From NCBI RefSeq assembly GCF_023705585.1, contig NZ_BOQE01000002.1, positions 1-64,000 on the forward strand: 64,000 bases of DNA, written 5' to 3'. The notes under the pieces were generated by a model, which was given only the letters and a program-made list of their open reading frames with translations, had not been told where the DNA came from and made no database searches. The stretch comes from Collibacillus ludicampi. Its GTDB lineage: Bacteria > Bacillota > Bacilli > Tumebacillales > BOQE01. Below are positions 1 to 64,000 of this stretch, piece by piece. Position 1 is the first letter of the stretch. Each line of letters starts with the position of its first letter. The position numbers were made by a program, and so were the translations under genes.

Positions 1-91
1 GAAACAAAAGAAACGGGATTGAGAGAATGAGAAAGAAGACTCCGAGCGGAAGCGACCAAAACCCCCGCTCGTCTCTCCATAACCGTTTCAA
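1..91 (-). CDS. TadE/TadG-like pseudopilin, cut by the window edge
   Basis: Only the first 30 or so codons are visible, running off the left edge. A TTG at 89-91 follows the stop of the upstream gene by a few bases, with a weak TAGGCG ribosome site. The residues include DERGFWSLP followed by a hydrophobic helix (about residues 15-30). This charged-residue, Gly, hydrophobic-helix pattern near the N terminus is typical of TadE/F/G minor pseudopilins of Tad (type IVc) pili. It is the last visible member of the minus-strand Tad operon. An ATG in another frame (M-E-R-R) is less likely because it gives no membrane segment. Partial gene, so the family call is tentative. Confidence 0.45.
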   Translation of the reverse strand, partial: MKRLWRDERGFWSLPLGVFFLILSIPFLLF

Positions 92-95
92 ACGC

Positions 96-497
96 CTACC
101 ACTCTCTTTCAAAATACGCGGTCGATTGCAAGTCGATTGTCGGGCCAAGCGGCTTCCCTCCAATCAGCGTAAGCATGAGCGGGGAAAATAAATAGTGACG
201 GTAATGAACCGTAACCGCCACTTCATCCCCTGCATAGAAATTGATCGTCACGTCCGTGCTGGGATCAAACAGAGTGACTCCAGCGTATTCGATGGGTTTC
301 CCGCTCCCCTGAATCACGTTAAGTGCTCTTTGTTCGACTGCCTGATAATCATTGGTAACAGCTGCCTTCCTTGCTGCTTCTCGTGCTGCTAATTGAACCA
401 CATCTCGTGCATCGGTAGCCGATGAGATCACCGGGATGGCAAGGAAGAGCACTAAAAAGAATGGAATGAGAAATCGAAAAACAATTAAATCTTGCAT
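96..497 (-). CDS. TadE-like minor pseudopilin, single N-terminal membrane helix
   Basis: A 133-residue protein. I start it at 497 and not at the longer ORF start (527) because AAGGGAT lies seven bases before this ATG, and the upstream gene stops at 508 so the two do not overlap. Residues 4-25 form one hydrophobic helix ending in an Ala/Ser-rich stretch. The rest is a soluble, beta-rich domain (VTINFYAGDEVAVTVHYRHY) resembling the extracellular part of TadE/TadG proteins, which act as minor pilins or pilus adaptors. It sits after TadC in the same operon. Exact assignment to TadE or TadG cannot be made by eye. Confidence 0.55.
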   Translation of the reverse strand: MQDLIVFRFLIPFFLVLFLAIPVISSATDARDVVQLAAREAARKAAVTNDYQAVEQRALNVIQGSGKPIEYAGVTLFDPSTDVTINFYAGDEVAVTVHYRHYLFSPLMLTLIGGKPLGPTIDLQSTAYFEREW

Positions 498-507
498 GGC
501 CGATCCC

Positions 508-747
508 TTAACTCTCCAATTGTCCAACCTTATCCACGATGCTTTGGAAAAAGCCTACGAATGCTGAACGAAACGTTGGAGATATCGTTAACAGGATTCC
601 TAAAATAATAAAGCATAAACCAACAACGAGGACTAGAGGGGACACGGCACCCTGTTCGTTTAGAACCACTGTATAGATCTTTTGTTGGACCTTTTCTATG
701 ACTTTTTGTTTCATCTCTTGACCTTTTTTCCATATTTTTTTGAACAT
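508..747 (-). CDS. Small single-helix membrane protein, TadE/F or pilin-like
   Basis: About 79 residues. The second ATG (747) is chosen because AGGAG lies nine bases upstream; the ATG at 756 is too close to it. The N-terminal third is basic and helical (KKIWKKGQEMKQKV), then comes NEQGAVSPLVLVVG leading into one long hydrophobic helix. A Gln-Gly-Ala junction before a hydrophobic segment resembles the processing region of Tad pseudopilins, but the Glu at +5 of classical Flp pilins is missing (Pro/Leu here), so it may not be the major pilin. It lies between TadC and the TadE-like gene with short spacers. Function is inferred from position. Confidence 0.5.
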   Translation of the reverse strand: MFKKIWKKGQEMKQKVIEKVQQKIYTVVLNEQGAVSPLVLVVGLCFIILGILLTISPTFRSAFVGFFQSIVDKVGQLES

Positions 748-770
748 AGTTTCCATCTCCTCTCATGTTT

Positions 771-1643
771 TTAAATAGCTTTGAATGAATTCATAAAGTT
801 AATCCCAGAGATCACAAATTCAAAGAATATCGACGGGCCAAGAATGAGAAAAATAACCGTGAATAGGATTTTTAAATTCACTTTTTGGATCAACTTTTCA
901 ATCTTGTTTTGTAGTTCTTCGTCTAATTCTTCGAGCATGGCTTGCAAAGCAAATTCAATCTTAGATCCATTTTTTAAGGTTTGATGAACGACGACATACA
1001 GTTTTTCGATTTCCTTAATTCCCGTTTCATCCGCAAGCCACTCAAAGGATTCATCTAATGTCGAGCGAAAATCATAACGTCGTTCAAACTGCTCCAGGAT
1101 TTTGCGAAACTCTCCCGTAGTAATCTTGATGGATTCGTGAATCGCTTGGTCAAATCGGATATCCGTTTTGACTAACAAACTTAGTGTCAATAACCAACTG
1201 CGAAATTGTCTTCGGATACCCGCTTGTCTTTGAGTTTTATATGTCCAAATCAATAGATAAGGGAACATGGTACCTATTCCCCCTAAAAGCAATCCAGCTA
1301 GAATGTGGCCTGCCAAAGACGTGTCCGAGAACAAGGACAAGGAAAATATCCCTACTCCCGCAATCATGCGGATTACTGTCACGTCGTGTGCATCCCATCC
1401 GAACGGACGTCCTGCTTGCCGAAGGTTTTTCTCCAGATTCTCTAACCCGAGTTGAGAGGGAAATACTTTTGCAAGCAGTTCCTCCAGTTTCTGTCCCCAT
1501 ACAGGACTCTTTGATGAATTAGCCATCTCAACCCCTTCCACCAGAGACAATAATGCTTGCTGCCTTTCTTCCCTCTTCATAGCGACCCCCAGGAAAGCGG
1601 AGAAAACAGCCACGGCAAACAGGAATCCAATCATGTATTCCAT
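771..1643 (-). CDS. tadC: TadC-like inner-membrane protein (T2SS F family)
   Basis: A 290-residue membrane protein. The ATG at 1643 follows AGGGGGTGAGGCG; the longer ORF start has no site. It has an N-terminal helix (3-20), a cytoplasmic region, a pair of helices around 95-140, a charged four-helix domain typical of the type II secretion F/GspF fold, and a C-terminal helix (KILFTVIFLILGPSIFFEFVI). TadB and TadC form the inner-membrane platform on which the TadA ATPase works in Tad pilus assembly. TadB lies two genes upstream, separated by a small unknown gene. Family assignment is fairly secure; the choice of TadC over TadB rests on gene order. Confidence 0.75.
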   Translation of the reverse strand: MEYMIGFLFAVAVFSAFLGVAMKREERQQALLSLVEGVEMANSSKSPVWGQKLEELLAKVFPSQLGLENLEKNLRQAGRPFGWDAHDVTVIRMIAGVGIFSLSLFSDTSLAGHILAGLLLGGIGTMFPYLLIWTYKTQRQAGIRRQFRSWLLTLSLLVKTDIRFDQAIHESIKITTGEFRKILEQFERRYDFRSTLDESFEWLADETGIKEIEKLYVVVHQTLKNGSKIEFALQAMLEELDEELQNKIEKLIQKVNLKILFTVIFLILGPSIFFEFVISGINFMNSFKAI

Positions 1644-1647
1644 CGCC

Positions 1648-2067
1648 TCACCCCCTTCCGTAAATCTGAACAAAGGTTTTTCGGTCGACATCGATCTGCA
1701 AAACATCCTTGGCTCGTAAAACCTTCATCAGCTTCCGTAATCGATTCGGGCGCCAGTTATAGAGATTGAAGAACCACAGCATGACAAGACCGGGCTTGTC
1801 ATACCACTTCAGCGGCACCCGTTTCACATGAACGGTTTCCAAGGAGTAGTCAATCGTGAGACTCCTCGCTCTCACTCGCGTCTCCTTTCGCCAAAAGTCC
1901 TGATCCTGTAATAAACTAACAAGTTTCTCATATGCCTCCTTTCGTTTTTGAAAGAACTTCTTTTTGTCAGCAAAATAAAACAGCCATCGTGGTTGATGGC
2001 TGATAAACATCTGCTTTTCTACTCTTGCCAGCACGTAGTAACCGTTGAGTCGTTTTCGCTTATACAC
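1648..2067 (-). CDS. Basic protein of unknown function between tadB and tadC
   Basis: A 139-residue, very basic and aromatic protein with no signal peptide or membrane helix. A GTG start at 2065-2067 overlaps the tadB stop (GTGTATAA), which suggests translational coupling. Residues 17-45 (KQMFISHQPRWLFYFADKKK) and the C terminus (RKTFVQIYGRG) are rich in Lys, Arg, Trp and Phe. I do not recognise the family. Its place inside the tadB-tadC pair is unusual because those genes are usually adjacent. A structural or regulatory role for the pilus platform is possible, but only by association. Confidence 0.65.
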   Translation of the reverse strand: MYKRKRLNGYYVLARVEKQMFISHQPRWLFYFADKKKFFQKRKEAYEKLVSLLQDQDFWRKETRVRARSLTIDYSLETVHVKRVPLKWYDKPGLVMLWFFNLYNWRPNRLRKLMKVLRAKDVLQIDVDRKTFVQIYGRG

Positions 2068-2941
2068 GTACTTTCACTACTTTCATGAGGTAGTAAACAC
2101 CAAAAATGATCACTGCACAGGTAAAGTAAAAGTAAATACGAATCCCTCCGTGTAAAACCGGCTCAATGCTCGGCCAGAAAAACCAGAAGATGGGAATGGG
2201 TAGAACGGATAGTCCGTACCCAATCCATCGAATACCTGCGGTTTTGGCTAAAATGGTTTTTTCTGTACCAAAATACCTTCGAATGATTGTGTTCATATCT
2301 TGATAAATCTGTACCAAACTCGAATTAGTTTCGATGGCAATGCGTGTATTTTCGGCAAGTGTTCTGTACTCAGGGATACCGGATTGCTCCGCACGGTTCC
2401 TCATGATCTCTAAGGAGGTTTTTCCTAGTGTCTCTGCTTGCATGATGATCTGCTCGCATTCGTTGGCGATGATCCGGTTTTTGCTGTTCATCCCCTGCCT
2501 AAACAGTAGTTCCACGTCCGATACGGATTGGAAGATAGAAGCTCCTAGCTCTGTCAAATCCAAGAGGCCATACCGAAACGCACTGTAGTAGCGTTGTTTT
2601 CTCCATTTTAGATAGAGAAAAGGAGTGAAAAAACCAATCAATGTGAGAAGAAGTCTCCCACCCCACCCCCATCCGTAAACAACCCCTACAAGGAATCCCA
2701 GAATCGGCGCTAGGGTCAGAACCATCATCATCTCGGTTCGGCTCGTTTTCATGCCAGCCTGATTGACCAGCTCCATAGCCACAGCCAGGGGAGACCGAAT
2801 CCGAACTTCCCGTGTTTGAGAAACTTCCAATGTTTCGCCCGCTATTCGCTCCTGCAAGGCTTGCTGCTTTTCTTGCTTTTGCGTTCGGCGCGCGACCAAT
2901 AACAAAAAGACGGACAGGAAGCATAGGAGAAAGAACGTCAT
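2060..2941 (-). CDS. tadB: TadB-like inner-membrane protein (T2SS F family)
   Basis: A 293-residue protein starting at the ATG that overlaps the cpaF stop (ATGA at 2938-2941), with AGGCGG seven bases upstream. It has an N-terminal helix (2-16), a polar region, two adjacent helices (APILGFLVGVVYGW...LLLTLIGFFTPFLYL), a cytoplasmic helical domain with LLDLTELGASIFQ as in F-type platform proteins, and two C-terminal helices. With TadC it should form the membrane platform turned by the CpaF ATPase. Tight overlap on both sides supports a single transcript. Confidence 0.75.
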   Translation of the reverse strand: MTFFLLCFLSVFLLLVARRTQKQEKQQALQERIAGETLEVSQTREVRIRSPLAVAMELVNQAGMKTSRTEMMMVLTLAPILGFLVGVVYGWGWGGRLLLTLIGFFTPFLYLKWRKQRYYSAFRYGLLDLTELGASIFQSVSDVELLFRQGMNSKNRIIANECEQIIMQAETLGKTSLEIMRNRAEQSGIPEYRTLAENTRIAIETNSSLVQIYQDMNTIIRRYFGTEKTILAKTAGIRWIGYGLSVLPIPIFWFFWPSIEPVLHGGIRIYFYFTCAVIIFGVYYLMKVVKVRV

Positions 2942-4305
2942 GCCACATCCGCCTCTCGAAGTTCTTTCGGGATCACGATCCCCCATTTCGCGCACTCTTG
3001 TAGGAAGTTCTTTGTCAGCCCATGAAAGCGCAGGCGGCCATCCGGAAGCCCTTTCTCATCAACTCCTGTCCATTCGAATGTAAACACGGGTATGAGTCGT
3101 ACCTCACCTTGATCTTTCTCGGGGTCAACTTCCGCGATCTCAGTAATCCTTCGTTTTCCTTTGAATCGTTGAATTTGAATCACCATATCGATGGTATTCC
3201 GAATGTTGGACCATATCGCATTTGATCCTAAGCGTTCTGGGGAACCACTTGCCAGATCATGAAGACGTTTTACGGCACCTAATGCTGATTTCGCGTGAAG
3301 CGTGGTTCCCACACGCCCCGATCCGGTATTCGCCGCTTGCAAGAATTGATACGACATGACTGCATCACGAACTTCTCCCACGTACAGGTCATCAATGAAC
3401 ATCCGAAGTACGTCCTTCAGGTTGATGTCTGTCCCGATTCGTCCCTTTCCTTCGGTATTCTCTTGCCGTTCCCAATACCGCATGACAAAGGGGTGAATCG
3501 GCTGAAGTTCCGGGGCTTCTTCCAGAATTCCAATCTGCTTGTCTTCCGGTGTTTTTGAGATAAGAGCGTTCATTAGAGTTGTTTTTCCCGAACCTGTACC
3601 ACCCGACAAAACAAAACCGTATCGAATTAAAGAAGCTAGATAGAGATAAAGATACGCTCGTTCATCAAAGAGTTTCTTTTCTTGCCAGAGCTGCTCCAAC
3701 GTAAAGAAGCCTAAGAATTTCCGGATGGTCACGATCGTACAAGGCTTGACCAATACCTTTCCCGTCTTTTCGTCCAAACGCTGGACACCGACCACCTCGC
3801 CTTTGACGTGTAAACGGGAACCATCAGCTAGGAATGCGTCCGTCCGAGCGTTGGAGCGGTCAAACCGGAACGGTGTCCCTTTGAGTTTCCGTTGCACCCA
3901 TTGGTTTACGTCATCATCCGATTCAAAAGTGTAATCAAAGATCTTTCTTTCCCCGTCTTTTACATACCGGATATACTGGTTCCCGGCGATTTGGATGTCC
4001 GATACCTCGGGGTCATCCATTAACTTTTGAATAATGCCGTAGCCGTAGATATGATCCAGCACTCTTTGTACCACTTGAGAATGTTGGGACGGTGGGATCT
4101 CATTGATGTTCCGCAGTAAGTCATACAACCGCAAGGACATTTCCGTTCGCGCAAGTTTTTGGGCAAATAATTCAACGTTACGCTCTAATTCGAGTAAGAG
4201 ACGGTTCGTATAGTTATTGATGTTGTCCGATTGGGCGTTTCGGGTTGATGTTTTAATGACATTATCCTGCTCCCGTTTGGCTAACTCCTGAAGCAGTTTG
4301 TTCAT
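2938..4305 (-). CDS. cpaF: CpaF/TadA-type secretion ATPase (VirB11 superfamily)
   Basis: A 455-residue hexameric secretion ATPase. Walker A is GGTGSGKTT at residues 235-243, followed by the Glu-rich Walker-B-like stretch GILEEAPELQP. Before it lies the N-terminal domain with RTDAFLADGSRLHV, typical of TadA/CpaF. The ATG overlaps the cpaB stop (ATGA at 4302-4305). CpaF drives both assembly and retraction of Tad pili. It is also the only VirB11-like ATPase seen in an operon that contains VirB4 and VirB6-like genes, so it might serve either machine. Length and motif order fit the family well. Confidence 0.9.
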   Translation of the reverse strand: MNKLLQELAKREQDNVIKTSTRNAQSDNINNYTNRLLLELERNVELFAQKLARTEMSLRLYDLLRNINEIPPSQHSQVVQRVLDHIYGYGIIQKLMDDPEVSDIQIAGNQYIRYVKDGERKIFDYTFESDDDVNQWVQRKLKGTPFRFDRSNARTDAFLADGSRLHVKGEVVGVQRLDEKTGKVLVKPCTIVTIRKFLGFFTLEQLWQEKKLFDERAYLYLYLASLIRYGFVLSGGTGSGKTTLMNALISKTPEDKQIGILEEAPELQPIHPFVMRYWERQENTEGKGRIGTDINLKDVLRMFIDDLYVGEVRDAVMSYQFLQAANTGSGRVGTTLHAKSALGAVKRLHDLASGSPERLGSNAIWSNIRNTIDMVIQIQRFKGKRRITEIAEVDPEKDQGEVRLIPVFTFEWTGVDEKGLPDGRLRFHGLTKNFLQECAKWGIVIPKELREADVA

Positions 4306-4928
4306 TTACTCCCATCTCCTTTCGAAAGCAGTTCCACACGAACCACGCCGTTCACAATGGCTTTTTGAAGGGAATTGGATTGTTCTTCGGGTACCAAAAT
4401 CCAGAGATTCGGCCCTTGGTTACTGTTCTTATCACCTTCTTCCACTTTTACAACCGGACGGTCTTTCACTTCCGTGATCTCCACATCCTGCTGTTTCTTG
4501 ATGAGCCCCACCAGGTTCACGTGATCCCCTGGCTGAATGCCGTTCCCCAGATCGTTTTTCTGAAGGGGTACGGCGATCATGACCAGACTCGGATCTTGAC
4601 GGGATGCCAGGAGTCCGGCCGGGCGATCCACGCCGGTAACGATTTCTCCCTGTCTCATTTGCGTACCGGATTGCAGAGCCATCGATGTGTATTTCCCTAC
4701 CACATCCTCCAATTTCGTAAAGGTATCCGATTGAACATCTTTCTTAGATATGGAAACCAGTTCTACATCATTTGCTGTGATCTTGGTGTATGCGGGAATA
4801 TTGGTCTTGGTCATGACGACTTTCGTCTCTTGCTTAGCTGACGAGACAAAAGAAACACTCATAAAGGCCGCCGCTAACCCTGTACCGACCGCTGCGAGAT
4901 AAAAGATCGTGGACTTTTTGATCTTCAC
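4302..4928 (-). CDS. cpaB: CpaB/RcpC-like pilus assembly protein with SAF domain
   Basis: A 208-residue protein with an N-terminal membrane anchor (residues 6-29), then a SAF domain beginning KTNIPAYTKITANDVELVSI, and a downstream region with VMIAVPLQKNDLGNGIQPGDHVNLVG, the pattern of CpaB/RcpC proteins. These stabilise the Tad secretion channel and may bind cell-wall polymers. There is no outer membrane in this kind of host, so a wall-side role is expected. It overlaps cpaF by four bases and follows the cpaE-like gene by 12 bases, which fits one transcript. Confidence 0.8.
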   Translation of the reverse strand: MKIKKSTIFYLAAVGTGLAAAFMSVSFVSSAKQETKVVMTKTNIPAYTKITANDVELVSISKKDVQSDTFTKLEDVVGKYTSMALQSGTQMRQGEIVTGVDRPAGLLASRQDPSLVMIAVPLQKNDLGNGIQPGDHVNLVGLIKKQQDVEITEVKDRPVVKVEEGDKNSNQGPNLWILVPEEQSNSLQKAIVNGVVRVELLSKGDGSK

Positions 4929-4940
4929 TCAATTTCCCCC

Positions 4941-6563
4941 CTACGCTCGTTTGAACAGACGTTGGAAAAATCCCGTTTCCTTGCGGAAGAGGGAGAAATC
5001 CAGTTCAGTTTCCATGACGTTTCCCAACATCGCTTGCAGTTTCTTTGTAAACGACGATTTCTGGTTTAATGCAATGGGTTGCCCGCTTTTCAACCGTTTC
5101 TTAATCTCCGGTGTATACGGGAGTTTCGCGGATACCGGGTAACTCGTCTTTGCCACGAGGATATCCTCTTCTTCTTTTTTGAAGTCCTTGCCCACTTGGT
5201 TCATAACCAATTTGATTTTCCCAGGATGAATGCCGATTCCATCTTGATCTCTCAACTGATGAATGAGTTCGATGGTAGACGGAAACGTGGTGATGTCATC
5301 CGTTGTGACCACGACCACTTTGCTCGCATGCTGATAGGCTTCGACAGTTCCCGTTGAGAGGAACGGTTGGCAATCAATCAGGATGAGTTGGAAGTATCGT
5401 TTGAGAATCGATAGAATCTTTCGCATGGTTTCTCCAGAAATCCCGTGAATGCTCCGACCTGCCGGAACGATGTAGACCCCTTCTTTCGTTTGATTGAGCA
5501 AATTGAAAACGGTGGACTCCGCTACCTCCTCTTCATCGAGATCTTGCCAGTGATCGGCACTGTACTTGACCCGCGTGTTACTTACGGGCGAAAGATTCCC
5601 ACGATGATCCGCATCGATCACGACGGTACGCAGCCCCAATTGTTGTTTCGCTAGGACAGCCAGATTGTATGTGATCGTAGTCTTTCCTACGCCCCCGCGC
5701 GCGCTGGTAATCGCCAGAATCTGTTGCATAGACGGCGCAAAATAGCTTTGTGTCATCCGGTTTTCGAACGCCGGATACGGAGTGTCCTCGTCCAAATAAG
5801 AAGGCACCGACGCTTTCTTTTTAAACGGCAAAAGCGATCGCTTTTTCTGCCGGTCCTCCTCAGCGCTTTCCTGACGCACAATCGGTTGCATCCTGGGGGC
5901 CGAATAGTCAGTTTTCCCCTCCGCATCCCACGGCATTTTGGTTTGCGGCCTGGATTGCGGTTGTGTGATTCTTGGATGGGAAGCTGATACTTGTGTTTCT
6001 ACGACCTGTTGTAAAGGCTTTGTTTCTATCTGCGGCACCGGTTTTGTTTCCTTTTGTGGCTCCTGCTTTTGTATTGCCGATAAACTTCTGCGGATCTTCA
6101 CTTTGCGTTCCGGTTGGGGTTCCGCAATTTCTTCCCTTTGGGGTTCTTCCAAGATCGGCTCCGTTAGTTGGGGTTCCTGTACCTGCGCTACGGCAGCCGG
6201 AGCGACTTCCTGTCTGAATGCGATGATCTCTGAAAGTCCGTATGCTTGAATGGCTCTTTCAAACGCATCCAAGGTCAGCGGAAATTTGAAACACTCCTTG
6301 ACTCCTACCGCCATGAAATTTCGCACCAATTCGACTTTCTTTTTCATCATGACGATAAAAAAGAAAGTCGCGGGAAATCGACGAATTTTTTCCGCGACAA
6401 AATCGAGGTTGATTTCTTCTGGAAGGATCACGATTTGGTGATTCGGTATTTGTTCGAGCAGTTCTTGCTCGGTTTGAATGGCCGTAACCTCATATCGTTC
6501 CCCTAGCGCTTGATAGGTGGTCTGCAAGCGTGTGGTGTTAATGTCAAAGAGCAAAACCTTCAC
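4941..6563 (-). CDS. cpaE: CpaE-like pilus localisation ATPase (receiver-like + MinD/ParA domain)
   Basis: A 540-residue protein in three parts. Residues 1-115 form a receiver-like fold without an obvious phospho-acceptor constellation. A proline/glutamate/glutamine-rich linker covers roughly 118-250. A MinD/ParA ATPase follows, with the deviant Walker A ARGGVGKTT at 288-296 and a following VVIDADHRGN. CpaE proteins place the Tad machinery at the correct cell site. A second CpaE-like gene precedes it directly (13-bp gap) but has lost its P-loop, so this copy is probably the active partner. A plasmid-partition ParA is less likely because of the receiver-like domain and the Tad context. Confidence 0.82.
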   Translation of the reverse strand: MKVLLFDINTTRLQTTYQALGERYEVTAIQTEQELLEQIPNHQIVILPEEINLDFVAEKIRRFPATFFFIVMMKKKVELVRNFMAVGVKECFKFPLTLDAFERAIQAYGLSEIIAFRQEVAPAAVAQVQEPQLTEPILEEPQREEIAEPQPERKVKIRRSLSAIQKQEPQKETKPVPQIETKPLQQVVETQVSASHPRITQPQSRPQTKMPWDAEGKTDYSAPRMQPIVRQESAEEDRQKKRSLLPFKKKASVPSYLDEDTPYPAFENRMTQSYFAPSMQQILAITSARGGVGKTTITYNLAVLAKQQLGLRTVVIDADHRGNLSPVSNTRVKYSADHWQDLDEEEVAESTVFNLLNQTKEGVYIVPAGRSIHGISGETMRKILSILKRYFQLILIDCQPFLSTGTVEAYQHASKVVVVTTDDITTFPSTIELIHQLRDQDGIGIHPGKIKLVMNQVGKDFKKEEEDILVAKTSYPVSAKLPYTPEIKKRLKSGQPIALNQKSSFTKKLQAMLGNVMETELDFSLFRKETGFFQRLFKRA

Positions 6564-6576
6564 GTTTCATCCCCCT

Positions 6577-7827
6577 TTATACCCGCTGTAGGTCTTTCAA
6601 CATGAAATAGGATTTTGTGGAAGGCAAAAGTGCCGCCAACGGAATCGCATAGGCAATAGAGCGATACACATCCGGAAGAAACGGCACATGATGAGAGGCC
6701 GGGATAGGGGCCAATTCCGATTCATCACACGGCAGATAATCAGGCATCCACTTATTCATGAATAGACGCATCGGAATTTGTCTCGTAGAGAGAAACGCCC
6801 ACATCACGCGCGACTGAAGCATCCTCGCGTGATCCATATCGGCTACGATCAAGACCTCATCGCACCGTTCCAACATATTGGATAAAAGGTCTTTTCTCCA
6901 ATTCGATGCAGTGGAAAAATCCAAGACAACCGCCTCGTAGGGCAGTTGTTCTACCGTATCCATCCATCCCACGTCCCCATACAGTCGAATTCGATCTTCT
7001 TCCGAATAAGGAGAGGTAAATGCTTCGAGACCTTGTACCGTTGTCTCGGAACCATTGATTTCTCCGTGCTCCATCAGGTCAAAAAACGATTGATTGCTCA
7101 CTTCTCTTCCAAACCAAAGATGCAGGGCTCGGTTTTCACTCAGATCAATCAGTGCGGTATGATAATCCTCTAATGCAAGCGTTGCCGCTACATTTTGTGC
7201 AATGAACGTTGAACCGCAAGAGGTTGGCGATAAAACCGCCACGATATACGGCTTATGTGTGCGCGGCAATGAAGGTGTCCATATGGACGGTCCGTCTGGT
7301 TCATCGATTTCATCCTCTTCTGCCGCGGACTGGATAGGAGCAGGACTTTCAACCTCTTGGCTTTCTTGTGCCCGTTCCATGATCGTTTCGATCTTCGTGA
7401 CAGGCACCTGTTTACGAGAATGAATACCGAGTTCCTCCAAAATTCGCTTCCGGTTCCGTGGATGTTCAATGCGATCCACGATTTCCCTAACCATATCCTC
7501 TAAAAGATCTTTTTCTTTCGGCGGGTTAAAGACAATATCAAAAATTTGACTGCTGATCGCTTCTTGAATGAGTGGATCGTTTTTGTCCAGATTACCCGCC
7601 AGAAGGATAATCTGGGGCGGTTCATCCAGGGTTGTGAGGTCAAAAATGACCTGCTCCGGTCCCAATTTGCCGGGCAAAAAAGGAGACAAAACCACAACTT
7701 GCGGCTTTGTCTCCAATACTACAGGCAGAATCCCGTCCGAATAAGGCACGACTTTGATCACGTTGCATACTTCTTGCAGCGCCTTATTCAGGGATTTTTC
7801 CTTATTGGCAACCAAAACAGTCTTCAA
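6577..7827 (-). CDS. CpaE-like protein with a degenerate P-loop
   Basis: A 416-residue protein with the same plan as the next gene: a receiver-like N-terminal domain (VVVLSPFLPGKLGPEQVI around 43-60), an acidic linker, and a MinD/ParA-like domain from about residue 192. Where the P-loop should be it reads SPTSCGSTF (200-208): the catalytic Lys and the GKT core are absent, although the surrounding fold (FIAQNVAATLALEDYHTALIDLS) is preserved. It is therefore probably a non-hydrolysing partner, perhaps of the intact CpaE encoded downstream. It is intact over its full length, with no stop or frameshift, so it is not a decaying gene. Confidence 0.75.
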   Translation of the reverse strand: MKTVLVANKEKSLNKALQEVCNVIKVVPYSDGILPVVLETKPQVVVLSPFLPGKLGPEQVIFDLTTLDEPPQIILLAGNLDKNDPLIQEAISSQIFDIVFNPPKEKDLLEDMVREIVDRIEHPRNRKRILEELGIHSRKQVPVTKIETIMERAQESQEVESPAPIQSAAEEDEIDEPDGPSIWTPSLPRTHKPYIVAVLSPTSCGSTFIAQNVAATLALEDYHTALIDLSENRALHLWFGREVSNQSFFDLMEHGEINGSETTVQGLEAFTSPYSEEDRIRLYGDVGWMDTVEQLPYEAVVLDFSTASNWRKDLLSNMLERCDEVLIVADMDHARMLQSRVMWAFLSTRQIPMRLFMNKWMPDYLPCDESELAPIPASHHVPFLPDVYRSIAYAIPLAALLPSTKSYFMLKDLQRV

Positions 7828-7846
7828 AGCATTCCCCCCTCATGAT

Positions 7847-8176
7847 TTAGTGTGGCATTACGTGCCCTCGTATCCATTCCACGATAATGGGTACCATGAC
7901 CGAAAATCCCGTCATGAGAAACGCACCGGCAATGTTTCCCCATCCCCATCGTTTGATTTTCGAATCGTTGGCAACGAGGCCAAACAATACGAGGATAATA
8001 CCGAAAAAACACACAAAAACCGCGAGAACCACGATGATGGAGATCACTAATTCGTAACCGCTGATTCCCCCGTGAATCCAGTGATTCACGACGGTCGAAA
8101 TCGAAGGGATGTTTCCGTGGTTTGCGGCTTTCAACACATCTTCCGGATTCACCGCAGGTAGATTTGTTGGATTCAT
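7847..8176 (-). CDS. Small two-helix membrane protein of the secretion operon
   Basis: A 109-residue protein with a polar N-terminal 40 residues and two hydrophobic helices (ELVISIIVVLAVFVCFFGIILVLFGLV and a second near 80-100), separated by a short basic loop (NDSKIKRWGWGN). The two-helix plan resembles VirB2/TrbC-type pilins or small channel subunits, but there is no cleavable signal peptide as in the gene at 14869. It lies between the CpaE-like genes and the wall hydrolase, at the join of the T4SS and Tad halves of the operon. I cannot assign it to a family. Confidence 0.6.
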   Translation of the reverse strand: MNPTNLPAVNPEDVLKAANHGNIPSISTVVNHWIHGGISGYELVISIIVVLAVFVCFFGIILVLFGLVANDSKIKRWGWGNIAGAFLMTGFSVMVPIIVEWIRGHVMPH

Positions 8177-8186
8177 GTCACCCTCC

Positions 8187-9782
8187 TCATTTTCCTAACA
8201 ATACAGGCAACGGATCTCGTCGGTCATTGATGTTTCCGTTCGCCCAAAATTCCAAATGGAGATGCGGCCCTGTCGCATGTCCGGTTTGTCCGACAAGCCC
8301 GATGATCATCCCCTGCCCGACGATTTCGCCTACATGGACTTTGTGAGCACTTAGATGAGCAAAGTACCAGTCGTTCCCGTCCACCCCGTGCAGTACAATG
8401 GAGTTGCCTCCGTTTACGTCTTGCGCGGCCGTCCAGATCGTTTTAATCACACCCGAGACCGGAGCCAGTATAGGTGTTCCTTCCGGTGCCCCAATATCCA
8501 ATCCCCGATGCCCGTTTTCTCCAAAATACTGCGTGATGTCATGCACCGATGTCCCTTGTACAGGCCAGAGATAACCGCTGGAACTTGCAGGAGCAGAAAG
8601 CAACTTTTTGAAGGTATCTGCCATCCCCAATACATTGTTCACGTAAGTTTCTGATCCACCGGAATACTGATACAGTACCTTATGAAGATCTCCGTGATAT
8701 TCATCAATGAGATACCTTAAATAATGGGCTCCAGTAAAAGCGTTGTCGGCAGCATCAAAGATGTTTATTTGTCCATCTCCATCACCATCGACTTTGAATT
8801 TCGCCCATGTGTTTGGGTGAATTTGCATCAGCCCCAAGCAACGGATGATCTGGCCATTTTCTTGGAATGGAGGACCGACGGCTTCCGGGTTAAAGGTACT
8901 TTCTTGCTTGGCGATCGCCATAAGCAGTTCAAAAGGAACGTTGTATTTTTTCGCCGCCGATTGGAAGATCGGGATCAAGTAAGTCGGGACTTCTCCAATG
9001 TACCCGGTAAGATAAGGGGTAAATAGACGTTTTTCCAATAGCCAGTCCAGATTTTCTTGTTTTTCGTCTAATCCTTTGGCAAATTGCAGCACCCAGGAGC
9101 GGTCATCTTCCGTGACTTCTTTTCGGTTTGTATACTCCTTAATCGCTTTATCCAACCGTGTAAAGTCTTGCTTGTAATTCATTCCGGTCAACTTCGGTTG
9201 ATCAATGGTCACGGTACATTCTCCAGACTTAAAGGTCACCTTTTCTCGTTCATCGTACCGAAACGTCGTAATTCCATCATAGGTATCTACTTTCATGAGC
9301 TTCTTAATCGGAATGACTTCCGTGCTCGTTCCATCGGGACATGAAATCGTAACGGTTTTTGTGTCATCCTCATAACTAAAGTGTGGTGCTAGATCCTCCG
9401 CAATGTTTTTTGCGTGGCTTTTACGGATTTTCAATTCAAGATTTCGGTTTACCCCCGTTGTATCTATTCCATAAACAAGCCCCCATTGAAGGAGATAGGA
9501 ACGTTCCAACTCATTAAAGCTAATAATGGGGGGGTTTACCTTGTCCGTTTCCTCTTTATACGGTTTGGCGTAATTTTCATCCTGGGCGTTGTAGGAGCTG
9601 TCCGCATCATAATCTCCCGTGGAGATTCCCCCGAAGAAGGTTCCAAAGATGATGGAGACCATGATAAATAGAAGTAATATCGGACCAAAGGTAGCCAGTA
9701 TCCATACGAGTATCTTACGGATCAGGCGTTGACCCGCTTTCTTGAGTGCTGATGCCTGATTGTACAACCATCTACCATCCAT
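8187..9782 (-). CDS. Bifunctional wall hydrolase: lytic transglycosylase plus M23 endopeptidase (VirB1/CwlT-like)
   Basis: A 531-residue membrane-anchored enzyme. An N-terminal helix (24-48) anchors it, followed by a linker region of unknown fold. A lytic transglycosylase domain spans about 262-395, with the catalytic Glu in AKQESTFNP (Glu294) and LGLMQIHPNTW. An M23 zinc endopeptidase domain follows (about 405-525), with zinc ligands in HRGLDIG (425-431) and HLHLEF (507-512). It would open both glycan strands and peptide bridges for the secretion channel, as CwlT and VirB1 do in conjugation systems. Inside the transglycosylase domain a DGDGDGQIN stretch looks like a calcium-binding loop. Confidence 0.88.
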   Translation of the reverse strand: MDGRWLYNQASALKKAGQRLIRKILVWILATFGPILLLFIMVSIIFGTFFGGISTGDYDADSSYNAQDENYAKPYKEETDKVNPPIISFNELERSYLLQWGLVYGIDTTGVNRNLELKIRKSHAKNIAEDLAPHFSYEDDTKTVTISCPDGTSTEVIPIKKLMKVDTYDGITTFRYDEREKVTFKSGECTVTIDQPKLTGMNYKQDFTRLDKAIKEYTNRKEVTEDDRSWVLQFAKGLDEKQENLDWLLEKRLFTPYLTGYIGEVPTYLIPIFQSAAKKYNVPFELLMAIAKQESTFNPEAVGPPFQENGQIIRCLGLMQIHPNTWAKFKVDGDGDGQINIFDAADNAFTGAHYLRYLIDEYHGDLHKVLYQYSGGSETYVNNVLGMADTFKKLLSAPASSSGYLWPVQGTSVHDITQYFGENGHRGLDIGAPEGTPILAPVSGVIKTIWTAAQDVNGGNSIVLHGVDGNDWYFAHLSAHKVHVGEIVGQGMIIGLVGQTGHATGPHLHLEFWANGNINDRRDPLPVLLGK

Positions 9783-9788
9783 CGTTTA

Positions 9789-11891
9789 TCATCTCATTTT
9801 CACGATACTCAACCGTTCCAGGCTTCTTCGCATCGTACGTTCCGCCATGTAGTTACCCAGTTTCGCGGAAACATTCGGGCTGAATGCGGAACCGGCCATC
9901 GTACCGATAAATTGATTTCTTGCGGCACGAGAACGAGCCATGTCCAATTGAACCGAACCGGAATGCGGTTGTTGGAAGCCCATCGCTTGGTGAAATGCCT
10001 GGCGATTCGTGAGTCGCATTCCTTGCTCTTGAGCCATTCGTTTTTGCTCACGAATACTTTGACGAATCCCGACTCCCGCTCCACCTATACCGCCAACGGT
10101 TGCTCCCACACGCTGACCCATGGCTGAACCGGCATTGGCAAGTGCCCCGCGAAAGTTCGTCGGACGTCCGGTGACTGCCGTTGCTGCCACATCCATCGCC
10201 AGTCCTGTCGCTCCGCCAAGCACTTTCCCGGTTGCGCCCAAAACTTTTGAGCCGATCCTGTGGCCTTGTGCGATCCGTTGATTCATCCGGTGAATACCAG
10301 GCGGTGTGTTTCTTGCCCCTTCTTGCCCGGTTGCTTGTCCGATAACGGTACCTTTCTCTTGTCCGTTCATGGCGCTAGGAGACGAATAATACGGGGTATT
10401 TCCTGCACCAGGACTACCATCCATCGAAGCACTTCCCACGACTCCTCCGCTCATGCCGGAAGAAGTGGGGTTGGTAGCGCTAAGCGTGGATAAAGCGGTT
10501 GGCGAAGGTTGCCCGAGTCCCGTATTTTGCGTGGCGGATGTCCCCATCGACGGCGCTCCTACGTTTGTCAAAACAGAAGAAGAACCTACTCCTCCACTTG
10601 TCTGCTTGGAAGTGGTTTGCGTTTTTGACCCCTGAGATTTCATAGCGAGACTCGTTCCTGCAAAGCTCCCCAAGGTCGATCCTACGAGATTCGCCATCCC
10701 TCTGATGCCTGTGATCCCCATCATGTCGGTTTTCGCGGCATACGATTCGTTTTGTCCCATCAGTCCGTAGATCAGCGCGGTGAAGAACTGCCGGAAATAC
10801 GCGGATACGGGGATCAGGAAAAACATGACGACCGGGGCGACCCACCACTTGTTCATGAGGCCGGCATTGTGTTTATTCGACCAATCCAATAGCCGAAAGT
10901 ACATGCTAAAGACCAAGGCATGCGAAAAAGGCAGAAAAGCATTCGTGATCGTTTCACTCAGCCAGATGCCAAACGGTCTTTTATTCCCGGACGCCCATCC
11001 GAGTCCCACAAAGGGACCAATCATGACAGAGCCGATCAACATAAATTTCCGACACACATAGAGGATGTTGATAAAGATCGACATCCCGATCAGCACCAAT
11101 CGAACAAACGCACTGGTCGCGTAATTTCCCGTATAGACTTCAAGGGATGACAGTTCCGACTTCGACGAGAAATTGGGTGCCACAAAACGCATCAGAATCG
11201 AGTTCCAATCCGCCAAGTAATAGACGATGAACCATGAAAAACAGATGAGGAGAACGCCGACTCCAAGGTCGATCATATAATCCCCGATCCTTGCCCGAAC
11301 ACGAGGATTATTCTTTCCCCTAGCGATGTGAAGCCCGTTTTTGATCACCACGCCGATCAACAACACCCAGGAGAGGGCAAAAAAGCCGTAATAAATCGGG
11401 CTGATCGCATCGAATTCGTTGGCATTTCCTTGCTGAGCGAAAACAGCAATGGATGCCGGATCAAGGCCAAAAACGAGCTTATCAATCGTGGTAAATCCTG
11501 CTTTCGCCAGAGTTGTCCCCATCTCGTCAAAAAAATCACCGATCATGCGACCGGTGAAGCTCGAATCCTCACGCTCTTTGTTTTTTCGGTCGTCCGAACC
11601 CGTGTCTGATGATGAAGAAGTTGAAGAAGAATCGCTTGAATTTGAATTGCTCACAGCCGAGTTGTCTTGTTGCTCTTGCTGTTGCTTCACCATCTGACCG
11701 ATTTCTGAGTTATCGACCGCATTTTTCAAAGCACTTCCCGCATCTTGCTGGGTGTAGGAATCATTTAATCCGCTGTTCGCCTTCGCGGAAAGAGCGGCCA
11801 CACCATAATACAAAGACGTGGAGATCACAATGGATAGCGTCCATGCTCCAATCCGACGAAGCGTTTTAAACGGTCGTTTCTGCAAATTCAT
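9789..11891 (-). CDS. VirB6/TrbL-like polytopic membrane protein
   Basis: A 700-residue protein with an N-terminal helix, a Ser/Asp/Gln-rich spacer, and about six hydrophobic helices between residues 165 and 385 (for example YGFFALSWVLLIGVVI, VGVLLICFSWFIVYYLADW, VLIGMSIFINILYVC). A long Gly/Ser/Thr/Ala-rich C-terminal half ends in basic helices. This is the plan of VirB6/TrbL channel proteins of conjugative type IV secretion. It starts inside the end of virB4 (26-bp overlap), so translation is probably coupled. The low-complexity tail is longer than in minimal VirB6 proteins. Confidence 0.75.
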   Translation of the reverse strand: MNLQKRPFKTLRRIGAWTLSIVISTSLYYGVAALSAKANSGLNDSYTQQDAGSALKNAVDNSEIGQMVKQQQEQQDNSAVSNSNSSDSSSTSSSSDTGSDDRKNKEREDSSFTGRMIGDFFDEMGTTLAKAGFTTIDKLVFGLDPASIAVFAQQGNANEFDAISPIYYGFFALSWVLLIGVVIKNGLHIARGKNNPRVRARIGDYMIDLGVGVLLICFSWFIVYYLADWNSILMRFVAPNFSSKSELSSLEVYTGNYATSAFVRLVLIGMSIFINILYVCRKFMLIGSVMIGPFVGLGWASGNKRPFGIWLSETITNAFLPFSHALVFSMYFRLLDWSNKHNAGLMNKWWVAPVVMFFLIPVSAYFRQFFTALIYGLMGQNESYAAKTDMMGITGIRGMANLVGSTLGSFAGTSLAMKSQGSKTQTTSKQTSGGVGSSSVLTNVGAPSMGTSATQNTGLGQPSPTALSTLSATNPTSSGMSGGVVGSASMDGSPGAGNTPYYSSPSAMNGQEKGTVIGQATGQEGARNTPPGIHRMNQRIAQGHRIGSKVLGATGKVLGGATGLAMDVAATAVTGRPTNFRGALANAGSAMGQRVGATVGGIGGAGVGIRQSIREQKRMAQEQGMRLTNRQAFHQAMGFQQPHSGSVQLDMARSRAARNQFIGTMAGSAFSPNVSAKLGNYMAERTMRRSLERLSIVKMR

Positions 11892-13827
11892 TCACCTCGT
11901 CGGCGGTAGCGGTTTGAGTTTTCGGCGCTACCCCCCATTCTCCGGCCGTGGTAAACACAAATTCTTCTTCATAGGGGGTCGGTTCTACGTGAATAGCAGT
12001 GGCTTGCTCGCCCATTCGCATCAATGCGTCCCCGACATTGAGGCGACGAATAAATTCCACCTGTCCGTCTGGCAGTTCCCACAGTTCTTGAATGGCCCGC
12101 AAATCGCTCCTTTGCTGTTGGAACAACAATGTTACCCCAGCCTGTGCTAAGACGACTTTTCCTTCGTCGCTTCGCGTAAATTCCCGAATGTTTTGGGTCG
12201 CCAGAGTCAACGTAGTGTTTCGCTTGGCGGCCCGCCGTGCCAGTTGTTCAAAGAAATTCAGGGACTGCGGAATTTTCGTAAACAGCCAGGCTTCATCAAA
12301 GACCACCCGTTTTTTGAGGTGCAAACGGCGTTTGACGAAGTTCTCCCAGGTGTAGTTTTGCAAAATGTGCATCGCCAACGGTCGGAGTTTTTGCAACGTA
12401 TCGAGTGCCTTGAGGTTGAAACTGACCGCTGGAAATTGATCCAAGGAGACATCCGTTTGTCCATCGAAGATCCCCATGGCCGATCCACGAAGGTAAGGAA
12501 TCAAGCGGGTGACCATCCGGTTTGCACCTTTCCCATACGATTGTAATCGCTGGTGAATGGATGAGATGGTCGGCATTTCTTTTTTCCGCAGCCCTACCGC
12601 GCCCACACGCGGGTCTTCTTCCCAAAGCGAATCGGGGTCATCCGTAATTTCCTTCTCTTCGTACTCCTCTTGAATGGCTTGATGCAATAGCGATTCTTCT
12701 TCCGGTGTCAGTGGAAAACGACCGTCCTGTTCCATCATATATAAGAGAACGCTTTTGACTTCTTCGATTTTGGACAGTAGATGATTGATTTGTTCGACCT
12801 CATCCGTTTCCACATCGCAGAAATTGAACCCGCAGAATTTTCCCGGCATGAGCTTGATCTCTTTGCCGCCGATCCGATCCATCACATCCCCGTATTCTCC
12901 ATCCGGATCAAACACCCAGGTGATGATTCCCCGGCAGGCGTCGCGGGAAATCAAGAGTTTGACAAACGTGGATTTTCCGGAACGGGTGCGCCCGAATACG
13001 TTCATGTGAATCGCTGGAAGCTCATTTCCTCCAATAAAGTTATTGAAGAAAACAGGTGCGCCCGTATGCCAGTTACGCCCAAGGAATGTTCCGTTGGGAT
13101 GGGTGAGTTCCGGACTATCGAATGGGAACAACGCGGTTCCCGCCGCCAGATTAAAGTTGGAATGATTCTCGACAATCGGATTGACTCCTGACGGGGAAGC
13201 GGCGATCAGTCCGAGGTCTTCTTCTAAGAAGGTCTCCCCGATCCTCATCATCTTTCGTCCGGCTAAGCGTTCCAATTCCTCAGATTTTCGATCCAATTCC
13301 TCCAAGGTTAGAGCGGAAACGGAAATAAAGGTGGAGACATAAAACATGCGGTCACGGTTCAGAGAGATGTTGTCCCGTAAATCCCGCGTATCCATCAGTG
13401 ACTTTTCGATCAGCGCATCTTTGGAGGTTTGCCTTCCGTCCGCCGCGTACAACGTGGTTTCCAGCTTGATGAGCAAGTCCGTGAGCTCTTGCACATCCTC
13501 ATCCGGATCGCCGGGAAACACATGGATGGAAACATCTACATCTCCAATCGAATACAGGTCGTTAAGGTATCCCATGTACACTTGCGACGGATGTTGCAGG
13601 ATTTGATAGATCCGTGTGTATCGACGCCCGTTGGTTTGGATATACCCGCGTTTCTTCTCCAAGAGTTCTCTCCAATCGGGAAAGAACAATCCGTCCGGAC
13701 TGATGACATCCACCGTATCCGAGATGCCTGACAAGAGGGACGGCCGATTGGTAACAGCAGGCTCATTTCCACGATCCGTTTTATTTCTCTTTCTCTTGAA
13801 AAGAGCATTTAAGTTAAGCCGTTTCAA
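11866..13827 (-). CDS. virB4: VirB4-family conjugation ATPase
   Basis: About 653 residues. A TTG at 13827 with GGGGGTG nine bases upstream is the likely start; a GTG at 13839 is the alternative. Walker A is GRTRSGKSTF (about residue 280), Walker B is KRVVFDEAWLF, and the arginine-containing ATLATQNIREF motif follows, all as in VirB4/TraC ATPases such as ConE of ICEBs1. VirB4 energises substrate transfer and pilus biogenesis. It is shorter at the N terminus than many VirB4 proteins; the missing portion appears to be the separate gene just upstream (13814-14545), which it overlaps. Confidence 0.9.
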   Translation of the reverse strand: MKRLNLNALFKRKRNKTDRGNEPAVTNRPSLLSGISDTVDVISPDGLFFPDWRELLEKKRGYIQTNGRRYTRIYQILQHPSQVYMGYLNDLYSIGDVDVSIHVFPGDPDEDVQELTDLLIKLETTLYAADGRQTSKDALIEKSLMDTRDLRDNISLNRDRMFYVSTFISVSALTLEELDRKSEELERLAGRKMMRIGETFLEEDLGLIAASPSGVNPIVENHSNFNLAAGTALFPFDSPELTHPNGTFLGRNWHTGAPVFFNNFIGGNELPAIHMNVFGRTRSGKSTFVKLLISRDACRGIITWVFDPDGEYGDVMDRIGGKEIKLMPGKFCGFNFCDVETDEVEQINHLLSKIEEVKSVLLYMMEQDGRFPLTPEEESLLHQAIQEEYEEKEITDDPDSLWEEDPRVGAVGLRKKEMPTISSIHQRLQSYGKGANRMVTRLIPYLRGSAMGIFDGQTDVSLDQFPAVSFNLKALDTLQKLRPLAMHILQNYTWENFVKRRLHLKKRVVFDEAWLFTKIPQSLNFFEQLARRAAKRNTTLTLATQNIREFTRSDEGKVVLAQAGVTLLFQQQRSDLRAIQELWELPDGQVEFIRRLNVGDALMRMGEQATAIHVEPTPYEEEFVFTTAGEWGVAPKTQTATADEVNEFAETTV

Positions 13828-14545
13828 TGAGCAAATCACCCCCTACATGCGAGGTCGTATGTCCGGCTTCAACGATATTGCGAAACGGTTGTGTCAGTAC
13901 GCGATCTTTATTTAAGAACGTGTACCATACCTGTGCAATTTCTTCCGTGTTCAAGCAACGGGCTTGAATCCCGCAGGCTTCAAGTTCTGAAAGAATGAGA
14001 CGGGCTCGTCCATCCAAAACCTTGATAACTTCATCCATATTTGCGTCTGGGTCATCCAGTGTAATCACAATCAATTTGCGACGCACCCAGATCGGCTGGA
14101 CTTCCGTGAGGTTTGCCAGATATTCTTTCAGGTACTCCGCATACTCACGAAGATTGTCTGGGGCATGGTCATACTGATCCGACAAGGACGCCATGACTTC
14201 TTCCATGTCTAGCGGACGGTTTTGGTTATAAATCTGAATCGGGAAATTGATTCGCGCTAGGAGAGAAGCAAAACGGCTCTCCAAAGCCATTTGCTCCTCT
14301 TCCGACATGAGCGGGATGTTCAAGGAATTTCCTTCGATAAATACCCGATACCTCCCGCCTTGAAGGATCATGATCCCCCGGTCAATTCCCTTGATGCCGA
14401 AGTAGGATTGTACCGTAGGCAGTTCATCGGATGGCTCAACCGCACCTTTCGTCGGATTTTGCTTTTTTAACCAACGGAAGAAATAAAAAATAGCTCCGAA
14501 CGCAATACCAGCGATCAGGAGCATGATGAGAACAAACGCAATCAA
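13814..14545 (-). CDS. Membrane-anchored VirB4 N-terminal-like accessory protein
   Basis: A 243-residue protein starting at TTG 14543-14545, with GGGGGTG five bases upstream, overlapping the PrgI stop. One N-terminal helix (2-24) is followed by a soluble alpha/beta domain with VQSYFGIKGIDRGIMILQ and repeated acidic helices. That pattern is like the N-terminal, non-ATPase domain of VirB4/TraC proteins. It overlaps the VirB4 gene, so the pair looks like a VirB4 split into a tethered N-domain and a soluble motor. It could instead be a distant TcpC/VirB8-like factor; no such signature is clear. Confidence 0.6.
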   Translation of the reverse strand: MIAFVLIMLLIAGIAFGAIFYFFRWLKKQNPTKGAVEPSDELPTVQSYFGIKGIDRGIMILQGGRYRVFIEGNSLNIPLMSEEEQMALESRFASLLARINFPIQIYNQNRPLDMEEVMASLSDQYDHAPDNLREYAEYLKEYLANLTEVQPIWVRRKLIVITLDDPDANMDEVIKVLDGRARLILSELEACGIQARCLNTEEIAQVWYTFLNKDRVLTQPFRNIVEAGHTTSHVGGDLLIETA

Positions 14546-14862
14546 TCACTCACCCCCTTCATGGTCGGGCTACCCTTCCGAAAGATCCATTCACTTCTCC
14601 GCTTTTTACAACGGCGAAGTTTGATCCAGTAGATGTAATAATCCCAACCGAATTTCTTAAAGAAGGTGAACTTGAGCGTTTGATAGAGAAGTATGGAAAT
14701 TACGGTGATGATAATCGTCCAGTGTATCCACTTTATTAAAAAGAGCAGGAAACAAGATACCAGGATTCCACTCGCCAAAAAACCAATTTGGCGTAAAGTC
14801 AGCCGCCCGCCGATAATCTTCTCATCTTCATTTAACTGTACCGGTACCGAATGGACTCTCAT
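14542..14862 (-). CDS. PrgI-family (VirB3-like) membrane protein
   Basis: A 106-residue protein. It has the PrgI hallmarks VPVQLNEDEKIIGGRLTLRQ at residues 6-25, then two adjacent membrane helices (IGFLASGILVSCFLLFLI and WTIIITVISILLYQTL), and a basic C terminus. PrgI proteins are the Gram-positive counterparts of VirB3, forming the inner-membrane partner of VirB4. It sits immediately before the VirB4 genes and shares a four-base overlap with the next one. Assignment is strong because the N-terminal motif is distinctive. Confidence 0.88.
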   Translation of the reverse strand: MRVHSVPVQLNEDEKIIGGRLTLRQIGFLASGILVSCFLLFLIKWIHWTIIITVISILLYQTLKFTFFKKFGWDYYIYWIKLRRCKKRRSEWIFRKGSPTMKGVSD

Positions 14863-14868
14863 AGGACA

Positions 14869-15294
14869 TCAAGATCCAGTCGAGAAGACATATACCATAC
14901 CGGTAATTAAGGCGGCAGCAAAACAAACTCCTGCTCCTAGCGCCCACCACATGAGATCGTGGATCGCATCCGAACGATTTCTTGCATTCGAGCTTGAAAG
15001 TTTCATTCCTTTAATGACTCCAAGGATGATCACCACCACCGTAGCAAATCCAAAAATGATCGATAATAGGAGCATGGTTTTGTCTTTTAAATAATCACCG
15101 GCTTTCTTATCTTGCTGAAAACCTGCACTCCCGCTATTAAAGTCTGGAGAAGGCATTCCGGGAATATTCGCTGTTCCGCCTTCCGCCAGCTCCATAACCT
15201 GTGTGGCTGCTTGTACAGGAACCGGTTTAACAGCCACAGGGACAAAAGCGATGCTAGACACAGCCAATGCTGCTAACGCCTGTTTCCATTTCAT
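14869..15294 (-). CDS. VirB2/TrbC-like pilin with signal peptide
   Basis: A 141-residue protein with a cleavable signal peptide (basic start, hydrophobic 7-22, Ala-rich site near VQAA|TQ), a polar region, then two hydrophobic helices (about 73-93 and 114-135) joined by a short basic loop (SSSNARNRSDA). This is the layout of VirB2/TrbC pilin-like subunits of conjugation channels. GGGAGG lies ten bases upstream of the ATG. The gene starts inside the 3' end of the RHH gene (41-bp overlap), suggesting coupled translation. It is the second gene of the operon. Confidence 0.72.
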   Translation of the reverse strand: MKWKQALAALAVSSIAFVPVAVKPVPVQAATQVMELAEGGTANIPGMPSPDFNSGSAGFQQDKKAGDYLKDKTMLLLSIIFGFATVVVIILGVIKGMKLSSSNARNRSDAIHDLMWWALGAGVCFAAALITGMVYVFSTGS

Positions 15295-15457
15295 CGTTTA
15301 TTTGCCTCCCTTCTTTTGCTAGCTGCTCGTAAATGAGTACGCGCAAGTATTTCGAACGATTCATCCCTTTTTCTTTGGCAACAAAGTCTAAGATTTCTCG
15401 TAGATCCCTCGATACTACGAGACCGATACGAACTTTTTCTGGAATCGTAAATAACAC
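15254..15457 (-). CDS. Ribbon-helix-helix DNA-binding protein, first gene of the secretion operon
   Basis: A 67-residue protein with a GTG start at 15455-15457 and AAAGGAGGGATT upstream. Residues 6-50 (KVRIGLVVSRDLREILDFVA, then MNRSKYLRVLIYEQL) give one beta strand and two helices, the ribbon-helix-helix fold of Arc/MetJ/CopG proteins and small relaxosome or operon regulators. Being first in the operon it may autoregulate the T4SS-Tad transcript, or act at oriT as an accessory relaxosome protein; the sequence does not decide. The upstream GGGAA repeats are a candidate target. Confidence 0.75.
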   Translation of the reverse strand: MLFTIPEKVRIGLVVSRDLREILDFVAKEKGMNRSKYLRVLIYEQLAKEGRQINDEMETGVSSIGCV

Positions 15458-15510
15458 GCAATCCCTCCTTTCATTTCAATTTTTTACTCTTATCCCCCCT
15501 TTCCGGCGAT

Positions 15511-15546
15511 AAACAAAAAAGCGACCTGCATATGCAGATCGCTTTT
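15511..15546 (-). terminator. Rho-independent terminator in the operon leader (possible attenuator)
   Basis: The inverted repeat at 15521-15542 (core CTGCATATGCAG, stem ends GCGA/TCGC) is followed on the minus strand by a run of T. It lies only 54 bp upstream of the first gene of the secretion operon and downstream of the likely promoter region. It would stop most transcripts before the operon unless read-through is controlled. Confidence 0.75.
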
Positions 15547-15623
15547 ATATCCTTATGTAACTCGCCTACTATTGCCACAATATCATATTAATAGATTTTC
15601 ATCACCAAGTCAATCCCGATTTT

Positions 15624-15674
15624 TTCCCTATTAATTCCCCATAAAATTCCCTATTAATTCCCCATAAAATTCCC
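15624..15674. repeat. Two 23-bp direct repeats giving five phased GGGAA motifs
   Basis: Two identical 23-bp units (15624-15646 and 15647-15669) plus a partial third. On the minus strand they read as GGGAATT motifs every 11-12 bp, on one face of the helix. The position, in the leader of the secretion operon between two terminators, suggests a cooperative protein-binding site. A candidate ligand is the RHH protein encoded just downstream. Confidence 0.8.
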
Positions 15675-15704
15675 TTGTGTGAATCTATAATAAAAATAAG
15701 ACAT

Positions 15705-15735
15705 AAAAAAAGTTGTCTTTAACAGACAACTTTTT
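15705..15735. terminator. Bidirectional terminator after the 15797-16357 gene
   Basis: A GTTGTC/GACAAC stem with seven A on one side and five T on the other, so it can act on either strand. On the minus strand it ends the transcript of the sigma-like gene upstream and separates it from the secretion operon. Confidence 0.75.
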
Positions 15736-15756
15736 ATACAAATTAAGGATATATGA

Positions 15757-15773
15757 GTAGTGTATTACGCTAC
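15757..15773. promoter_or_regulatory. Operator copy GTAGTGTATTACGCTAC
   Basis: A 17-bp near-palindrome differing by one base from the one at 17111-17127 between the two XRE genes. It lies just downstream of the sigma-like gene and upstream of the secretion operon leader. The likely ligand is one of the two XRE proteins, which would tie the secretion operon to the same switch. The pairing of site and protein is inferred. Confidence 0.65.
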
Positions 15774-15796
15774 ATTGTTATATAATTTACTTGGGT

Positions 15797-16357
15797 TTAG
15801 TTTATTCCAAGCGCGATAGCTATGCTATCTAGCGCTTCTTTTTTTAGTCTTGTAACCTTGTTTTTCCCCATATTCTTGATCTTAGCTATTTCATCTAAAG
15901 TTTTTCTCTTGCCAGGTGGTTCTAGATAACGGTATTTTATGATGAAATATTTTTCTTCACTTAAATGTTCAAGAATCTTTTCTAAAGTACGAATCCACTC
16001 CACTCTCTCCTCAATTGTTCTCACGGTTTCCTCGTCTACATTTTGTAAGGCCGAGCTTTCAGTAGTGGATTGGTATTTTAAAATCTCCGGACGATAAATT
16101 TTCATCGCTTCATATATTTTATGGAGATATTCTTCACCTTTTCCTTCTTCAATTTTGCATTCTTCTAAGATGGCTGTAAGCTCACGCAAAATTGGCAAGT
16201 CTCTATTTCCCACTTCCCTGTCATAATACCGAGGAACAAGCGTTGGATATTTGTTGCCTAATACCTCTAGGCTTAGTTTAATATCACAGTAGCGATACAA
16301 AACTTTAACGGTTTTTCTCCGTGCCTCCTCGGATATTTCAACAAGATCTAAAATCAT
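15797..16357 (-). CDS. Sigma-70 region-4-like (ArpU-type) transcription regulator
   Basis: A 186-residue soluble protein. The C-terminal 55 residues (HLSEEKYFIIKYRYLEPPGK then LDEIAKIKNMGKNKVTRLKK) form a sigma region 4-like helix-turn-helix, as in ArpU and other phage or plasmid late regulators. The N-terminal two thirds is acidic and helical with no clear domain. GAGGAGG lies 13 bases before the ATG, a rather long spacing. It ends at an operator copy and a bidirectional terminator directly upstream of the secretion operon, so it is a plausible activator of that operon. Confidence 0.65.
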   Translation of the reverse strand: MILDLVEISEEARRKTVKVLYRYCDIKLSLEVLGNKYPTLVPRYYDREVGNRDLPILRELTAILEECKIEEGKGEEYLHKIYEAMKIYRPEILKYQSTTESSALQNVDEETVRTIEERVEWIRTLEKILEHLSEEKYFIIKYRYLEPPGKRKTLDEIAKIKNMGKNKVTRLKKEALDSIAIALGIN

Positions 16358-16505
16358 ATAATTCGTAGTTCCTCCTCTCTTTTATAGGTAGTACAAAAGT
16401 CATTGTTAAAATTTATTATCTTGATTTTAGCATTTATCGGTAAATATGTGAACGTCCATGTCGAAATTCTTTATTTTTTACACAATTCTTCGGTTTTTCG
16501 ATAGA

Positions 16506-16877
16506 TTACGCCATTTTTCGACGTTCTTTTCTGATTTTCGACATTAAAAACTCCACATTTTTGGCTACTTCCTCCATTTTGAGACGATGAGTGCATGACC
16601 AACATTCTTCCGCTCGAACATCATTTTGTGTTTTACGGAAGGGGCAAAGGTCACACTGATTTAACATTTTAATTAAATTTTCACGTGCTTCTTGCAATAA
16701 CTGTTTGTTGGTTTTAGGAACCGGATATATCACCACCCAGTCTAATTCATCGAACGTTAATTGATGATCCAGTCGTGCGGATTTTAGTTTCTTTCTACGG
16801 ACTATTCGTCTGCTATCATTGCTTTTCAGGGTAAAAGGTGTTTGAACCATATCGTCAAGAATTGATAATTGAACCAC
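16506..16877 (-). CDS. Cysteine-motif protein of unknown function
   Basis: A 123-residue protein with GTG start at 16875-16877 and GGGGTGATGAATC upstream. Residues 75-100 hold two CxxC pairs (CDLCPF and CWSCTHR) that could bind zinc. The N terminus is basic (RRIVRRKKLKSAR). It follows the minus-strand XRE gene by 12 bp and is probably cotranscribed with it. I do not recognise the family. A regulatory or nucleic-acid-binding role fits the zinc site and basic stretch. Confidence 0.65.
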   Translation of the reverse strand: MVQLSILDDMVQTPFTLKSNDSRRIVRRKKLKSARLDHQLTFDELDWVVIYPVPKTNKQLLQEARENLIKMLNQCDLCPFRKTQNDVRAEECWSCTHRLKMEEVAKNVEFLMSKIRKERRKMA

Positions 16878-16889
16878 GATTCATCACCC

Positions 16890-17084
16890 CTATTCCTCTC
16901 GTAATAGTTCCGCTAGGGGAACTTTTAAGACATTCGCAATTCTCTCCAAGAGATCCAACGAAGGTTGTAATGCTCTTTTCTCAATTCGATTGATCGTCGT
17001 ACGATGAACTCCTACACGTTCTGCCAATTCACTTTGTGATAGATTCAATTTCTGCCTCAAGCGTCGAATGTTTTCCCAATACAA
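16890..17084 (-). CDS. XRE-family (Cro/CI-type) repressor, 64 aa
   Basis: A compact helix-turn-helix protein: IRRLRQKLNLSQSELAERVG then VHRTTINRIEKRALQPSL is a complete Cro/CI domain. The start is TTG at 17082-17084 with GGAGGAAATACC upstream. It is divergent from a second XRE gene (17222), with a 17-bp palindromic operator between them, the usual layout of a bistable phage- or ICE-type switch. The end (LAELLREE) has no sensor domain, so regulation would be by level or by an anti-repressor elsewhere. Confidence 0.85.
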   Translation of the reverse strand: MYWENIRRLRQKLNLSQSELAERVGVHRTTINRIEKRALQPSLDLLERIANVLKVPLAELLREE

Positions 17085-17110
17085 GGTATTTCCTCCATAT
17101 TTCCATTTTA

Positions 17111-17127
17111 GTAGCGTATTACGCTAC
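17111..17127. promoter_or_regulatory. Palindromic operator GTAGCGTATTACGCTAC between divergent XRE genes
   Basis: A 17-bp palindrome broken only at the centre, about 25 bp upstream of the minus-strand XRE start and about 95 bp before the plus-strand one. It overlaps where the minus-strand promoter should lie. One more copy, with one change, is at 15757-15773. Confidence 0.75.
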
Positions 17128-17221
17128 ATGTCAACAAAAAATGTCTATATTAACACAATATATGATATTTTCAGTTGTTACAATGAGTGTAGTCCAGCAA
17201 TTTTTAAATAGTGGGTGTCTT

Positions 17222-17533
17222 ATGTTTGACATTGGAGCACGTTTAAAGGAACTACGTGAAAAAAAAGGATTGTCTCAATCCGAATTAGCGGATCTCAGTG
17301 GTGTCGAGCGTGGAACGATCTCTCGAATTGAGAATAATCATCTAACACCTTCTTTATCCACACTCATTACTTTATGTTCATCCCTTGAAGTCACCTTGAG
17401 TGGATTTTTTTGCTTCGATCTTGAGAATATTTCTGAAGAACTTGAGGACCTTTTGTTGGCCGTTAAAAAATTGTCACCGGAACAACTTTCTTTACTTGCA
17501 CAATTCATTAAAAGTATGACTGATTCAAAATAA
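17222..17533 (+). CDS. XRE-family regulator with short C-terminal helix region, 103 aa
   Basis: A longer in-frame ORF exists, but MFDIGARLKELREKKGL at 17222 is the natural start of the helix-turn-helix domain (residues 5-60: SQSELADLSGVERGTISRIE). The C-terminal part (ISEELEDLLLAVKKLSPEQL) is an acidic helical tail that may mediate dimerisation, as in SinR-like proteins. It is divergent from the 64-aa XRE gene and shares its operator region. The ribosome site is weak (GGGTGTC). A GC-rich stem and T run follow the stop. Confidence 0.8.
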   Translation: MFDIGARLKELREKKGLSQSELADLSGVERGTISRIENNHLTPSLSTLITLCSSLEVTLSGFFCFDLENISEELEDLLLAVKKLSPEQLSLLAQFIKSMTDSK

Positions 17534-17568
17534 GGGGTTACCACCTTGGTAGCTCCTTTTGTTTTTTT
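17534..17568 (+). terminator. Terminator after the plus-strand XRE gene
   Basis: GGGGTTACC and GGTAGCTCC pair across a short loop (one or two G-T pairs), followed by TTTTGTTTTTTT. It starts at the stop codon of the XRE gene. Confidence 0.65.
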
Positions 17569-17650
17569 AAGATAAAATACGAAAACCCCCGCGTGAAGCA
17601 AAATGTTTCCCTTTTGGAATTATAATAAGACAAATTTTACCCCTTGTACA

Positions 17651-17686
17651 GAACGTGTGTTCGCGTAATAATAAGAATACATGTTC
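17651..17686 (+). promoter_or_regulatory. Two LexA (DinR) boxes and promoter of the Y-family polymerase gene
   Basis: GAACGTGTGTTC at 17651-17662 matches the Gram-positive LexA consensus (GAAC-N4-GTTC). It sits inside the spacer between TTGTAC (17644-17649) and TAATAA (17666-17671). A second, weaker box GAATACATGTTC is at 17675-17686. This predicts SOS induction of the downstream gene. Confidence 0.85.
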
Positions 17687-17708
17687 GCTTTTTGAGAGGG
17701 GAATCATA

Positions 17709-18938
17709 ATGAAGAACAGGCGCATTCTTCTTTGCGATATGAATTCCTTCTATGCCAGTGTCGAACAAGCCCGTGACCCAAGTCTGCGGGGAAAACCGGT
17801 GATCGTAGCCGGTAACCCTGAAACGAGAAATGGAATTGTGCTCGCGGTTTCAAAAGAAGCGAAGGCCTACGGGGTAAAGACAGCTATGGTTCTTGCAGAA
17901 GCGCTTGGACGATGCCCACAGGCTATTGTTGTGCGTCCGCATATGCAGCTCTACATCGATGTTTCGGTTCATATCATGTCTATCGCCCAACAGTTTACGG
18001 ATCTCGTGGAGGTCTACTCAATCGACGAGCTCTTTATTGATCCCACGGGAACAGAACGACTTTGGGGTGACGCCTGGGAAGTGGCTCGGCAATTTCGTCA
18101 GGCGGTCATGGATACGGTAGGTATACGTTGTAGCATCGGGATCGGCCCGAATAAACTCGTCGCCAAAGTTTGCGCAGACGTAGAAGCGAAGAAAGCTCCG
18201 GAAGGGATTGCTGAATGGACGCCCGATGACATTCCGACGAAAATGTGGCCTTTGCCGATTCGCGATCTTTTTGGCGTCGGCAGCCGTATGGAACACAATT
18301 TTTCTCGTATGGGAATTTTGACGATTGGTGATCTCGCCAAGTATCCAAAGCGTCACCTGGTCAAGCGGTGGGGCCTCATGGGTGAAGTGTATCACTTGTC
18401 CGCAAACGGGATCGACTACTCTCCTGTGACGCCAACGACCTTTCAAAATGCGATGAAAGGCGTGGGACACTCCATTACCCTAGCGCGAGATTATGAGGAT
18501 CAACGCGAAATCGAGATTGTACTCTTGGAGCTGACTGAGGAAGTCTGTAGACGAATGAGGGCGATGAAAAAAGCAGGAAAGACGGTGAACGTCTACGTGC
18601 GGGACGCGGATATGATCCACGGGTTCGCCCGTTCCTTTTCTTTGCCTACCCATACGAACATAACAATGGACATTTACAGAGGGGTTCTCCATGTGTTTCG
18701 GAAATTTTGGTATGGTTCGTCCGTTCGTGCCGTTGGAATGGGGGTAACCAACTTAGCGGATGATACTGAAATGCAGCTAGATCTCTTCAACGATAAGGTC
18801 AGAAAGCGGGCGCTAGGATACACAATGGATAGAATCCGTGCCAAGTACGGTTCTACTGCTCTGATGCGTTGCGCTTCTCTCACTAAAGCCGGCATTCTTC
18901 CTGAAAGAGCTTCGAAAATCGGTGGGCACTATGCGTAA
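17709..18938 (+). CDS. uvrX: Y-family DNA polymerase, UvrX/YqjW type
   Basis: A 409-residue translesion polymerase. ATG at 17709 with AGAGGGG upstream is preferred to the longer ORF start, which lies inside the promoter. Catalytic motifs are intact: ILLCDMNSFYASVEQ (metal Asp), then VYSIDELFIDPTG (Asp-Glu pair), then IRCSIGIGPNKLVAKVCADV. The C-terminal little-finger region ends normally. UvrX/YqjW proteins are SOS-induced and often sit on phages and plasmids next to a YolD-like gene, as here. LexA boxes upstream support DNA-damage induction. Confidence 0.9.
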   Translation: MKNRRILLCDMNSFYASVEQARDPSLRGKPVIVAGNPETRNGIVLAVSKEAKAYGVKTAMVLAEALGRCPQAIVVRPHMQLYIDVSVHIMSIAQQFTDLVEVYSIDELFIDPTGTERLWGDAWEVARQFRQAVMDTVGIRCSIGIGPNKLVAKVCADVEAKKAPEGIAEWTPDDIPTKMWPLPIRDLFGVGSRMEHNFSRMGILTIGDLAKYPKRHLVKRWGLMGEVYHLSANGIDYSPVTPTTFQNAMKGVGHSITLARDYEDQREIEIVLLELTEEVCRRMRAMKKAGKTVNVYVRDADMIHGFARSFSLPTHTNITMDIYRGVLHVFRKFWYGSSVRAVGMGVTNLADDTEMQLDLFNDKVRKRALGYTMDRIRAKYGSTALMRCASLTKAGILPERASKIGGHYA

Positions 18939-18972
18939 AAAGACATGAGCGCAAACCCGCGTCATGTCTTTT
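18937..18972 (+). terminator. Terminator-like hairpin between uvrX and yolD-like genes
   Basis: An 11-bp stem AAAAGACATGA/TCATGTCTTTT with a 13-base loop, directly after the uvrX stop. The short T run makes it a moderate terminator; some read-through into the YolD-like gene is likely. Confidence 0.55.
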
Positions 18973-19043
18973 CCAAAGGGGTTGTATATCAGCAGCAAAA
19001 ACATGGTATCAATCTTCATTAACACAGACAAGAGGTGATCTTT

Positions 19044-19403
19044 GTGGCTCGTCGGGCGTCACTTGCGGAACGCGGAAATAAACTTTGGGAAGGTTCTCGC
19101 ATGATTTTGCCGGAGCATCGGGCGGCGATCACAGAGTATGAGCGAAAGCAGCGTTTGTTGAAAAAGCCGACCCTCGATCCCGATAAATTAGAAGAGATGA
19201 GCCGAAAATTATCGGAAGCCCTGCAGGATGAGAAACTTATCACCATTCACGTATTTCATCCGGAAGGAATTGAACGGGTGCATGTCCTTCCTAAGAAAAT
19301 CGACGTATCTACTCGGATGCTTGTAGGACTCAGTATGCTAGGGGAACGGACTATAAGGATCAAGCTTGACGTCATCATTGATATTGAAGATGCGTTTCAA
19401 TGA
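19044..19403 (+). CDS. YolD-like protein
   Basis: A 119-residue protein of the YolD-like family. GTG at 19044 follows AGAGGTG by six bases and is preferred to the GTG at 19035. The N terminus is basic (ARRASLAERGNKLWEGSRMI), with the family's LPEHRAAI motif. The C-terminal half (ITIHVFHPEGIERV and VSTRMLVGLSMLGERTIRI) is a small beta-rich domain with the conserved pattern of YolD. YolD genes recur next to uvrX/yqjW Y-family polymerases on mobile elements; their biochemical role is not established. Codon use and direction match uvrX. Confidence 0.8.
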   Translation: MARRASLAERGNKLWEGSRMILPEHRAAITEYERKQRLLKKPTLDPDKLEEMSRKLSEALQDEKLITIHVFHPEGIERVHVLPKKIDVSTRMLVGLSMLGERTIRIKLDVIIDIEDAFQ

Positions 19404-19432
19404 TGCCACGAGGAAAAGTGGCATCTTTATTT
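19402..19432 (+). terminator. Terminator after the YolD-like gene
   Basis: A perfect 8-bp stem GATGCCAC/GTGGCATC with an 8-base loop and TTTATTTAT, overlapping the stop codon. Confidence 0.8.
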
Positions 19433-19579
19433 ATGGTTATCGTCCAACTTTTCAAGTATTTGATCGAGTTTCTGATTCATGTTCAATTTGATCTCAACCA
19501 GCTCCCGATGGATACTCGCCATCATCCGGTTTAACTGGCTCATCTGATCTTCAATACGTTCGATTCGTTTCTCATCCAT
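19427..19579 (-). CDS. Small coiled-coil protein, 50 aa
   Basis: A short gene on the minus strand: ATG at 19577-19579, stop TAA at 19427-19429. Hydrophobic residues recur every three or four positions in the sequence (IERIEDQMSQLNRMM and IKLNMNQKLDQILEKLDD), giving one continuous coiled coil. GGTGG lies close upstream. Small coiled-coil proteins of this kind are common on Gram-positive plasmids and phages, but no function can be assigned. Its start overlaps the end of the 56-aa ORF upstream, suggesting coupling. Confidence 0.55.
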   Translation of the reverse strand: MDEKRIERIEDQMSQLNRMMASIHRELVEIKLNMNQKLDQILEKLDDNHK

Positions 19580-19710
19580 ATTTCCACCTTCAATAGTTCA
19601 TTTATGAAATTGGAGACAAGATTCTTCTCAACATCCAATCGATACTTTTCCCAAGCACAATAACAACTCCAAGAGATAACAAAACATTGATTATTTGTCC
19701 GGGCATTCAT
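19540..19710 (-). CDS. Small ORF with strong ribosome site, 56 aa
   Basis: ATG at 19710 is preceded by AGGAGGATTG, a strong site, which is the main evidence for translation. The product (NNQCFVISWSCYCAWEKYRL and so on) is rich in Cys and Trp at the N terminus and basic later; no domain is recognised. It overlaps the 50-aa coiled-coil gene by 40 bp. It could instead be a leader whose translation controls that gene. Confidence 0.4.
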   Translation of the reverse strand: MNARTNNQCFVISWSCYCAWEKYRLDVEKNLVSNFINELLKVEIWMRNESNVLKIR

Positions 19711-20224
19711 CAATCCTCCTATCGTGTTTACTATATATAATAAGGAAGAAACTCGACTTTTTCTTTCCGTATCGACATACACTAAGCAATTTTCACCAAA
19801 AAGTTCCTATTATAAATAATACCATCATATACCAAAATAATAAAGATATACACGAGAAAATTATAATAATTCAAAATAACTTTCGTAATTAGAGCAGAGT
19901 AGTTGGTCAATAGCGGGGTACACCGGATGTGGCCTGGGATGCCGATCCAAATACAGGTGTGGCCGTATTTGACAGAATAATTATTTCTACGTACTTTTTA
20001 TAGTTCATATTTCAGTCAAAATAATAGCCCTATCGGGTCATGTTATTGATTACATATCTGACTACATTTAATGGTAGAAGAAAGGGGATGACGAAAGGCA
20101 TATGGTTTCTCAATTTCAAACAAATCAAGAACAAAAGCAAGAAAATCATGAGAAGGTAAATGAACATCATACGCGCTGTAAATAATAGTAAAAAATTGAA
20201 TAATTATGTTTTTGGGAGTTCGTT
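19711..20224. other. Intergenic region with a promoter and a gene-start fragment
   Basis: AT-rich. A plus-strand promoter TTGACA (19969-19974), 17 bp, TACTTT (19992-19997) points at the PepSY/lipoprotein pair. At 20088-20159 there is a 23-codon ORF after AAAGGGG whose basic and aromatic start resembles the first residues of a membrane permease, so it may be the stump of a deleted gene. I see no other coding signal. Confidence 0.45.
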
Positions 20225-20542
20225 ATGTACCATGTTATAAGAATAATCCATCGTATAGCGGGAATTATTGGTTCTGTCCTCGTTTTAATGATGGCGATAA
20301 CAGGATTATTGTTGAACCATAGATCATTAATCGGTTATAGTTCAGATACCGAAATGAGGTTGCAGAAATTTATTTTTGGACTTCATTCTGGGACTGTGGG
20401 GAACATCTCTATTGTATGGCTTACTGATTTAGGATCGATTTGTATGATTGTTTTAAGTGTGACGGGGTTATGGATATGGTTCAAAGGAAAGAGCATCACA
20501 CCCATAGTAATAAAACGAAAAACAAGGAGAAATGATCAATGA
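20225..20542 (+). CDS. PepSY-associated-type membrane protein
   Basis: A 105-residue protein with GGGAG six bases upstream. It begins VIRIIHRIAGIIGSVLVLMM, a helix with an embedded histidine, then AITGLLLNHRSL, a second helix (VWLTDLGSICMIVLSVTGLWIWF), and a basic tail. The histidine in helix 1, the TGLLLNH motif and the terminal GLWIWF helix are characteristic of PepSY-associated membrane proteins linked to haem or iron handling. It overlaps the downstream lipoprotein gene by four bases. Only the terminal helices of the larger family are present, as in the short versions of this family. Confidence 0.65.
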   Translation: MYHVIRIIHRIAGIIGSVLVLMMAITGLLLNHRSLIGYSSDTEMRLQKFIFGLHSGTVGNISIVWLTDLGSICMIVLSVTGLWIWFKGKSITPIVIKRKTRRNDQ

Positions 20543-21003
20543 TGAAAGCTAAGAATTTGATAACAATCTCATTAGTCCTATTATTTGGTTTGGGGCAAAC
20601 AGGATGCAGTACGTCACAACAACCAACACAAGATCATTCCCATGAAGCAGGGGCAACACATGATCACTCAGATCAATCAAATGCACCGACGAATACTCAA
20701 AAAGAAAAAGCCATCCAAGATGAATTTAACGGTCTTGCAAAAATCGAAACCGATGTGAATAAAGGTGATTTCCAAAGTGCCGAAAAACTATTCGAACAGC
20801 TCCACGAAGAATTTCACTCAGCCATTCTTCCTGCGGTAAAAGAGAAAAATGCAACCGTATACGATGACATACATGATAAGTTTGACTCATTAGAAGAAGC
20901 CCTTCATAGCCAAGATAAAAACAAAACAATAAGTGCGATTAAAACGAGTCGTGACAGCCTTAATCAAGCTGTAAAAGTATTGGGGATTTCGGTTAAACAA
21001 TAG
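20539..21003 (+). CDS. Histidine-rich lipoprotein, possibly metal-binding
   Basis: A 154-residue lipoprotein. The signal peptide ends in a lipobox with Cys23 (LGQTGC). The segment after it has alternating His and Asp residues (DHSHEAGATHDHSDQ), likely to bind metal. The C-terminal 95 residues are helical and charged (KIETDVNKGDFQSAEKLFEQ), resembling small helical-bundle periplasmic-type binding proteins. AAGGAG lies nine bases upstream, and the start overlaps the PepSY-type gene, so the two are cotranscribed and may handle iron, haem or copper at the membrane. The metal is not determinable. Confidence 0.65.
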   Translation: MMKAKNLITISLVLLFGLGQTGCSTSQQPTQDHSHEAGATHDHSDQSNAPTNTQKEKAIQDEFNGLAKIETDVNKGDFQSAEKLFEQLHEEFHSAILPAVKEKNATVYDDIHDKFDSLEEALHSQDKNKTISAIKTSRDSLNQAVKVLGISVKQ

Positions 21004-21022
21004 TCTTAAAAAGGCATAAAAT

Positions 21023-21072
21023 ATAGGGTTACAATTTCGGTCATTTTATCTTCCGATTGTAACCCTATTTTT
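21023..21072 (+). terminator. Terminator after the lipoprotein gene
   Basis: A perfect 13-bp stem ATAGGGTTACAAT/ATTGTAACCCTAT with a 19-base loop, followed by TTTTTT. Confidence 0.85.
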
Positions 21073-21542
21073 TGTTACTTAAGGGTCCCATTAACAAGAG
21101 TTTTTTAGCTGCACCTTTGTGTACTAAACTCTTTTTCCTAGATTATGACATAGCATGTACTACCTCAATTTACCAACTCGTCGCTTCATACCAACTAAAA
21201 GCCAGTTTTTCCTACTCTAGGGATTACCGGCTTCATTACTTTCTAAAATAACCTAATAGTAGTAAAAGTTATAATTATATGTCAATTGGATCATTTATAC
21301 TGACGGATCGCAGACTAGTTGAGTCCGATATTATGTGTAAAAATGGACTCTCTTAAAAATAAGAGAGCCATAGTCAAAAACTCTCGGTTAGAATGAAGTT
21401 GGCGGAAATCATTCTAGGAGAGCATCATCTACCGAAAATTCCCTGAATATAGAAATGCATTATATACTAAAAACAATAATAATTAGGTAAACGAAAATTA
21501 TAATGATTCCAAAAAACTTCTGGGTTGTATCGTCGTAGAATT
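21073..21542. other. Non-coding stretch before the recombination site
   Basis: About 470 bp of AT-rich sequence with no credible gene. It has short internal repeats of ACTCTC/GAGAGT type near 21345-21390, of unclear meaning. The motif CGTAGAATTAT occurs at 21534-21544, partly inside the neighbouring inverted repeat, and again at 21655-21665. Confidence 0.5.
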
Positions 21543-21570
21543 ATAACATAGAATGACAATTCTATGTTAT
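21543..21570. promoter_or_regulatory. 28-bp dif/cer-like recombination site
   Basis: A perfect inverted repeat that can be read as 11-bp arms (ATAACATAGAA and TTCTATGTTAT) around a 6-bp centre (TGACAA): the 11-6-11 plan of Xer core sites. The inner TAGAA matches the corresponding half-site of B. subtilis dif. It lies 160 bp upstream of a Xer-like recombinase gene. CGTAGAATTAT repeats on either side could be accessory sites. Function is inferred from layout. Confidence 0.55.
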
Positions 21571-21729
21571 GATGAAAATAGACCAAAACCGAAACCCCCC
21601 GACACTACGTTAACAGGATTTGGTAAACACCAAAATAACGGGCAAAAATTATGGCGTAGAATTATTTAAGGGGTTTTTATCGGAGAGAATGACCCGGGTA
21701 TGTACATATGAAAGGAGATATGGGGAACT

Positions 21730-22548
21730 TTGATTCAGAAGTTTATCGAGGAAGCCTTACGCGGAAAATCCGAGACGACGATCCGTACCTACGCACACGC
21801 CCTGAAGCAATTTGAAGAGTGGCTGCAAGGAACCGGGGCCGATCTCACGTCATTCGCTAGGAGTGATGTCCAGCAATACATCGACTACCTGACGAGCAAA
21901 CGAAAAAGCGCGGCCACGATCAACAAGATCTGGAACGCGATCAAGAAGTATTGCAAGTGGGCCGGTAAAAAGGAAGCGATTGAGGACATCTCTGTGGTGA
22001 AACCTGTTGACTACAAGCAATTGGCACCCAAGGCCCTCGACCGCCTGGAACGCAACCGCCTGCTGCGCGAGGTGGACCGTACCGGCAACAAGCGAGACAT
22101 TGCGATTGTCACCACCCTTTTGATGACCGGGCTTCGTGTCTCCGAATTGGTAGCGCTCAACCGGGAGGATATTGAGATCAGCGAACGAAAAGGCGAAATG
22201 CGGGTCGTTGGGAAAGGCAATAAGGAGCGGATCATTCCTTTGAACGCCGAAGTACGCCGAGCACTCACCAAGTATCTGGAGGAACGTTCCGACAACCACC
22301 CTGCCCTGTTTCTCAGCAATCGCATGGAACGGATTAGCGTACGATCCGTGCAGCGAATTATCGAGCAATACGGGTTTCATGCGCACCAGTTACGCCATAC
22401 CTTTATCACGGGGTTGGTACGGGACAATCAGGACATTGCGGTGATTCAGTCGTTAAGCGGACACAGTTCTGCGGATATGATTTTGAGGTACAGTCGCCCG
22501 AATGAAGAGGATAAGATTCAGGCGGTGGAGTCGATTTATAAAGACTGA
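21730..22548 (+). CDS. Tyrosine recombinase, XerC/XerD-like
   Basis: A 272-residue site-specific recombinase. TTG start at 21730; AAAGGAG is 12 bases upstream, a long spacing. The N-terminal SAM-like domain (residues 1-90) contains TTIRTYAHALKQFEEWL. The catalytic domain has Arg in MTGLRVSELV, Lys in VVGKGNKERIIPL, His-x-x-Arg in HQLRHTFITG, and the nucleophile Tyr near the end (GHSSADMILRYSRP). All active-site residues are present. It probably resolves multimers of the element or integrates it at a dif-like site; the candidate core site lies just upstream. Confidence 0.85.
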   Translation: MIQKFIEEALRGKSETTIRTYAHALKQFEEWLQGTGADLTSFARSDVQQYIDYLTSKRKSAATINKIWNAIKKYCKWAGKKEAIEDISVVKPVDYKQLAPKALDRLERNRLLREVDRTGNKRDIAIVTTLLMTGLRVSELVALNREDIEISERKGEMRVVGKGNKERIIPLNAEVRRALTKYLEERSDNHPALFLSNRMERISVRSVQRIIEQYGFHAHQLRHTFITGLVRDNQDIAVIQSLSGHSSADMILRYSRPNEEDKIQAVESIYKD

Positions 22549-22702
22549 CAGCATCTTAAACAAATGAAAATCTCCCCTATGTGTTACCCCTTCCCCTTTC
22601 AAAAAAACGCTCAGAAGCGAAAATAGAAGGTCTTTTTCTCGCTGACTTAATGAAAAAATCCCATAAGAGGCAATTAGCTTCTTAAGGGATTTCGGGGGCT
22701 GA

Positions 22703-22948
22703 CTTCTACCATTAGCGGTTTGGCCTGCTAACAAGAAAGCAGACGAACCGCCAATAACGGCCGACTACCTTCTTATGCCCATCGGAGACGCCGGAGCCAC
22801 TTTCACTACTGCACAAATCAAAGCCACCTGCTTGACCGCAACTTCGGGATCTATCATTATATGTCATATGAACCATCAGGAGAAAGACACCGCCGAGGGA
22901 ATCATGGCAGTTGTCCCTGAACTAAAAAAAGAGGATTCAGGTTTGTGA
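22703..22948 (+). pseudogene. ORF fragment without a start codon
   Basis: An open frame of 81 codons with coding-like composition (ADYLLMPIGDAGATFTTAQI, then TSGSIIICHMNHQEKD) ending in TGA at 22946-22948. It has no plausible start or ribosome site and is bounded upstream by TGA. It looks like the 3' part of a gene whose beginning has been lost. I do not recognise the family. It lies between the recombinase and alkA genes, a place where insertion and deletion are expected. Confidence 0.35.
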
Positions 22949-23012
22949 AATTAGATACCTATCCACTGCAATAATATCTGAGCCCCAAAATTCGCATGCC
23001 AAAGGAGCCCAC

Positions 23013-23037
23013 GGACACGCTTTAGTGTCCTTTTTTT
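23013..23037 (+). terminator. Terminator upstream of alkA
   Basis: GGACAC/GTGTCC stem, 6-base loop, seven T. It ends transcription from the left before the alkA gene begins. Confidence 0.8.
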
Positions 23038-23058
23038 GATATGAGGAGGTATGAATAA

Positions 23059-23988
23059 ATGATCTGGAAGGATGACGGTAAGAGAGTCTCTATCCTATCC
23101 GATGATTTCAATTATGAGGAGTGTCTTCTTTATCTGAATCGAAATCCCAATGAAATTTTACATGTTGTGAATAGGGATCATAAGACGATTACCAAAGTGA
23201 TCAAGTTGATTCAAAAACCGGTCCTCTTCCAGATTCAAAGAGAAAGGAATCAACTTGTTGTGTCATTTCCTATGGGTACGCCTGATGAAGAAACTCGTAA
23301 AGCAACCGCTTTTTATATCATGAACTGGCTCGATCTCGGTAGAAATCTTGAGCCGTTTTATCAATTGGCTGATGAAGATCCGATTCTACAAAACGTTGTC
23401 CATTGTTATAAGGGGCTTCGCATTGTTGGTGTGCTGGATTTGTTTGAGGCCCTCTGTTGGGCTATTATGGGACAACAGGTCAGCCTTCATGTCGCCTATT
23501 TATTAAAAAAAAGATTTGTTGAAGCTTTTGGAGAGTATGTATTCTGGGAAGGACAAAATTATTGGGTGTTTCCCACTTTTCAAACTATTGTCAAAGTAAG
23601 CGTACAAGACTTACTCCCTCTCAAATTTACACAGAATAAAGCAGAGTATATTCTTGGTGTTGCTCAGCTTATGCAAGAAGGAAAATTGTCTAAAGATATC
23701 TTGCATCAATATACAGATTTAGCCGACATTGAAAAGCATTTAATGGCGATCCGGGGGATCGGGCGATGGACAGCCAACTACGTCATCATGAGGTGTTTAC
23801 GACATCCAGATGCGTTTCCGATTACAGACGTTGGTTTACACAATGCCTTAAAGCATGTTCTTCAACTTGAACACAAACCAAGCCTTCAGGAGGTTGAGGA
23901 ATGGTCTAAGAATTGGGGTCACTGGAAAGCTTATGCTACCTTTTATCTATGGAGGACGTTATGGAATGATAAATATCCTAGCGCATGA
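23059..23988 (+). CDS. alkA: DNA-3-methyladenine glycosylase II (AlkA family)
   Basis: A 309-residue base-excision enzyme with GGAGG 11 bases upstream. The helix-hairpin-helix motif [18 protein letters not shown] and the following [10 protein letters not shown] carry the catalytic Asp of the HhH-GPD superfamily. [18 protein letters not shown] matches the start of the catalytic domain, where the family has AI..QQ(V/I)S. The N-terminal 90 residues are the TATA-box-like domain. It removes alkylated bases from DNA. It lies close upstream of hfq in the same direction and may be cotranscribed with it. Confidence 0.88.
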
Positions 23989-24044
23989 TTTTCCTTCCCT
24001 TTCCCCTCCATTTCGCTTATATTGGAGATAATGGAGGGGAAATC

Positions 24045-24293
24045 ATGGCGAACCAAACCGTTGAAAAAGAAACATCTAAAAAAGGAACAAAGCAGCAACA
24101 GATCAACGTGCAAGATAAAATTCTGAACGATCTTCGTACTTCAAAAAAGAAGGTCAAAATTTTCATGATAAACGGCTTTCAAATGATAGGTACGATAGAG
24201 ATGTTCGATAATTTCACGATCTTATTGATAAACGAAATGGGAAAACAACAACTTCTTTATAAACATGCCATCTCGACAATACAGCTCGGATAA
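24045..24293 (+). CDS. hfq: Hfq RNA chaperone, plasmid-type copy
   Basis: An 82-residue Hfq starting MANQ at 24045 with GGAGGGG upstream; the longer frame has no ribosome site. Sm1 is [21 protein letters not shown] and Sm2 contains YKHAIST, both close to the consensus, with the conserved Gln in QDKILN for proximal-face RNA binding. It forms a hexameric ring that pairs small RNAs with mRNAs. The N-terminal 20 residues are a charged extension ([14 protein letters not shown]) longer than in B. subtilis Hfq. An hfq on what appears to be a mobile element is unusual, and several candidate RNAs lie in this window. Confidence 0.9.
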
Positions 24294-24304
24294 AAATAGA
24301 GGCA

Positions 24305-24392
24305 GTGGTACCTTTTAGCGCGTGAAAAAGTACCACAGATACTCTCATGGCCCTCACGCTGAACAGAGGGGGTTCTCCCCCTCTGTTTTCAT
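24305..24392 (+). terminator. Two hairpins after hfq, the second a terminator
   Basis: First a 12-bp stem (GTGGTACCTTTT, paired with its near-complement ending GTACCAC) at 24305-24336. Then CAGAGGGGG/CCCCCTCTG with a 4-base loop and TTTT at 24364-24389, a strong rho-independent terminator. Confidence 0.8.
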
Positions 24393-24438
24393 TATGGCGA
24401 ACTCTCAGAATCATAAAAAATAAATAAGAGGTGAATCA

Positions 24439-24681
24439 ATGCAGGTTATACCATTTGGATTTCACTTTGATTTTCTTTTCAAATCTTTCCTATCTATTGT
24501 TTTGTGTATGCTTTTCATTTCATGTGTTTTGGGCCTCTTATATAGACTAACTTTCAAATGGCTACCTAATGATGTTTACGATTTCGGGTTGAAAATCGTA
24601 TTAGGATCGGGAGTATTGTTCGGAATTTACTTAGGATTAAAAAGCATGAAAACAAGTGAGGATGAAACAATAAAAAATTGA
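24439..24681 (+). CDS. Small two-helix membrane protein
   Basis: An 80-residue protein with AGAGGTG seven bases upstream. It has two hydrophobic helices (residues 14-37 and 52-69) and a short charged C terminus. I do not recognise the family and see no motif. It overlaps by a few bases the longer reading frame of the next gene, so the two may be an operon. Confidence 0.55.
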   Translation: MQVIPFGFHFDFLFKSFLSIVLCMLFISCVLGLLYRLTFKWLPNDVYDFGLKIVLGSGVLFGIYLGLKSMKTSEDETIKN

Positions 24682-24713
24682 CCAGAATGATTACTATTAG
24701 AGGAGGCGATGGG

Positions 24714-25123
24714 ATGTTTTTCGTGAACGAGGAACATGAACGAAATTTTGATAGGTGTCTAGCAAAGTGGCCTGGATCAGAAAGAAATCCGGAGTATCTT
24801 TCTGCATGTTATATAGCCGCACACCCAGAAATATTTAAATGTTTTGATCTCTCCAAACAAGAGCATGGGCCATTCGACTGGTATTTCGACTATCTTCATG
24901 ATCCGGATGATTTTATCCAGCGAAGTAATAAAGGAGAGACGAGCGGTAAGGTCGCTCCATTAACGGAACTCATCGCCTGGTAGAAGCAGCATTGAATTTA
25001 TGGAATGGAAACCAACAGTTTTCGTTAGCAGATGGTCTTGCTACCTGGGGCGAGGAACACTATAAAGTCTTTTTGCAGGCACTCGAATTGAGAAGGAATC
25101 GAAATGTAATTAATATACGCTAG
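24714..25123 (+). pseudogene. DUF2538/DUF6075-like gene with a frameshift
   Basis: ATG at 24714 with AGGAGG seven bases upstream. The first part reads MFFVNEEHERNFDRC and later SACYIAAHPEIFKCF and WYFDYLHDPDDFIQRSNKGE, as in small Bacillota proteins I associate with these DUF families. This frame stops at 24983. The plus-one frame from about 24965 continues in the same style (NGTHRLVEAALNLWNGNQQF and LADGLATWGEEHYKVFL) to TAG at 25121-25123. One indel near 24960-24970 would restore about 136 residues. No slippery heptamer is visible, so I read this as a recent frameshift or sequencing error. Confidence 0.6.
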
Positions 25124-25140
25124 GGCGGGAATTCCCGCCC
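25123..25140. other. 18-bp perfect palindrome between convergent genes
   Basis: GGGCGGGAATTCCCGCCC, a perfect palindrome directly after the frameshifted gene and before the ku stop on the other strand. It lacks a T run on either side, so termination is uncertain. Confidence 0.6.
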
Positions 25141-25174
25141 TGCATCCTGGAATAATCCATTCAGGTGAAATAGT

Positions 25175-26071
25175 TTAAGATTCCTCATTGCTTTTCTTCC
25201 GTCTGCGTCTTGGTTTTTCTGATACAGTGTGAGACGGTTCAATAGCCGTTCCTAAATCAGTCCCCGTTGCTTCATTCACTGTTTCTGGCGTATCAGATTG
25301 TGATTTCATTCGTTCAATACTCATTTTTAACGATTCCATGAGGTCAACAACGTTATTCGCACGGGGAGCAGCCGGTTCCTCGATCTCGATGTTCTGTATT
25401 TTGGCTTGAATCAGCTGCTTAAGAGCTTCCTCATAGTTACTTTTGTAGTCATTACGAAAGGCCTCACTAATCTGCTCAATCAACGTTTTGGCCATCTCAA
25501 GTTCATCTTCATTGACCGCTATATGATCGATCTCCGTGATCCCCGGTACTCCTTCTTCCTTCCTTACTTCGTCCGGATAATGAATCATATTCAACACAAG
25601 GCCCCGGTTGTGGAGTCGAATCACTGCCAAATGTTCACTTGTACGGAATGCTACCTTCACGACTGCTATCTTTCCCGTGGCATCCATCGCATCATGAAGG
25701 AGTTTGTATGGCTTCGCCCCAAACTCGCCAGGCCCGATATAGTACGCTTTTTCGAAGTAGATCGGATCAATGTCATCTTTATTGGTGAAATGCAGGATCT
25801 CGATCGTCCGCAAGGTCGGTAAAGGCAATTTTTCCAAATCATCGTCCGTAAGAACGACGTAGTTTCCCGGTGCATATTCGTATCCACGGATGATTTCATT
25901 GTTTGAGATTTCGCGGTTACATACGGGACACCATTTCTTATATTGGATCGGACTTCGGCACTCTTCATGTAGACTGCGGAAACTTGTGAAGTGATCTTCC
26001 GTGGCTTTGTACAAACTCACAGGGATATTGACGAGCCCAAAACTAATACTTCCTTTCCACATCGATCGCAT
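25175..26071 (-). CDS. ku: Ku, non-homologous end-joining protein
   Basis: A 298-residue bacterial Ku. Among the three nearby ATGs the one at 26071 has GGGGG at the right distance. MWKGSISFGLVNIPVSLYKA is the family's N-terminal signature; CRSPIQYKKWCPVCNREI and the core beta-barrel follow. The basic C terminus (KPRRRRKKS) is an extended DNA-contacting tail. Ku binds double-strand ends and recruits the ligase. It is divergent from a ligase gene 150 bp away. Some Bacillus Ku genes are used in spores; no sporulation promoter is evident here by eye. Confidence 0.92.
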   Translation of the reverse strand: MRSMWKGSISFGLVNIPVSLYKATEDHFTSFRSLHEECRSPIQYKKWCPVCNREISNNEIIRGYEYAPGNYVVLTDDDLEKLPLPTLRTIEILHFTNKDDIDPIYFEKAYYIGPGEFGAKPYKLLHDAMDATGKIAVVKVAFRTSEHLAVIRLHNRGLVLNMIHYPDEVRKEEGVPGITEIDHIAVNEDELEMAKTLIEQISEAFRNDYKSNYEEALKQLIQAKIQNIEIEEPAAPRANNVVDLMESLKMSIERMKSQSDTPETVNEATGTDLGTAIEPSHTVSEKPRRRRKKSNEES

Positions 26072-26221
26072 AACCATCCCCCATTTCTTATCCATAAAAT
26101 TCCCAAAAAACGAAGCATAAAAACATGGGAATGGTTTAAAGTCCGTTGGTTTTCCTTCCATTCATCCCCTGTAGAATTCAATTTCTCCACATGGGAAAAT
26201 ACACAAGCGAGGTGTGTGCTT

Positions 26222-27139
26222 GTGCTTTTCCAACCAATCAAACCGATGTTAGCTTCCATGCAGAAGACGTTCGATCTCAGAAACCCAGATTACTTTTATG
26301 AACTAAAGGCAGATGGATGGAGATGCCTTCTACATAAGCAAGGTCGAAAGATCGAAGTCTTCACCCGGCATGGGAACCGGATTACAGAGAGGTTTCCGGA
26401 GTTCCAAGCAGCTGCAGATGCCATCAAGGTTAACGAAGCCATTATTGATTGTGAAGGCGTTTGTTATCGGGACGGACGAACCATCTTTGATGACTTTAAT
26501 TATCGCGGTCGCTTAACAGATCCGGCTAAAATCGCTGTTGCAAGCGAGCAAATGCCGGCGACATTAATCGCCTTTGATGTCCTCTATTCGATTGGTACGG
26601 ATCACATAAAAAATGATCTGATCTCACGAAAGCAAATTCTTCAGGAAATCATTGAGCCTAGCGATGTGATCACATCAACCCTTTTTGTCGATGAGATCGG
26701 TGATTGGCTCTTGGAATGGACGAAACAAAACCATTGGGAAGGTATTGTAGCGAAACATAAACGATCACAGTATTTTTTGGATACACGAAGCTCAGAGTGG
26801 GTTAAAATCAAGAATTTCCGTACGATCGATGCAGTCATATTGGGATACCGTCTAAAACCGAATTTCGGACTCATTGTCGGACTTCATTTTCCAACTATCT
26901 CGTATAAGCCGGTTGCCACAGTGGAGTTTGGCTTTAAACCAGAGGAAAAGGAAGCTTTTTTAGGAGTCGCGAAGCAAATACACACATTCAGAGATCGAAA
27001 TGGTGTTCAATGGGTAGAACCTTTGCTTTGTTGCGAAATTCAGTATTTGGAGCGAACAGAAAATCACAATTTACGGATCACATCTTTTAAAAGATTTCTC
27101 CCTAACAAGAACCCGGAAGATTGTAAATGGGTATCTTAA
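26222..27139 (+). CDS. ligD: ATP-dependent DNA ligase, stand-alone LigD ligase domain
   Basis: A 305-residue ligase. GTG at 26222 with GAGGTG seven bases upstream replaces the longer frame, which would run through the ku promoter. Motif I is YELKADGWRC with the adenylated Lys, motif III covers LIAFDVLYSIG, motif IV EGIVAKHKRSQY and motif V WVKIKNF; a C-terminal OB-fold follows. It has no polymerase or nuclease domain, unlike full LigD. Paired and divergent with ku, it should seal ends held by Ku, giving the element its own end-joining capacity. Confidence 0.9.
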   Translation: MLFQPIKPMLASMQKTFDLRNPDYFYELKADGWRCLLHKQGRKIEVFTRHGNRITERFPEFQAAADAIKVNEAIIDCEGVCYRDGRTIFDDFNYRGRLTDPAKIAVASEQMPATLIAFDVLYSIGTDHIKNDLISRKQILQEIIEPSDVITSTLFVDEIGDWLLEWTKQNHWEGIVAKHKRSQYFLDTRSSEWVKIKNFRTIDAVILGYRLKPNFGLIVGLHFPTISYKPVATVEFGFKPEEKEAFLGVAKQIHTFRDRNGVQWVEPLLCCEIQYLERTENHNLRITSFKRFLPNKNPEDCKWVS

Positions 27140-27166
27140 ACAGAATATCTCCCTTTCATGCTCAAA

Positions 27167-27214
27167 AGCCCATATCTTAGAAACAGATATGGGCTAGTAC
27201 TATACGTTTATTTT
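27167..27214. terminator. Terminator between convergent ligase and winged-helix genes
   Basis: A perfect 10-bp stem AGCCCATATC/GATATGGGCT with a 9-base loop at 27167-27195. A T-rich stretch follows about 15 bases later, so it is a moderate terminator for the ligase transcript. Confidence 0.55.
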
Positions 27215-27400
27215 TTGTAGTCGAGATCTACCTTTTTCGGTCAAACGAATATAACAATCCTTACTCCCCTCTTCTCCTTTCCAAACGTATTCAATGAGTC
27301 CCGCTTGATGAAGCTGCGCTTCCCATTTCCTGAATTGTGTATGATGGATTTCACCATTCGCTTCACGGATTATATGCAGAAAGGCTTCACTAATTCGCAT
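27200..27400 (-). CDS. Small winged-helix-like protein
   Basis: A 66-residue protein with AAAGGGTGATCTGA upstream of the ATG. Residues 5-50 (FLHIIREANGEIHHTQFRKW, AQLHQAGLIEYVW) and the wing (CYIRLTEKGRSRLQKI) have the spacing of a small winged helix, such as MarR- or PadR-type cores without a dimerisation arm. It could be an accessory regulator of the element. No partner or operator is evident. Confidence 0.6.
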   Translation of the reverse strand: MRISEAFLHIIREANGEIHHTQFRKWEAQLHQAGLIEYVWKGEEGSKDCYIRLTEKGRSRLQKINV

Positions 27401-28041
27401 TCAGATCACCCTTTCGACCAATCAAGAATATATTGTTATTATTATAATTCAAAATATTATGCTAATATGAGTTTTTTAACCCTATATTTCCCATCCTTAT
27501 GATGAACTTTATGAATTTATGTTCTTTGAAGGCAATCCTTGATTTCCTGAAAGGAACATTTTGTCGAACTATGAAAATTCAACGTAGAGCGAGAAGGAAT
27601 TGGCAAATTCATAGCGAATAGAAAGTATTAAAGCCACCGCTCGCCACGGTGACTTTAGATATAGCCGACACACACCGTCGGTTATTAAGTTGTATGTAGA
27701 TATTTCTACATCAACTTCTGAATTCCTTCCTGACGATAAAAAAAATCAGGCAGGGCGACGGTGAACAGATCGGCGCTCTGCTTTTTATTTTTTAAGAGAT
27801 AGAGAGAAAAAAGAAAAAACCAAAAAAGATCAAGATCACAATAAAACTACTAAAAAGCTAAGAGCAAAAAAAAAAGTCCCCCATGAAAGGAGGAAAGGCT
27901 TTAAGCCGAAAAAGTAATAAAGAAAAAGCGCTTTGGTTGGCAGACCAGTTGAGCGCTTGTTATCAACCTTGTGGTTTCAATTAGAAGAATACCACAGGGA
28001 TTGGCTTTGTGCAATCTTTTTTCGGCAAATAAGCCACAAGA
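27401..28041. other. Leader region of the putative rep gene, with several hairpins
   Basis: About 640 bp without a clear gene. Visible structures: a 13-bp stem with one bulge at 27687-27717 (core ATGTAGA/TCTACAT); a GC-rich stem at 27752-27782 followed by TTTTTATTTTTT (terminator on the plus strand); an AGCGCT-containing inverted repeat near 27928-27960; and CCTTGTGGT/ACCACAGGG at 27969-28001. Strings of hairpins before a rep start usually hold copy-number control by antisense RNA or attenuation. A short ORF ending in TAA that overlaps the rep ATG could couple its translation. Confidence 0.5.
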
Positions 28042-28926
28042 ATGGCTATAAAAAAATACCATTTTGATGGCCCTAAATTTTTCACTTTCAATCGTCAAAA
28101 ACTTCCTGCTCTTAAACTCCCCGCGAGTGCTATCGCGGTCTATGTCCTCTTACACTTCATCTGCGACGGAGATACCGGCGAATTCGCTAGGGACGATTCC
28201 GAACTGTCCCGTATGTCCAAGATCCCCAGGCAAACGATCTGGACAGGCTTTCGGTACCTAGTTGATGCCGGACTCGTCTACCACGTTGAAGGAGCTTTTT
28301 ACATGATCGCGGACTATGCTCCTCTACGTGCGAAGGAAGGCTCTTATTTTCGCATCCCCAAAGAGTTTATTTCGATCTTGGCGAAGTGTGTGCGTCATCA
28401 CGTAGCTGATGTCATTCTCTTCGGTTTGCAAGTGCTGGACCAACTACGCAATGAAGACGCAAAAGCACACTACAGTAAAGTTTCAATGAAGAGATACCTG
28501 GGCTCGTTCCTATGCCGTATCAAGCGTAAATTGGAACTGCTCAAGGATGTCATCACTTATGTGATTCAAGTAGGCCCCAATGGTGAGACGTTCATTTTTA
28601 AACCGATCGTGAAAGTCTTGGCCAGTGAAGAACAGGTGAAACATCGCAACACAAAAGGTAAGATCGCCAAATATCTAAAAGATTCGCTTGAAGCTACGAA
28701 GCGTACATACCGAGTCGTGCATCAAGAATCCAGGCGTTTTATCAATACCTGCATTCGCTTCATCTATGACTATTGCCAAGAAAACTGGATCGACGAGAAT
28801 CAAATGATCCAGCTTTCGCGGCTGGTCGGAATTACACTGGCTCAAAAACGAGCCAACGGAGATCCGGTGCAATACCCGCGTGCTTACCTGCAAGCATCGA
28901 TTGATGATCTGGTAGCACAACTCTAA
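28042..28926 (+). CDS. Putative plasmid replication initiator (helix-turn-helix protein)
   Basis: A 294-residue protein. Residues 20-95 form a winged-helix domain (LPASAIAVYVLLHFICDGDT, then SELSRMSKIPRQTIWTGFRY and LVDAGLVYHVEG), in the style of RepA_N/DnaD-like initiators. The basic middle and the C-terminal VQYPRAYLQASIDDLVAQL also fit replication proteins. The ribosome site is weak and the 5' region is hairpin-rich, which fits controlled expression. Iteron-like repeats follow the gene. It could instead be a regulator; I know of no motif here that proves initiator activity. Confidence 0.5.
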   Translation: MAIKKYHFDGPKFFTFNRQKLPALKLPASAIAVYVLLHFICDGDTGEFARDDSELSRMSKIPRQTIWTGFRYLVDAGLVYHVEGAFYMIADYAPLRAKEGSYFRIPKEFISILAKCVRHHVADVILFGLQVLDQLRNEDAKAHYSKVSMKRYLGSFLCRIKRKLELLKDVITYVIQVGPNGETFIFKPIVKVLASEEQVKHRNTKGKIAKYLKDSLEATKRTYRVVHQESRRFINTCIRFIYDYCQENWIDENQMIQLSRLVGITLAQKRANGDPVQYPRAYLQASIDDLVAQL

Positions 28927-29018
28927 TTTTAAAAAACAAATAACAAAAATTGGGTTCGAACACCATTCCACGGATGGTGTGTTTTGGCGTGCCTAAAAAT
29001 CCATAGAACACATCAGAA

Positions 29019-29053
29019 GGAGCTACTTCCATGTGGGAGTGCTCCCTTTTTTG
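29019..29053 (+). terminator. Terminator downstream of the rep-like gene
   Basis: GGAGCTACTTCC paired with GGGAGTGCTCC across ATGT, followed by CTTTTTT. Confidence 0.75.
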
Positions 29054-29101
29054 TGTCTTTTTCGCTTCTGAGTACCCCTTTTGTCTTTTTCTTGCATACA
29101 G

Positions 29102-29248
29102 ATTGTCATATAGCTGAATGATATTTGTCATTTTACTGAAGGCCAAAAATTAGAATGTAATTTTTGTGAAGCTCATTTGTCGTTTTTATGAAGGCAGATC
29201 GGTATGAAAAGCAAAATCTAGCAAGAGGTCTGTCGTTTTTTTGAATTT
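29102..29248. repeat. Four iteron-like 20-bp repeats downstream of the rep-like gene
   Basis: Related copies start at 29102, 29124, 29176 and 29229, with consensus near TTGTCrTTTT-TGAAggc. The offsets are 22, 52 and 53 bp, close to two, five and five helical turns, so all would face the same side. Phased repeats beside an initiator gene are typical of a replication origin or copy-control locus. Divergence among copies is 20-35 percent. Confidence 0.6.
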
Positions 29249-30009
29249 GATAGTTTCCGGAAATCCCTTGTAGGATATGGCTTCTGAGAGGATCTATTGA
29301 GGGTACTTAACTTTGAATTTTTACCTGTAATGATCTTTTATAGAGGAAAGACTTTAACGTAAGTCTTGCAGACTTATTCCTACTTACTCTCTACCTCATA
29401 GACATGATAAGAAATGAAACCCCCTATTTGAGAAATAGGGGCAAAATAAAGGTATTCGGGATGGCAACAATATTTTATAATTTTAAAAATAATTTTGCAA
29501 CTATTCACGTCAGATTCTATTTTTAATCCACAAATGTAAGATATAATAATACCACTGACTCCTCATTAAGGCGTGGTCATTACGACTGCGTCTTTTTTTT
29601 CATTGGTTTGTCTTCCCCCGAAGTTTCGATAAAGCGTGTTCGGGCGCAGTTATGTTTAGGATTTCTCAAAAAAGTAGTAGACCCCTACGTCTAAAAACGT
29701 AAGAGTCTATAGTAGGTACGGGAGGTTGAATGATGATGGATCAATCTTTCGTATTCTTAACCATCACTAATCACGTTTGTGCGCTGTCCTTTTCATTCCG
29801 CAAGTTCCTTTTGCTTCATACCACGCTCCTCTAGTATATTTTTACTAGTGGTTTTTGATGTGAGAATATGGGAGATCTATTCAAACGCCAGTAATCATTG
29901 TAATAAGTGAATGTGTAGTCTACATTGATTATTTATTAATAAATTATTATATCTAGCACAATCCTTATTATCACTTCATTCCGACATGGAGAATGTTTCA
30001 AGTCATAAA
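29249..30009. other. Non-coding region after the iterons
   Basis: About 760 bp. It contains a perfect CCCCTATTT/AAATAGGGG hairpin (29421-29441, no T run) and an ORF at 29730-29834 after GGGAGGTTGA whose 34 residues include a hydrophobic start (SFVFLTITN). That ORF could be a small toxin-like peptide, but the evidence is thin. The rest is AT-rich with no recognisable feature. Confidence 0.45.
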
Positions 30010-30254
30010 CCACACGGCTAAAGCCGTGGGCTTGCAGTTATAGCTTACGCTACACCGCGTATGGCTGTATGATGGCAGCTCGACTTACAATTACGCAAGC
30101 CGCATTGTGGTCGGCATGGTCAGAGGCCCGCACGACACCAATACATCGGTCAATCGGTGTTCCATCAGGAATCTCAACAACAATCACTCAATGTAGAAAG
30201 GAGTGGAAGAAATGGCGCATTCCTCCCACGCATTTAGGCGTGGGAGGAATGCGC
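30010..30254 (-). mobile_element. Remnant of an IS200/IS605-type element (end hairpins kept)
   Basis: A hairpin CACGGCTaaAGCCGTG (30013-30028) with the look of an IS605 right end lies just after a tnpB-like 3' fragment, and a perfect 17-bp hairpin (30215-30231 with 30238-30254, loop ATTTA) closes the other side. Between them only about 130 bp of coding sequence survives. The element must now be immobile unless mobilised in trans. Orientation is minus. Confidence 0.65.
30050..30181 (-). pseudogene. 3' fragment of a TnpB-type gene
   Basis: A 43-codon minus-strand frame ending at TAG (30050-30052). The residues RASDHADHNAACVIVSRA keep the Asp of the third RuvC motif and the Asn-Ala-A pattern found near the C terminus of TnpB (D-x-x-x-N-A-A). 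Everything upstream has been deleted up to the terminal hairpin. TnpB is the RNA-guided nuclease of IS605 elements; this piece is certainly inactive. Confidence 0.5.
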
Positions 30255-30479
30255 TGTTTTCTGTGAACAGCCTGCTTCGTATTTCTTCAGTATAGTGTTA
30301 TTATTCGTGTATATCACTAGAGGATCTCCTTCTTAAATCCCTAATGATCGAGAAACCATTTTATACAGTATATCAGGCTTAACTAAATATACATAAGATA
30401 TTCAAATAACTTATACAAATAACATTATAATTTTAAATATGGTAATCTCTTCCCAACAATTTAAAATATAATAGTATTA

Positions 30480-30556
30480 AGGGCAAACCAGTAGAAATGC
30501 TGGGACGCAAAGCCACGGGTCTACGGGTAAGTAAAGCCTATGACCGCCGGGTTGCC
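30480..30556 (+). ncRNA. Cyclic di-GMP-I (GEMM) riboswitch upstream of the chemoreceptor
   Basis: The aptamer has the conserved GGGCAAACC, TGGGACGCAAAGCC and terminal CCGGGTTGCC blocks in order and at the expected spacing. A TATAAT box lies at 30467-30472. P1 pairs GGCAA (30482) with TTGCC (30552). The same 3' strand, GGTTGCC, can also pair with GGCAACC of the downstream terminator, so ligand-stabilised P1 should free the terminator: an OFF switch in response to c-di-GMP. The aptamer call is secure; the logic is inferred. Confidence 0.9.
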
Positions 30557-30646
30557 GTTATATAATAGCGCGAGAAACTTTTGATCCTAAATCTGTGATT
30601 ATCAATTTTTGAATCCGGTTTGGAAAAAAGTCTCTTTCTCATATAT

Positions 30647-30686
30647 ATGGCAACCTTGAAATTTTAAGAGGTTGCCATTTTAATTT
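30647..30686 (+). terminator. Terminator of the riboswitch expression platform
   Basis: A perfect 10-bp stem ATGGCAACCT/AGGTTGCCAT with a 12-base loop and TTTTAATTT. Its 5' arm is complementary to the aptamer's 3' strand (seven perfect base pairs). Confidence 0.85.
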
Positions 30687-30781
30687 CATTCACAAATCTT
30701 ATTACGAAGGTTGGTGAAACACTATGTAGCTAATAATACCAACTTCAGATTAAATAAGGTAACTGAAAGGAAGGGTTTAGG

Positions 30782-32743
30782 GTGAAGAATAAAATTCATT
30801 TTAGTATCAAAAACAAATTAATATTAATTTTTTTGGTAATCTTACTCTTTCCTAGCCTTGTAATTGGTTCTTTGTCTTATAAAACAGCAGAATCGAAGGT
30901 GAGCGATGAGATATTACGAAGTGCGAACGAAAACGTAGCTCTTCTTAACCATAATGTTGACCTCATTATCGGTTCTAAAATGCAAGATATTGATTTACTA
31001 TCTCGGCAAGTATCAGCAAACTCTATTCAAGATGATAAGATGAAAGGATTACTAGATCAATATAAGTCCCTTCATTCAGAAGTGGAAAGTATATTCATAG
31101 GAACTTCAGATGGATCTTTTATTGATTCTCCTAAATTAAAGTTACCAAATAATTTTGATCCCAGAAAAATGTTATGGTATCAGCAGGCTATGGATAATAA
31201 GGGGAAAGTTATAGTTACTAATCCCTTCCCAGATCCTTCTACAAATGAATTCGTCGTCACTATAGCGAGAAGTATTTATGATGGATCTGGCGTCATAGCA
31301 GTGAACCTCAAGTTGGAAACGTTGATGAATGCAGTGAAAACTGCGAATATCGGAGAAAAAGGATATGCATTTATTGTAGATCAAAATAAAAAAATTGTTG
31401 TTCATCCCACTCTGAAAACCGGATCTGCCTCATTTAAACAAATAGATCCGATGTTTCAACAGGAATCTGGAATATTCGAGTATATGGGTTCCGACGGTCT
31501 TACAAAAGAATTATTTTTCGCAACAAATAAACTAACCGGTTGGAAAATTGCGGGTACCATGTATACATATGAAGTCACTGATGCGGCAAAACCAATCTAT
31601 CATACAACATTTATAGTAGTTGCCATATCTGTAGTTCTGGGCGCAATTTTAGCTTATTATTTCATTCGCTCAATCACCCTCCGGTTGAAAACATTAATCA
31701 ACGCGTCAGAAAAAATAAGTCAGGGAGACCTAACTGAAACGATAGATATAAAATCCAACGATGAATTAGGCAAATTAAGCCATAGTTTCAATTCTATGGT
31801 CGAATCGCTTCGGTCTATTATATTAGGGGTGTCTGATACATCTAGTCAATTGGCGGCTTCATCAGAAGAATTATCCGCAAGTGCAGAACAAACAAGCCAA
31901 GCAACGGAGCATATTGTATATACCATACAGGAAATAGCAACAGGATCTGAGCAGCAAGCACAGCATACGGAAGAGACAGCTCAAACAGTGAATAACTTAG
32001 TAATAGATATCCAACAAATAGCTGCAAACGCGCAAAATGTTTCTGAATCCGTATCACAGGCTCATTCAGTGGTTCAAGAAGGGCATCGAGCGATCCAAAC
32101 AACGGTCAATGAAATGAATGTTATCAGTACTATTGTCGATAAGACAAATCAAGCAGTAAAACGTCTCAGTTCTCATTCTGCTGAGATTGGGAAGATTGTA
32201 GATATTATTACCAATATAGCTGATCAGACAAATCTTCTTGCATTGAATGCAGCTATTGAAGCAGCAAGAGCCGGTGAACAAGGTCGAGGTTTTGCAGTTG
32301 TTGCGAATGAAGTAAGATTATTAGCGGAGCAGTCCGCTCAATCTGCTCAACAAATTTCAGAAGTCATTCTCACAATCCAAAAGGAAATCAACGATGTAAT
32401 TCATGATAGTGAGGAAGGTGAAAAAGAGGTTATTAACGGGATTCAAAACGTACAGAAGATTGATGAATCGTTTAGTCAGATTCAACAATCTATATCTAAT
32501 GTGTTCAATCAAATTCAAGAAATATCGGCTTCCGTACAGCAAATGGCAGCAGGTTCAGAAAAGGTTGTTCAAGTAATGGAAAATATAAAAGAAATAGCAA
32601 TAACATTTGCTTCAGGAACCCAAAATGTATCTGCGGCTGCTGAAGAACAATTAGCCTCAATGGAAGAAATCAGTGCTTCTGCGTCTACATTATCCAAATT
32701 AGCAATCGAGTTATCGCAATCAGTCGAAAGGTTTAAAATGTGA
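30782..32743 (+). CDS. Methyl-accepting chemotaxis protein with dCache-type sensor
   Basis: A 653-residue receptor starting at GTG 30782. Membrane helix 1 covers about residues 11-31, followed by an extracellular Cache-like ligand domain, helix 2 at about 278-300, a HAMP domain and a long coiled-coil signalling domain. The hairpin tip reads NAAIEAARAGEQGRGFAVVA, the invariant contact with CheA and CheW. It has no terminal CheR-tethering peptide. Expression is predicted to fall when c-di-GMP is high, which suits motility control. The matching che genes are not in this window. Confidence 0.92.
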   Translation: MKNKIHFSIKNKLILIFLVILLFPSLVIGSLSYKTAESKVSDEILRSANENVALLNHNVDLIIGSKMQDIDLLSRQVSANSIQDDKMKGLLDQYKSLHSEVESIFIGTSDGSFIDSPKLKLPNNFDPRKMLWYQQAMDNKGKVIVTNPFPDPSTNEFVVTIARSIYDGSGVIAVNLKLETLMNAVKTANIGEKGYAFIVDQNKKIVVHPTLKTGSASFKQIDPMFQQESGIFEYMGSDGLTKELFFATNKLTGWKIAGTMYTYEVTDAAKPIYHTTFIVVAISVVLGAILAYYFIRSITLRLKTLINASEKISQGDLTETIDIKSNDELGKLSHSFNSMVESLRSIILGVSDTSSQLAASSEELSASAEQTSQATEHIVYTIQEIATGSEQQAQHTEETAQTVNNLVIDIQQIAANAQNVSESVSQAHSVVQEGHRAIQTTVNEMNVISTIVDKTNQAVKRLSSHSAEIGKIVDIITNIADQTNLLALNAAIEAARAGEQGRGFAVVANEVRLLAEQSAQSAQQISEVILTIQKEINDVIHDSEEGEKEVINGIQNVQKIDESFSQIQQSISNVFNQIQEISASVQQMAAGSEKVVQVMENIKEIAITFASGTQNVSAAAEEQLASMEEISASASTLSKLAIELSQSVERFKM

Positions 32744-32810
32744 AATACTGCTTTTCGCATTAACTTCGACATTTTCTATCTGGTTATAAATACATTGTAA
32801 TATTTCCTTA

Positions 32811-32845
32811 TTATGCGCCTTATGAAAGGCGCATAATTTTTCTTT
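32811..32845 (+). terminator. Terminator after the chemoreceptor gene
   Basis: A 10- to 11-bp stem TTATGCGCCTT/AAGGCGCATAA with a very short loop and TTTTTC. Confidence 0.85.
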
Positions 32846-32899
32846 TAAAAAAGAACGAGGCGTTGTTATGAAATCTTATAAGGCAATGACGATCTTGAT

Positions 32900-34000
32900 T
32901 TAACCTTTATTAGCTTCATGAAGACTTCTCCTCTGAAACCACCACTTCAAAAAAGGGGTAATAATAAATAAAATGAAAAACAATCGAAATAGTTGATAAG
33001 CCGAGATTACGGATAAATTTGCATGAACCTCCATTGCTGTGACTCCCATTTCTGCAATACCGCCTGGTGCAGTACTCAAAAAAGCTGTTATAAGAGAAAC
33101 GGGATAAATGAAAGATATAAATTTACCGGCCAAGAATGATAAAACAATTAATCCAATACTCGATAATCCGGTGAGTAACACTAATAACCCCAAATTTTTA
33201 TTAAATTTCAGATTCATCGATAGTCCCATTGTTGTACCTATAAATAATTGAGCGAGATAAGTCATCCATTTGGGGAGTTGTGGTGCTTGAAAATTTACAA
33301 GTACAAGTAAAGCAGTGACAAGCATTGAACCCAAAAGAAACGGAATTGGCAGATTAAGTTTAACCGCTCCCCAACAACCAATCACTACAATTACGAAGTA
33401 AATTGCATAATGAATCCATGAAAGTTGTAGATTATGGATTGATATCATTGTCAAATCCATACTGTCATTCACATTTGAATGTACAAGAATTCTGTTGACT
33501 ACGAGAAACGGAACGATAAAAATCACAGACATTAAACGTATGGTTTGCATAAGAGTTACAATTGCTTCATTTGTCTCTTTCAATTCATGGCTTAATGCAA
33601 CCATTTGGATCAGTCCACCTGGTATCGATCCAAGGATTCCACTAAACATATGAGCTTCTGAGCATTTTGCGATCACATAACCCATGAGTATACTAAAAAG
33701 CACCATTGTCCCTGTAGTGAGTAACATCATTGGTAATTGTAAGACGATCTGTTGTAGGATTGGATAAGTAAAAGAAATACCAATTGAATAGCCGATAATG
33801 GCTAAGCCAATCTTATTCAAGTAAGACGGCCAATATAAGGTACGTTCTGTTAATTTACTCCATAAAATAGTTGATACTAATGGGCCGAGCATCCAGGACA
33901 AGGGTATATGTATGAAAGTAAATATCGCTCCTCCTATAAGTGCTAACAACGTTGTACGTAAAAGCAGGAATATTTTATTTCGGACAGATCGTTCTAACAT
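32900..34000 (-). CDS. AbrB-family membrane protein (putative permease)
   Basis: A 366-residue polytopic protein. ATG at 34000 with AAAGGAATTTATTC upstream is favoured over the longer frame. It has about ten helices in two related halves. The repeated small-residue pattern GSIPGGLIQMVALSHE in the first half and TAPGGIAEMGVTAMEVHA in the second is the signature of the AbrB family (named after the E. coli AbrB membrane protein, not the B. subtilis regulator). Members are linked to small-molecule or ammonia-related transport, but substrates are unproven. It follows an ATP-grasp ligase gene by 85 bp on the same strand, suggesting an export pair. Confidence 0.75.
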   Translation of the reverse strand: MLERSVRNKIFLLLRTTLLALIGGAIFTFIHIPLSWMLGPLVSTILWSKLTERTLYWPSYLNKIGLAIIGYSIGISFTYPILQQIVLQLPMMLLTTGTMVLFSILMGYVIAKCSEAHMFSGILGSIPGGLIQMVALSHELKETNEAIVTLMQTIRLMSVIFIVPFLVVNRILVHSNVNDSMDLTMISIHNLQLSWIHYAIYFVIVVIGCWGAVKLNLPIPFLLGSMLVTALLVLVNFQAPQLPKWMTYLAQLFIGTTMGLSMNLKFNKNLGLLVLLTGLSSIGLIVLSFLAGKFISFIYPVSLITAFLSTAPGGIAEMGVTAMEVHANLSVISAYQLFRLFFILFIITPFLKWWFQRRSLHEANKG

Positions 34001-34085
34001 GAATAAATTCCTTTCTATAGAAAATAAATGACATACACATCTTGTGCATGTCACTATCACCATCTATGTTTCGATAAGATTAACT

Positions 34086-35255
34086 TTAAGCAGATACACC
34101 TTTATAATGATGAAATTGAAACAGATTCACTTCTTCATTGGATAATAACTTATCTATACGATCCGCTAAGATACCAGTAATTAAGTCTTTATAATTGATC
34201 CCCATTTCCTTTAGTCCGAGACAAACGATACTGGTTATATTATCAGCGGGTCTTTTCAAATCCGGTTTCGGATTAACCTCAAGTATATTCAAGTTTCCAT
34301 TTTCATCAGCTCTAATATCCAATCGAATCAGAGATGATAAATGGAATGCTTCATAAACTTTTTGTGTGATTTGAACAATATCAGATAGAAGTTTTTCTTC
34401 TTTCTTTCCATTTAACAACGTTACCCTTTTTTCACTAATTTGTTTTTGATCCATAGAAGTAAAAATCATTTCCCCTGGTTCAAACACACGTTCCGACACA
34501 GAAAAAACTTGAGGATCTGGATGTTTAAAGAATTGACCCTCTTTATACTGTACATGTCCATATACAGAGGCGCAAAATTCCCTACCCGATAAATATTTTT
34601 CAATCATGACAAGATTATGAGTTTGATTATATACTTCTTTTACTTTCACTGTTAAATCACTGAGTTTTTCAACGTAATGAACATGTAAAGAAGCTCTTCC
34701 TGATACCGGTTTAACAATAAATGGGCCGTCATATTTGGCAAAGGTATTTTGAAATTCCTCGTTGGCAGATGGTAGAAAGTCTCCTTTCGAACCATCCCAG
34801 GTGACAAATGGAGCGGTTGGGATCCCGTAACTATGTAATAAATGTTTGAATATATGTTTATTATCTAATAAAGTTGCGTTGATTGGATTATGTCCAACAT
34901 ACGGGATACCCAACATTTCTAATATTCCAGCCGTATGTGACATTGGGTTAATTCCTTGAACCCCACCAGTGTTGAGCCAAACGAATTGTATTTGTTCTTT
35001 TTTCAGGTTATCGATAAGGGACATATCATCTGGAAAAATAGTGACCCATTGAAATCCATTTTCACGAAGAGCATTTTGAATATCATATGCTACTGTCTTA
35101 TAACTTTTCCATGATCTATAATTCCGTGTCTTATTAATGACTGCATTTTCCTCACTACTGTCCCCACCGTACACAACAGCAATTCGTAAATGTTTACGTA
35201 TCTCTTCCATAAGGTCAGGAAGCTGAAAAAAACTATAACGTCCAAATCTTGACAT
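34086..35255 (-). CDS. ATP-grasp ligase related to D-alanine-D-alanine ligase
   Basis: A 389-residue enzyme with GAGGGTGATATTTT upstream of the ATG. The N-terminal part begins RIAVVYGGDSSEENAV, like the GG-S-E motif of Ddl. The ATP-grasp region has PFIVKPVSGRASLHV and the metal-binding end LIRLDIRADENGNLNILEVNPKPDL. Insertions and a divergent substrate loop (DPQVFSVSERVFEP) mean it is probably not a housekeeping Ddl but an amino-acid or peptide ligase. Next to an AbrB-like permease it may belong to a small dipeptide synthesis and export module. Substrate unknown. Confidence 0.75.
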   Translation of the reverse strand: MSRFGRYSFFQLPDLMEEIRKHLRIAVVYGGDSSEENAVINKTRNYRSWKSYKTVAYDIQNALRENGFQWVTIFPDDMSLIDNLKKEQIQFVWLNTGGVQGINPMSHTAGILEMLGIPYVGHNPINATLLDNKHIFKHLLHSYGIPTAPFVTWDGSKGDFLPSANEEFQNTFAKYDGPFIVKPVSGRASLHVHYVEKLSDLTVKVKEVYNQTHNLVMIEKYLSGREFCASVYGHVQYKEGQFFKHPDPQVFSVSERVFEPGEMIFTSMDQKQISEKRVTLLNGKKEEKLLSDIVQITQKVYEAFHLSSLIRLDIRADENGNLNILEVNPKPDLKRPADNITSIVCLGLKEMGINYKDLITGILADRIDKLLSNEEVNLFQFHHYKGVSA

Positions 35256-35731
35256 AAAATATCACCCTCTTATCTAAATATATATTTTATTAATATTCTA
35301 TTTAATAAATAGAATATCAATATCTTGTTAAATACTATGTGATTTTTTGTTAATTTTCGTTGAATATTTGTATCATTACCCAATTAATTATAATATTAAC
35401 CATTTATATATAAATTTTCCTTATGCGATAGGAATCCCTGATCATTTCCTTCTTTGCTAAAACAGGTCGTCTAGCGAAGATGGTTATAATAGAAATGTTC
35501 TCGGTTATGATGCATTGACTAGTCACACCAATTTGGTGCAAAAGAGATCCTCTTTGAGGGTCTTTTTTGCATCGACATAATATGTCGAAGTTTGTCGATA
35601 TATTGAAATTTTTGTCGAAGAAGCATAAAATATTGAAGTGTAAGCGAATCATCCATCTAGCATGACATCAGTGCGGTAAGCCATACCGCATCTTTTTTTA
35701 TTCGATTTTATAATACGCACGAAAAAAAGCG
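35256..35731. other. Intergenic region with two plus-strand terminators and a promoter-like element
   Basis: A TATAAT at 35485-35490 is followed by two strong plus-strand terminators: GATCCTC/GAGGGTC plus TTTTTT (35549-35572) and TGCGGTA/TACCGCA plus T run (35672-35700). No plus-strand gene precedes them, so one or two short RNAs (about 75-200 nt) may be made here. No -35 of good quality is visible. The minus-strand ORF here lacks coding features. Confidence 0.4.
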
Positions 35732-36148
35732 CTAAAGAGCGGTTTCAAACGAACGATCCAATCGATTCATTTGTTTTTTGATTGTCTTTGCTATGGGGGT
35801 TGCTTCTAATTCCCCTTTTAAGTTTCGATATTCATCAAGAAATGAAGAGACATCCGGCTTTATACCTTTTTTCTTGCATTCTCGGGCCATAACACGAAGA
35901 TAGTAAAGAAACACCACTTCCGAGAATATGGTATCAGTTTTCGGATTACGGCTGAGATGTTCACCTGTTTTTATAATTCCTTTTTTTATTTGATCAACCT
36001 TACGCCGAACACTTGAAAATGGAAGCCCTAGAGACATGGAAAGTTGCCGGATCGACATGTGATGAAGATTTTCTTTTATGAAGGCAACTTCCGAATGCGT
36101 CCAACAATGATGTACCATCGAACGATTCTTGTATCTCTTCTCCCCCAT
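35732..36148 (-). CDS. Helix-turn-helix protein under c-di-GMP riboswitch control
   Basis: A 138-residue basic protein. The start is taken at 36148 because the longer frame would run through the riboswitch terminator; AGAGGGA lies 12 bases upstream. Residues 15-60 (WTHSEVAFIKENLHHMSIRQ then LSMSLGLPFSSVRRKVDQI) form a Myb/SANT-like or resolvase-like helix-turn-helix. The rest is helical and charged. A c-di-GMP-I aptamer and terminator precede it on the same strand. It is a candidate regulator of lifestyle-linked genes on the element; targets are unknown. Confidence 0.7.
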   Translation of the reverse strand: MGEKRYKNRSMVHHCWTHSEVAFIKENLHHMSIRQLSMSLGLPFSSVRRKVDQIKKGIIKTGEHLSRNPKTDTIFSEVVFLYYLRVMARECKKKGIKPDVSSFLDEYRNLKGELEATPIAKTIKKQMNRLDRSFETAL

Positions 36149-36202
36149 TGCTTTACATTTCCCTCTTTCTAATTTTGATCTACTAATTGCTTTCGAAAAA
36201 GT

Positions 36203-36236
36203 AAAGAAATCCACCTTACATAAGGTGGATTTCTTT
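36203..36236. terminator. Terminator of the second riboswitch
   Basis: A perfect 16-bp hairpin (AAAGAAATCCACCTTA and its complement, 2-base loop) with T-rich flanks in the minus direction. The upstream AGGTGGA can pair with its TCCACCT arm as an antiterminator. Confidence 0.85.
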
Positions 36237-36242
36237 ATTCCA

Positions 36243-36325
36243 CCTCTTCGGTAACTGGCTGGCATAGTCATTGACCGTAGCCCCTCTAGCTTTGCGTCCC
36301 TGGCTTTCGCCAGGTTTGCCATTAT
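36243..36325 (-). ncRNA. Cyclic di-GMP-I (GEMM) riboswitch, minus strand
   Basis: Read on the minus strand the region has ATAATGGCAAACC, CCAGGGACGCAAAGC, GGGGCTACGG, CTATGCC and GTTACCG in order: a close match to the GEMM-I consensus with a GAAA tetraloop in P2. The terminator at 36203-36236 follows directly, then the helix-turn-helix gene. This is the second aptamer of this class within 6 kb. Confidence 0.92.
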
Positions 36326-36404
36326 CGGAGGTTAGATTTTAGTAGTGTAAATTTCTTCCCTTATTTTTATACAAAATATGACAAAATACAAGTCTTAGTT
36401 TTTT

Positions 36405-36535
36405 ATGTTACAGGACCAATCCCTCGTAAACAAACGTAAACACATAGTTTTTGTAAAGTGGTGTAACAAAAATTCTTGGCATTGGATTTTGTGTTGAGTC
36501 CCAATTGGGGACTGTGGAGTGATAGGTCGCTCATC
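36405..36535 (-). pseudogene. Relic of the 3' end of a paralogue of the 36966 gene
   Basis: The minus-strand sequence here encodes HSTVPNWDSTQNPMPRIFVT, matching HSIVPIWDLPQVPMPRIFMT at the end of the gene at 36966-37817, with about 75-80 percent DNA identity over 60 bp. No start remains and a stop lies just upstream. So a second copy of that gene once lay here and was lost, leaving its last codons. Confidence 0.6.
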
Positions 36536-36547
36536 GTTATTTCACAC

Positions 36548-36826
36548 TCAAAAATTGAAGGAATTATAGGTTATGCTCGGAGTTTCTTCTTGTATCCATC
36601 GGTTGATTCGTTTATTGAGAACACAAAATTTGACCGTAAATGAACCATATTTTTTTATAACGTCTGATTTCTTCATGCCATGTTCAGCGAGGGTATGACG
36701 ATTCAAAACCACTTCTGCCACGTAATTACATCCTGGAAACGAGCAACGTTCCATTCTATATCCACCCCTAGCCCCCATGAAAAATTGATTGTTCAAAAAT
36801 GAAGAGATGGAGCTTTTTTCCCCCAT
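36548..36826 (-). CDS. Small C2H2-type zinc-finger protein
   Basis: A 92-residue protein with a candidate zinc site CSFPGC then HTLAEH (Cys-x4-Cys, His-x4-His) at about residues 28-48. Two starts are possible: 36826, whose upstream 45 bp closely repeat the region before the gene at 36148 and encode the same MGEK start, or ATG 36754 after GGGGTGG. The repeated 5' region suggests shared translation control. The finger resembles short DNA-binding fingers of the MucR/Ros kind only loosely. Confidence 0.6.
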   Translation of the reverse strand: MGEKSSISSFLNNQFFMGARGGYRMERCSFPGCNYVAEVVLNRHTLAEHGMKKSDVIKKYGSFTVKFCVLNKRINRWIQEETPSITYNSFNF

Positions 36827-36965
36827 TGCTTTAAATATCCCTCTCTCTAAATTTTCTATACTAAATTTATTATTTCATAATTAATTTAATGTAAAGGTAA
36901 CGAAAAAGTTTATAAAACATATCACTGATCTTTTGTCGTTAGTATGACCTTTACTGTTGGTGGTG

Positions 36966-37817
36966 TTAAAGAGAGATAGGAATCTCTGTCATAAAAATTC
37001 TTGGCATTGGAACTTGTGGTAAGTCCCATATGGGGACTATCGAGTGATTAGGTATAATCAGAGTGTCTGATGACTCATTCGTTGAAGGAAGGCTAAAGTG
37101 TCTATAGCGGTGCAAGAAATCATCCATAATTTCATCCATGCGATGGATCTTTTTATTCAAGATGTCCTCCTGTATTTGGCTGATTTCCTCATACAGCTCC
37201 TTAAACTTCTGATTCAACGTAAACCCGTCCACCCCATCTCTCTGGATTCCCCATTCTTCAATATGATCCAGAATTCGTTGCAGATCGGCTGGAGTCCGGC
37301 ATTTCCGCAGAATTTTAAGGTAGGAATCGTATTTCAAAAGGCCCGGATAATCGAGGGGATCGTCATGCGTGATCCGCTCCGAAATTTGTTTTCTCAGTTC
37401 CTCTTCCAGATTCTTTTCAAACTCGTATTCCTGCTGGTGTTTTTGACGGGCTTTTTCCCTAACGATATAGACGATCATCTTTCCGAGTCCTGAAAAAAAG
37501 CCCCCTGCCTGTAATTCCTTCGGAGAAGAAGAAAACCGTTGTGCCTCCTGCATGATCTGTTGGCCGGTCATTCCCTCCGTATTCATTCCTAGCGCATCCA
37601 ATACGTCTCTTGTCGCTTGAACGACTTGTGGATCGTAAGGAGCCGCCGCATGGAGTGTCTCTGCATGGGCGATCGACGGACTTCGAAGCGCTAGGGACAC
37701 GGAGATCGCCCCAAGGATGCCGAGCAGCTTGTGATGTTCGCAGGCTTTGATCTTGACGACCGTCCAGATGTGATTAGCTTTCGTTTCCCGCCGAACGTAC
37801 CATACGATGAGCTTCAT
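36966..37817 (-). CDS. Exported helical protein after the relaxase gene
   Basis: A 283-residue protein. ATG at 37817 with GGGGGAAG upstream; it overlaps the relaxase gene by 44 bp. A 35-residue N-terminal extension precedes a hydrophobic segment (LLGILGAISVSLAL) ending AHAET, a plausible signal cleavage site. The mature part is mostly charged alpha helix with a coiled-coil region (RQKHQQEYEFEKNLEEELRK) and a helical end. The odd extension before the signal may keep it bifunctional or slow export. It is part of the mobilisation operon. A paralogue relic lies downstream. Confidence 0.65.
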   Translation of the reverse strand: MKLIVWYVRRETKANHIWTVVKIKACEHHKLLGILGAISVSLALRSPSIAHAETLHAAAPYDPQVVQATRDVLDALGMNTEGMTGQQIMQEAQRFSSSPKELQAGGFFSGLGKMIVYIVREKARQKHQQEYEFEKNLEEELRKQISERITHDDPLDYPGLLKYDSYLKILRKCRTPADLQRILDHIEEWGIQRDGVDGFTLNQKFKELYEEISQIQEDILNKKIHRMDEIMDDFLHRYRHFSLPSTNESSDTLIIPNHSIVPIWDLPQVPMPRIFMTEIPISL

Positions 37818-38553
37818 GTTGGCTTCCCCCAAACAGTAAGGTTTCAAGATCGTCATCATGGGCTCCAATGATAAAGCGAATGTCTTTGTTCGATTGACTG
37901 TCCTTTATGCGTCTTTCGAGATTGAAAGCTCGTTCTTTTCCGGATGTGAGAACTACAATCGGGAAAAAGGGAGCACCCGGAAATCGTTTTTGGATGGCTC
38001 CGGATCGTTCCAATGACTCGTATTTCTCTACTTTTTCGTGAATGATGCGGCGTATGGTTTCCTCACCGGTATCCACTTCCCAAAATGTACCCATCTTTTT
38101 ATCCCCCACTTGTAGAATGGACAAGGCATCCGGATGAATGCGTTCGCGGCCATAGATCCGTTCCGTGACATTGGTCTGAAAAGAGAGGAGTTGGTAGCGT
38201 GGATTTCGCAAGGATAAGTGTCTGAGATTCAAATATACGTCCACGATTTTAAGATAGTGATCAATTTTTGGATTATCTTTCCTCATAACGCGAATACTAC
38301 CTTCATCGAGTCCCTTGTGACGAATGACGAGATCTGCCCCATCCCTCGTTAGATAAAAGACCTTTTGGCGATATGCGGACGGACGATGCGAGAGAATCAA
38401 CCCTTCATGCTCCAATTCACGAAGCCTGCGCCTGCATACGTAATAGGATTGCTTCCCTTTATAGTTTCCGAGTTCATGAATCTGTGAGGTCTCCATGTAG
38501 CGGAAATGGGCCAGTGATCCAAGTATCAGCAGGTCTCTCTCGTTCAGTCTCAA
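37774..38553 (-). CDS. Replic_Relax-family relaxase / replication-relaxation protein
   Basis: A 259-residue protein with TTG start at 38551-38553 after GGGGGAG. It begins with a winged helix (LNERDLLILGSLAHFRYMET, RRLRELEHEGLILSH) and continues with the alpha/beta core HPDALSILQVGDK, FWEVDTGEETIRR and FPIVVLTSG typical of the Replic_Relax (PF13814) family, whose characterised members act as plasmid relaxases. It is placed between the VirD4-like coupling protein (80-bp overlap) and the exported helical protein, the expected position for a relaxase. No larger MOB-class relaxase is visible in the window. Confidence 0.78.
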   Translation of the reverse strand: MRLNERDLLILGSLAHFRYMETSQIHELGNYKGKQSYYVCRRRLRELEHEGLILSHRPSAYRQKVFYLTRDGADLVIRHKGLDEGSIRVMRKDNPKIDHYLKIVDVYLNLRHLSLRNPRYQLLSFQTNVTERIYGRERIHPDALSILQVGDKKMGTFWEVDTGEETIRRIIHEKVEKYESLERSGAIQKRFPGAPFFPIVVLTSGKERAFNLERRIKDSQSNKDIRFIIGAHDDDLETLLFGGSQHEAHRMVRSAGNES

Positions 38554-40024
38554 TTTGGGACTCCCCCTTCCCTTCTTTTACATCCACATCGATGATCACA
38601 CCATCGTAATTGGTTTTGAGATCCTTTTGAAAGACCGTTCGTAGATACTCTTTGACTTTCCACCGTTCTTCCCCGTACTGTGTGATCGACCATTCGACGA
38701 GTTGACGGGCCTCTTCATCTGTTCGGATCGGCTTTGGGTACTCAACGGTTTGCTCTTTCATATGGCGACCTTGAGGGGTTGACCATACATGCAAGGTTCG
38801 TAATTGCGGGAATCCGGTCATCCGTGCTGCCGTATATCCTTGCTTGTTTTTCTTTTGTTCGGGGGTCACCCCCAGGTATTTCTCGATGGTTCCGCCGTCC
38901 TTTGTATCGACGGTAAAGAGGAATTTCGTGGCCGTTTGATCGACAGCGGCGCGAAGAAAAGGTTTGCCTTCTAACTGGAATAGCCCCTGGTGAATCAAAA
39001 AGATCCCGACGCGGTACTTGCGGAGCTGGGCAAGACCTTCCTCTACCGAATCCCCTAGCGCTTTCATATAGGACTGAAACTCATCGAGAAACAGATAAAA
39101 AAACTTGTTATTCTCTCCCCCTTGTCTTTCAGGTTTACGGCTCAACCCTGCCTGAATAAAGCGGCTCGTTAGCATACCGGCTAAGAGGCGTTGATTGACG
39201 GAACCCAGTGGATTCCGGGTCAAACGGGCAATTACAATCTTCCCCTCCTCGATAGCTTTTTCGGGGATTAATCCTCCTTCGGGTTGGCAAAGAGTTTCTA
39301 GGACAAATGAAGATGCCAAGGGCTTTCTCAGCTTCCGTTTGGCGCGGTCTAATTCTTTTTGTGCTGCGTTTTCGGTGCGGTTTTTGAAGAAGTCCTCCCA
39401 CATGTCACGGACGACAACATTGTCGATGTGATCCATAACGGTCCGATAGAACTGTGAATCAAGCATGAAGCGTGGAACGTCTAAGAGAGTGACGGGGGTC
39501 TGTGTTTGTTGGCTGTATTCCAAAAGCGCTAGGGTGGCGTTCATGATATATTCTTCGATATTCTCTCCCCATCCCTTGGCTCCGTAGAGGTCTGATAAGA
39601 GATCGACGAGATCACCAGTGATGAGGGATTGAACAGCTTCGGCATCAGCACCGCTTGGCATTTGGAGAGGATTAAATCCTACGACGCGATCCGCTTGGGG
39701 ATCGAACCAGATCACGTCCTGCCACCGATTTTCCGGAACCAGTTTGACCAGGTCCCAGGAAGATTCGCCGTGTGTGTCTATCCAGAGGAGTCCTGGCCGG
39801 CGCACATCGCTCAAAATCGATCGGGCAATCTCAAGGGCTTTCGTGGTCTTTCCGGAACCATTGATGCCCATGATATGAACGTGCCTTACATACTGTTTCA
39901 AATGATCGTAGGGCGTTTGATTCTGAAACAGTCGATACAGTGTGTACCCGATGGCTCCTGAACCGATCAAAGGCTTGGCTGCGGATACAAGGGGGCTTAG
40001 TAAACTGATCGTAAGCGGGTCCAT
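38474..40024 (-). CDS. VirD4/TraG-type coupling ATPase
   Basis: A 516-residue protein. ATG at 40024 with A(GGGGAG) nine bases upstream. Walker A is GINGSGKTT at about residues 53-61, after one weak hydrophobic segment (AIGYTLYRLF). Walker B lies in FFYLFLDEFQSYM. HIMGINGSGK and WIDTHGESSWDL resemble TraM-recognition/DUF87-type coupling proteins that hand DNA to type IV channels. It carries far less membrane than VirD4, so it may dock peripherally. Neighbouring relaxase and operon order support a role in conjugal DNA loading. Confidence 0.85.
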   Translation of the reverse strand: MDPLTISLLSPLVSAAKPLIGSGAIGYTLYRLFQNQTPYDHLKQYVRHVHIMGINGSGKTTKALEIARSILSDVRRPGLLWIDTHGESSWDLVKLVPENRWQDVIWFDPQADRVVGFNPLQMPSGADAEAVQSLITGDLVDLLSDLYGAKGWGENIEEYIMNATLALLEYSQQTQTPVTLLDVPRFMLDSQFYRTVMDHIDNVVVRDMWEDFFKNRTENAAQKELDRAKRKLRKPLASSFVLETLCQPEGGLIPEKAIEEGKIVIARLTRNPLGSVNQRLLAGMLTSRFIQAGLSRKPERQGGENNKFFYLFLDEFQSYMKALGDSVEEGLAQLRKYRVGIFLIHQGLFQLEGKPFLRAAVDQTATKFLFTVDTKDGGTIEKYLGVTPEQKKNKQGYTAARMTGFPQLRTLHVWSTPQGRHMKEQTVEYPKPIRTDEEARQLVEWSITQYGEERWKVKEYLRTVFQKDLKTNYDGVIIDVDVKEGKGESQIETERERPADTWITGPFPLHGDLTDS

Positions 40025-40038
40025 TCTGTTCTCCCCTT

Positions 40039-40143
40039 TCATTCCTCCTCTTCCCAAAGAAGGTGAATCCATTCCCAACAGTCATCCTCGGTAACCTCCG
40101 AACCACGAACATCAATAAAAACAAAGTCTTGTGAATCGTTCAT
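40039..40143 (-). CDS. Small acidic protein, 34 aa
   Basis: ATG at 40141-40143 preceded by AAAGGAGGCGTGAAA, a near-ideal ribosome site. The product (MNDSQDFVFIDVRGSEVTED, then DCWEWIHLLWEEEE) is strongly acidic with an aromatic cluster at the end. It lies 14 bp before the coupling protein, whose own ribosome site is close to its stop. It may be a leader peptide or a small binding partner. Too short for family recognition. Confidence 0.6.
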   Translation of the reverse strand: MNDSQDFVFIDVRGSEVTEDDCWEWIHLLWEEEE

Positions 40144-40569
40144 TTTCACGCCTCCTTTACGGGTGAGTCGCACGTACAACCTCACTTCTCTACCTCTACT
40201 ATGCTAAGACTAAAACTAAGTATTTATCGGTCTTGTGTCGGAAATATGGGATCGCCTCAAATTTAAAGAATGGAACGGTCTTTGGAGAGAATGTGGGAAA
40301 TTTGTTAGTAGACATGGTATCGTGACAAGTACGTTGGTATCGTCTAATTGACATGTGGTAATACAGGTAACGGCTCTGTTATAGAAATATATTGAGAGGG
40401 CTTGTCCAATTTTCCTCGACCAACAAAAAAAGCCCCGAAGGGCAGTTCTAAAGAAAATATCAGACATTCACTATACATCAACCATGATAGAATGTCTGAT
40501 GGTTTATGTATAACACATGCATAAAGAAAATCTTAAATTTTATCAGAAGTCTGATAAAGAGGCATAATA
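40144..40569. promoter_or_regulatory. Control region with TCTGAT operators, possible oriT
   Basis: ATCAGA/TCTGAT motifs occur at 40459, 40494, 40541 and 40549. Two overlapping inverted repeats are visible: CAGACATTC (40461) with GAATGTCTG (40490), and an ATACATnAACCAT/ATGGTTTATGTAT pair that can form only if the first does not. The likely ligand is the XRE protein encoded just to the right. The region lies directly upstream of the mobilisation operon, so a nick site could also be here, but I see no proven oriT sequence. Confidence 0.5.
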
Positions 40570-40782
40570 TCAAAGATCGTGCCATATATGATTTACTTTT
40601 ACCCCTAATACTTTAGCAATTCGACGTGCAGTTTCTATTTGTGGCTTACGACTTTTTCCCGTTCTAAGACGAGAAATTGTTTCAGGAGCCAATCCTGTTG
40701 CATCCGCTAATTCATTTACATTTAAATCCTTTTCAGACATCAGCATCCTAAGACGTTTACCAGGATCATTCCTAGAAAACAT
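40570..40782 (-). CDS. XRE-family repressor, 70 aa
   Basis: A 70-residue Cro/CI-type protein with GGAGGGATAAGG directly upstream. The helix-turn-helix is LNVNELADATGLAPETISRL, followed by RTGKSRKPQIETARRIAKVL. It is close in type to repressors of ICE and phage mobilisation operons. It lies on the same strand as the mobilisation genes, which start about 430 bp beyond its stop, with a cluster of TCTGAT half-sites in between. Confidence 0.82.
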   Translation of the reverse strand: MFSRNDPGKRLRMLMSEKDLNVNELADATGLAPETISRLRTGKSRKPQIETARRIAKVLGVKVNHIWHDL

Positions 40783-40881
40783 CCTTATCCCTCCTGCTTT
40801 CTTCTACTAGCAGGATGGACAATTCTTCTAAAGTTTAAACATAGAGAAGTAGGGTTATACTGTTCCTAGGAGTTGATTATC

Positions 40882-41550
40882 ATGTGCGGACGATTCACGC
40901 TTACGGTTCCGGTTGAATCCTTGATCGAAAGATTTCAGGTGGACCAGGTGCCGTTTGATTACCAACCGAGATATAACATTGCGCCAGGACAACTCATTAC
41001 AGCGGTGGTTGCCCATGAGAGGAAAAAACGCATCGGTCAACTGAAATGGGGCCTGATTCCTTCGTGGGCCAAGGATGAGAAGATCGGGTATAAAATGATC
41101 AATGCAAAAGCCGAAACAGTTCAAGAAAAGCCGGCGTTCCGGAATGCTTTTAAAAAACGGCGTTGCATCATACCGGCAGACGGTTTTTATGAGTGGAAAC
41201 GGAATGAAGACGGAAGCAAACAGCCGATGAGGATTATGTTGAAGGACAAGAGTATTTTCGGTATGGCTGGCTTGTATGAAACGTGGATCGCTCCGGACGG
41301 GCAAAAGGTGCATTCCTGCACAATTATCACGACGAAGCCCAACGGCTTAATGGAACAAATACATGACCGTATGCCAGTGATTTTACGAAGAGAAGATGAA
41401 GGGATTTGGCTTGATCGGGAAAAGGCAGATCTTGAACTATTGCAATCGCTCCTGGAACCGTATCCCGAAGAAGAGATGTTTGCGTATCCGGTTCAACCTA
41501 TGGTCGGGAACGTGAAGAATGATGTTCCGGAATGTATCAAGAGTTTGTAG
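40882..41550 (+). CDS. SRAP/HMCES-type peptidase for abasic sites (YedK/YoqW-like)
   Basis: A 222-residue protein starting MCGRF at 40882, with AGGAG nine bases upstream. After removal of Met, Cys2 is the catalytic residue that forms a covalent bond to abasic sites in single-stranded DNA. The family's NARAET-like segment reads INAKAETVQEKPAF, followed by RCIIPADGFYEWKR with the catalytic Glu. The expected His lies in GLMEQIHDRMPVIL. It protects single-stranded DNA, useful during conjugation. Its last 25 bases are shared with the direct repeat that begins here. Confidence 0.9.
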   Translation: MCGRFTLTVPVESLIERFQVDQVPFDYQPRYNIAPGQLITAVVAHERKKRIGQLKWGLIPSWAKDEKIGYKMINAKAETVQEKPAFRNAFKKRRCIIPADGFYEWKRNEDGSKQPMRIMLKDKSIFGMAGLYETWIAPDGQKVHSCTIITTKPNGLMEQIHDRMPVILRREDEGIWLDREKADLELLQSLLEPYPEEEMFAYPVQPMVGNVKNDVPECIKSL

Positions 41551-41850
41551 AATTGAATTCAACGATACAGGATGATATGATATAGATGATGATATGATAT
41601 AGATAAAGATACCCTCCGATGCAATTCTAAAGATTTACTGCATAAAATAATAATGAGTCTTAGTCGCGGCAACGACTAAGACTCATAGGACAGAAGCTGT
41701 GGTCACCCGCCACGGCGAGCGAATCTTCAAAACGGAGAAAACCCACCGAGACAGGGGCCGAACCTATCTAGCGGTGGGTTTTCTCTTGCTCCATTTTCTG
41801 CGAATCCATCGATATAGCTTCCTTCCACTGAACCACAGGCTCAATAGAGT
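41525..41850. repeat. Left copy of a 326-bp imperfect direct repeat (type I TA module, toxin truncated)
   Basis: Matches 45002-45326 at roughly 80 percent. It begins inside the last codons of the SRAP gene. Contents: promoter TTGAAT, 17 bp, TATGAT for a plus-strand RNA; a 14-bp perfect hairpin (41653-41686, loop CGGCAA); a bidirectional terminator; and the last codons of a basic toxin on the minus strand (41764-41850), whose membrane half is missing. The -10 element is tandemly duplicated. So this copy keeps a candidate antitoxin but no toxin. Confidence 0.7.
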
Positions 41851-42015
41851 TCTGTTAACTTTTCGGTGTACATACAGGCGTTTATTTCAGTATGTCGCTG
41901 ATGATCCACTTCATCCTTATTAACGTTCATTTTTACTATGTCCACCCATGCGGTTACCTCTATCTTTGTAATTAACCTCATTAGGCAAATACTCTTACGT
42001 GGTTCGTTTGTTTTT

Positions 42016-43869
42016 TTAAGGGCTAAAAGACTTGTCTCTTGTCAGAACAATATCAATTTCGCTTGCAATTTGGTTGAGATAAAATGTGCTTAGTTTAATT
42101 TGAGATACACTGTTGGTTACGTTACGTATTTTTGAGCGTAATTTTTCAAGGGCTTCTTTTTCTTCCATGAGTTCCTTCATAGAATCTAAATGCTTATAGC
42201 GGGTAGCAATAGCTTGTTGGAACAGGTAAAGTTGATGATTTGTACAAACCATGAGTTGTTTGAAAATCGACTCCGTATCAATACGATTCAAAACAGGGTA
42301 GTTCATTATCTCGTCTTCATAGTCCGAGATCTTACGACAAAATGCTTCGAAATTATTGACCATCATTTGTTCCATTGATGTCGCTAGTTGCTTTAGAAAT
42401 TTTTCCCGTAACTTCAGATTCAGTGTATTGACAAACTCTTTAAGTTCTAAATATGCCCTTTTTTCTTCTTGCGAGAGACCTTCGGCATTTAGAGTGTTAC
42501 GAATCTCGACCAACTCTGATCTAAGGTACTTAGAGTGCTCGTATGCCCTACTTGCTCCGTCTAGAAACATATTCTTAAGATTGGACAAATCTGTGTTTAT
42601 GAGCCCGAGACGTGTGAAATACGCCATTGTAGGAAATAGCTGTGAGTAAAAATGAACTGAATATTTCCCTTGAGTCACCTTATTTAATATTTGAGTGATA
42701 GCCGTTTCAAATTCTCTGTCAGATAGTTCCGATAATGGTGCGTACATTAATCTATCTTCAATGCTGGTATAAGCTTTTGTACCAAGTAGTGTTCGAATTT
42801 CATCATTAAGTAGTTCGGCATCTAAATATCCGTCACAAACATAACCTATAATAGCACGACTAAAAGAAAATCCTTCATAGCCGAAGTATTTATCAACGTA
42901 CATTATTATCGGATGCGTATTTTCTTCATTTCGCTGATCCTTCAACATATTATATAGGAGCTTGAACTGTTGGTTATCGTACTCTTGAAATTTTGAAACG
43001 TCTAGTTTGCCGGACATGTGCTCATTCACTATGGAAATAGTAAAGAAAAACAAACGAAATTTGAGTTCTTCAGAGACAGAAGCTTTATCGTGTACATGGG
43101 CCCAGATTGAACCAAACATTTCGAGTGCATGCTTAATCATTCGCATGTTTAGAGCACCGACACTTCTACAATAACTACTTATACGATCTGAATTAATCAA
43201 TAAAAAATTTTGAAGATCCTGATCGTTCTTGATCGTCTCATTGATCAATTCTGGCATTATTGTCTCCGTATGCGACTGGAATTTGAGTGTAAAACGTATT
43301 ACCTTCTCCTTAATCTCCAAATATCGCACCTTGTTTTCATGTTTTGCTAGAATGTCCTTTTCATTGGCTATAAATATGACCTTTAAACCGTCCCGTTCTA
43401 CAAAGCCATTGACGTAACCAAATAGTTCCTCAACATTGATTTTGCTTCGTTCTAAGTCATCAAAACAGATAACTGTCTTGTCGTCGAAAAGCAAGAGTTT
43501 ACTAAGGTCTATATTCAATTTTGGAATCTTAACGATTTTCCACTCTGGAGGTAAATTTAACAGGGCTGTCGAAACCAATGCAGAGCCCAGTTCAGTCGAA
43601 AACTGCCCAGACTTTGTTTTGGCGAACTTGTTAAATAACGAGGGGACCCATCTCCCCGCCAGAATTTTCTTCGAAACCTGGTCCAGGGAAGAAAGACCGT
43701 ATAACGATATATATATAGACGTGTAATCTTTCTTATCATCTAACCATTTAGCAATTTGGCTTAGATAATAAGTTGTCTTTCCAATTCCCCATTCTCCGTC
43801 TATCATAATGGCGTAGTCAGTACTTTCACGTTGAACGTATTCCTTAATTGCTGCTGTCACTTTATCCAC
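42016..43869 (-). CDS. KAP-family P-loop NTPase
   Basis: A 617-residue protein; GTG at 43869 with GGGGGTGG nearby, or TTG at 43893. Walker A is GEWGIGKTT at about residues 25-33 and Walker B CFDDLERS at about 135-142, both diagnostic of the KAP family. The predicted transmembrane insert of many KAP proteins is reduced to one weakly hydrophobic stretch. The long helical C terminus has no motif. KAP NTPases recur in anti-phage loci with variable partners. Together with the SEC-C/HEPN gene upstream it forms a two-gene cassette between repeats. Confidence 0.82.
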   Translation of the reverse strand: MDKVTAAIKEYVQRESTDYAIMIDGEWGIGKTTYYLSQIAKWLDDKKDYTSIYISLYGLSSLDQVSKKILAGRWVPSLFNKFAKTKSGQFSTELGSALVSTALLNLPPEWKIVKIPKLNIDLSKLLLFDDKTVICFDDLERSKINVEELFGYVNGFVERDGLKVIFIANEKDILAKHENKVRYLEIKEKVIRFTLKFQSHTETIMPELINETIKNDQDLQNFLLINSDRISSYCRSVGALNMRMIKHALEMFGSIWAHVHDKASVSEELKFRLFFFTISIVNEHMSGKLDVSKFQEYDNQQFKLLYNMLKDQRNEENTHPIIMYVDKYFGYEGFSFSRAIIGYVCDGYLDAELLNDEIRTLLGTKAYTSIEDRLMYAPLSELSDREFETAITQILNKVTQGKYSVHFYSQLFPTMAYFTRLGLINTDLSNLKNMFLDGASRAYEHSKYLRSELVEIRNTLNAEGLSQEEKRAYLELKEFVNTLNLKLREKFLKQLATSMEQMMVNNFEAFCRKISDYEDEIMNYPVLNRIDTESIFKQLMVCTNHQLYLFQQAIATRYKHLDSMKELMEEKEALEKLRSKIRNVTNSVSQIKLSTFYLNQIASEIDIVLTRDKSFSP

Positions 43870-44039
43870 AAATCCACCCCCATTGTCTTGCAATTTACTT
43901 TTCTGTATCTTGTATCCATCAGATGATGGATATCTTGCAAAGTTAACTTATGAGGTCAAGATACATCATAAAAACAACGTTACATTCGCATCAACATAGC
44001 ATTGAATAGAGAGTGTATTTACAGACAATCATTTCCCCT

Positions 44040-44930
44040 CTAAAACGACGATTCATATTTCGACGTCACGGTGAGTAGAATTTCCCGCGTCATTTGTAAT
44101 AGTTCTTTCCATACCCTAAACGCAAAATGGTCAGATTTTAATTCATTGACGTAAGGCATCGAGAACAGGGTGTCTTGAAACTTCATACCGGTATATCCAA
44201 GAAAGATCGCGTCGTGAGTAATTGCATTTCGAATCCCCTTCAGGTCGCGGATCCACGAATACTTCGTGTATATCTCGTACAAAGCTGAACTGACTGGTCG
44301 ATTTTTATTTTTGTGCGTTGCGAGTAAGTAACTCCATAGATCCTTATCCTGATTAAATCCTTTCCCCATGAGAGTTCCAGCGATTTTTGCAAACACGTCT
44401 AGTGTGCTAATTAACCGCAATATCATTGACTCTAATTCCAAGCGAAGCGGAACGTCATCATATGTAATCTCAACCCCTTCGCCCGGCTGAACCATTGAGA
44501 AATCAACAGAGTATTCTATTATCAATTTTCGCAAACGAAAAAGAAAGTTCCTTTGGTGGTATCTCACCGCATGCAATACATCCCACAAGGCGTCTAAGTG
44601 TTTGAAATATTGTTCTTGGAAATCTTTAGGCTTATCCAATATTCCATGAAATTTTGCTGCGGGATATATTGCGTTTTCTATGGCCGGGTCAATCTGCTCA
44701 TACTTTCCTAGACTAGCCTGCATCTTGATGCCAAGTTGGCTCAAGTCAATGAATCCTAAATGATTGCCAGAATCGTCCACAACTTGAGCCATGCGTTGTC
44801 TGTTTAATTTTATCCGGGTCTGAGTATTAAGTGTAATAGGTAGAACATCCGGTATACAGCATTGTTGGATTAGTAATCCACTGCCACATGGGCAGTCAAT
44901 ATTGTTTTTAATAATTGCCATGTTACTCAT
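44040..44930 (-). CDS. SEC-C plus HEPN-like protein, candidate defence effector
   Basis: A 296-residue protein with GGAGGGACTCGA before the ATG. The N terminus has a SEC-C zinc motif (CPCGSG at 13-18 and CC at 24-25). Residues 100-290 are helical and contain RNAITH (Arg234-x4-His239), the active-site motif of HEPN ribonucleases. SEC-C motifs often recruit proteins or ribosomes; HEPN domains cut RNA. It lies 170 bp upstream of the KAP gene on the same strand. The combination suggests a nucleotide-gated RNase system, though no tested relative is known to me. Confidence 0.6.
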   Translation of the reverse strand: MSNMAIIKNNIDCPCGSGLLIQQCCIPDVLPITLNTQTRIKLNRQRMAQVVDDSGNHLGFIDLSQLGIKMQASLGKYEQIDPAIENAIYPAAKFHGILDKPKDFQEQYFKHLDALWDVLHAVRYHQRNFLFRLRKLIIEYSVDFSMVQPGEGVEITYDDVPLRLELESMILRLISTLDVFAKIAGTLMGKGFNQDKDLWSYLLATHKNKNRPVSSALYEIYTKYSWIRDLKGIRNAITHDAIFLGYTGMKFQDTLFSMPYVNELKSDHFAFRVWKELLQMTREILLTVTSKYESSF

Positions 44931-45001
44931 TCGAGTCCCTCCGATCTCGATGGATCGTTTATTTCAAAAACATATAAAGTTAGGTACTCATAATTTACAT
45001 A

Positions 45002-45326
45002 TTCCGGAATGTATAGAGAGTTTGTAGGGTTATCCGTCAAAAAAATTGAATTCGGTTATACTGAATGGTATGATAAATATAAAGAAACCTCCGATGCAAT
45101 TCTAGAGATTTACTGCATAATAATAAATAATGAGTCTTAGTCGTTGCCGCGACTAAGACTCATAGGACAGAAGCTGTGGTCACCCGCCACGGCGAGCATA
45201 AATCCTATTAGTGAAAATCCACCGAAGCAGGCTGCCAACCTATCTCGCGGTGGATTTTCTCTTGCTTACTTTTCTGCGAATCCATCTATATAGCTTCCTT
45301 CCACTGAACCACAGGCTCAATAGAGT
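45002..45326. repeat. Right copy of the 326-bp direct repeat
   Basis: It includes a promoter, an antitoxin-like RNA, a perfect 14-bp hairpin (45130-45163, loop TTGCCG) and the C-terminal half of the intact toxin gene. The hairpin loop is the exact reverse complement of the loop in the left copy (CGGCAA). Identity to the left copy is highest between 45085 and 45326. Confidence 0.75.
45046..45258 (+). ncRNA. Candidate antitoxin RNA of a type I toxin-antitoxin module
   Basis: Promoter TTGAAT (45046-45051), 17-bp spacer, TATGAT (45069-45074). The RNA would start near 45081 and end at the GAAAATCCACCG/CGGTGGATTTTC terminator (about 45213-45258), about 175 nt. It converges with the toxin mRNA and shares its 3' region, the geometry of Fst/par and TxpA/RatA systems. 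Transcription is not proven. Confidence 0.55.
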
Positions 45327-45380
45327 GGCTATTCCTTTGAGGATCGCGTAACTTAACGCAAGAGTAGCCAGGGCGATCAC
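45240..45380 (-). CDS. Small hydrophobic toxin with basic tail, 46 aa
   Basis: Starts at GTG 45378-45380, ends TAG 45240-45242. Residues 1-25 form one membrane helix (IALATLALSYAILKGIATLL), followed by a strongly basic tail (RKLYRWIRRKVSKRKSTAR). This helix-plus-basic-tail plan is that of Fst/Ldr/TxpA-type type I toxins. The ribosome site AAAGGGG is almost touching the start, so translation may be weak or controlled, as in these systems. A promoter with TGGTATAAT lies upstream (45439-45447 region). Convergence with the antitoxin RNA supports the call. Confidence 0.6.
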   Translation of the reverse strand: MIALATLALSYAILKGIATLLSLWFSGRKLYRWIRRKVSKRKSTAR

Positions 45381-45505
45381 CCCCTTTGCCCAGGGCTACG
45401 CCGTGGCTACTACCACCGCACTTCTTGTCCTTGACAAGATTATACCATATTTTTTAGTAGATTTATCCTTTTTGTTAGAGGTTTTTACATGATTTATTCT
45501 GTTAG

Positions 45506-45613
45506 TTAATTGTTAGTTCGTATCTCTTCCAATATCCGAAGCTCTCTCTTCGTTAGGTTCAATACGTTTTCTGGCTTTGGTATGCGGTCTATATCAATCA
45601 AAGCCAATTGCAT
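45506..45613 (-). CDS. Small ORF, 35 aa
   Basis: ATG at 45611-45613, stop 45506-45508, with AAGG four bases upstream. The product (MQLALIDIDRIPKPENVLNL, then TKRELRILEEIRTN) is soluble and helical. It follows a 42-aa ORF by seven bases, giving a mini-operon. It may be the end of a once longer gene. No family recognised. Confidence 0.35.
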   Translation of the reverse strand: MQLALIDIDRIPKPENVLNLTKRELRILEEIRTNN

Positions 45614-45620
45614 TTTACCT

Positions 45621-45749
45621 TCATTCGAACTTAATTATAAGATCGAGAAATTCTTCAACACATTTCGGATATGAATAACCCGAGCGCTCATATAAAAATC
45701 GAAGTCCGTCTTCTCTTTTTTTTAATTCCGGATCGTTGTCTTGTTCCAT
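45621..45749 (-). CDS. Small ORF, 42 aa, possibly part of a longer broken gene
   Basis: ATG at 45747-45749. The residues (EQDNDPELKKREDGLRFLYE and YPKCVEEFLDLIIKFE) look like a genuine protein end. The same frame continues upstream without a stop for about 25 codons (RTHDQIISYLKRHLDL) but without a start. So it may be the 3' portion of a frameshifted gene whose 5' part is the 53-aa ORF upstream. Confidence 0.4.
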   Translation of the reverse strand: MEQDNDPELKKREDGLRFLYERSGYSYPKCVEEFLDLIIKFE

Positions 45750-45778
45750 TAAGTCGAGATGTCTTTTTAAGTACGATA

Positions 45779-45940
45779 TTATTTGATCGTGAGTTCGTTT
45801 TTTTGCGTTTCATCAACGACCAGTGGGAAGAGGATCGTTCCATCCAAGAGGAGATAAAGCACCCAATGAGCTTCGAAAAGAACGGAAGAAACGTAGTTCC
45901 AGTATGTTTTATGATTGGATTTCGTGGTCAAGGGAATCAT
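45779..45940 (-). CDS. Small ORF with good ribosome site, 53 aa
   Basis: ATG at 45938-45940 with AAAGGAG nine bases upstream. The product has an aromatic and hydrophobic middle (YWNYVSSVLFEAHWVLYLLL) and could associate with the membrane. Its stop lies where the next frame opens, so these two pieces could be one gene split by a frameshift near 45780. Unknown function. Confidence 0.4.
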   Translation of the reverse strand: MIPLTTKSNHKTYWNYVSSVLFEAHWVLYLLLDGTILFPLVVDETQKNELTIK

Positions 45941-45977
45941 GTATCCATTCTCCTTTCTAATATTGATTTAAGGTGTA

Positions 45978-46178
45978 TCAATTAACGCTAGGGGATTGTT
46001 GTTCCCTAGCGCATGAGTCTTCTAACGGCAATAGCTCCACCAATTTGGCCCTTTTCCCTTGTGCTTGAAGCTGTTTACACAAGTGCTGCATCTGTTTTCG
46101 GGCAATGCATTCCGTCATGTCCAAGAGTTTCAGGGTATGGATACGTCCATTGATACGCACTTTGGCAATCCATTTCAT
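45978..46178 (-). CDS. Small basic protein, 66 aa
   Basis: ATG at 46178 with AGAGGGATCATC upstream. The protein starts MKWIAKVRINGRIHTLKLLD, a beta-rich segment, then a helix ECIARKQMQHLCKQLQAQG with two Cys. It has no recognised domain. The CGCTAGGG/CCCTAGCG inverted repeat at 45986-46011 overlaps its stop and may act as its terminator. Confidence 0.5.
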   Translation of the reverse strand: MKWIAKVRINGRIHTLKLLDMTECIARKQMQHLCKQLQAQGKRAKLVELLPLEDSCAREQQSPSVN

Positions 46179-46221
46179 GATGATCCCTCTTTCCAATTCC
46201 TTGCCAACATCGTATTACGTC

Positions 46222-46295
46222 CCAAAATCGGCGTGAACAAATAAAAAAACAGAGTTTTGAAACTCTGTTCAGGAACAATGGTCATGGTCAAATAA
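46222..46295 (-). repeat. 74-bp direct repeat, left copy (3' relic of the 48192 gene)
   Basis: 73 of 74 bases match 48145-48218. It contains the last nine codons of the gene at 48192 (LFDHDHCS), its stop, and the ACAGAGTTT/AAACTCTGT terminator (46249-46268). It thus marks a duplicated or recombined 3' end. The SLH protein gene lies between the two copies. Confidence 0.8.
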
Positions 46296-46506
46296 TCTGA
46301 ACATTACTATGTATGGGAAAAAGATCGATTGGTTACAGATCGTCTACCAATCGGTACGTAGCTATTCGACTATTAACTACGCACGCGACCTCACTCCCTT
46401 TTGCTTGGCTAGGAATTTAACCGCTTCATTATGGTAAACTAGAAAAAATTGTTAATTTGTATCGCTAGGTAAAGAATAAAACATGATGGAAACGGCGTGA
46501 AGAGAA

Positions 46507-46535
46507 ACAAAAAAAAGGTACTAAAAAGTACCTTC
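46507..46535 (-). terminator. Terminator of the SLH-protein gene
   Basis: AAGGTAC/GTACCTT hairpin with eight T on the minus strand, about 60 bp after the SLH gene stop. Confidence 0.8.
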
Positions 46536-46596
46536 AGATTGATGATAAACGCCGTTCGTAAGAATGGCACTTTTATTCTATGATATAGTTTCCTGT

Positions 46597-47976
46597 TTAC
46601 TGCACATTGACGGTAATCGAGCCGGTAATTCCAAGTTGATCATTAGAGACCGTTACTGTTTGAGTTCCCGTTGTATTCAGTAATACGGGAATCTGCGCGA
46701 CACCATTTGTAAATGTCACAGATGTTACGAAAGACGTATTGGTCGAATCGGTCGTAGATACTTTCATTGTATAGGTTCCATAGATATCTGTATCGACAGC
46801 CCCATTCTTGAGAACCGTGAGCGTATAAGCATAGGATTGACCATGTAATACGGAACTTGGAGCTGATAATTGCATGCTAATAGGGGTAGCCGTTAAATTA
46901 TAGGAACCGGACTGACTGTTTATATAATCAATATAAACTCCGGAACTGCCTGCGGGGATCAGCACGTATGAAACCGTGTTCCCATCTTGTCTAAACGTTC
47001 CATTTCCACCGTTATCACTTAGATAATAAGTTGTTGTTGTATTGACAACAACAGGGTTTCCATTTGCATCAACCGGTTCTACAAGAAGGTGAACAGGTAT
47101 GTTAGCAGATACACTTAACGAATTTGTACCTGAGATTTTAGTACCGTTCAGGTAAATCGCTGCCCCCGAAGCAGTCCCGGTTTGTGTTATTGTTGATGTT
47201 GTTGTTGTTATATTCGAGCCGGGTACTACTTCCGTTAGACCCGTTGTCCCGCTCGAAACTGGTGGAACTTCTAACTGATTTTCTATGTTGTAGAACAGTG
47301 CTGCTACTTGCGCGCGGTTTAAGTTGCTTAACGGATCAAAACGATCAGGGCTCACTCCGATCATCACACCTGATTGAATGGCAGTGGCTACATATGCGCG
47401 CAAATTTACAGGAATCGAACCAGCATCTTGATAACTGCTTAAAATCGTATTTGCTTGATCGTTGGATACGAGTTGAACACGGTTTTCATTTTGTAATATT
47501 CTTACCAGTGTGACGGCAGCTTCTGCCCGGTTTACTGGACGATCCGGTTGAAAATAATATTGGCCATTTGGATCAGTAAATGCTGTCATATAATCCTTTG
47601 CAGCTTCAACATACGGGAAAAACCAATCGCTGTTCGAGACATCCTGAAAATCTTGCTGAGTGCCATTTGCTGCTTGCAGATGGAAATACCGGCTTAAAAG
47701 GGTTGCAAACTGCGCACGTGTAATCGTCCCGCCCGGTTGAAAATGATGTTTATCAATACCGCTGATAATTCCTTGGCTCGCTAATTTTGCAATGGCTTGT
47801 CTCGCCCAACCATAGTTCCCGTCTACATCATCAAAATTAAAAGAATAAGCTTTCATATCATCATTTTCCTTGAAATGCCCTCGATGATGACCGTGATCAT
47901 CGGCAAAAGCCGGTGAACTCAAACCTGCAATCAGTGCCAATGAAGAGAGTGTAGCCGCGATTTTTCTTCCTTTCAT
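46597..47976 (-). CDS. SLH-domain surface protein with Ig-like C terminus
   Basis: A 459-residue secreted protein with AAAGGAGG upstream. The signal peptide ends AFA|DD. Three SLH domains span about 45-235 (WARQAIAKLASQGIISGID, then RAQFATLLSRYFHL and the repeats after it), which bind pyruvylated wall polymer. Residues 250-459 are Thr/Ser-rich with two beta-sandwich Ig-like repeats (ASGAAIYLNGTKISG, and QLSAPSSVLHGQSYAYTLTV). It would be displayed on the cell surface. Such a protein on a conjugative element could act in mating contact or exclusion; that is inference. A paralogue is at 62087. Confidence 0.85.
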   Translation of the reverse strand: MKGRKIAATLSSLALIAGLSSPAFADDHGHHRGHFKENDDMKAYSFNFDDVDGNYGWARQAIAKLASQGIISGIDKHHFQPGGTITRAQFATLLSRYFHLQAANGTQQDFQDVSNSDWFFPYVEAAKDYMTAFTDPNGQYYFQPDRPVNRAEAAVTLVRILQNENRVQLVSNDQANTILSSYQDAGSIPVNLRAYVATAIQSGVMIGVSPDRFDPLSNLNRAQVAALFYNIENQLEVPPVSSGTTGLTEVVPGSNITTTTSTITQTGTASGAAIYLNGTKISGTNSLSVSANIPVHLLVEPVDANGNPVVVNTTTTYYLSDNGGNGTFRQDGNTVSYVLIPAGSSGVYIDYINSQSGSYNLTATPISMQLSAPSSVLHGQSYAYTLTVLKNGAVDTDIYGTYTMKVSTTDSTNTSFVTSVTFTNGVAQIPVLLNTTGTQTVTVSNDQLGITGSITVNVQ

Positions 47977-48144
47977 TGTCTCTACCTCCTTTATTAAATA
48001 TCCTCTTTATCTAATACGTAAATTGGTAAAATTTTATGAGGGTTTCCAATTATAACTCAATAGTTTCATATGATATATAAGGAATGATCGGATTTTACCA
48101 GCTTGCTTATGAAGCGGCTTCCCGCTGGTAACGCTCAGAGGCTT

Positions 48145-48218
48145 CCAAAATCGGCGTGAACAAATAAAAAAACAGAGTTTTGAAACTCTGTTCAGGAACA
48201 TTGGTCATGGTCAAATAA
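48145..48218 (-). repeat. 74-bp direct repeat, right copy
   Basis: It covers the end of the 48192 gene and its terminator hairpin. See the left copy at 46222-46295; one mismatch separates them. Confidence 0.8.
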
Positions 48219-48425
48219 ACTCAACTGTTCGTAGTTATCAAAGTATTTTTTAACCGCTGATTTCGATAGCACTTGGCCGAGAAGTTTCATACCGTTAACA
48301 GTAACTACGCGATCAAAATACACCTGAACATAACGCTTTGTGATCGCATCGATTCTTGCCTGTACACCTTCGTACACCGTACCTTGACGGCCGCTCAGCC
48401 GATTGCCGATTTCCATAAGTATCAC
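48192..48425 (-). CDS. Small protein of unknown function, 77 aa
   Basis: GTG at 48423-48425, with AAAGGTTGA close upstream, or ATG at 48416. The middle (VQARIDAITKRYVQVYFDRV) suggests a short alpha/beta fold. No family is recognised. The end of the gene is duplicated 1.9 kb away on the other side of an SLH gene, so it has served as an insertion or recombination target. Confidence 0.55.
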   Translation of the reverse strand: MILMEIGNRLSGRQGTVYEGVQARIDAITKRYVQVYFDRVVTVNGMKLLGQVLSKSAVKKYFDNYEQLSLFDHDQCS

Positions 48426-48432
48426 TCAACCT

Positions 48433-49158
48433 TTAACTATGGAAAATCGAATTTATTGGATATTGAAGTGTTTGCCGTATATCTAATGAAGAGAAACGGG
48501 CACCCGGATTTCTCTTTTTTGTATATTCATGCACCTCGGTTTTTTTTGCCTTGTTCTTTTCTATCTCGTCTTCTTTTTCTTTAATTATGTCTTCAAGAAT
48601 CATTATATGTAGATTATGATAATCTTCACGTAACTTTGTATAAACATAAACTATGAGAAAAACAATAACAAGTTTTGTGGCTAAATCAAATGAGCTAGTT
48701 GTAAAGTTAAATACACTTTTAAAAATGTTCGAAATAAAGGTGCCTGCTTGTGTTGCATTCTTTGTTATATTACCGGTTTGACCAATTATAATGGTAGAAT
48801 ATGATTGAACTAGTGTGATAACAAACGTTAAAACTGTAAATACGTATTTTAAAGTATTCCCAATGAGAGAATTGAGGGCTTTCGTACTTTCCAATGAACT
48901 CTTGCGGTATATAAGTTTAGTTTTTAATTCATCAAATGATATTGCTCTATAAGATTCTTTGTATTCTTTTATTCCTTTTTCTGAATTAAAGGAATAGATG
49001 ATATACATTTTAAACTTGAAAAAATTCCAGAATAAGTATTTGAATAAGTTGAAGATAAACTTGAAAAAGTTCTTGAGTAAGTACTTGAGAAGATTGATGA
49101 TAAACTTGAAAAAATTCTTGAATAAGTACTTGAGAAAGTTGATGATAAACTCGATCAA
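48433..49158 (-). CDS. Membrane protein with three N-terminal 15-residue repeats
   Basis: A 241-residue protein with TTG start at 49156-49158 and AGGAAGG ten bases upstream. Residues 3-47 are three copies of a 15-residue unit close to INxLKYLxKNFFKF, encoded by 45-bp tandem repeats (about 49020-49155). The units are amphipathic and could insert in a membrane. Two later helices (VFTVLTFVITLVQSYSTIII and LVIVFLIVYVYTK) are true membrane segments, followed by a coiled-coil tail. The repeat number may vary between strains. A toxin-like or phage-defence role is conceivable but unsupported. Confidence 0.6.
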   Translation of the reverse strand: MIEFIINFLKYLFKNFFKFIINLLKYLLKNFFKFIFNLFKYLFWNFFKFKMYIIYSFNSEKGIKEYKESYRAISFDELKTKLIYRKSSLESTKALNSLIGNTLKYVFTVLTFVITLVQSYSTIIIGQTGNITKNATQAGTFISNIFKSVFNFTTSSFDLATKLVIVFLIVYVYTKLREDYHNLHIMILEDIIKEKEDEIEKNKAKKTEVHEYTKKRNPGARFSSLDIRQTLQYPINSIFHS

Positions 49159-49230
49159 GATATATCATCCTTCCTTTCTTCTTTTTATAACAATTTTATA
49201 CTTGAACAATGTTTTTTGGAAAATCTTATT

Positions 49231-49267
49231 TAAAAATTCCTCCGTCTAAATTTAGACGGAGGTTTTT
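49231..49267 (-). terminator. Terminator after the HU gene
   Basis: CCTCCGTCTAAATTTAGACGGAGG is a 24-bp perfect palindrome with T runs on both sides, after the HU stop. Confidence 0.85.
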
Positions 49268-49278
49268 AATTTCGTTCT

Positions 49279-49557
49279 TTATGCCTTATGTACAAGTTCT
49301 TTCAGATTTTTCCCCGCCTTAAAAGCCGGAATCGTCGTTGCTGGAATGGTAATCTCCTCGCCTGTTGCCGGATTTCTTCCGGTTCTTTCTGCCCGTTCAC
49401 GCACTTCGAAAGTACCAAAGCCGGGCAATTGTACCTTCTCGCGTTCAGCCAAGGCTTCAGTGATCACTTCGAGCATACTATTGATTGCAGTTTCCGCATC
49501 TTTTTTAGTGAGTCCTGCCTTGGTCGCTGTTTTTTCAATGAGCTCCGCTTTATTCAT
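49279..49557 (-). CDS. hup: HU-family DNA-binding protein
   Basis: A 92-residue histone-like protein starting MNKAELIEKTA at 49557 with AAAGGGGGAAAGTC upstream; the longer frame has no support. The body contains GTFEVRERAERTGRNPATGE, the family signature for the DNA-clasping arm, and ends in KNLKELVHKA. HU bends and compacts DNA and helps initiation and recombination. A plasmid-borne HU could adjust nucleoid structure of the element; the chromosome should also carry one. Confidence 0.92.
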   Translation of the reverse strand: MNKAELIEKTATKAGLTKKDAETAINSMLEVITEALAEREKVQLPGFGTFEVRERAERTGRNPATGEEITIPATTIPAFKAGKNLKELVHKA

Positions 49558-49633
49558 GAGACTTTCCCCCTTTGCTGTTATCATGAACAGCTTAAAACAA
49601 GACTTGCGCGGCGTGAAGAGGAAAAACAAAAAG

Positions 49634-49655
49634 GCACAAAAAAGTGCCTCAGTTT
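49634..49655 (-). terminator. Isolated terminator upstream of HU
   Basis: AGGCAC/GTGCCT with a T run in the minus direction (TTTTTG), but no gene on that strand ends here. It may be a relic of a lost gene or belong to a short RNA. Confidence 0.45.
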
Positions 49656-49781
49656 GCTGTTTTACTATAGATAATTGCGATGATACTTATTTTATTGATT
49701 TATCAAAAAATACTTTACGTTATCATAATATAACAGGTATAATAAAATAGGAATATTTTACATAAGGTAGGGGTGACAAAT

Positions 49782-50597
49782 ATGAAAAGAAAGGTGTTAG
49801 CATTCTTATCAACTGTGACATTGACATCTTTGTTAAGTTACACAGTACCTGCTTACGCGAGAATAGATGCTGGAGGATCTAACCCATTACCAACTATGAT
49901 GAACGAAGAAATTAACTTTTTATTGGACCATGCCCAAGGAGATCCTGACAAAATCACACGGGAACAAACGATTAATGCCATTGATTTCTTAAATCAGATC
50001 AATTCAAAGCATCACCATTACGAAGTAATTCGAATTAATGCTTTTATTCCTGTAAAAACAATACCAGACCCGAGACCTTTCCATAATGACTTGTTTCATG
50101 GAGATAACAGGGGATTTGATGTAAATGCTTTATCGAGTAGAACATCTCAAGAGTTTATTGTCGATCTCAACACTCATCAAGTAAAAGTAGTAGATTATGT
50201 TGGAGAAACAATTGAATACGATAAAAATGGTAAGGTATTAAAATCTGCTAGAGCAGATACTAGCGGAATGCATTTTACGGTAGATTCAAGCAATGATGTG
50301 ATACATATTCATGCGTTTGAAGATGTAGGTAATCCTTTGGGAGATTTTTTTGCTTGGAAGGCACCGCCTATTGAATATGACATCGACTTTAATATTCTTA
50401 CCAATGGTTCAGCGACTGCATATGCAGGAGATACAAAACGGTTTCCTGCATATGAGGTATACGCAAGAACAGACAATCATGAGTGGAAAGTGATGGATCG
50501 GTTCTATCCTAACTTAAACTTCTGGCCTAACCCAACTGATCAGTTATTCAAAGTATGGGGTGGAATGAATTATTTTGAGTCCGTTTTGCGTTTTTAA
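49782..50597 (+). CDS. Secreted DUF3238-like protein
   Basis: A 271-residue secreted protein. ATG at 49782 after AGGGGTGACAAAT; the GTG nine bases earlier is less likely. The signal peptide ends AYA|RI. The mature part reads VIRINAFIPVKTIPDPRPFH, HGDNRGFDVNALSSRTSQEF and later HIHAFEDVGNPLGDFFAWK, a pattern I associate with the DUF3238 family of Bacillus secreted proteins. Several His and Asp residues could bind metal or sugar. Function is unknown in the family. Two hairpins follow the stop. Confidence 0.65.
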   Translation: MKRKVLAFLSTVTLTSLLSYTVPAYARIDAGGSNPLPTMMNEEINFLLDHAQGDPDKITREQTINAIDFLNQINSKHHHYEVIRINAFIPVKTIPDPRPFHNDLFHGDNRGFDVNALSSRTSQEFIVDLNTHQVKVVDYVGETIEYDKNGKVLKSARADTSGMHFTVDSSNDVIHIHAFEDVGNPLGDFFAWKAPPIEYDIDFNILTNGSATAYAGDTKRFPAYEVYARTDNHEWKVMDRFYPNLNFWPNPTDQLFKVWGGMNYFESVLRF

Positions 50598-50623
50598 AGT
50601 TAATCAATAATCAAAAAGAAATA

Positions 50624-50695
50624 CAGCGTGTAGACCATTTACCTGTCGGGTACTTGTCTACACGCTGAAAGGGCACTCAAAAAGTGCCTTTTATT
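50624..50695. terminator. Convergent terminators
   Basis: A 12-bp stem CAGCGTGTAGAC/GTCTACACGCTG at 50624-50667 serves the minus-strand operon, and GGCACT/AGTGCC plus TTTTATTC at 50672-50695 serves the plus-strand gene. Confidence 0.75.
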
Positions 50696-50697
50696 CT

Positions 50698-50907
50698 TTA
50701 GATCGACGCAGCAGAAAGCTCATCAAGTCCTTTTTGGACTTCTTTCATTGCCTCTTGCCGTTGTCTTTCCTGTGCTTTTTCAAGTATCGAGCGGCATTTC
50801 TTCGCCCATGCTCTTACTTCGACAAGTGACTTTGCTGCTTGCAACTTCTCATAGCTTTCTTTGTATTCTTCGTATTCCTGTCTTGTTAGTTTGATACGTT
50901 CTGTCAT
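50698..50907 (-). CDS. Small coiled-coil protein, last gene of the replication operon
   Basis: A 69-residue, Glu/Lys-rich protein with AAAGGAAGATAGAAA before the ATG. Residues 5-55 (RQEYEEYKESYEKLQAAKSL, KKCRSILEKAQERQRQE) are a strong coiled coil. A CCCCT/AGGGG hairpin lies in the upstream spacer (50947-50963). No known role; small coiled-coil proteins often regulate or scaffold replication enzymes. Confidence 0.6.
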   Translation of the reverse strand: MTERIKLTRQEYEEYKESYEKLQAAKSLVEVRAWAKKCRSILEKAQERQRQEAMKEVQKGLDELSAASI

Positions 50908-50989
50908 TTTCTATCTTCCTTTCCCGGATAGGCGTATAAATCTTAGCCCCTCCGTACTAGGGGATGTATTTGGGGTTGTTAAAATTTTT

Positions 50990-51493
50990 CTATATTCCCT
51001 TTGAAGCCCATTGCAGGTACGTTGTCTTTTCTTCGATAGACTTAAATACCCACGGTTTTTTCGGATCTTCTACAAATTGAAGATGTCGATAGTCAAAGAA
51101 AAGCAGTTGACCTTCATTTTTTGTGCGATCCTCCTTGTACAGGGCAACCCCTAGTACAGTCGCATAGGGCAGCCTTCCTTCTACACGAATCTTAACCGTA
51201 TAGTCCATCCTATCGCCCCAATCAAAGAAGGGCTGATACGCGATAATTTCGATGAACTCCAAAAAGGGTTCGTGGAAGATCCGTTTTCTTTTTACAATCG
51301 CTAAATGAAGGTCTCGAACCAACTCCGGATTCGGAAACCCGTCGTATTCCTCCATCGAAATTTGCCGATTGAACGACCTTTCTTTTGGATTCCAACGGGG
51401 TTTCCTCTTTTGAAGGGGTTCTTTTTCGGATTCTACGACTTCCATGTCCATGCCCAGTTCAAAGAGACTGACCTGCTGAAATATGGCTTCCAT
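50990..51493 (-). CDS. Unknown protein, 167 aa, replication operon
   Basis: A soluble protein with ATG at 51493 and GGGAG about 11 bases upstream. The N terminus is acidic and then basic (KEPLQKRKPRWNPKERSFNR); the C-terminal 110 residues look like one alpha/beta domain with FFDWGDRMDYTVKIRVEGRL and YATVLGVALYKED. No catalytic motif is evident. A paired hairpin (GCTCCCTA/TAGGGAGC, 51513-51534) precedes it. Its place among SSB, DnaN and primase genes suggests a role in DNA processing. Confidence 0.6.
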   Translation of the reverse strand: MEAIFQQVSLFELGMDMEVVESEKEPLQKRKPRWNPKERSFNRQISMEEYDGFPNPELVRDLHLAIVKRKRIFHEPFLEFIEIIAYQPFFDWGDRMDYTVKIRVEGRLPYATVLGVALYKEDRTKNEGQLLFFDYRHLQFVEDPKKPWVFKSIEEKTTYLQWASKGI

Positions 51494-51584
51494 TTTCTTT
51501 AACACTCCCTCTGCTCCCTAAGTACCTAGGGAGCGTTTTTTTCAAGAAGCTCCCTGGTACTAGGGATAGAGGTTATTTGGTTGG

Positions 51585-51953
51585 TTAGTCTTCGTTAGGC
51601 ATCATGAGTGTCAGAACTGGTTCACCGCGATCGCCAGGGCCGATATGTGCTTTGAGAGTCGCAAGTGTTAGCCCACCATCCCGGTCAACGAAAAACTCAA
51701 AGAGAATTTCGTTGGTGGATTGCTTGCTTTTACGAATCGTATAACGCAACTTTTGCAACGCATCCCACATACGACCATTTTCGCTTTCTCCGTGTTCGAT
51801 AGCATTCTCGTCCGGTACGATGTAGGTGTTCCAAGCGGTAGCGGTAATGGCAACCGGTATGCGGAATCCCACATCCTTTGCCAGTTCTGAAACGTCGATG
51901 AGAACCCCATCTTGAATCGCTTGTTCGCGAGTGTATGCATAGATCAAATCCAT
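51585..51953 (-). CDS. DUF6573-like protein, 122 aa
   Basis: Starts MDLIYAYTREQAIQDGVLID at 51953 with GAGGGAGAGAAGACA upstream; the longer frame crosses the hairpin. The N-terminal pattern (YTREQA-x-x-DGVL-x-D, then AITATAWNTYIVPDEN) is that of small proteins labelled DUF6573 on plasmids and phages of Gram-positive bacteria. The C-terminal part is a beta-rich domain with several acidic residues (FVDRDGGLTLATLKAHIGP). Function unknown; co-occurrence with DNA replication genes is common. A hairpin (AGTCCC/GGGACT, 51970-51997) lies before it. Confidence 0.65.
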   Translation of the reverse strand: MDLIYAYTREQAIQDGVLIDVSELAKDVGFRIPVAITATAWNTYIVPDENAIEHGESENGRMWDALQKLRYTIRKSKQSTNEILFEFFVDRDGGLTLATLKAHIGPGDRGEPVLTLMMPNED

Positions 51954-52066
51954 TGTCTTCTCTCCCTCTAGTCCCCCCGCCTGCGTTCGGAGGGACTTGT
52001 TTTTTGTAAAAGTCCCCCCCAACACGCAGGAGAGGGTTAAGAGGTTATGAAGTTATGGACGACCTT

Positions 52067-52228
52067 TCAGTCTCCCGAGCACGACCGATGTCCGCAATTC
52101 GGGCAGGGGAAACATACGCCCTTTGCGTCTTTCGGATAATAGATCGGGAAACCGCACTCGTCACAAGGAATCGACTTCAACTCAATGGCACCTGTTTGTT
52201 TGCCATTGTTGTCTTTTCTTTCGCTCAT
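52067..52228 (-). CDS. Small zinc-ribbon protein, 53 aa
   Basis: ATG at 52226-52228 and AGGGAAAAAC upstream. Two CxxC pairs (CDECG and CPNCG) about 20 residues apart form a zinc ribbon. The N terminus is charged (SERKDNNGKQTGAIELK). Zinc ribbons of this size often help primases, polymerases or toxins. It shares the operon's strand and spacing; CCCTAGCG sits in its leader. Confidence 0.6.
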   Translation of the reverse strand: MSERKDNNGKQTGAIELKSIPCDECGFPIYYPKDAKGVCFPCPNCGHRSCSGD

Positions 52229-52276
52229 GTTTTTCCCTAGCGCATTTCCGCTAGGTTTCCTCCTTTCAACTGGCTG

Positions 52277-52516
52277 TTATTCCGTGACTTCGATCACGTA
52301 GAACGTCTCCTTTTTGGTGTATTTTCGCTTCCAGAGAGCGATCAGTTCTTCTGGAGCCACACCTTCTTCCGTTACATCTACATCCAGTTCTTTCTTTCCA
52401 TTGGCGAGAATCCGTAGCTTGGCATCCATACCGAAGATAAACTTAATCGCCTCTAACATGCGATAGCTTGGATTCTTGATGCGGATAATGATCCTTCTTT
52501 TTGTGCCTATTTTCAT
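52277..52516 (-). CDS. Small basic protein of unknown function, 79 aa
   Basis: Starts MKIGTKRRIIIRIKNPSYRM at 52516. It has a basic beta strand, a helix (MLEAIKFIFGMDAKL) and later IALWKRKYTKKETFYVIEVTE. The upstream ribosome site is poor, and a 9-bp hairpin AACATAGAG/CTCTATGTT lies directly before it. Family not recognised. It may bind nucleic acid, given 20 percent basic residues. Confidence 0.55.
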   Translation of the reverse strand: MKIGTKRRIIIRIKNPSYRMLEAIKFIFGMDAKLRILANGKKELDVDVTEEGVAPEELIALWKRKYTKKETFYVIEVTE

Positions 52517-52591
52517 GCTTTTTGGTTCTGCAACATAGAGAGGTTGAGGCCCCTCTATGTTACAGGGACCTTTCCCCCTCTCTATATTGCG

Positions 52592-53338
52592 TTAAAACAT
52601 TTGTGTCTGTTCGAACAAAGGTGTGCCGGCCGGCCTCCAGTTCCGGATGAAACGAATCGCTTCATCCAATCGGGCGCTAGGGATATCCATATAGGAGGAG
52701 ACTTGCATGTGCCCGTTTAACGCGGTATAGAGCTTCTGGAACGTGGCGATATAGCCGTTTCGTGTCAGCCATTTGATGCGTTGAGACACCTCAGCCCGAA
52801 TCACAGCTTTTTCTTTTGGGCTTAGGATTGAGGGTGCAAGCGCTCTTGTATTGTCTACGATCAATCGAAGGCGCTGGATTTCTTCTTGCTGTTGTTCCTG
52901 CTTTAGTCGAAGCTCTTTGATCTGCTGAATCGCAAGAATCAATGCGTCTTCGATGTGTTCGACAATCGGTGCGGGTTTTACCGGACTCGGTACCGGTTCC
53001 CGCGTCATATGCGCTTTTCTCCATTCAACGATGAGATTCCGAACAAAGATCCGGAACCGGGTGGCGACTTCTGTACGAGACAACATGCAAAAGCTGTAGA
53101 GTCCGAATTCGTTTAGGATCGTGACCTCCTGGACTCCGCCGGGGGTTACCACCTTGGTAACACCTTGGCAACCTTTAAACTCCTCTATATTCCTCGTCAG
53201 AATCTTGGATACCGCTACCGTAGGGTTACTATAGCCCAATACCGTTGCGATATCCTTTGCCACGAACCAAAGTTCACCTTCTCGTTCAATCGCACGAATG
53301 GATTGCCCCTGGAACTCAAATTTTAGGGTTTGTTCCAT
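52592..53338 (-). CDS. Bro-N-domain protein (phage antirepressor type)
   Basis: A 248-residue protein. Residues 1-105 form a Bro-N domain (LWFVAKDIATVLGYSNPTVA and FGLYSFCMLSRTEVATRFRI), as in phage antirepressors and baculovirus Bro proteins. The middle is a Pro-rich linker followed by a coiled coil (QQIKELRLKQEQQQEEIQRL), and the end is a small helical domain. Bro-N proteins bind DNA and often counter repressors of prophages and ICEs. Two XRE repressors in this window are possible targets. The gene lies in the replication operon, with an 11-bp hairpin before it. Confidence 0.8.
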   Translation of the reverse strand: MEQTLKFEFQGQSIRAIEREGELWFVAKDIATVLGYSNPTVAVSKILTRNIEEFKGCQGVTKVVTPGGVQEVTILNEFGLYSFCMLSRTEVATRFRIFVRNLIVEWRKAHMTREPVPSPVKPAPIVEHIEDALILAIQQIKELRLKQEQQQEEIQRLRLIVDNTRALAPSILSPKEKAVIRAEVSQRIKWLTRNGYIATFQKLYTALNGHMQVSSYMDIPSARLDEAIRFIRNWRPAGTPLFEQTQMF

Positions 53339-53436
53339 ATCAAAAGCCCTGTCGCTAAGGATGAGGGTCGGCTCCTGCCGCCCTAGATACTTTCCCTAGA
53401 GCGACAGGGCCTTTCCCCCCTTTCGTTTATTTCCGG

Positions 53437-54393
53437 TTATGACGCTTCTTCAAAGTCGTCATCAACATGGTTTTCAAATTCAGGTTCATCCTCTTCCTCT
53501 TGTGGTGGTTCGGCCGGCTGAGAATCCAGCGGTATCATAACCTCTAACACCTCTCCGTCTTCTTCAAGCCAGAACAAACCGGGCGGGTTCTCTTCAAACC
53601 GATTCGTTTGATACTGCATGTAACGAACAAAAGTTTTCAGATTTCCCAAACTGGTTGTTTCAGCGATGAATTTTTGTAGTACGGGATGTGAGTATCCACC
53701 AAAATCAGGATAATAGCCGATAAACCATCCCTCGTTTTTGTATCCTCTCGGCGTACATTTCCAGTCACACCATCTCATTTGATATATTGCTTTCAAACGC
53801 TTTTCCCCTTTTAACGGGAAAATGTGTTTTGCAATATATTCCTGCACAAACTTTGGTGCAGGTCTCGTCCACGCATAGGTTTTTTTTGCGTCAAGAACGT
53901 CCTGTTCGGTTGTGACCGAAACGATCGCCTTCCTCCACGCTTCCGAAACATATGGGTGATACTCGTATGAGAGATACGGATACTCTTGTTTAAAAGCATG
54001 AAAGGCGTTGATACGCTCGGTATATGGAACGTTACGTAGCCTTTCAATTAGCTTTTCTACTAAATCATCTTTTCGCGGCGGTTGATAGGAGTCGTCGTGC
54101 CCGACGTAAATCCATTCGTTCAGATAGGGATTGAACTCAAAGAATTTGCCGTCCACATCAAAATAGTAATGTGTCGGACGTTCTAGATCCCTACCATCCC
54201 AAAACCCGCGAGTCACGTACCGACCCACTAAAATGTCACCGTTCCACGTCTTGACCTTGACGATATCGCCAACCACCAGCGATTCAGGAGACTGTTTTTC
54301 TCCTGCCTTTTTTTCGTCCTCCCATTGAATGTCTTCCAACACATCGAAGAGATCCAATTGGTTTGTGGTGGTTTGTTTTTTCTGTTTCGACAC
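53437..54393 (-). CDS. Large acidic-tailed protein of unknown function, 318 aa
   Basis: GTG at 54393 with GGGGGAAAGAATT upstream is favoured; the longer frame runs through a hairpin. The N terminus is Gln/Lys-rich; residues 40-100 include an SH3-like stretch (VGDIVKVKTWNGDILVGRYV). The remainder is aromatic with several Trp and Tyr (MRWCDWKCTPRGYKNEGWFI). The last 40 residues are almost all acidic, a tail often seen in DNA-mimic or SSB-like proteins. I do not recognise the family. Confidence 0.6.
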   Translation of the reverse strand: MSKQKKQTTTNQLDLFDVLEDIQWEDEKKAGEKQSPESLVVGDIVKVKTWNGDILVGRYVTRGFWDGRDLERPTHYYFDVDGKFFEFNPYLNEWIYVGHDDSYQPPRKDDLVEKLIERLRNVPYTERINAFHAFKQEYPYLSYEYHPYVSEAWRKAIVSVTTEQDVLDAKKTYAWTRPAPKFVQEYIAKHIFPLKGEKRLKAIYQMRWCDWKCTPRGYKNEGWFIGYYPDFGGYSHPVLQKFIAETTSLGNLKTFVRYMQYQTNRFEENPPGLFWLEEDGEVLEVMIPLDSQPAEPPQEEEDEPEFENHVDDDFEEAS

Positions 54394-54475
54394 AATTCTT
54401 TCCCCCAATCGGACTCCCCCCGCAGAGGGAGTCCTAGTTTCGTAGAACCCCCTGCGGAGGGTATATCCCATTGGG

Positions 54476-54859
54476 TTAGAGTTTTAAAAGATCGTTAAAT
54501 GAAATCACCGTATCGGGTTTCATGTTTAAGACTTGTTTTTCCACTTCTGCCCCGAGATGAAGGTTGGTTGTACAGTTTCCGCATGTACATGTCCATGCAG
54601 GAAAGTCCGTGACAGTGACCCCGTTATACAACCGTTTTGTGATAGTTGTATTTTCCATCCGTTCCCCGCATTGATAGCAAGAAGGCGTTGGAATTTCGGG
54701 ATTGTACGCCTTTACCGCATCTCTGAGCAGTTGGGATACTCTATTTTTTCCACCAAAGTACATGGCCGCTTTTAAAGCCAACACTTGATATTCTCCTTTC
54801 GTTAACCGCGCGAAAACCGAGTAACGTTGAGGGTGTTCCGTACGACGATTGATTTTCAT
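54476..54859 (-). CDS. YgiT-type zinc-finger antitoxin-like protein
   Basis: A 127-residue protein. ATG at 54859 with GGAGG nine bases upstream; the longer start is not supported. The N-terminal half (YSVFARLTKGEYQVLALKAA) is RHH-like; the C-terminal half has CYQCG and CTCGNC, a zinc site of the YgiT/MqsA type. It lies 51 bp downstream of a DUF4258 gene on the same strand. DUF4258 toxins paired with YgiT-type antitoxins are a recurring type II module, so this is the likely antitoxin. Confidence 0.7.
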   Translation of the reverse strand: MKINRRTEHPQRYSVFARLTKGEYQVLALKAAMYFGGKNRVSQLLRDAVKAYNPEIPTPSCYQCGERMENTTITKRLYNGVTVTDFPAWTCTCGNCTTNLHLGAEVEKQVLNMKPDTVISFNDLLKL

Positions 54860-54910
54860 ACCAATCATCCTCCTTTGTTCCCTCATTGTACCGGTTTTCG
54901 ACGGTCGGCG

Positions 54911-55312
54911 TTAACTATGCTTTTTGTTTAAAAAGCAGACCTTTCTTCTGTAGTCTTGGCTCCACTTCCACGCTTGCGTGCGAGGGTCATAAGCCGTGAT
55001 AACAATTAACGATAGGGCGTCCAATCGAATGACCACGTGCAAAGGACGATACGTTTTTGGAGCGGTTTTCACGTATCCGAACATCAGCATCTCTCCATTC
55101 CACACGTGGATCACGTCTCCGTGTAAGATGACCTCTAAAATATCGCTATCCGATATTGACCGTTCCCGTACCCTCAATTCAGCGTGTGCGGTATGCACCA
55201 CTTGAAGAAAGGCTTGAGAAGCAATCAAGCGTTGCAATTGTTTTTGCCAGAAGGAAACGTTTCTCGTCCCTTTCAGCCACGCTTTGGCTTTATCTTTACA
55301 TTGATCACACAT
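54911..55312 (-). CDS. DUF4258 protein, probable toxin, with N-terminal Cys motif
   Basis: A 133-residue protein starting MCDQCKDKAKAWLKG at 55312 after GGGGGAC. The DUF4258 core is HAELRVRERSISDSDILEVI, then HVVIRLDALSLIVITAYDP, a RelE-like small nuclease fold. The N-terminal CDQC could bind zinc and is not usual in the family. It precedes the YgiT-type gene, the usual order of these toxin-antitoxin pairs. A 9-bp GC-rich hairpin sits directly before its ribosome site. Confidence 0.7.
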   Translation of the reverse strand: MCDQCKDKAKAWLKGTRNVSFWQKQLQRLIASQAFLQVVHTAHAELRVRERSISDSDILEVILHGDVIHVWNGEMLMFGYVKTAPKTYRPLHVVIRLDALSLIVITAYDPRTQAWKWSQDYRRKVCFLNKKHS

Positions 55313-55408
55313 ATTTCTTGTCCCCCATCTCCGAAAAGAGATGGGGAACCCGGGAAGGGCCTCCATCTCTTCGATGGAGGTCTCCTCCCCCTTTCTGTGT
55401 GTTTTTTT

Positions 55409-56557
55409 TTAGTTAGGTCGAATCGGCAACACCAAATAGATGTCTTCAGACTCCACTTCATCCAGCAAAAACGGTTTCAGCTCTCCATAGAAGTACAAAA
55501 CCACGTTTTCGCTTTGAAGCGGACGCAAGGCATCTAAGATGTATTTGCCGTTCGCCAGCAGTTTCACATGCCCTTTACCCTGTGAAACCGGAAGCATTTC
55601 CACCATGGAGCCGACTAGGGCACATTTGCATTCGATTTTAAGTTGCCCGTCGGTCGTTTCATCATAGAGCAGGTGAACGCTGGGTAGTTTGTTTTGATCT
55701 CCAACGATGAGTGCCCGCTCGATGGCCTCCATGAAATCTTTGCGGTTCATGGTCAGGGAACCAAGGGCTTTTGTTTTCTCTCCGGGAATGACCCGTGTCG
55801 TGTCCGGGTACGTCCCTTCGAGCATTCGGATTGTCACTTGAATGGTGTCGGTTTTGAGTATGATGGCACTGTCATTCGCGAGAATCCTGACCGGTTCGTC
55901 GTCCGGCAAGAGAGAGACGATCCCTACCAAATCGGAAGCTGGCGGTGTCAGCGTGATGATGTTTTCGGCATTCCCCTCGACCGCTCTCACCGATTTTTTC
56001 GCGAGACGATGAGAGTCGGTCGCCACAGCCACCAGTTTCCCGTCTCGAATGTCCATCCGTATGCTTTTCAGGATCGGACGGGAATCATCGACCGCTGCCG
56101 CGTATCCGACTGCTTTCAGCGCTGCTTTCAGTTCGTGTACCGGAATCGTCACTTCCACTTTGGGTGTAAACCGTGACATCTGCGGCAGAGGTTCACTGAT
56201 CACGTTCAACTCCAATTCCGTCTTTCCGGAACGAATGGTCAGGACTTGCCCATTTTCCGATTGTCGGGTTTCCAACATCACCTTGCCGTTTGAGAGTTTT
56301 TTGGCGATGCTCAGAAGGTGCTTGGCTGAAACCAATGTGGCCCCTTCTCTATCGACTTGGGCATCACAGCTCATGATCGAAACCGGAACCCCGGCGATAA
56401 TCTCCACTTCCTGATTGGTGGTCCGGAAGGTGACCCATTCGCCTTCCGCCCGGATCTCGACCGCTTCCAAAACGACAAGGGATGTGTTTTTGGGCACCGC
56501 TTTGTTGACAAGGCTCAAAACTTCGACCAATGTGTATTTTTCAAGTGTCAATTTCAT
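55409..56557 (-). CDS. dnaN: DNA polymerase III beta subunit (sliding clamp)
   Basis: A 382-residue clamp with GAGGAGCGT before the ATG. It has the three repeated clamp domains. Markers include ISAKHLL-type LVSAKHLLSIAKKLS, then RPILKSIRMDIRDG, VATDSHRLAKKSVRAV and the C-terminal VLPIRPN. The clamp holds polymerase on DNA and binds repair proteins. It diverges in its third domain loop from chromosomal Bacillus DnaN, as expected for a plasmid-borne copy. A chromosomal dnaN would lie next to dnaA, which is absent here, so this is an extra clamp for the element. Confidence 0.93.
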   Translation of the reverse strand: MKLTLEKYTLVEVLSLVNKAVPKNTSLVVLEAVEIRAEGEWVTFRTTNQEVEIIAGVPVSIMSCDAQVDREGATLVSAKHLLSIAKKLSNGKVMLETRQSENGQVLTIRSGKTELELNVISEPLPQMSRFTPKVEVTIPVHELKAALKAVGYAAAVDDSRPILKSIRMDIRDGKLVAVATDSHRLAKKSVRAVEGNAENIITLTPPASDLVGIVSLLPDDEPVRILANDSAIILKTDTIQVTIRMLEGTYPDTTRVIPGEKTKALGSLTMNRKDFMEAIERALIVGDQNKLPSVHLLYDETTDGQLKIECKCALVGSMVEMLPVSQGKGHVKLLANGKYILDALRPLQSENVVLYFYGELKPFLLDEVESEDIYLVLPIRPN

Positions 56558-56640
56558 ATTTTTACGCTCCTCACCGCGCCCCCGATCCCGGAGGGGCGCA
56601 AGATTTTTGCATCCCCCCGGGTGGGGTGAGTGAGAAGGTT

Positions 56641-56805
56641 TTATAAGTAGAGATCCACTTCGCGTTCATTCAGGGTTCTTTCGATACCGTCTTGGCATAT
56701 AAATTTCGCCCAACGGACGCCTTCGTACTGAACCCAGTCGGTTACGCGAAAGGCGAATTTTCCTTTCAGAACATCGAACGCTTGGATCGTATAGACTTTT
56801 CCCAT
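56641..56805 (-). CDS. Small protein, 54 aa
   Basis: ATG at 56803-56805 (or 56815-56817, four residues longer). The product (MGKVYTIQAFDVLKGKFAFR, then VTDWVQYEGVRWAKFICQDG) is a compact beta-rich protein. No strong ribosome site is visible; a perfect 13-bp hairpin (CAACGGATGATTG and complement) lies directly upstream. It ends just before the dnaN leader. Unknown function. Confidence 0.5.
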   Translation of the reverse strand: MGKVYTIQAFDVLKGKFAFRVTDWVQYEGVRWAKFICQDGIERTLNEREVDLYL

Positions 56806-56896
56806 GGTGAATGCCATACAACGGATGATTGCCGGAGGGCACCCTCCGCAACAATCATCCGTTGCAGAGGGCGTTCCCTCCTTTTCATCCGTTTTT

Positions 56897-57178
56897 TTAG
56901 ATCACTTTTACGCCAGGGTGACGTTTGACATGAAAGCGAACGTTGCATTCCCATTCGTCCGCGAAGTATCCGGTCTTAATCAGCCATCCCCTCTGTACCA
57001 CGATATGAACGGGACGACTTTTGTACTGTCCGCGGAATACTTGGGTTATCCAATTCCCGATCCGTTCTGTTCGAACCGGTTGCCCATACGTGGCAATCGT
57101 TTTGGCCACGTCTTTAGGAATGCCTCGTTTTTTAAGCTGATGTCCGGCGTGAGGAGAGAACTGCAGCTCTCTCTTCAT
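56897..57178 (-). CDS. Second DUF4258 protein, 93 aa
   Basis: ATG at 57178, inside the end of the RecB-like nuclease gene, with GGTGATCCTC upstream. The core is SPHAGHQLKKRGIPKDVAKT, later RPVHIVVQRGWLIKTGYFAD, the DUF4258 pattern. No YgiT-type partner is adjacent: the next gene encodes a 54-aa protein without a zinc site. It may therefore be an orphan toxin, be held by the antitoxin at 54476, or have been recruited to replication. Confidence 0.65.
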   Translation of the reverse strand: MKRELQFSPHAGHQLKKRGIPKDVAKTIATYGQPVRTERIGNWITQVFRGQYKSRPVHIVVQRGWLIKTGYFADEWECNVRFHVKRHPGVKVI

Positions 57179-58247
57179 GAGGATCACCTGCCTTCATGTG
57201 GACAAAGGAATAGGTGATATACTCCTTGCCCACCGTTTTCAACTTCTCCTTGGCGTTTTCGTCTTTTTGCATGAGCGATTGAAGCGACTTGTTATCAAAC
57301 GCGAGGTACTCATTGGGATCTTGACCGAGTTCCTCCAGCGCTTGTTTCGTCTCTTCCATCGGCCATGTCCAACGGCTGGATGGACGCATCGTGAACGCTT
57401 CATCGCCGACTCGTACCGCTCCTTTGGTTTGGGCGTAGGCTTTCAATTGTTCTTTGGCCATCGCCAGGATTTGCTCCAGTACGAGAATTTTCCCCGCCAC
57501 TTCCTCCACCGTTTGCGCGGTAATTTCGTCCGGAAGTTCCGCGACATCCGGGCGACAATGCTTGGCAAACGGGCAGTACGTACACGCATGACCGTGCCGA
57601 GGCGGGAACGCTTCGAGCGCATCCACGATCTCCATATCCACTTGAACGAGCTTTCCGTAAATCTCGTTCACGGTTTCATAGATCCACTGTTCCGCATACT
57701 CAAAGTCTTCTTTGGTATACGTCACAGACTTGATCGCTCGTTTGTATGCCTCGCGCAAGAACCAAAGACGCGCTTCCACGATTTCATACCCGTACTTTTT
57801 GTGAAGCAACCATGCGTAAATGAGCAATTGCATGTTGTCATTCGGTTCGTAAAACACGCGACCGGTTTTAAAGTCGGTAATCACCGGAACGATTCCCGAT
57901 TCGTCCAACAGGTCAATGTATCCCTGGAAGGCGGCCCCTCGCACATCGAGTTCCACCTGGATGTGTCCCTCGTAGCGTTGGAGTGGGGTGGTCACGTGTT
58001 TTTTCAGGTATCTTAGCGCGAGGTCTTGGATCTCTTTTTCTTTCAGTTCGACCGCCGCTTCTCTCAAAACGATGGGCATGGGATCGGATTCCCCGTGTAG
58101 AACCAGTTCGATATAGCGGTGAACCGCTTTGCCGAGTTCCGCCGCTTCGGTCGGGGGTTCCTCCATCCCCTCCACGTATTTGAGATAGAACCGACGCGGA
58201 CAGGTTTCATACAGGTTCAACCGACTGAAAGAAAAGATGTTCATCAT
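57132..58247 (-). CDS. RecB/Cas4-like PD-(D/E)XK nuclease with Fe-S cysteines
   Basis: A 371-residue nuclease starting at ATG 58247 with GGGGAG before it. The N terminus has FSFSRLNLYETCPRRFYLKY (first Cys), the middle VPVITDFKTGRVFYEP with the catalytic Asp-x-Lys (DFKTG), then QLLIYAWLL, and CTYCPFAKHC near residue 235-250, which with the first Cys can hold a 4Fe-4S cluster. This is the AddB/Cas4-like fold used to trim DNA ends. It lies beside SSB and primase zinc-finger genes and close to an annealing protein, together forming a phage-like recombination set. Confidence 0.85.
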   Translation of the reverse strand: MMNIFSFSRLNLYETCPRRFYLKYVEGMEEPPTEAAELGKAVHRYIELVLHGESDPMPIVLREAAVELKEKEIQDLALRYLKKHVTTPLQRYEGHIQVELDVRGAAFQGYIDLLDESGIVPVITDFKTGRVFYEPNDNMQLLIYAWLLHKKYGYEIVEARLWFLREAYKRAIKSVTYTKEDFEYAEQWIYETVNEIYGKLVQVDMEIVDALEAFPPRHGHACTYCPFAKHCRPDVAELPDEITAQTVEEVAGKILVLEQILAMAKEQLKAYAQTKGAVRVGDEAFTMRPSSRWTWPMEETKQALEELGQDPNEYLAFDNKSLQSLMQKDENAKEKLKTVGKEYITYSFVHMKAGDPHEERAAVLSSRRTSA

Positions 58248-58337
58248 GTTTTTAACTCCCCTTCTTCCCCCGAGATGCATCGGGGGATAGTTTTCGTTTG
58301 AAAAATCCCTCCGTGCATCCGGAGTCAGAAAGGCGAT

Positions 58338-58601
58338 TTAGTTGTTATCGCTAGGAGCTGGTACTTTCAGGACTTGTCCAGGCCAAATGACATCCGAATG
58401 AAGGCCATTGGCTTCTTCGATGGCAGCCACCACCTTACCGGTATTGGCTTCTCCGCCGTTGTACTTGGTGGCGATACTCCAAACTGTATCTCCCGGTTGT
58501 ACAACTACGGTGGTCTTCATCTCGACCGGCTTTTCGTGAGTCGCCCAAACAAATGCCCCTGTCAGTATCAAAACTCCTAATGCGTTTTTTACGATCTTCA
58601 T
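58338..58601 (-). CDS. Membrane-anchored LysM protein, 87 aa
   Basis: ATG at 58601 with AAGGGAGCG upstream. An N-terminal helix (residues 4-20) is followed by a LysM domain (VVVQPGDTVWSIATKYNG to DVIWPGQVLKVPAP). LysM binds peptidoglycan. Its layout is close to YneA/SosA-like division inhibitors, small anchored LysM-type proteins that delay division during DNA stress. Location in a replication/recombination operon fits a role in pausing division. No protease site is evident. Confidence 0.75.
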   Translation of the reverse strand: MKIVKNALGVLILTGAFVWATHEKPVEMKTTVVVQPGDTVWSIATKYNGGEANTGKVVAAIEEANGLHSDVIWPGQVLKVPAPSDNN

Positions 58602-58698
58602 TGTTGACGCTCCCTTCGGTCCCCGCCCATGCGCGAGGACCAAAATTTTGATCCCCGTCATGGCGGGACGAAGAAAGGTCTTTTTTTAATCATTCAGG

Positions 58699-59166
58699 TC
58701 AAAAAGGTAAATCGTCGTCGTTGATGTCGATGTGACCACCTTCAAATGGGTCATTGTTTCGACGTGAGTAAGGCAATTCGTCGTCATTGATGTCGATATG
58801 ACGATCATCCGCAAACGAACGCCCTTGTCCACTGTTGGTTCCGTTGGATTCTCCTCGATCCAGGAACCGCACAGAATCAGCAACGACTTCCGCGACGCGA
58901 ACCCTTTTGCCTTCTCTGTTTTCATAATTGCGTATTTGCAAACGCCCTTCGACGGCGGTCAAACGGCCTTTTTTCAAATATTGTGCGGCTGTCTCCGCGA
59001 GCTTTTGCCAGACCACAATATCAATAAAGTCCGCTTCGTTTTCACCTTGGTTGGTATAAGGACGATTCACAGCCAAGGTAAAACGCGCCACCGCCGTTCC
59101 TTGAGGCGTATATCGCAATTCGGGATCAGCCGTTAGCCGCCCGATCAGAATGATTCTGTTCAGCAT
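58699..59166 (-). CDS. ssb: Single-stranded DNA-binding protein (SSB)
   Basis: A 155-residue SSB with GGGGAGGATCATC before the ATG. The OB fold covers residues 1-105 ([40 protein letters not shown]). The C-terminal tail is linker-like with DINDDELPY and ends in DINDDDLPF, two copies of the acidic tip that recruits partner proteins. It starts inside the end of the primase zinc-finger gene (41-bp overlap). A second tip is unusual and may let this SSB bind two partners. Confidence 0.93.
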
Positions 59167-59695
59167 GATGATCCTCCCCTTTGTTGAGCGGTGCGTTCAG
59201 GAAGTGCTTGAGCACGAACCTTTGCATCCGCTGCAATTCTTTGTCATAGGCTTGCTTCTCGCGCCAGATCCAGTCGGCAAGCGCCTTGGCCCGAGCCGGG
59301 TCTTTCTTTTTCAGTTCCTCCCAGTTCGGGACTTTCAGGAAACCAAGCGCTTTGATTTCCTTCGCGCTTAACCGTTCCGCCGGATGGCGATAGACTTTTC
59401 TCTTGAATGTCGTATGTCCCCGATCTCCACCACGCAACTCTTCCTTTGCGGATTCCTCGCTGATGTTGTGGAGCAAGGCATAGAAGCGAATCACACCGCC
59501 TTGCGCGTTGCAGCGATAGCAGTTGAATACATCCCGTTGTCCGTGGACTTGAAGATGTTTTTTCGTATCGCCGCAAAAGGGGCAGTTGGCTTCATATTGA
59601 TCGGGGCGATTCCTGCGAGGGAACAGTTGAATTCCTGCTTCCCTAGCGATTCGTACAATCGACCAACGGTCATCCTGTCTTGCTCCATGAAACAT
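59126..59695 (-). CDS. Stand-alone CHC2 zinc-finger protein (primase-like)
   Basis: A 189-residue protein. ATG at 59695 with GGAGGTGATCGCG upstream. Residues 35-65 contain CPFCG and CYRC 17 residues apart (Cys-x2-Cys ... Cys-x2-Cys), in the context of the CHC2 zinc domain of DnaG primases ([20 protein letters not shown]). There is no Toprim domain. The C-terminal half is basic and helical. Isolated CHC2 proteins are found on phages and plasmids and may help primer synthesis or regulate a primase. The gene overlaps ssb. Confidence 0.8.
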
Positions 59696-59805
59696 CGCGA
59701 TCACCTCCGCAGAAGAAATGAAAAAGCGGAACCAAGGCATACTGAGACTCAACATAAATCAAGTCCAGATTCCTTTGTTCCGCTTTGCCGTGATGAATCG
59801 GGCTT

Positions 59806-60786
59806 TTATGCGATCTGCTGGTCATGCTCTTGTACCACCTTGAAATTCAACAGCAACCAATAGTCCCTTCTCGGAATATGTTGTGCAGTCACTTCGATCT
59901 TTGCACCTTCCGGAAGGCCCAACATATCCAATTGATCGGATAAGGGTTGCGCGGCAATCAAGGTTTTCGCTTGACCAGTCATGTCAAAAACATCCAATTT
60001 CGCAAGCAAGCCTTTACCTGTGGGGGATTCATCAAACTGAATGGATTTTATCGTAACAACACCCTCATAGTTTTCGGCACCCACTTTTTGGGTAGTGGAG
60101 TGTTGTTGATCGTTTTTCGGAGGTTCTTCAGCCGATGTCGGCTGTTCTTTTTGTGGAGTGTTTTGAGGAGTGCTTTGTGGCGATGATGAAGCAGGCATTT
60201 CGGGTTGAGACGAAGACTCGGGTTCCGGAACATGTTGTGATTCCAGTCTCCGCTGTTCGACGGTTGCAGCCGCGACTTCTTCATAGGTCGCGATTCCCGT
60301 CCCTAAAAGCCCATAGGCCAGGTTCCCGAGAGCACGACCAACGGCTGATGTCTCCGCGTTCTCGACTGGATTGGTGCTATCGACACCTTTCCCGCCAAAA
60401 TTGACGATGGCGTGTGCCGTAGCTGTTCCGTATAGTTCCGATACGACCTTACAAGTAAAGAGCTTGGTATTCGGGTCGTAATATGTCTCAATATCCAACC
60501 GTTTGCCCTGTTCTTTGTGTTCATCGCGCGCCATCTGAATGCGTCCATCGACGGTGAAGTATGGAAGTTCGATCGGAACAAATATCGCTCCGTCTCGTGA
60601 TTGCCATACTCCCAGTCGTTTCGCTTCAGCTGGAAGCACTGCGTCTTTTGCTTCTCCTATCTTCTTGTTTTGCGCTAGGAGAACGATAAACTCGTGGTAT
60701 TGCGAGGGGATCTTCTTAAACGCCTGATCCCGTCTTTTTTGAGCGATTTCCTGCTCTTCTTTCGCTTTTTTTACGATCCAATCCAT
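59806..60786 (-). CDS. Erf/Sak-like single-strand annealing protein
   Basis: A 326-residue protein starting MDWIVKKAKEEQEIAQKRRD at 60786, with GGAGGGTAAAAAC upstream. Residues 80-165 carry LYGTATAHAIVNFGGKG and NPVENAETSAVGRALGNLAY, the hallmark ETSA-GRAL motif of phage single-strand annealing proteins in the Rad52/Erf-Sak superfamily. The middle is a Gln/Pro/Ser-rich linker, and the C-terminal 95 residues look like an OB-fold. First gene of the operon, it would anneal complementary strands during recombination-dependent replication, together with the exonuclease-like RecB gene and SSB. Confidence 0.75.
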   Translation of the reverse strand: MDWIVKKAKEEQEIAQKRRDQAFKKIPSQYHEFIVLLAQNKKIGEAKDAVLPAEAKRLGVWQSRDGAIFVPIELPYFTVDGRIQMARDEHKEQGKRLDIETYYDPNTKLFTCKVVSELYGTATAHAIVNFGGKGVDSTNPVENAETSAVGRALGNLAYGLLGTGIATYEEVAAATVEQRRLESQHVPEPESSSQPEMPASSSPQSTPQNTPQKEQPTSAEEPPKNDQQHSTTQKVGAENYEGVVTIKSIQFDESPTGKGLLAKLDVFDMTGQAKTLIAAQPLSDQLDMLGLPEGAKIEVTAQHIPRRDYWLLLNFKVVQEHDQQIA

Positions 60787-60805
60787 GTTTTTACCCTCCA
60801 GTCTC

Positions 60806-60862
60806 GGCCCCCTCCTACCTGCGTCGGGGGCCAAAAATTTTTTAGCGCCCCTGCAGATGGGG
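60806..60862 (-). other. Paired hairpins before the annealing-protein gene
   Basis: GGCCCCC/GGGGGCC (60806-60832) lies directly upstream of the ribosome site and CCCC/GGGG (60848-60862) before it, separated by a T-rich linker. This is the clearest of about eleven such arrangements in the operon. Confidence 0.7.
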
Positions 60863-60899
60863 TAACCGATCCGAAGGCGGATCGTCTATTCGTTTTCCG

Positions 60900-60935
60900 T
60901 CTAGTGTTTTCGCGTAACCACTAGAACTTTTTTGC
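60900..60935 (+). terminator. Plus-strand terminator-like hairpin at the end of the structured region
   Basis: TCTAGTG/CACTAGA stem, 12-base loop, then ACTTTTTT in the plus direction. No plus-strand gene precedes it. It may instead be part of the structured RNA's 3' end on the other strand. Confidence 0.5.
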
Positions 60936-60949
60936 GATAAGCGTATGGA

Positions 60950-61866
60950 CGCTCATCTCCCTGAAGTGATGGCGATTCCATTGTCTTTCACAGTGAATCA
61001 CGCCGATATGCCCACGGGCTCTATGCAGTAATCCCCTGTTACTCAACAACGTCCCTTTCCACCACACCTCAGTTCGTTACAAGTTTGCTTTGCCGGGATG
61101 CCTGTAGGGTGCTCATTCCTACTCGCAAACTCGCCCCCTCTGTTCTACTCCGCCAATCATCGCCACTTTGAGCAAAAGTGACTATGGCTGAACGCCGGGT
61201 GCTTCCTCATCGGTCATTGCCGCGCGAATCGGCTCACTTGGGAAGTTGGTGTAAAGTGTTGATTGTGCGTGCCTGTTCGGATCGTTTCGAGTTCCATACA
61301 ACCGAAGGTATGTCTGTTTGTGCTAAGATCTCGAATTAGCCGATATGCCCATGGGCTCTAGCATAATCCGGTCGTCACACAGGACGTCCCTTCAAGAGCA
61401 GGTGCCCCATGCTCCTTACAGACACCAGGTGATAGGATGCTCAGCCTATCGGGGTGCCCCTCACAGACGGTCCATTGCTTGGAGCAGAAACAAGCAACTA
61501 CGAAACAGTGAGGTTGTAGGTTGCTCGGCCTACGGCATAGTACACTCACTGGCAGTCCATTACTTGGAGCAGACAAGTAACTATGCAACAGTGAGGTTGT
61601 TTCTTCTCTGGTGGGCTCGCTTCCTCCACCAGATCGATGTCGGCCCCAACGGTTACTTTTCTCAGTCCCTTTTCACCGTTCCGTCCACATCGAAACACGT
61701 TTGCTTGCTGGGATGCGTGCACGTTGCTCATGCGTGCACATGGCAAACGTGCCCCCATGTTTTTGCCCTTCCATCGCTTTTGAGCAAAAAACGACTCGGA
61801 CAAATGGAGTCTTTTCCAAATTTTCACGCCTTGCGAATGGCTCCATTTGGAAAAGATTATCTTATG
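60950..61866 (-). ncRNA. Large ornate structured non-coding RNA, new or GOLLD/ROOL-like
   Basis: About 900 bp free of credible genes, packed with perfect stems. Four hairpins with TGCTC loops (loops at 61110, 61438, 61522, 61725) and four with GAGCA loops (61170, 61482, 61567, 61782) alternate. Each TGCTC loop is followed 44-60 bases later by a GAGCA loop able to kiss it. CGATATGCCCAYGGGCTCTA occurs twice about 330 bp apart. Other stems: CAGTGAG/CTCACTG, CTGGTGG/CCACCAG, CACGTTTGC/GCAAACGTG. A near-consensus minus-strand promoter at its right edge fixes the likely strand. Family identity is not resolved by eye. Confidence 0.6.
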
Positions 61867-61872
61867 AAATAA

Positions 61873-61901
61873 ATTATAAGTATCTAAAAATTGATTTTCA
61901 A
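61873..61901 (-). promoter_or_regulatory. Strong sigma-A-type promoter for the structured RNA and operon
   Basis: Minus strand: TTGAAA, exactly 17 bp, TATAAT. Transcription would start near 61866 and run through the structured region toward the annealing-protein gene. Immediately downstream lie two mutually exclusive stems (CAAATGGAG/CTCCATTTG against CTTTTCCAAAT/ATTTGGAAAAG), a possible switch. Confidence 0.8.
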
Positions 61902-62086
61902 GACGTAGAATCTATAGACATTTATATTTCTAGACGAACAAGAATCTGCCTCCCCTAAAGAGAAAATTACAGTTTCTTAAAGAAAATTACACAAAAATGA
62001 CGCGAAACAATTTCATATTCTATGAAATAATTTCATTAAATGTTTTATTATACTTGTGAAATAAAAATTAAAAGAGGTGATGTGTT

Positions 62087-63094
62087 GTGAAAAAAACAAT
62101 GGCTACTTTATCCATGATTTCCGCCCTTTCATTAAGTGCGGTTCCTGCTTTTGCAAAAGGAGGAAACGGAAACATTCAAATTATAGGGAACGGTCATGCT
62201 CGACAAAACATTCATATTACGAATACAACCAATGTTGTCGATAATACAGTCGTTTTCGGTGATGTAAAAGGACATTGGGCAAAAAAATACATAATGGATC
62301 TTGTGAAAAAAGGGATACTCTCCGGTAAAAGTAAACAGAAATTTGATCCAGATGCTCAGGTGACACGCGCAGAATTCGCTACAATGGTTACGCGGTATTT
62401 TCAATTAAAAAATGATTCGACTCAACAAGACTTTGAAGATGTTCCTCCTACTTCTTGGGAGTATAAATATGTAGAAGCCGCTAAAGATTACTTTGATGCA
62501 TATCGTACTTTAGATGGCGGTCTTCTGTTCAAGCCCTTTGAAGGTGATAAGCGCGAAGACGTAGCAGTCACTTTGATAAAAATCTTACTCAAGCAAAATC
62601 CGGATATGCAATTGTTAGATGCCGATACTGCAACACAATTATTACAAGAAAAATTCCCGAAAGATTATACGAAGATTCCACAAGCTCTTCAACCTTATGT
62701 AGCTACGGCAGTTAAATATGATTTGATGCACGGGTATGGTGATGGTTCTTTTAGACCTGATCGTGTTGTTACACGCGCGGAAGCTGCCACATTACTTGAT
62801 CGCTTGCAAGATAGTACAGTCGTTGTAATGGGAGATCAATCGAATACGGGTGCTACAACTACAACTACTACATCTTCTGGCACGGAAACCACTGTTTCTC
62901 AACAATCTGCAGGAACTTCTGCAGCGAGTGGGTCTACAACATCAAATACAACAGCTTCCAACCAAAATTCCGTAGGTAGTTCAACTTCTGGAAGCCAATC
63001 AACTCAAACGACAACATCGAGTAACACCAACGGTTCTTCATCTACAGAGACAGTAGCATCAAACGTATATGGCACTACAACAAATAATCAATAA
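62087..63094 (+). CDS. SLH-domain surface protein with Ser/Thr-rich tail
   Basis: A 335-residue secreted protein, GTG start at 62087 with AGAGGTGATGTGTT upstream. The signal peptide ends AFA|KG. Three SLH domains span about 56-245 (GHWAKKYIMDLVKKGILSGK, RAEFATMVTRYFQL, then GYGDGSFRPDRVVTRAEAAT). The C-terminal 90 residues are almost only Thr, Ser, Gly, Asn and Gln, an extended wall-spanning or glycosylated stalk. It shares TQQDF-DV and YVEAAKDY with the SLH protein at 46597, so the two are paralogues with different effector tails. Confidence 0.85.
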   Translation: MKKTMATLSMISALSLSAVPAFAKGGNGNIQIIGNGHARQNIHITNTTNVVDNTVVFGDVKGHWAKKYIMDLVKKGILSGKSKQKFDPDAQVTRAEFATMVTRYFQLKNDSTQQDFEDVPPTSWEYKYVEAAKDYFDAYRTLDGGLLFKPFEGDKREDVAVTLIKILLKQNPDMQLLDADTATQLLQEKFPKDYTKIPQALQPYVATAVKYDLMHGYGDGSFRPDRVVTRAEAATLLDRLQDSTVVVMGDQSNTGATTTTTTSSGTETTVSQQSAGTSAASGSTTSNTTASNQNSVGSSTSGSQSTQTTTSSNTNGSSSTETVASNVYGTTTNNQ

Positions 63095-63118
63095 GACATA
63101 TAATCGAGAGGAAGGGGG

Positions 63119-63234
63119 CCCTAGCTCTCGACCTCTCATACAAGTGAACGTATTTGAAACGAGCATGACAAAACTTTCGACAATGCTTACGAGCCTTCGC
63201 TCTTGCCGATAGGTAAGGTCGAGGGCTTTTTTTA
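63119..63234 (+). terminator. Terminator after the SLH gene
   Basis: AGCTCTCGACCT pairs with AGGTCGAGGGCT across a long structured loop, followed by TTTTTTT. Confidence 0.7.
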
Positions 63235-63781
63235 GTAATTGGTGGATTCCCTTATCTTTAAGGTAAGAGCTTCTTCTTCATTTGGGACTTCTACTTAGAG
63301 ATAACGTCTATTCCGGGAGCACTCATATGACTTTAAAATCAGCTTGAAATGGGATTTTAATGAAACATACACTTTATTAGATACTATTTAAAGCTCTATA
63401 TAAGATTCTCATTTAGTTACTGTTGGATAAACCTATATATTAAAACAAAATTACATAGTTTCTCATATAGTTACTAAACGATAAAAAATATGCTTTATGA
63501 CTTTAAATTTGGCAGTTCAAAGATTGAAATTTTGTCTAAAGAAGCAATGATATTCTTTTATCCGAGAAAAGAAAGGCTCAAATTATCTCGGATATTATAA
63601 TAGTTTCTTATTCATAAACCTAAATAGAAACTATATAAGAAACTATTAGAAAAACTTGATTCTATCGGTAATTTTCTCCTTGCTTTTGTTTTCCAGTGAG
63701 CGTAATATCATACTTAGATACTACTATGGATTCATATGTAGATGTTAATATAGTCACCATTCTGTCATTGGGGGTGAAATT
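63235..63781. promoter_or_regulatory. AT-rich control region with six TAGTTWCT motifs
   Basis: TAGTTACT or TAGTTTCT occurs at 63414, 63456, 63468 and 63601, and on the other strand at 63626 and 63638. The last ones form a 12-bp perfect inverted repeat (AATAGTTTCTTA at 63599-63610 with 63636-63647). No gene is seen. It may be an operator array for the truncated gene that follows, or an origin or partition site. Confidence 0.55.
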
Positions 63782-64000
63782 GTGGAATTTGAGTTGGCGA
63801 AAAAATATGAAGATGTTCGGTTAACGCCGGAATTACGGTCGATGTTTACCGATATTGTCATGGGTGATGAAGCCACGCTCAAGACATTTCTTGCAATCGC
63901 CAAACATACAACGAATGAAAGTATCGGGATCACAATCAAGCAGATCATTGAGCTGGTGAAGATCGATCGAAGAGGAAAACGAGGCCACACATTTGAGACG
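63782..64000 (+). CDS. Truncated gene at the right edge, unknown product
   Basis: GTG at 63782-63784 with GGGGGTG five bases upstream opens a frame that continues to the window edge (73 codons). The residues (EFELAKKYEDVRLTPELRSM, later SIGITIKQIIELVKIDRRGK) suggest a helical N-terminal domain followed by a helix-turn-helix-like part. A repeat-rich control region precedes it. Too little is visible for a family assignment; a DNA-binding or replication role is possible. Confidence 0.55.
   Translation, partial: MEFELAKKYEDVRLTPELRSMFTDIVMGDEATLKTFLAIAKHTTNESIGITIKQIIELVKIDRRGKRGHTFET

Follow-up and report, generated by a model that had tools for sequence, protein, structure and literature searches.

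We predict that plasmid C2 of Collibacillus ludicampi encodes a conjugation channel (T4SS) of the monoderm type together with a near-complete Tad pilus in one operon. We lean toward the explanation that the pilus is a mating-contact device and that its ATPase, CpaF, powers the pilus and not DNA translocation.

Gene content and order

C2 is 87,991 bp long, and position 1 of the window (the whole stretch of 64,000 nucleotides analyzed here) is the contig start. An open TadG-like frame reads through the join between the end and the start of the contig, so the plasmid is circular. On the minus strand the gene order is virB2-prgI-virB4N-virB4C-virB6-virB1-TM109, followed by cpaE1-cpaE2-cpaB-cpaF-tadB-x-tadC-flp?-tadE-tadG-...-tadV. 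The run totals ~18.6 kb and extends past the window, over the contig join, to a prepilin peptidase gene. Intergenic distances are -59 to +19 bp, with all mapped gaps ≤19 bp and a gap of 19 bp at the junction of the two gene sets (TM109-cpaE1). The earlier note had named the channel and Tad genes at these positions, and family models, profiles and position recovered all of them on the minus strand:

15797..16357, minus strand: sigma-70 region-4 protein encoded upstream of the T4SS operon, a putative regulator (Sigma70_r4 1.3e-5)
15517..15546, minus strand: terminator-like hairpin ahead of the operon (13 pairs, T-rich tail)
15254..15457, minus strand: 67-aa ORF overlapping the virB2 start (ORF list)
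14869..15294, minus strand: VirB2-like pilin/T4SS_pilin protein (T4SS_pilin 2e-5, under the Pfam cut-off)
14542..14862, minus strand: PrgI, VirB3-like (PrgI 5.7e-8, over the Pfam cut-off)
13814..14545, minus strand: VirB4 N-terminal half (N-terminal part of the CD1110/VirB4_plasma/TrsD models)
11866..13839, minus strand: VirB4 C-terminal ATPase half (DUF87/AAA_10; NCBIfam CD1110 VirB4 1e-56)
9789..11891, minus strand: VirB6-like polytopic protein (position and profile iteration over relatives)
8187..9782, minus strand: VirB1-like hydrolase with membrane anchor, SLT and M23 domains (SLT 4e-19, M23 3e-21)
7847..8176, minus strand: small membrane protein TM109 (profile matches; same place in L013, L078, L090, L095 and other related loci)
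6577..7827, minus strand: CpaE1, receiver-like and MinD/ParA-like domains, degenerate Walker A motif PTSCGST (Foldseek REC, Soj and FlhG matches; motif comparison)
7682..7714, minus strand: strong hairpin within cpaE1 that resembles a terminator (15-bp stem, -22.8 kcal/mol, T6 tail)
4941..6563, minus strand: CpaE2, Tad CpaE/TadZ with canonical RGGVGKT (CbiA 2e-15; motif comparison)
4302..4928, minus strand: CpaB, SAF domain (SAF 7e-8)
2938..4305, minus strand: CpaF/TadA ATPase (T2SSE 3e-23; TadA family 7.5e-44; PDB CpaF 2e-37)
2060..2995, minus strand: TadB platform protein (profile iteration, position)
1648..2067, minus strand: 139-aa protein between tadB and tadC (ORF only)
771..1706, minus strand: TadC platform protein (T2SSF 1.4e-9)
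508..756, minus strand: Flp-like pilin candidate, 82 aa, G|AVSPL (position; layout resembling the pVpro and Geobacillus pilins)
96..527, minus strand: TadE-like minor pilin, G|SAMQD (position, N-terminal motif)
1..95, minus strand: 5' part of the TadG-like gene, continuing from C2:87991 downwards
C2:84686-85114, minus strand: prepilin peptidase TadV/CpaA (Peptidase_A24 1.9e-10)
37774..40078, minus strand: VirD4/TraG-like ATPase and adjoining Replic_Relax protein (family models)

The T4SS appears to be of the monoderm conjugative type, with VirB4, PrgI, a VirB6-like protein and a cell-wall hydrolase in order. The weaker assignments (VirB2, VirB6 and TadB) have lesser scores or were made by profile iteration and position. 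The split VirB4 remarked on in the earlier note is present, but a split is the normal form of this family and occurs in almost every relative whose locus is intact. A search of same-order genomes found no second VirB4. In related T4SS loci TM109 is conserved, again at the 3' end. No VirB8-like subunit was matched, and a search of the predicted structure of the VirB1-like hydrolase was also without success. That structure has a LytM-type fold and an unassigned beta-rich region in its N-terminal part.

The sigma-70 region-4 gene is equally placed in Geobacillus subterraneus pGspE55-1 and in the Paenibacillus thiaminolyticus and Aneurinibacillus plasmids. A promoter-like site (15613-15585) lies immediately upstream of the hairpin ahead of the operon. 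The 67-aa ORF possibly encodes a small DNA-binding regulator; a family-model search gave no match for it.

C2 encodes two TraG/VirD4-like coupling proteins, of which the copy in the window scores weakly; the second is paired with a Replic_Relax gene at about 68.6-71.8 kb of C2. Among the plasmid proteins scanned, the only relaxase-related matches were the two Replic_Relax proteins and a classical MOB relaxase was not found, so C2 is only putatively self-transmissible.

The Tad set is predicted to be near complete for a monoderm, with CpaF/TadA, TadB, TadC, CpaE/TadZ (CpaE2, of CbiA/ParA type) and CpaB/RcpC all recognized. The Flp candidate lacks the Glu at +5 of G|xxxxE, and a search of the plasmid yielded no better one. 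The 139-aa protein had no family-model match. Past the TadG-like gene are a lipoprotein-like gene and a gene for a 594-aa surface protein, and then the prepilin peptidase. A further Tad locus is on the host chromosome; paralogous surface, EAL and copper-amine-oxidase-like proteins are encoded with it, and the 18 kb read there contain no T4SS. Paralogues of these three kinds of protein are also encoded elsewhere on the plasmid.

The junction of the two gene sets

CpaE1 directly follows the channel genes in many relatives, including some without CpaF in the mapped stretch. The earlier note described the genes as running without a break, which holds for gene order; continuity of the transcript is less certain, given the strong hairpin that starts 113 nt into cpaE1. 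We infer that the T4SS and Tad genes are co-transcribed, and the hairpin may partly uncouple the two halves. A terminator and a promoter between the halves had been named as grounds for abandoning a joint operon. The terminator-like hairpin is there, but near the junction no promoter of the Tad genes' own is evident. It is very improbable, in our judgment, that the hairpin ends the T4SS transcript and leaves the Tad genes under their own control. Its stem and T6 tail, equaled by 0 of 300 synonymous shuffles, and the junction-near hairpins of four relatives (L084, L085, L087 and L095) speak for such a split; however, ribosomes translating cpaE1 would disrupt the hairpin, which lies within the reading frame, and the sole promoter-like minus-strand site downstream (5299-5272) is not close to it.

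Recurrence of the linkage

The claim that the two systems are truly joined is borne out by other genomes. CpaF occurs within 25 kb of VirB4 in 19 of 62 loci of the plasmid's VirB4 family, drawn from 59 other Bacillota genomes, compared with 1.9 expected, so the linkage is not chance; counted by genome it is 18 of 59 (P about 3e-13). A CpaF profile search was used for this count because a single-protein search missed diverged linked copies. Seven linked loci are on contigs >3 Mb, and in all 10 further linked loci that were mapped CpaF is on the T4SS strand. Tad adjoins the T4SS also in pGspE55-1, the P. thiaminolyticus plasmid, pVpro, pAACI02 and the Aneurinibacillus plasmid, with differing block order. 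Some relatives of the T4SS have no CpaF or Tad in their mapped flanks, which makes the pilus an accessory. In gut Clostridia that carry this VirB4 family, Tad is mostly absent nearby; the upstream "CpaE2" matches in these genomes are probably ParA.

Identity and history of CpaF

The plasmid CpaF scores better against the TadA model (7.5e-44) than against the VirB11 model (2e-30), and the nearest solved structures are CpaF (2e-37), so we rejected its assignment as a VirB11 T4SS ATPase. In the tree, from which ClpX matches, one long outlier and two other false or doubtful rows were removed, it groups with free-standing Tad ATPases, and it belongs to an Alicyclobacillus-type Tad stock. A single clade of T4SS-linked CpaFs is rejected (AU p = 5e-6). 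The comparison of CpaF and VirB4 phylogenies proposed in the earlier note gave no co-tracking: the VirB4 tree has different neighbors, and the two histories differ. From the mixed placement of linked CpaFs and the Alicyclobacillus-type affinity of the plasmid copy, the trees indicate that Tad blocks joined this T4SS family repeatedly and independently in Bacillota.

Comparison with known systems

The G. subterraneus, P. thiaminolyticus and Aneurinibacillus plasmids resemble C2 in having Tad beside a sigma-VirB2-PrgI-VirB4N-VirB4C-VirB6-M23 series on the same strand. Unlike in C2, their Tad genes are upstream of the intact T4SS and their CpaF belongs to another clade; in pGspE55-1 and the P. 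thiaminolyticus plasmid an opposite-strand gene and the sigma gene lie between Tad and T4SS. In Vallitalea pronyensis pVpro and a Heliorestis acidaminivorans locus, as in C2, the T4SS is followed directly by Tad on the same strand, but the Tad proteins are diverged (pVpro CpaF is about 19% identical) and the CpaE/CpaB order is different.

The functional hybrid that the earlier note expected to be new is so only in part, because plasmids with tad and VirB4 genes have already been described in Cutibacterium and Sulfobacillus. In the Sulfobacillus thermotolerans pL15/pY0017 description, genes for a MinD-like protein, CpaF, TadB/TadC, VirB4, TraG and a lytic transglycosylase form one conjugation backbone (PMC6803676, citing Deane and Rawlings 2011). 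This set resembles that of C2, but with a MOBP relaxase, looser gene packing and a distant VirB4 (26%). Linear plasmids of Cutibacterium acnes carry a tad locus and VirB4-type conjugation genes (PMC5696575, PMC3666418), like C2, with a sigma-70 gene upstream of tad, and a Tad protein of theirs is surface-exposed (PMC5696575). Unlike C2 they are linear and actinobacterial, and their authors left a functional link between tad and conjugation undecided. What appears to be new is the single-operon form, its recurrence and the degenerate MinD-like CpaE at the junction.

That Gram-positive conjugation systems lack a VirB11-like ATPase, as the earlier note had it, is the textbook view (PMC12857230), but there are exceptions. 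Besides the Sulfobacillus backbone, the experimentally conjugative Gram-positive plasmid pAW63 has a VirB11/T2SSE-type ATPase (CDS22) in its tra region, and so shares with C2 such an ATPase beside conjugation genes; in the available part of its published description a Tad system is not recognized (PMC1196294). This "VirB11" is likewise already published.

The IncI plasmids R64 and TP114 combine a conjugative T4SS with an accessory type IV pilus that stabilizes mating pairs (PMC7508951, PMC12102498). The pilus of IncI2 TP114 is required in liquid and in the gut and is dispensable on a solid support (PMC7508951). C2 shares with them, judging from its genes, a conjugative T4SS and a type IV-class pilus on one plasmid, whereas R64 and TP114 are Gram-negative and have another type IV pilus class and another T4SS class.

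Role of the pilus

Our analysis, drawing on the analogy with IncI plasmids, suggests mating contact as the most economical role for the Tad pilus. The pilus would be produced concurrently with the channel, and CpaF with TadB and TadC would extend and possibly retract it, perhaps assisted by the large surface protein that the operon also encodes. By drawing in and holding recipients, the pilus would allow the VirB4/VirB6/VirB1 channel to act, and CpaF would drive the pilus without replacing a VirB11. The Tad block was recruited from an Alicyclobacillus-type Tad, and related channels acquired similar blocks several times. A tighter coupling, with CpaE1 anchoring the Tad base at the T4SS, retraction bringing the recipient up to the channel, and the whole machine evolving repeatedly through Tad-block recruitment, seems rather unlikely.

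Surface colonization is a common reason for bacteria to carry Tad pili. The Tad genes could be linked cargo for host adhesion or biofilm formation that shares a promoter and a surface-structure block with the T4SS and has no part in conjugation, a possibility we hold tentatively as the lesser one. The chromosomal Tad locus with its paralogous genes and no T4SS in 18 kb fits this, as do the recurrence of those paralogues elsewhere on the plasmid and the frequency of Tad on plasmids, where it is the commonest type IV filament class (PMC6668835). Random cargo, however, would not end up beside this one T4SS family again and again, co-oriented with the channel genes and close to where they stop, and the linkage persists in elements on chromosome-sized contigs. 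The earlier note had also considered a CpaF motor serving both machines. In one version the Tad motor would dock on VirB4 and power the channel or its pilin in place of VirB11, a true hybrid, which we think very unlikely: CpaF is a VirB11 relative by its model score, and a like ATPase in the functional pAW63 was named VirB11 (PMC1196294), but the plasmid CpaF is a Tad-type ATPase accompanied by its own TadB and TadC, clusters with free-standing Tad ATPases, has a history unlike that of VirB4, and is missing from the mapped flanks of some related channels. Least probable is that the joined set takes up or exchanges DNA, with Tad capturing DNA beside a T4SS-like translocator. Transformation of Micrococcus luteus requires Tad (as cited in PMC5696575), but the VirD4-like coupling proteins and Replic_Relax genes indicate export, and ComEC and ComEA were not found among the plasmid proteins scanned.

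To our knowledge, little is understood of the way in which Gram-positive donors that lack an F-like pilus locate recipients and keep hold of them. Under the mating-contact reading, a testable answer is a Tad pilus whose genes accompany those of the channel, as they do in many plasmids and integrated elements of Bacillota. If true, the Tad contact pilus would be an independently evolved parallel of the IncI accessory type IV pilus. The general denial of VirB11-superfamily ATPases in Gram-positive conjugation loci also needs qualifying, and the likely reason for their presence is that the ATPase is a component of the pilus.

Gene content of the plasmid and the T4SS-Tad run

The plasmid contig C2 is 87,991 bp long, in a genome of seven contigs with a 3.99 Mb chromosome; the window covers its first 64,000 bases. 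It is a circular plasmid because a TadG-like frame continues across the join of contig end and start. The T4SS genes had been noted to run unbroken into Tad genes, and this holds for gene order: the order is kept on the minus strand, with gaps between neighbors of -59 to +19 bp and a junction gap of 19 bp. Past the contig join the run continues with a lipoprotein-like gene, a 594-aa surface protein, and a prepilin peptidase ending at C2:84686.

Features of the window and of L005, the mapped locus on C2 past the window

From 15294 downwards, minus strand: T4SS half (virB2, prgI, split virB4, virB6, VirB1-like SLT+M23 hydrolase, 109-aa membrane protein)
Directly after the T4SS half, minus strand: Tad half (cpaE1, cpaE2, cpaB, cpaF, tadB, 139-aa gene, tadC, Flp-like gene, tadE)
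7682-7714, minus strand: very strong terminator-like hairpin in the 5' coding part of cpaE1, at the T4SS/Tad junction (15-bp, T6 tail, -22.8 kcal/mol)
15517-15735, minus strand: preceding the operon, a pair of terminator-like hairpins together with a promoter-like site at 15613-15585
37774-40078 and L005 4637-7818: two pairs of a VirD4/TraG-like gene and a Replic_Relax neighbor
L005 116-1615: TubZ-type (tubulin-like) partition GTPase

The plasmid also encodes ParB. The scan of plasmid proteins detected no classical MOB relaxase, a role for which the Replic_Relax proteins are candidates. A DNA-metabolism gene block includes a DNA polymerase III beta clamp (55409-56557) and SSB (58699-59166). 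The chromosomal Tad locus (C1:3250000-3268000) and the plasmid (L005 12002-17046) have paralogous EAL, copper-amine-oxidase-like, and repeat surface proteins in common. On contig C3, one 246-aa protein is present twice in opposite orientations (L008 2019-3840), probably an assembly palindrome.

Junction CpaE and predicted regulation

In many loci the junction CpaE, the first after the channel, carries SPxxxGKT or a decayed version (PTSCGST in the window) in place of the canonical KGGxGKT, while the second CpaE retains RGGVGKT or KGGxGKT. The cpaE1 protein model, with a mean pLDDT of 63 and low confidence in its central part, matches receiver domains at the N-terminal side and Soj/FlhG/MinD-like folds beyond it. 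None of 300 synonymous shuffles reached the strength of the cpaE1 hairpin. Hairpins also lie close to the junction in L084, L085, L087, and L095; these hairpins may be attenuators that reduce expression of Tad compared with the channel.

The promoter-like site lies upstream of one of the two hairpins ahead of the operon, making this a possible attenuator. A conserved sigma-70-like gene (15797-16357) precedes the T4SS, as it does for this T4SS family in L013, L099, L144, L162, L163, and L230; on a C. acnes plasmid, too, a sigma-70 gene is reported, there upstream of tad.

Recurrence of the linkage

Our search for the VirB4 C-terminal half covered 399 genomes from the class and 398 from the phylum, and we ran a CpaF profile on the 60 VirB4-positive genomes. 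Leaving out the window's own genome (62 VirB4 loci, 59 genomes), CpaF lies within 15 kb of VirB4 in 13 loci and within 25 kb in 19 (18 genomes), where CpaF number and genome size predict 1.2 and 1.9; the Poisson P of about 3e-13 for 25 kb is too small owing to shared ancestry, and the count is too low owing to broken assemblies. Small replicons do not account for the linkage, since 7 of the 19 loci are on contigs >3 Mb. Both genes are on the same strand in all ten further loci with both mapped, including three pairs of identical or near-identical elements (L083/L151, L085/L160, L095/L157).

Plasmid records with a T4SS joined to Tad are pAACI02, pGspE55-1, pVpro, and those of P. thiaminolyticus and Aneurinibacillus; Jeotgalibacillus and Sporosarcina plasmid records have no Tad within 16 kb. 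In a named-genome scan (80 loci), Tad-type genes often follow virB1 in the nearest relatives (Caldanaerobacter, Heliorestis, Desulforamulus, Pelotomaculum, among others) and are mostly lacking there in gut Clostridia. The Aneurinibacillus plasmid locus L230 (G191:C2:352000-371900) has a truncated second T4SS copy running into a Tad set, then a full sigma-T4SS unit, an apparent module duplication.

Histories of CpaF and VirB4

Linked CpaF copies, those close to a T4SS VirB4, cluster beyond shuffled labels (7 changes vs 13.4), but a single clade is rejected (p = 5e-6). The window CpaF groups with Alicyclobacillus-type Tad ATPases, mostly not adjoining a T4SS, and the top-scoring match of its TadB and TadC, among the loci compared, is the second Tad locus of pAACI02. 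VirB4 groups with Caldanaerobacter and genomes G080, G643, G509, G462, and G747, and at the equivalent junction most of its tree neighbors carry CpaF or CpaE/CpaB. The two proteins thus differ in their tree neighbors and in their history, and the co-evolution raised earlier is not seen. The channel lineage retains a Tad partner, but one that has been exchanged or re-recruited; the trees are quick, with long branches, and the exact number of joinings is soft.

The earlier note held that a true functional hybrid would be new. Systems of this kind are known in scattered form: pAW63, which transfers, has a 444-aa VirB11/T2SSE gene in its tra region (PMC1196294), Sulfobacillus plasmids have a backbone with CpaF, TadB/TadC, VirB4, and TraG (PMC6803676), and C. 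acnes linear plasmids carry tad and VirB4, with one Tad protein surface-exposed and the tad/VirB4 link posed as a question by the authors (PMC5696575). Compared with open PMC text, four points are new: both systems in a single operon, a recurrence that has been measured, recruitment on repeated occasions, and a CpaE at the junction that is distinct; a subscription paper on the pattern could exist.

Predicted function of the pilus

The suggestion that the CpaF motor also serves the channel, standing in for VirB11, is unlikely because of CpaF's affinity, its own TadB/TadC, and the existence of Tad-free relatives of the channel. A serious rival to a contact role is that the pilus is cargo for adhesion, since the host chromosome carries its own Tad locus. 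The model for a contact pilus is IncI2 TP114: without the pilin, mating on solid support is as before, and under unstable conditions there is no transfer (PMC7508951). On the best reading, the Tad pilus would be an accessory mating-contact device produced together with the channel.
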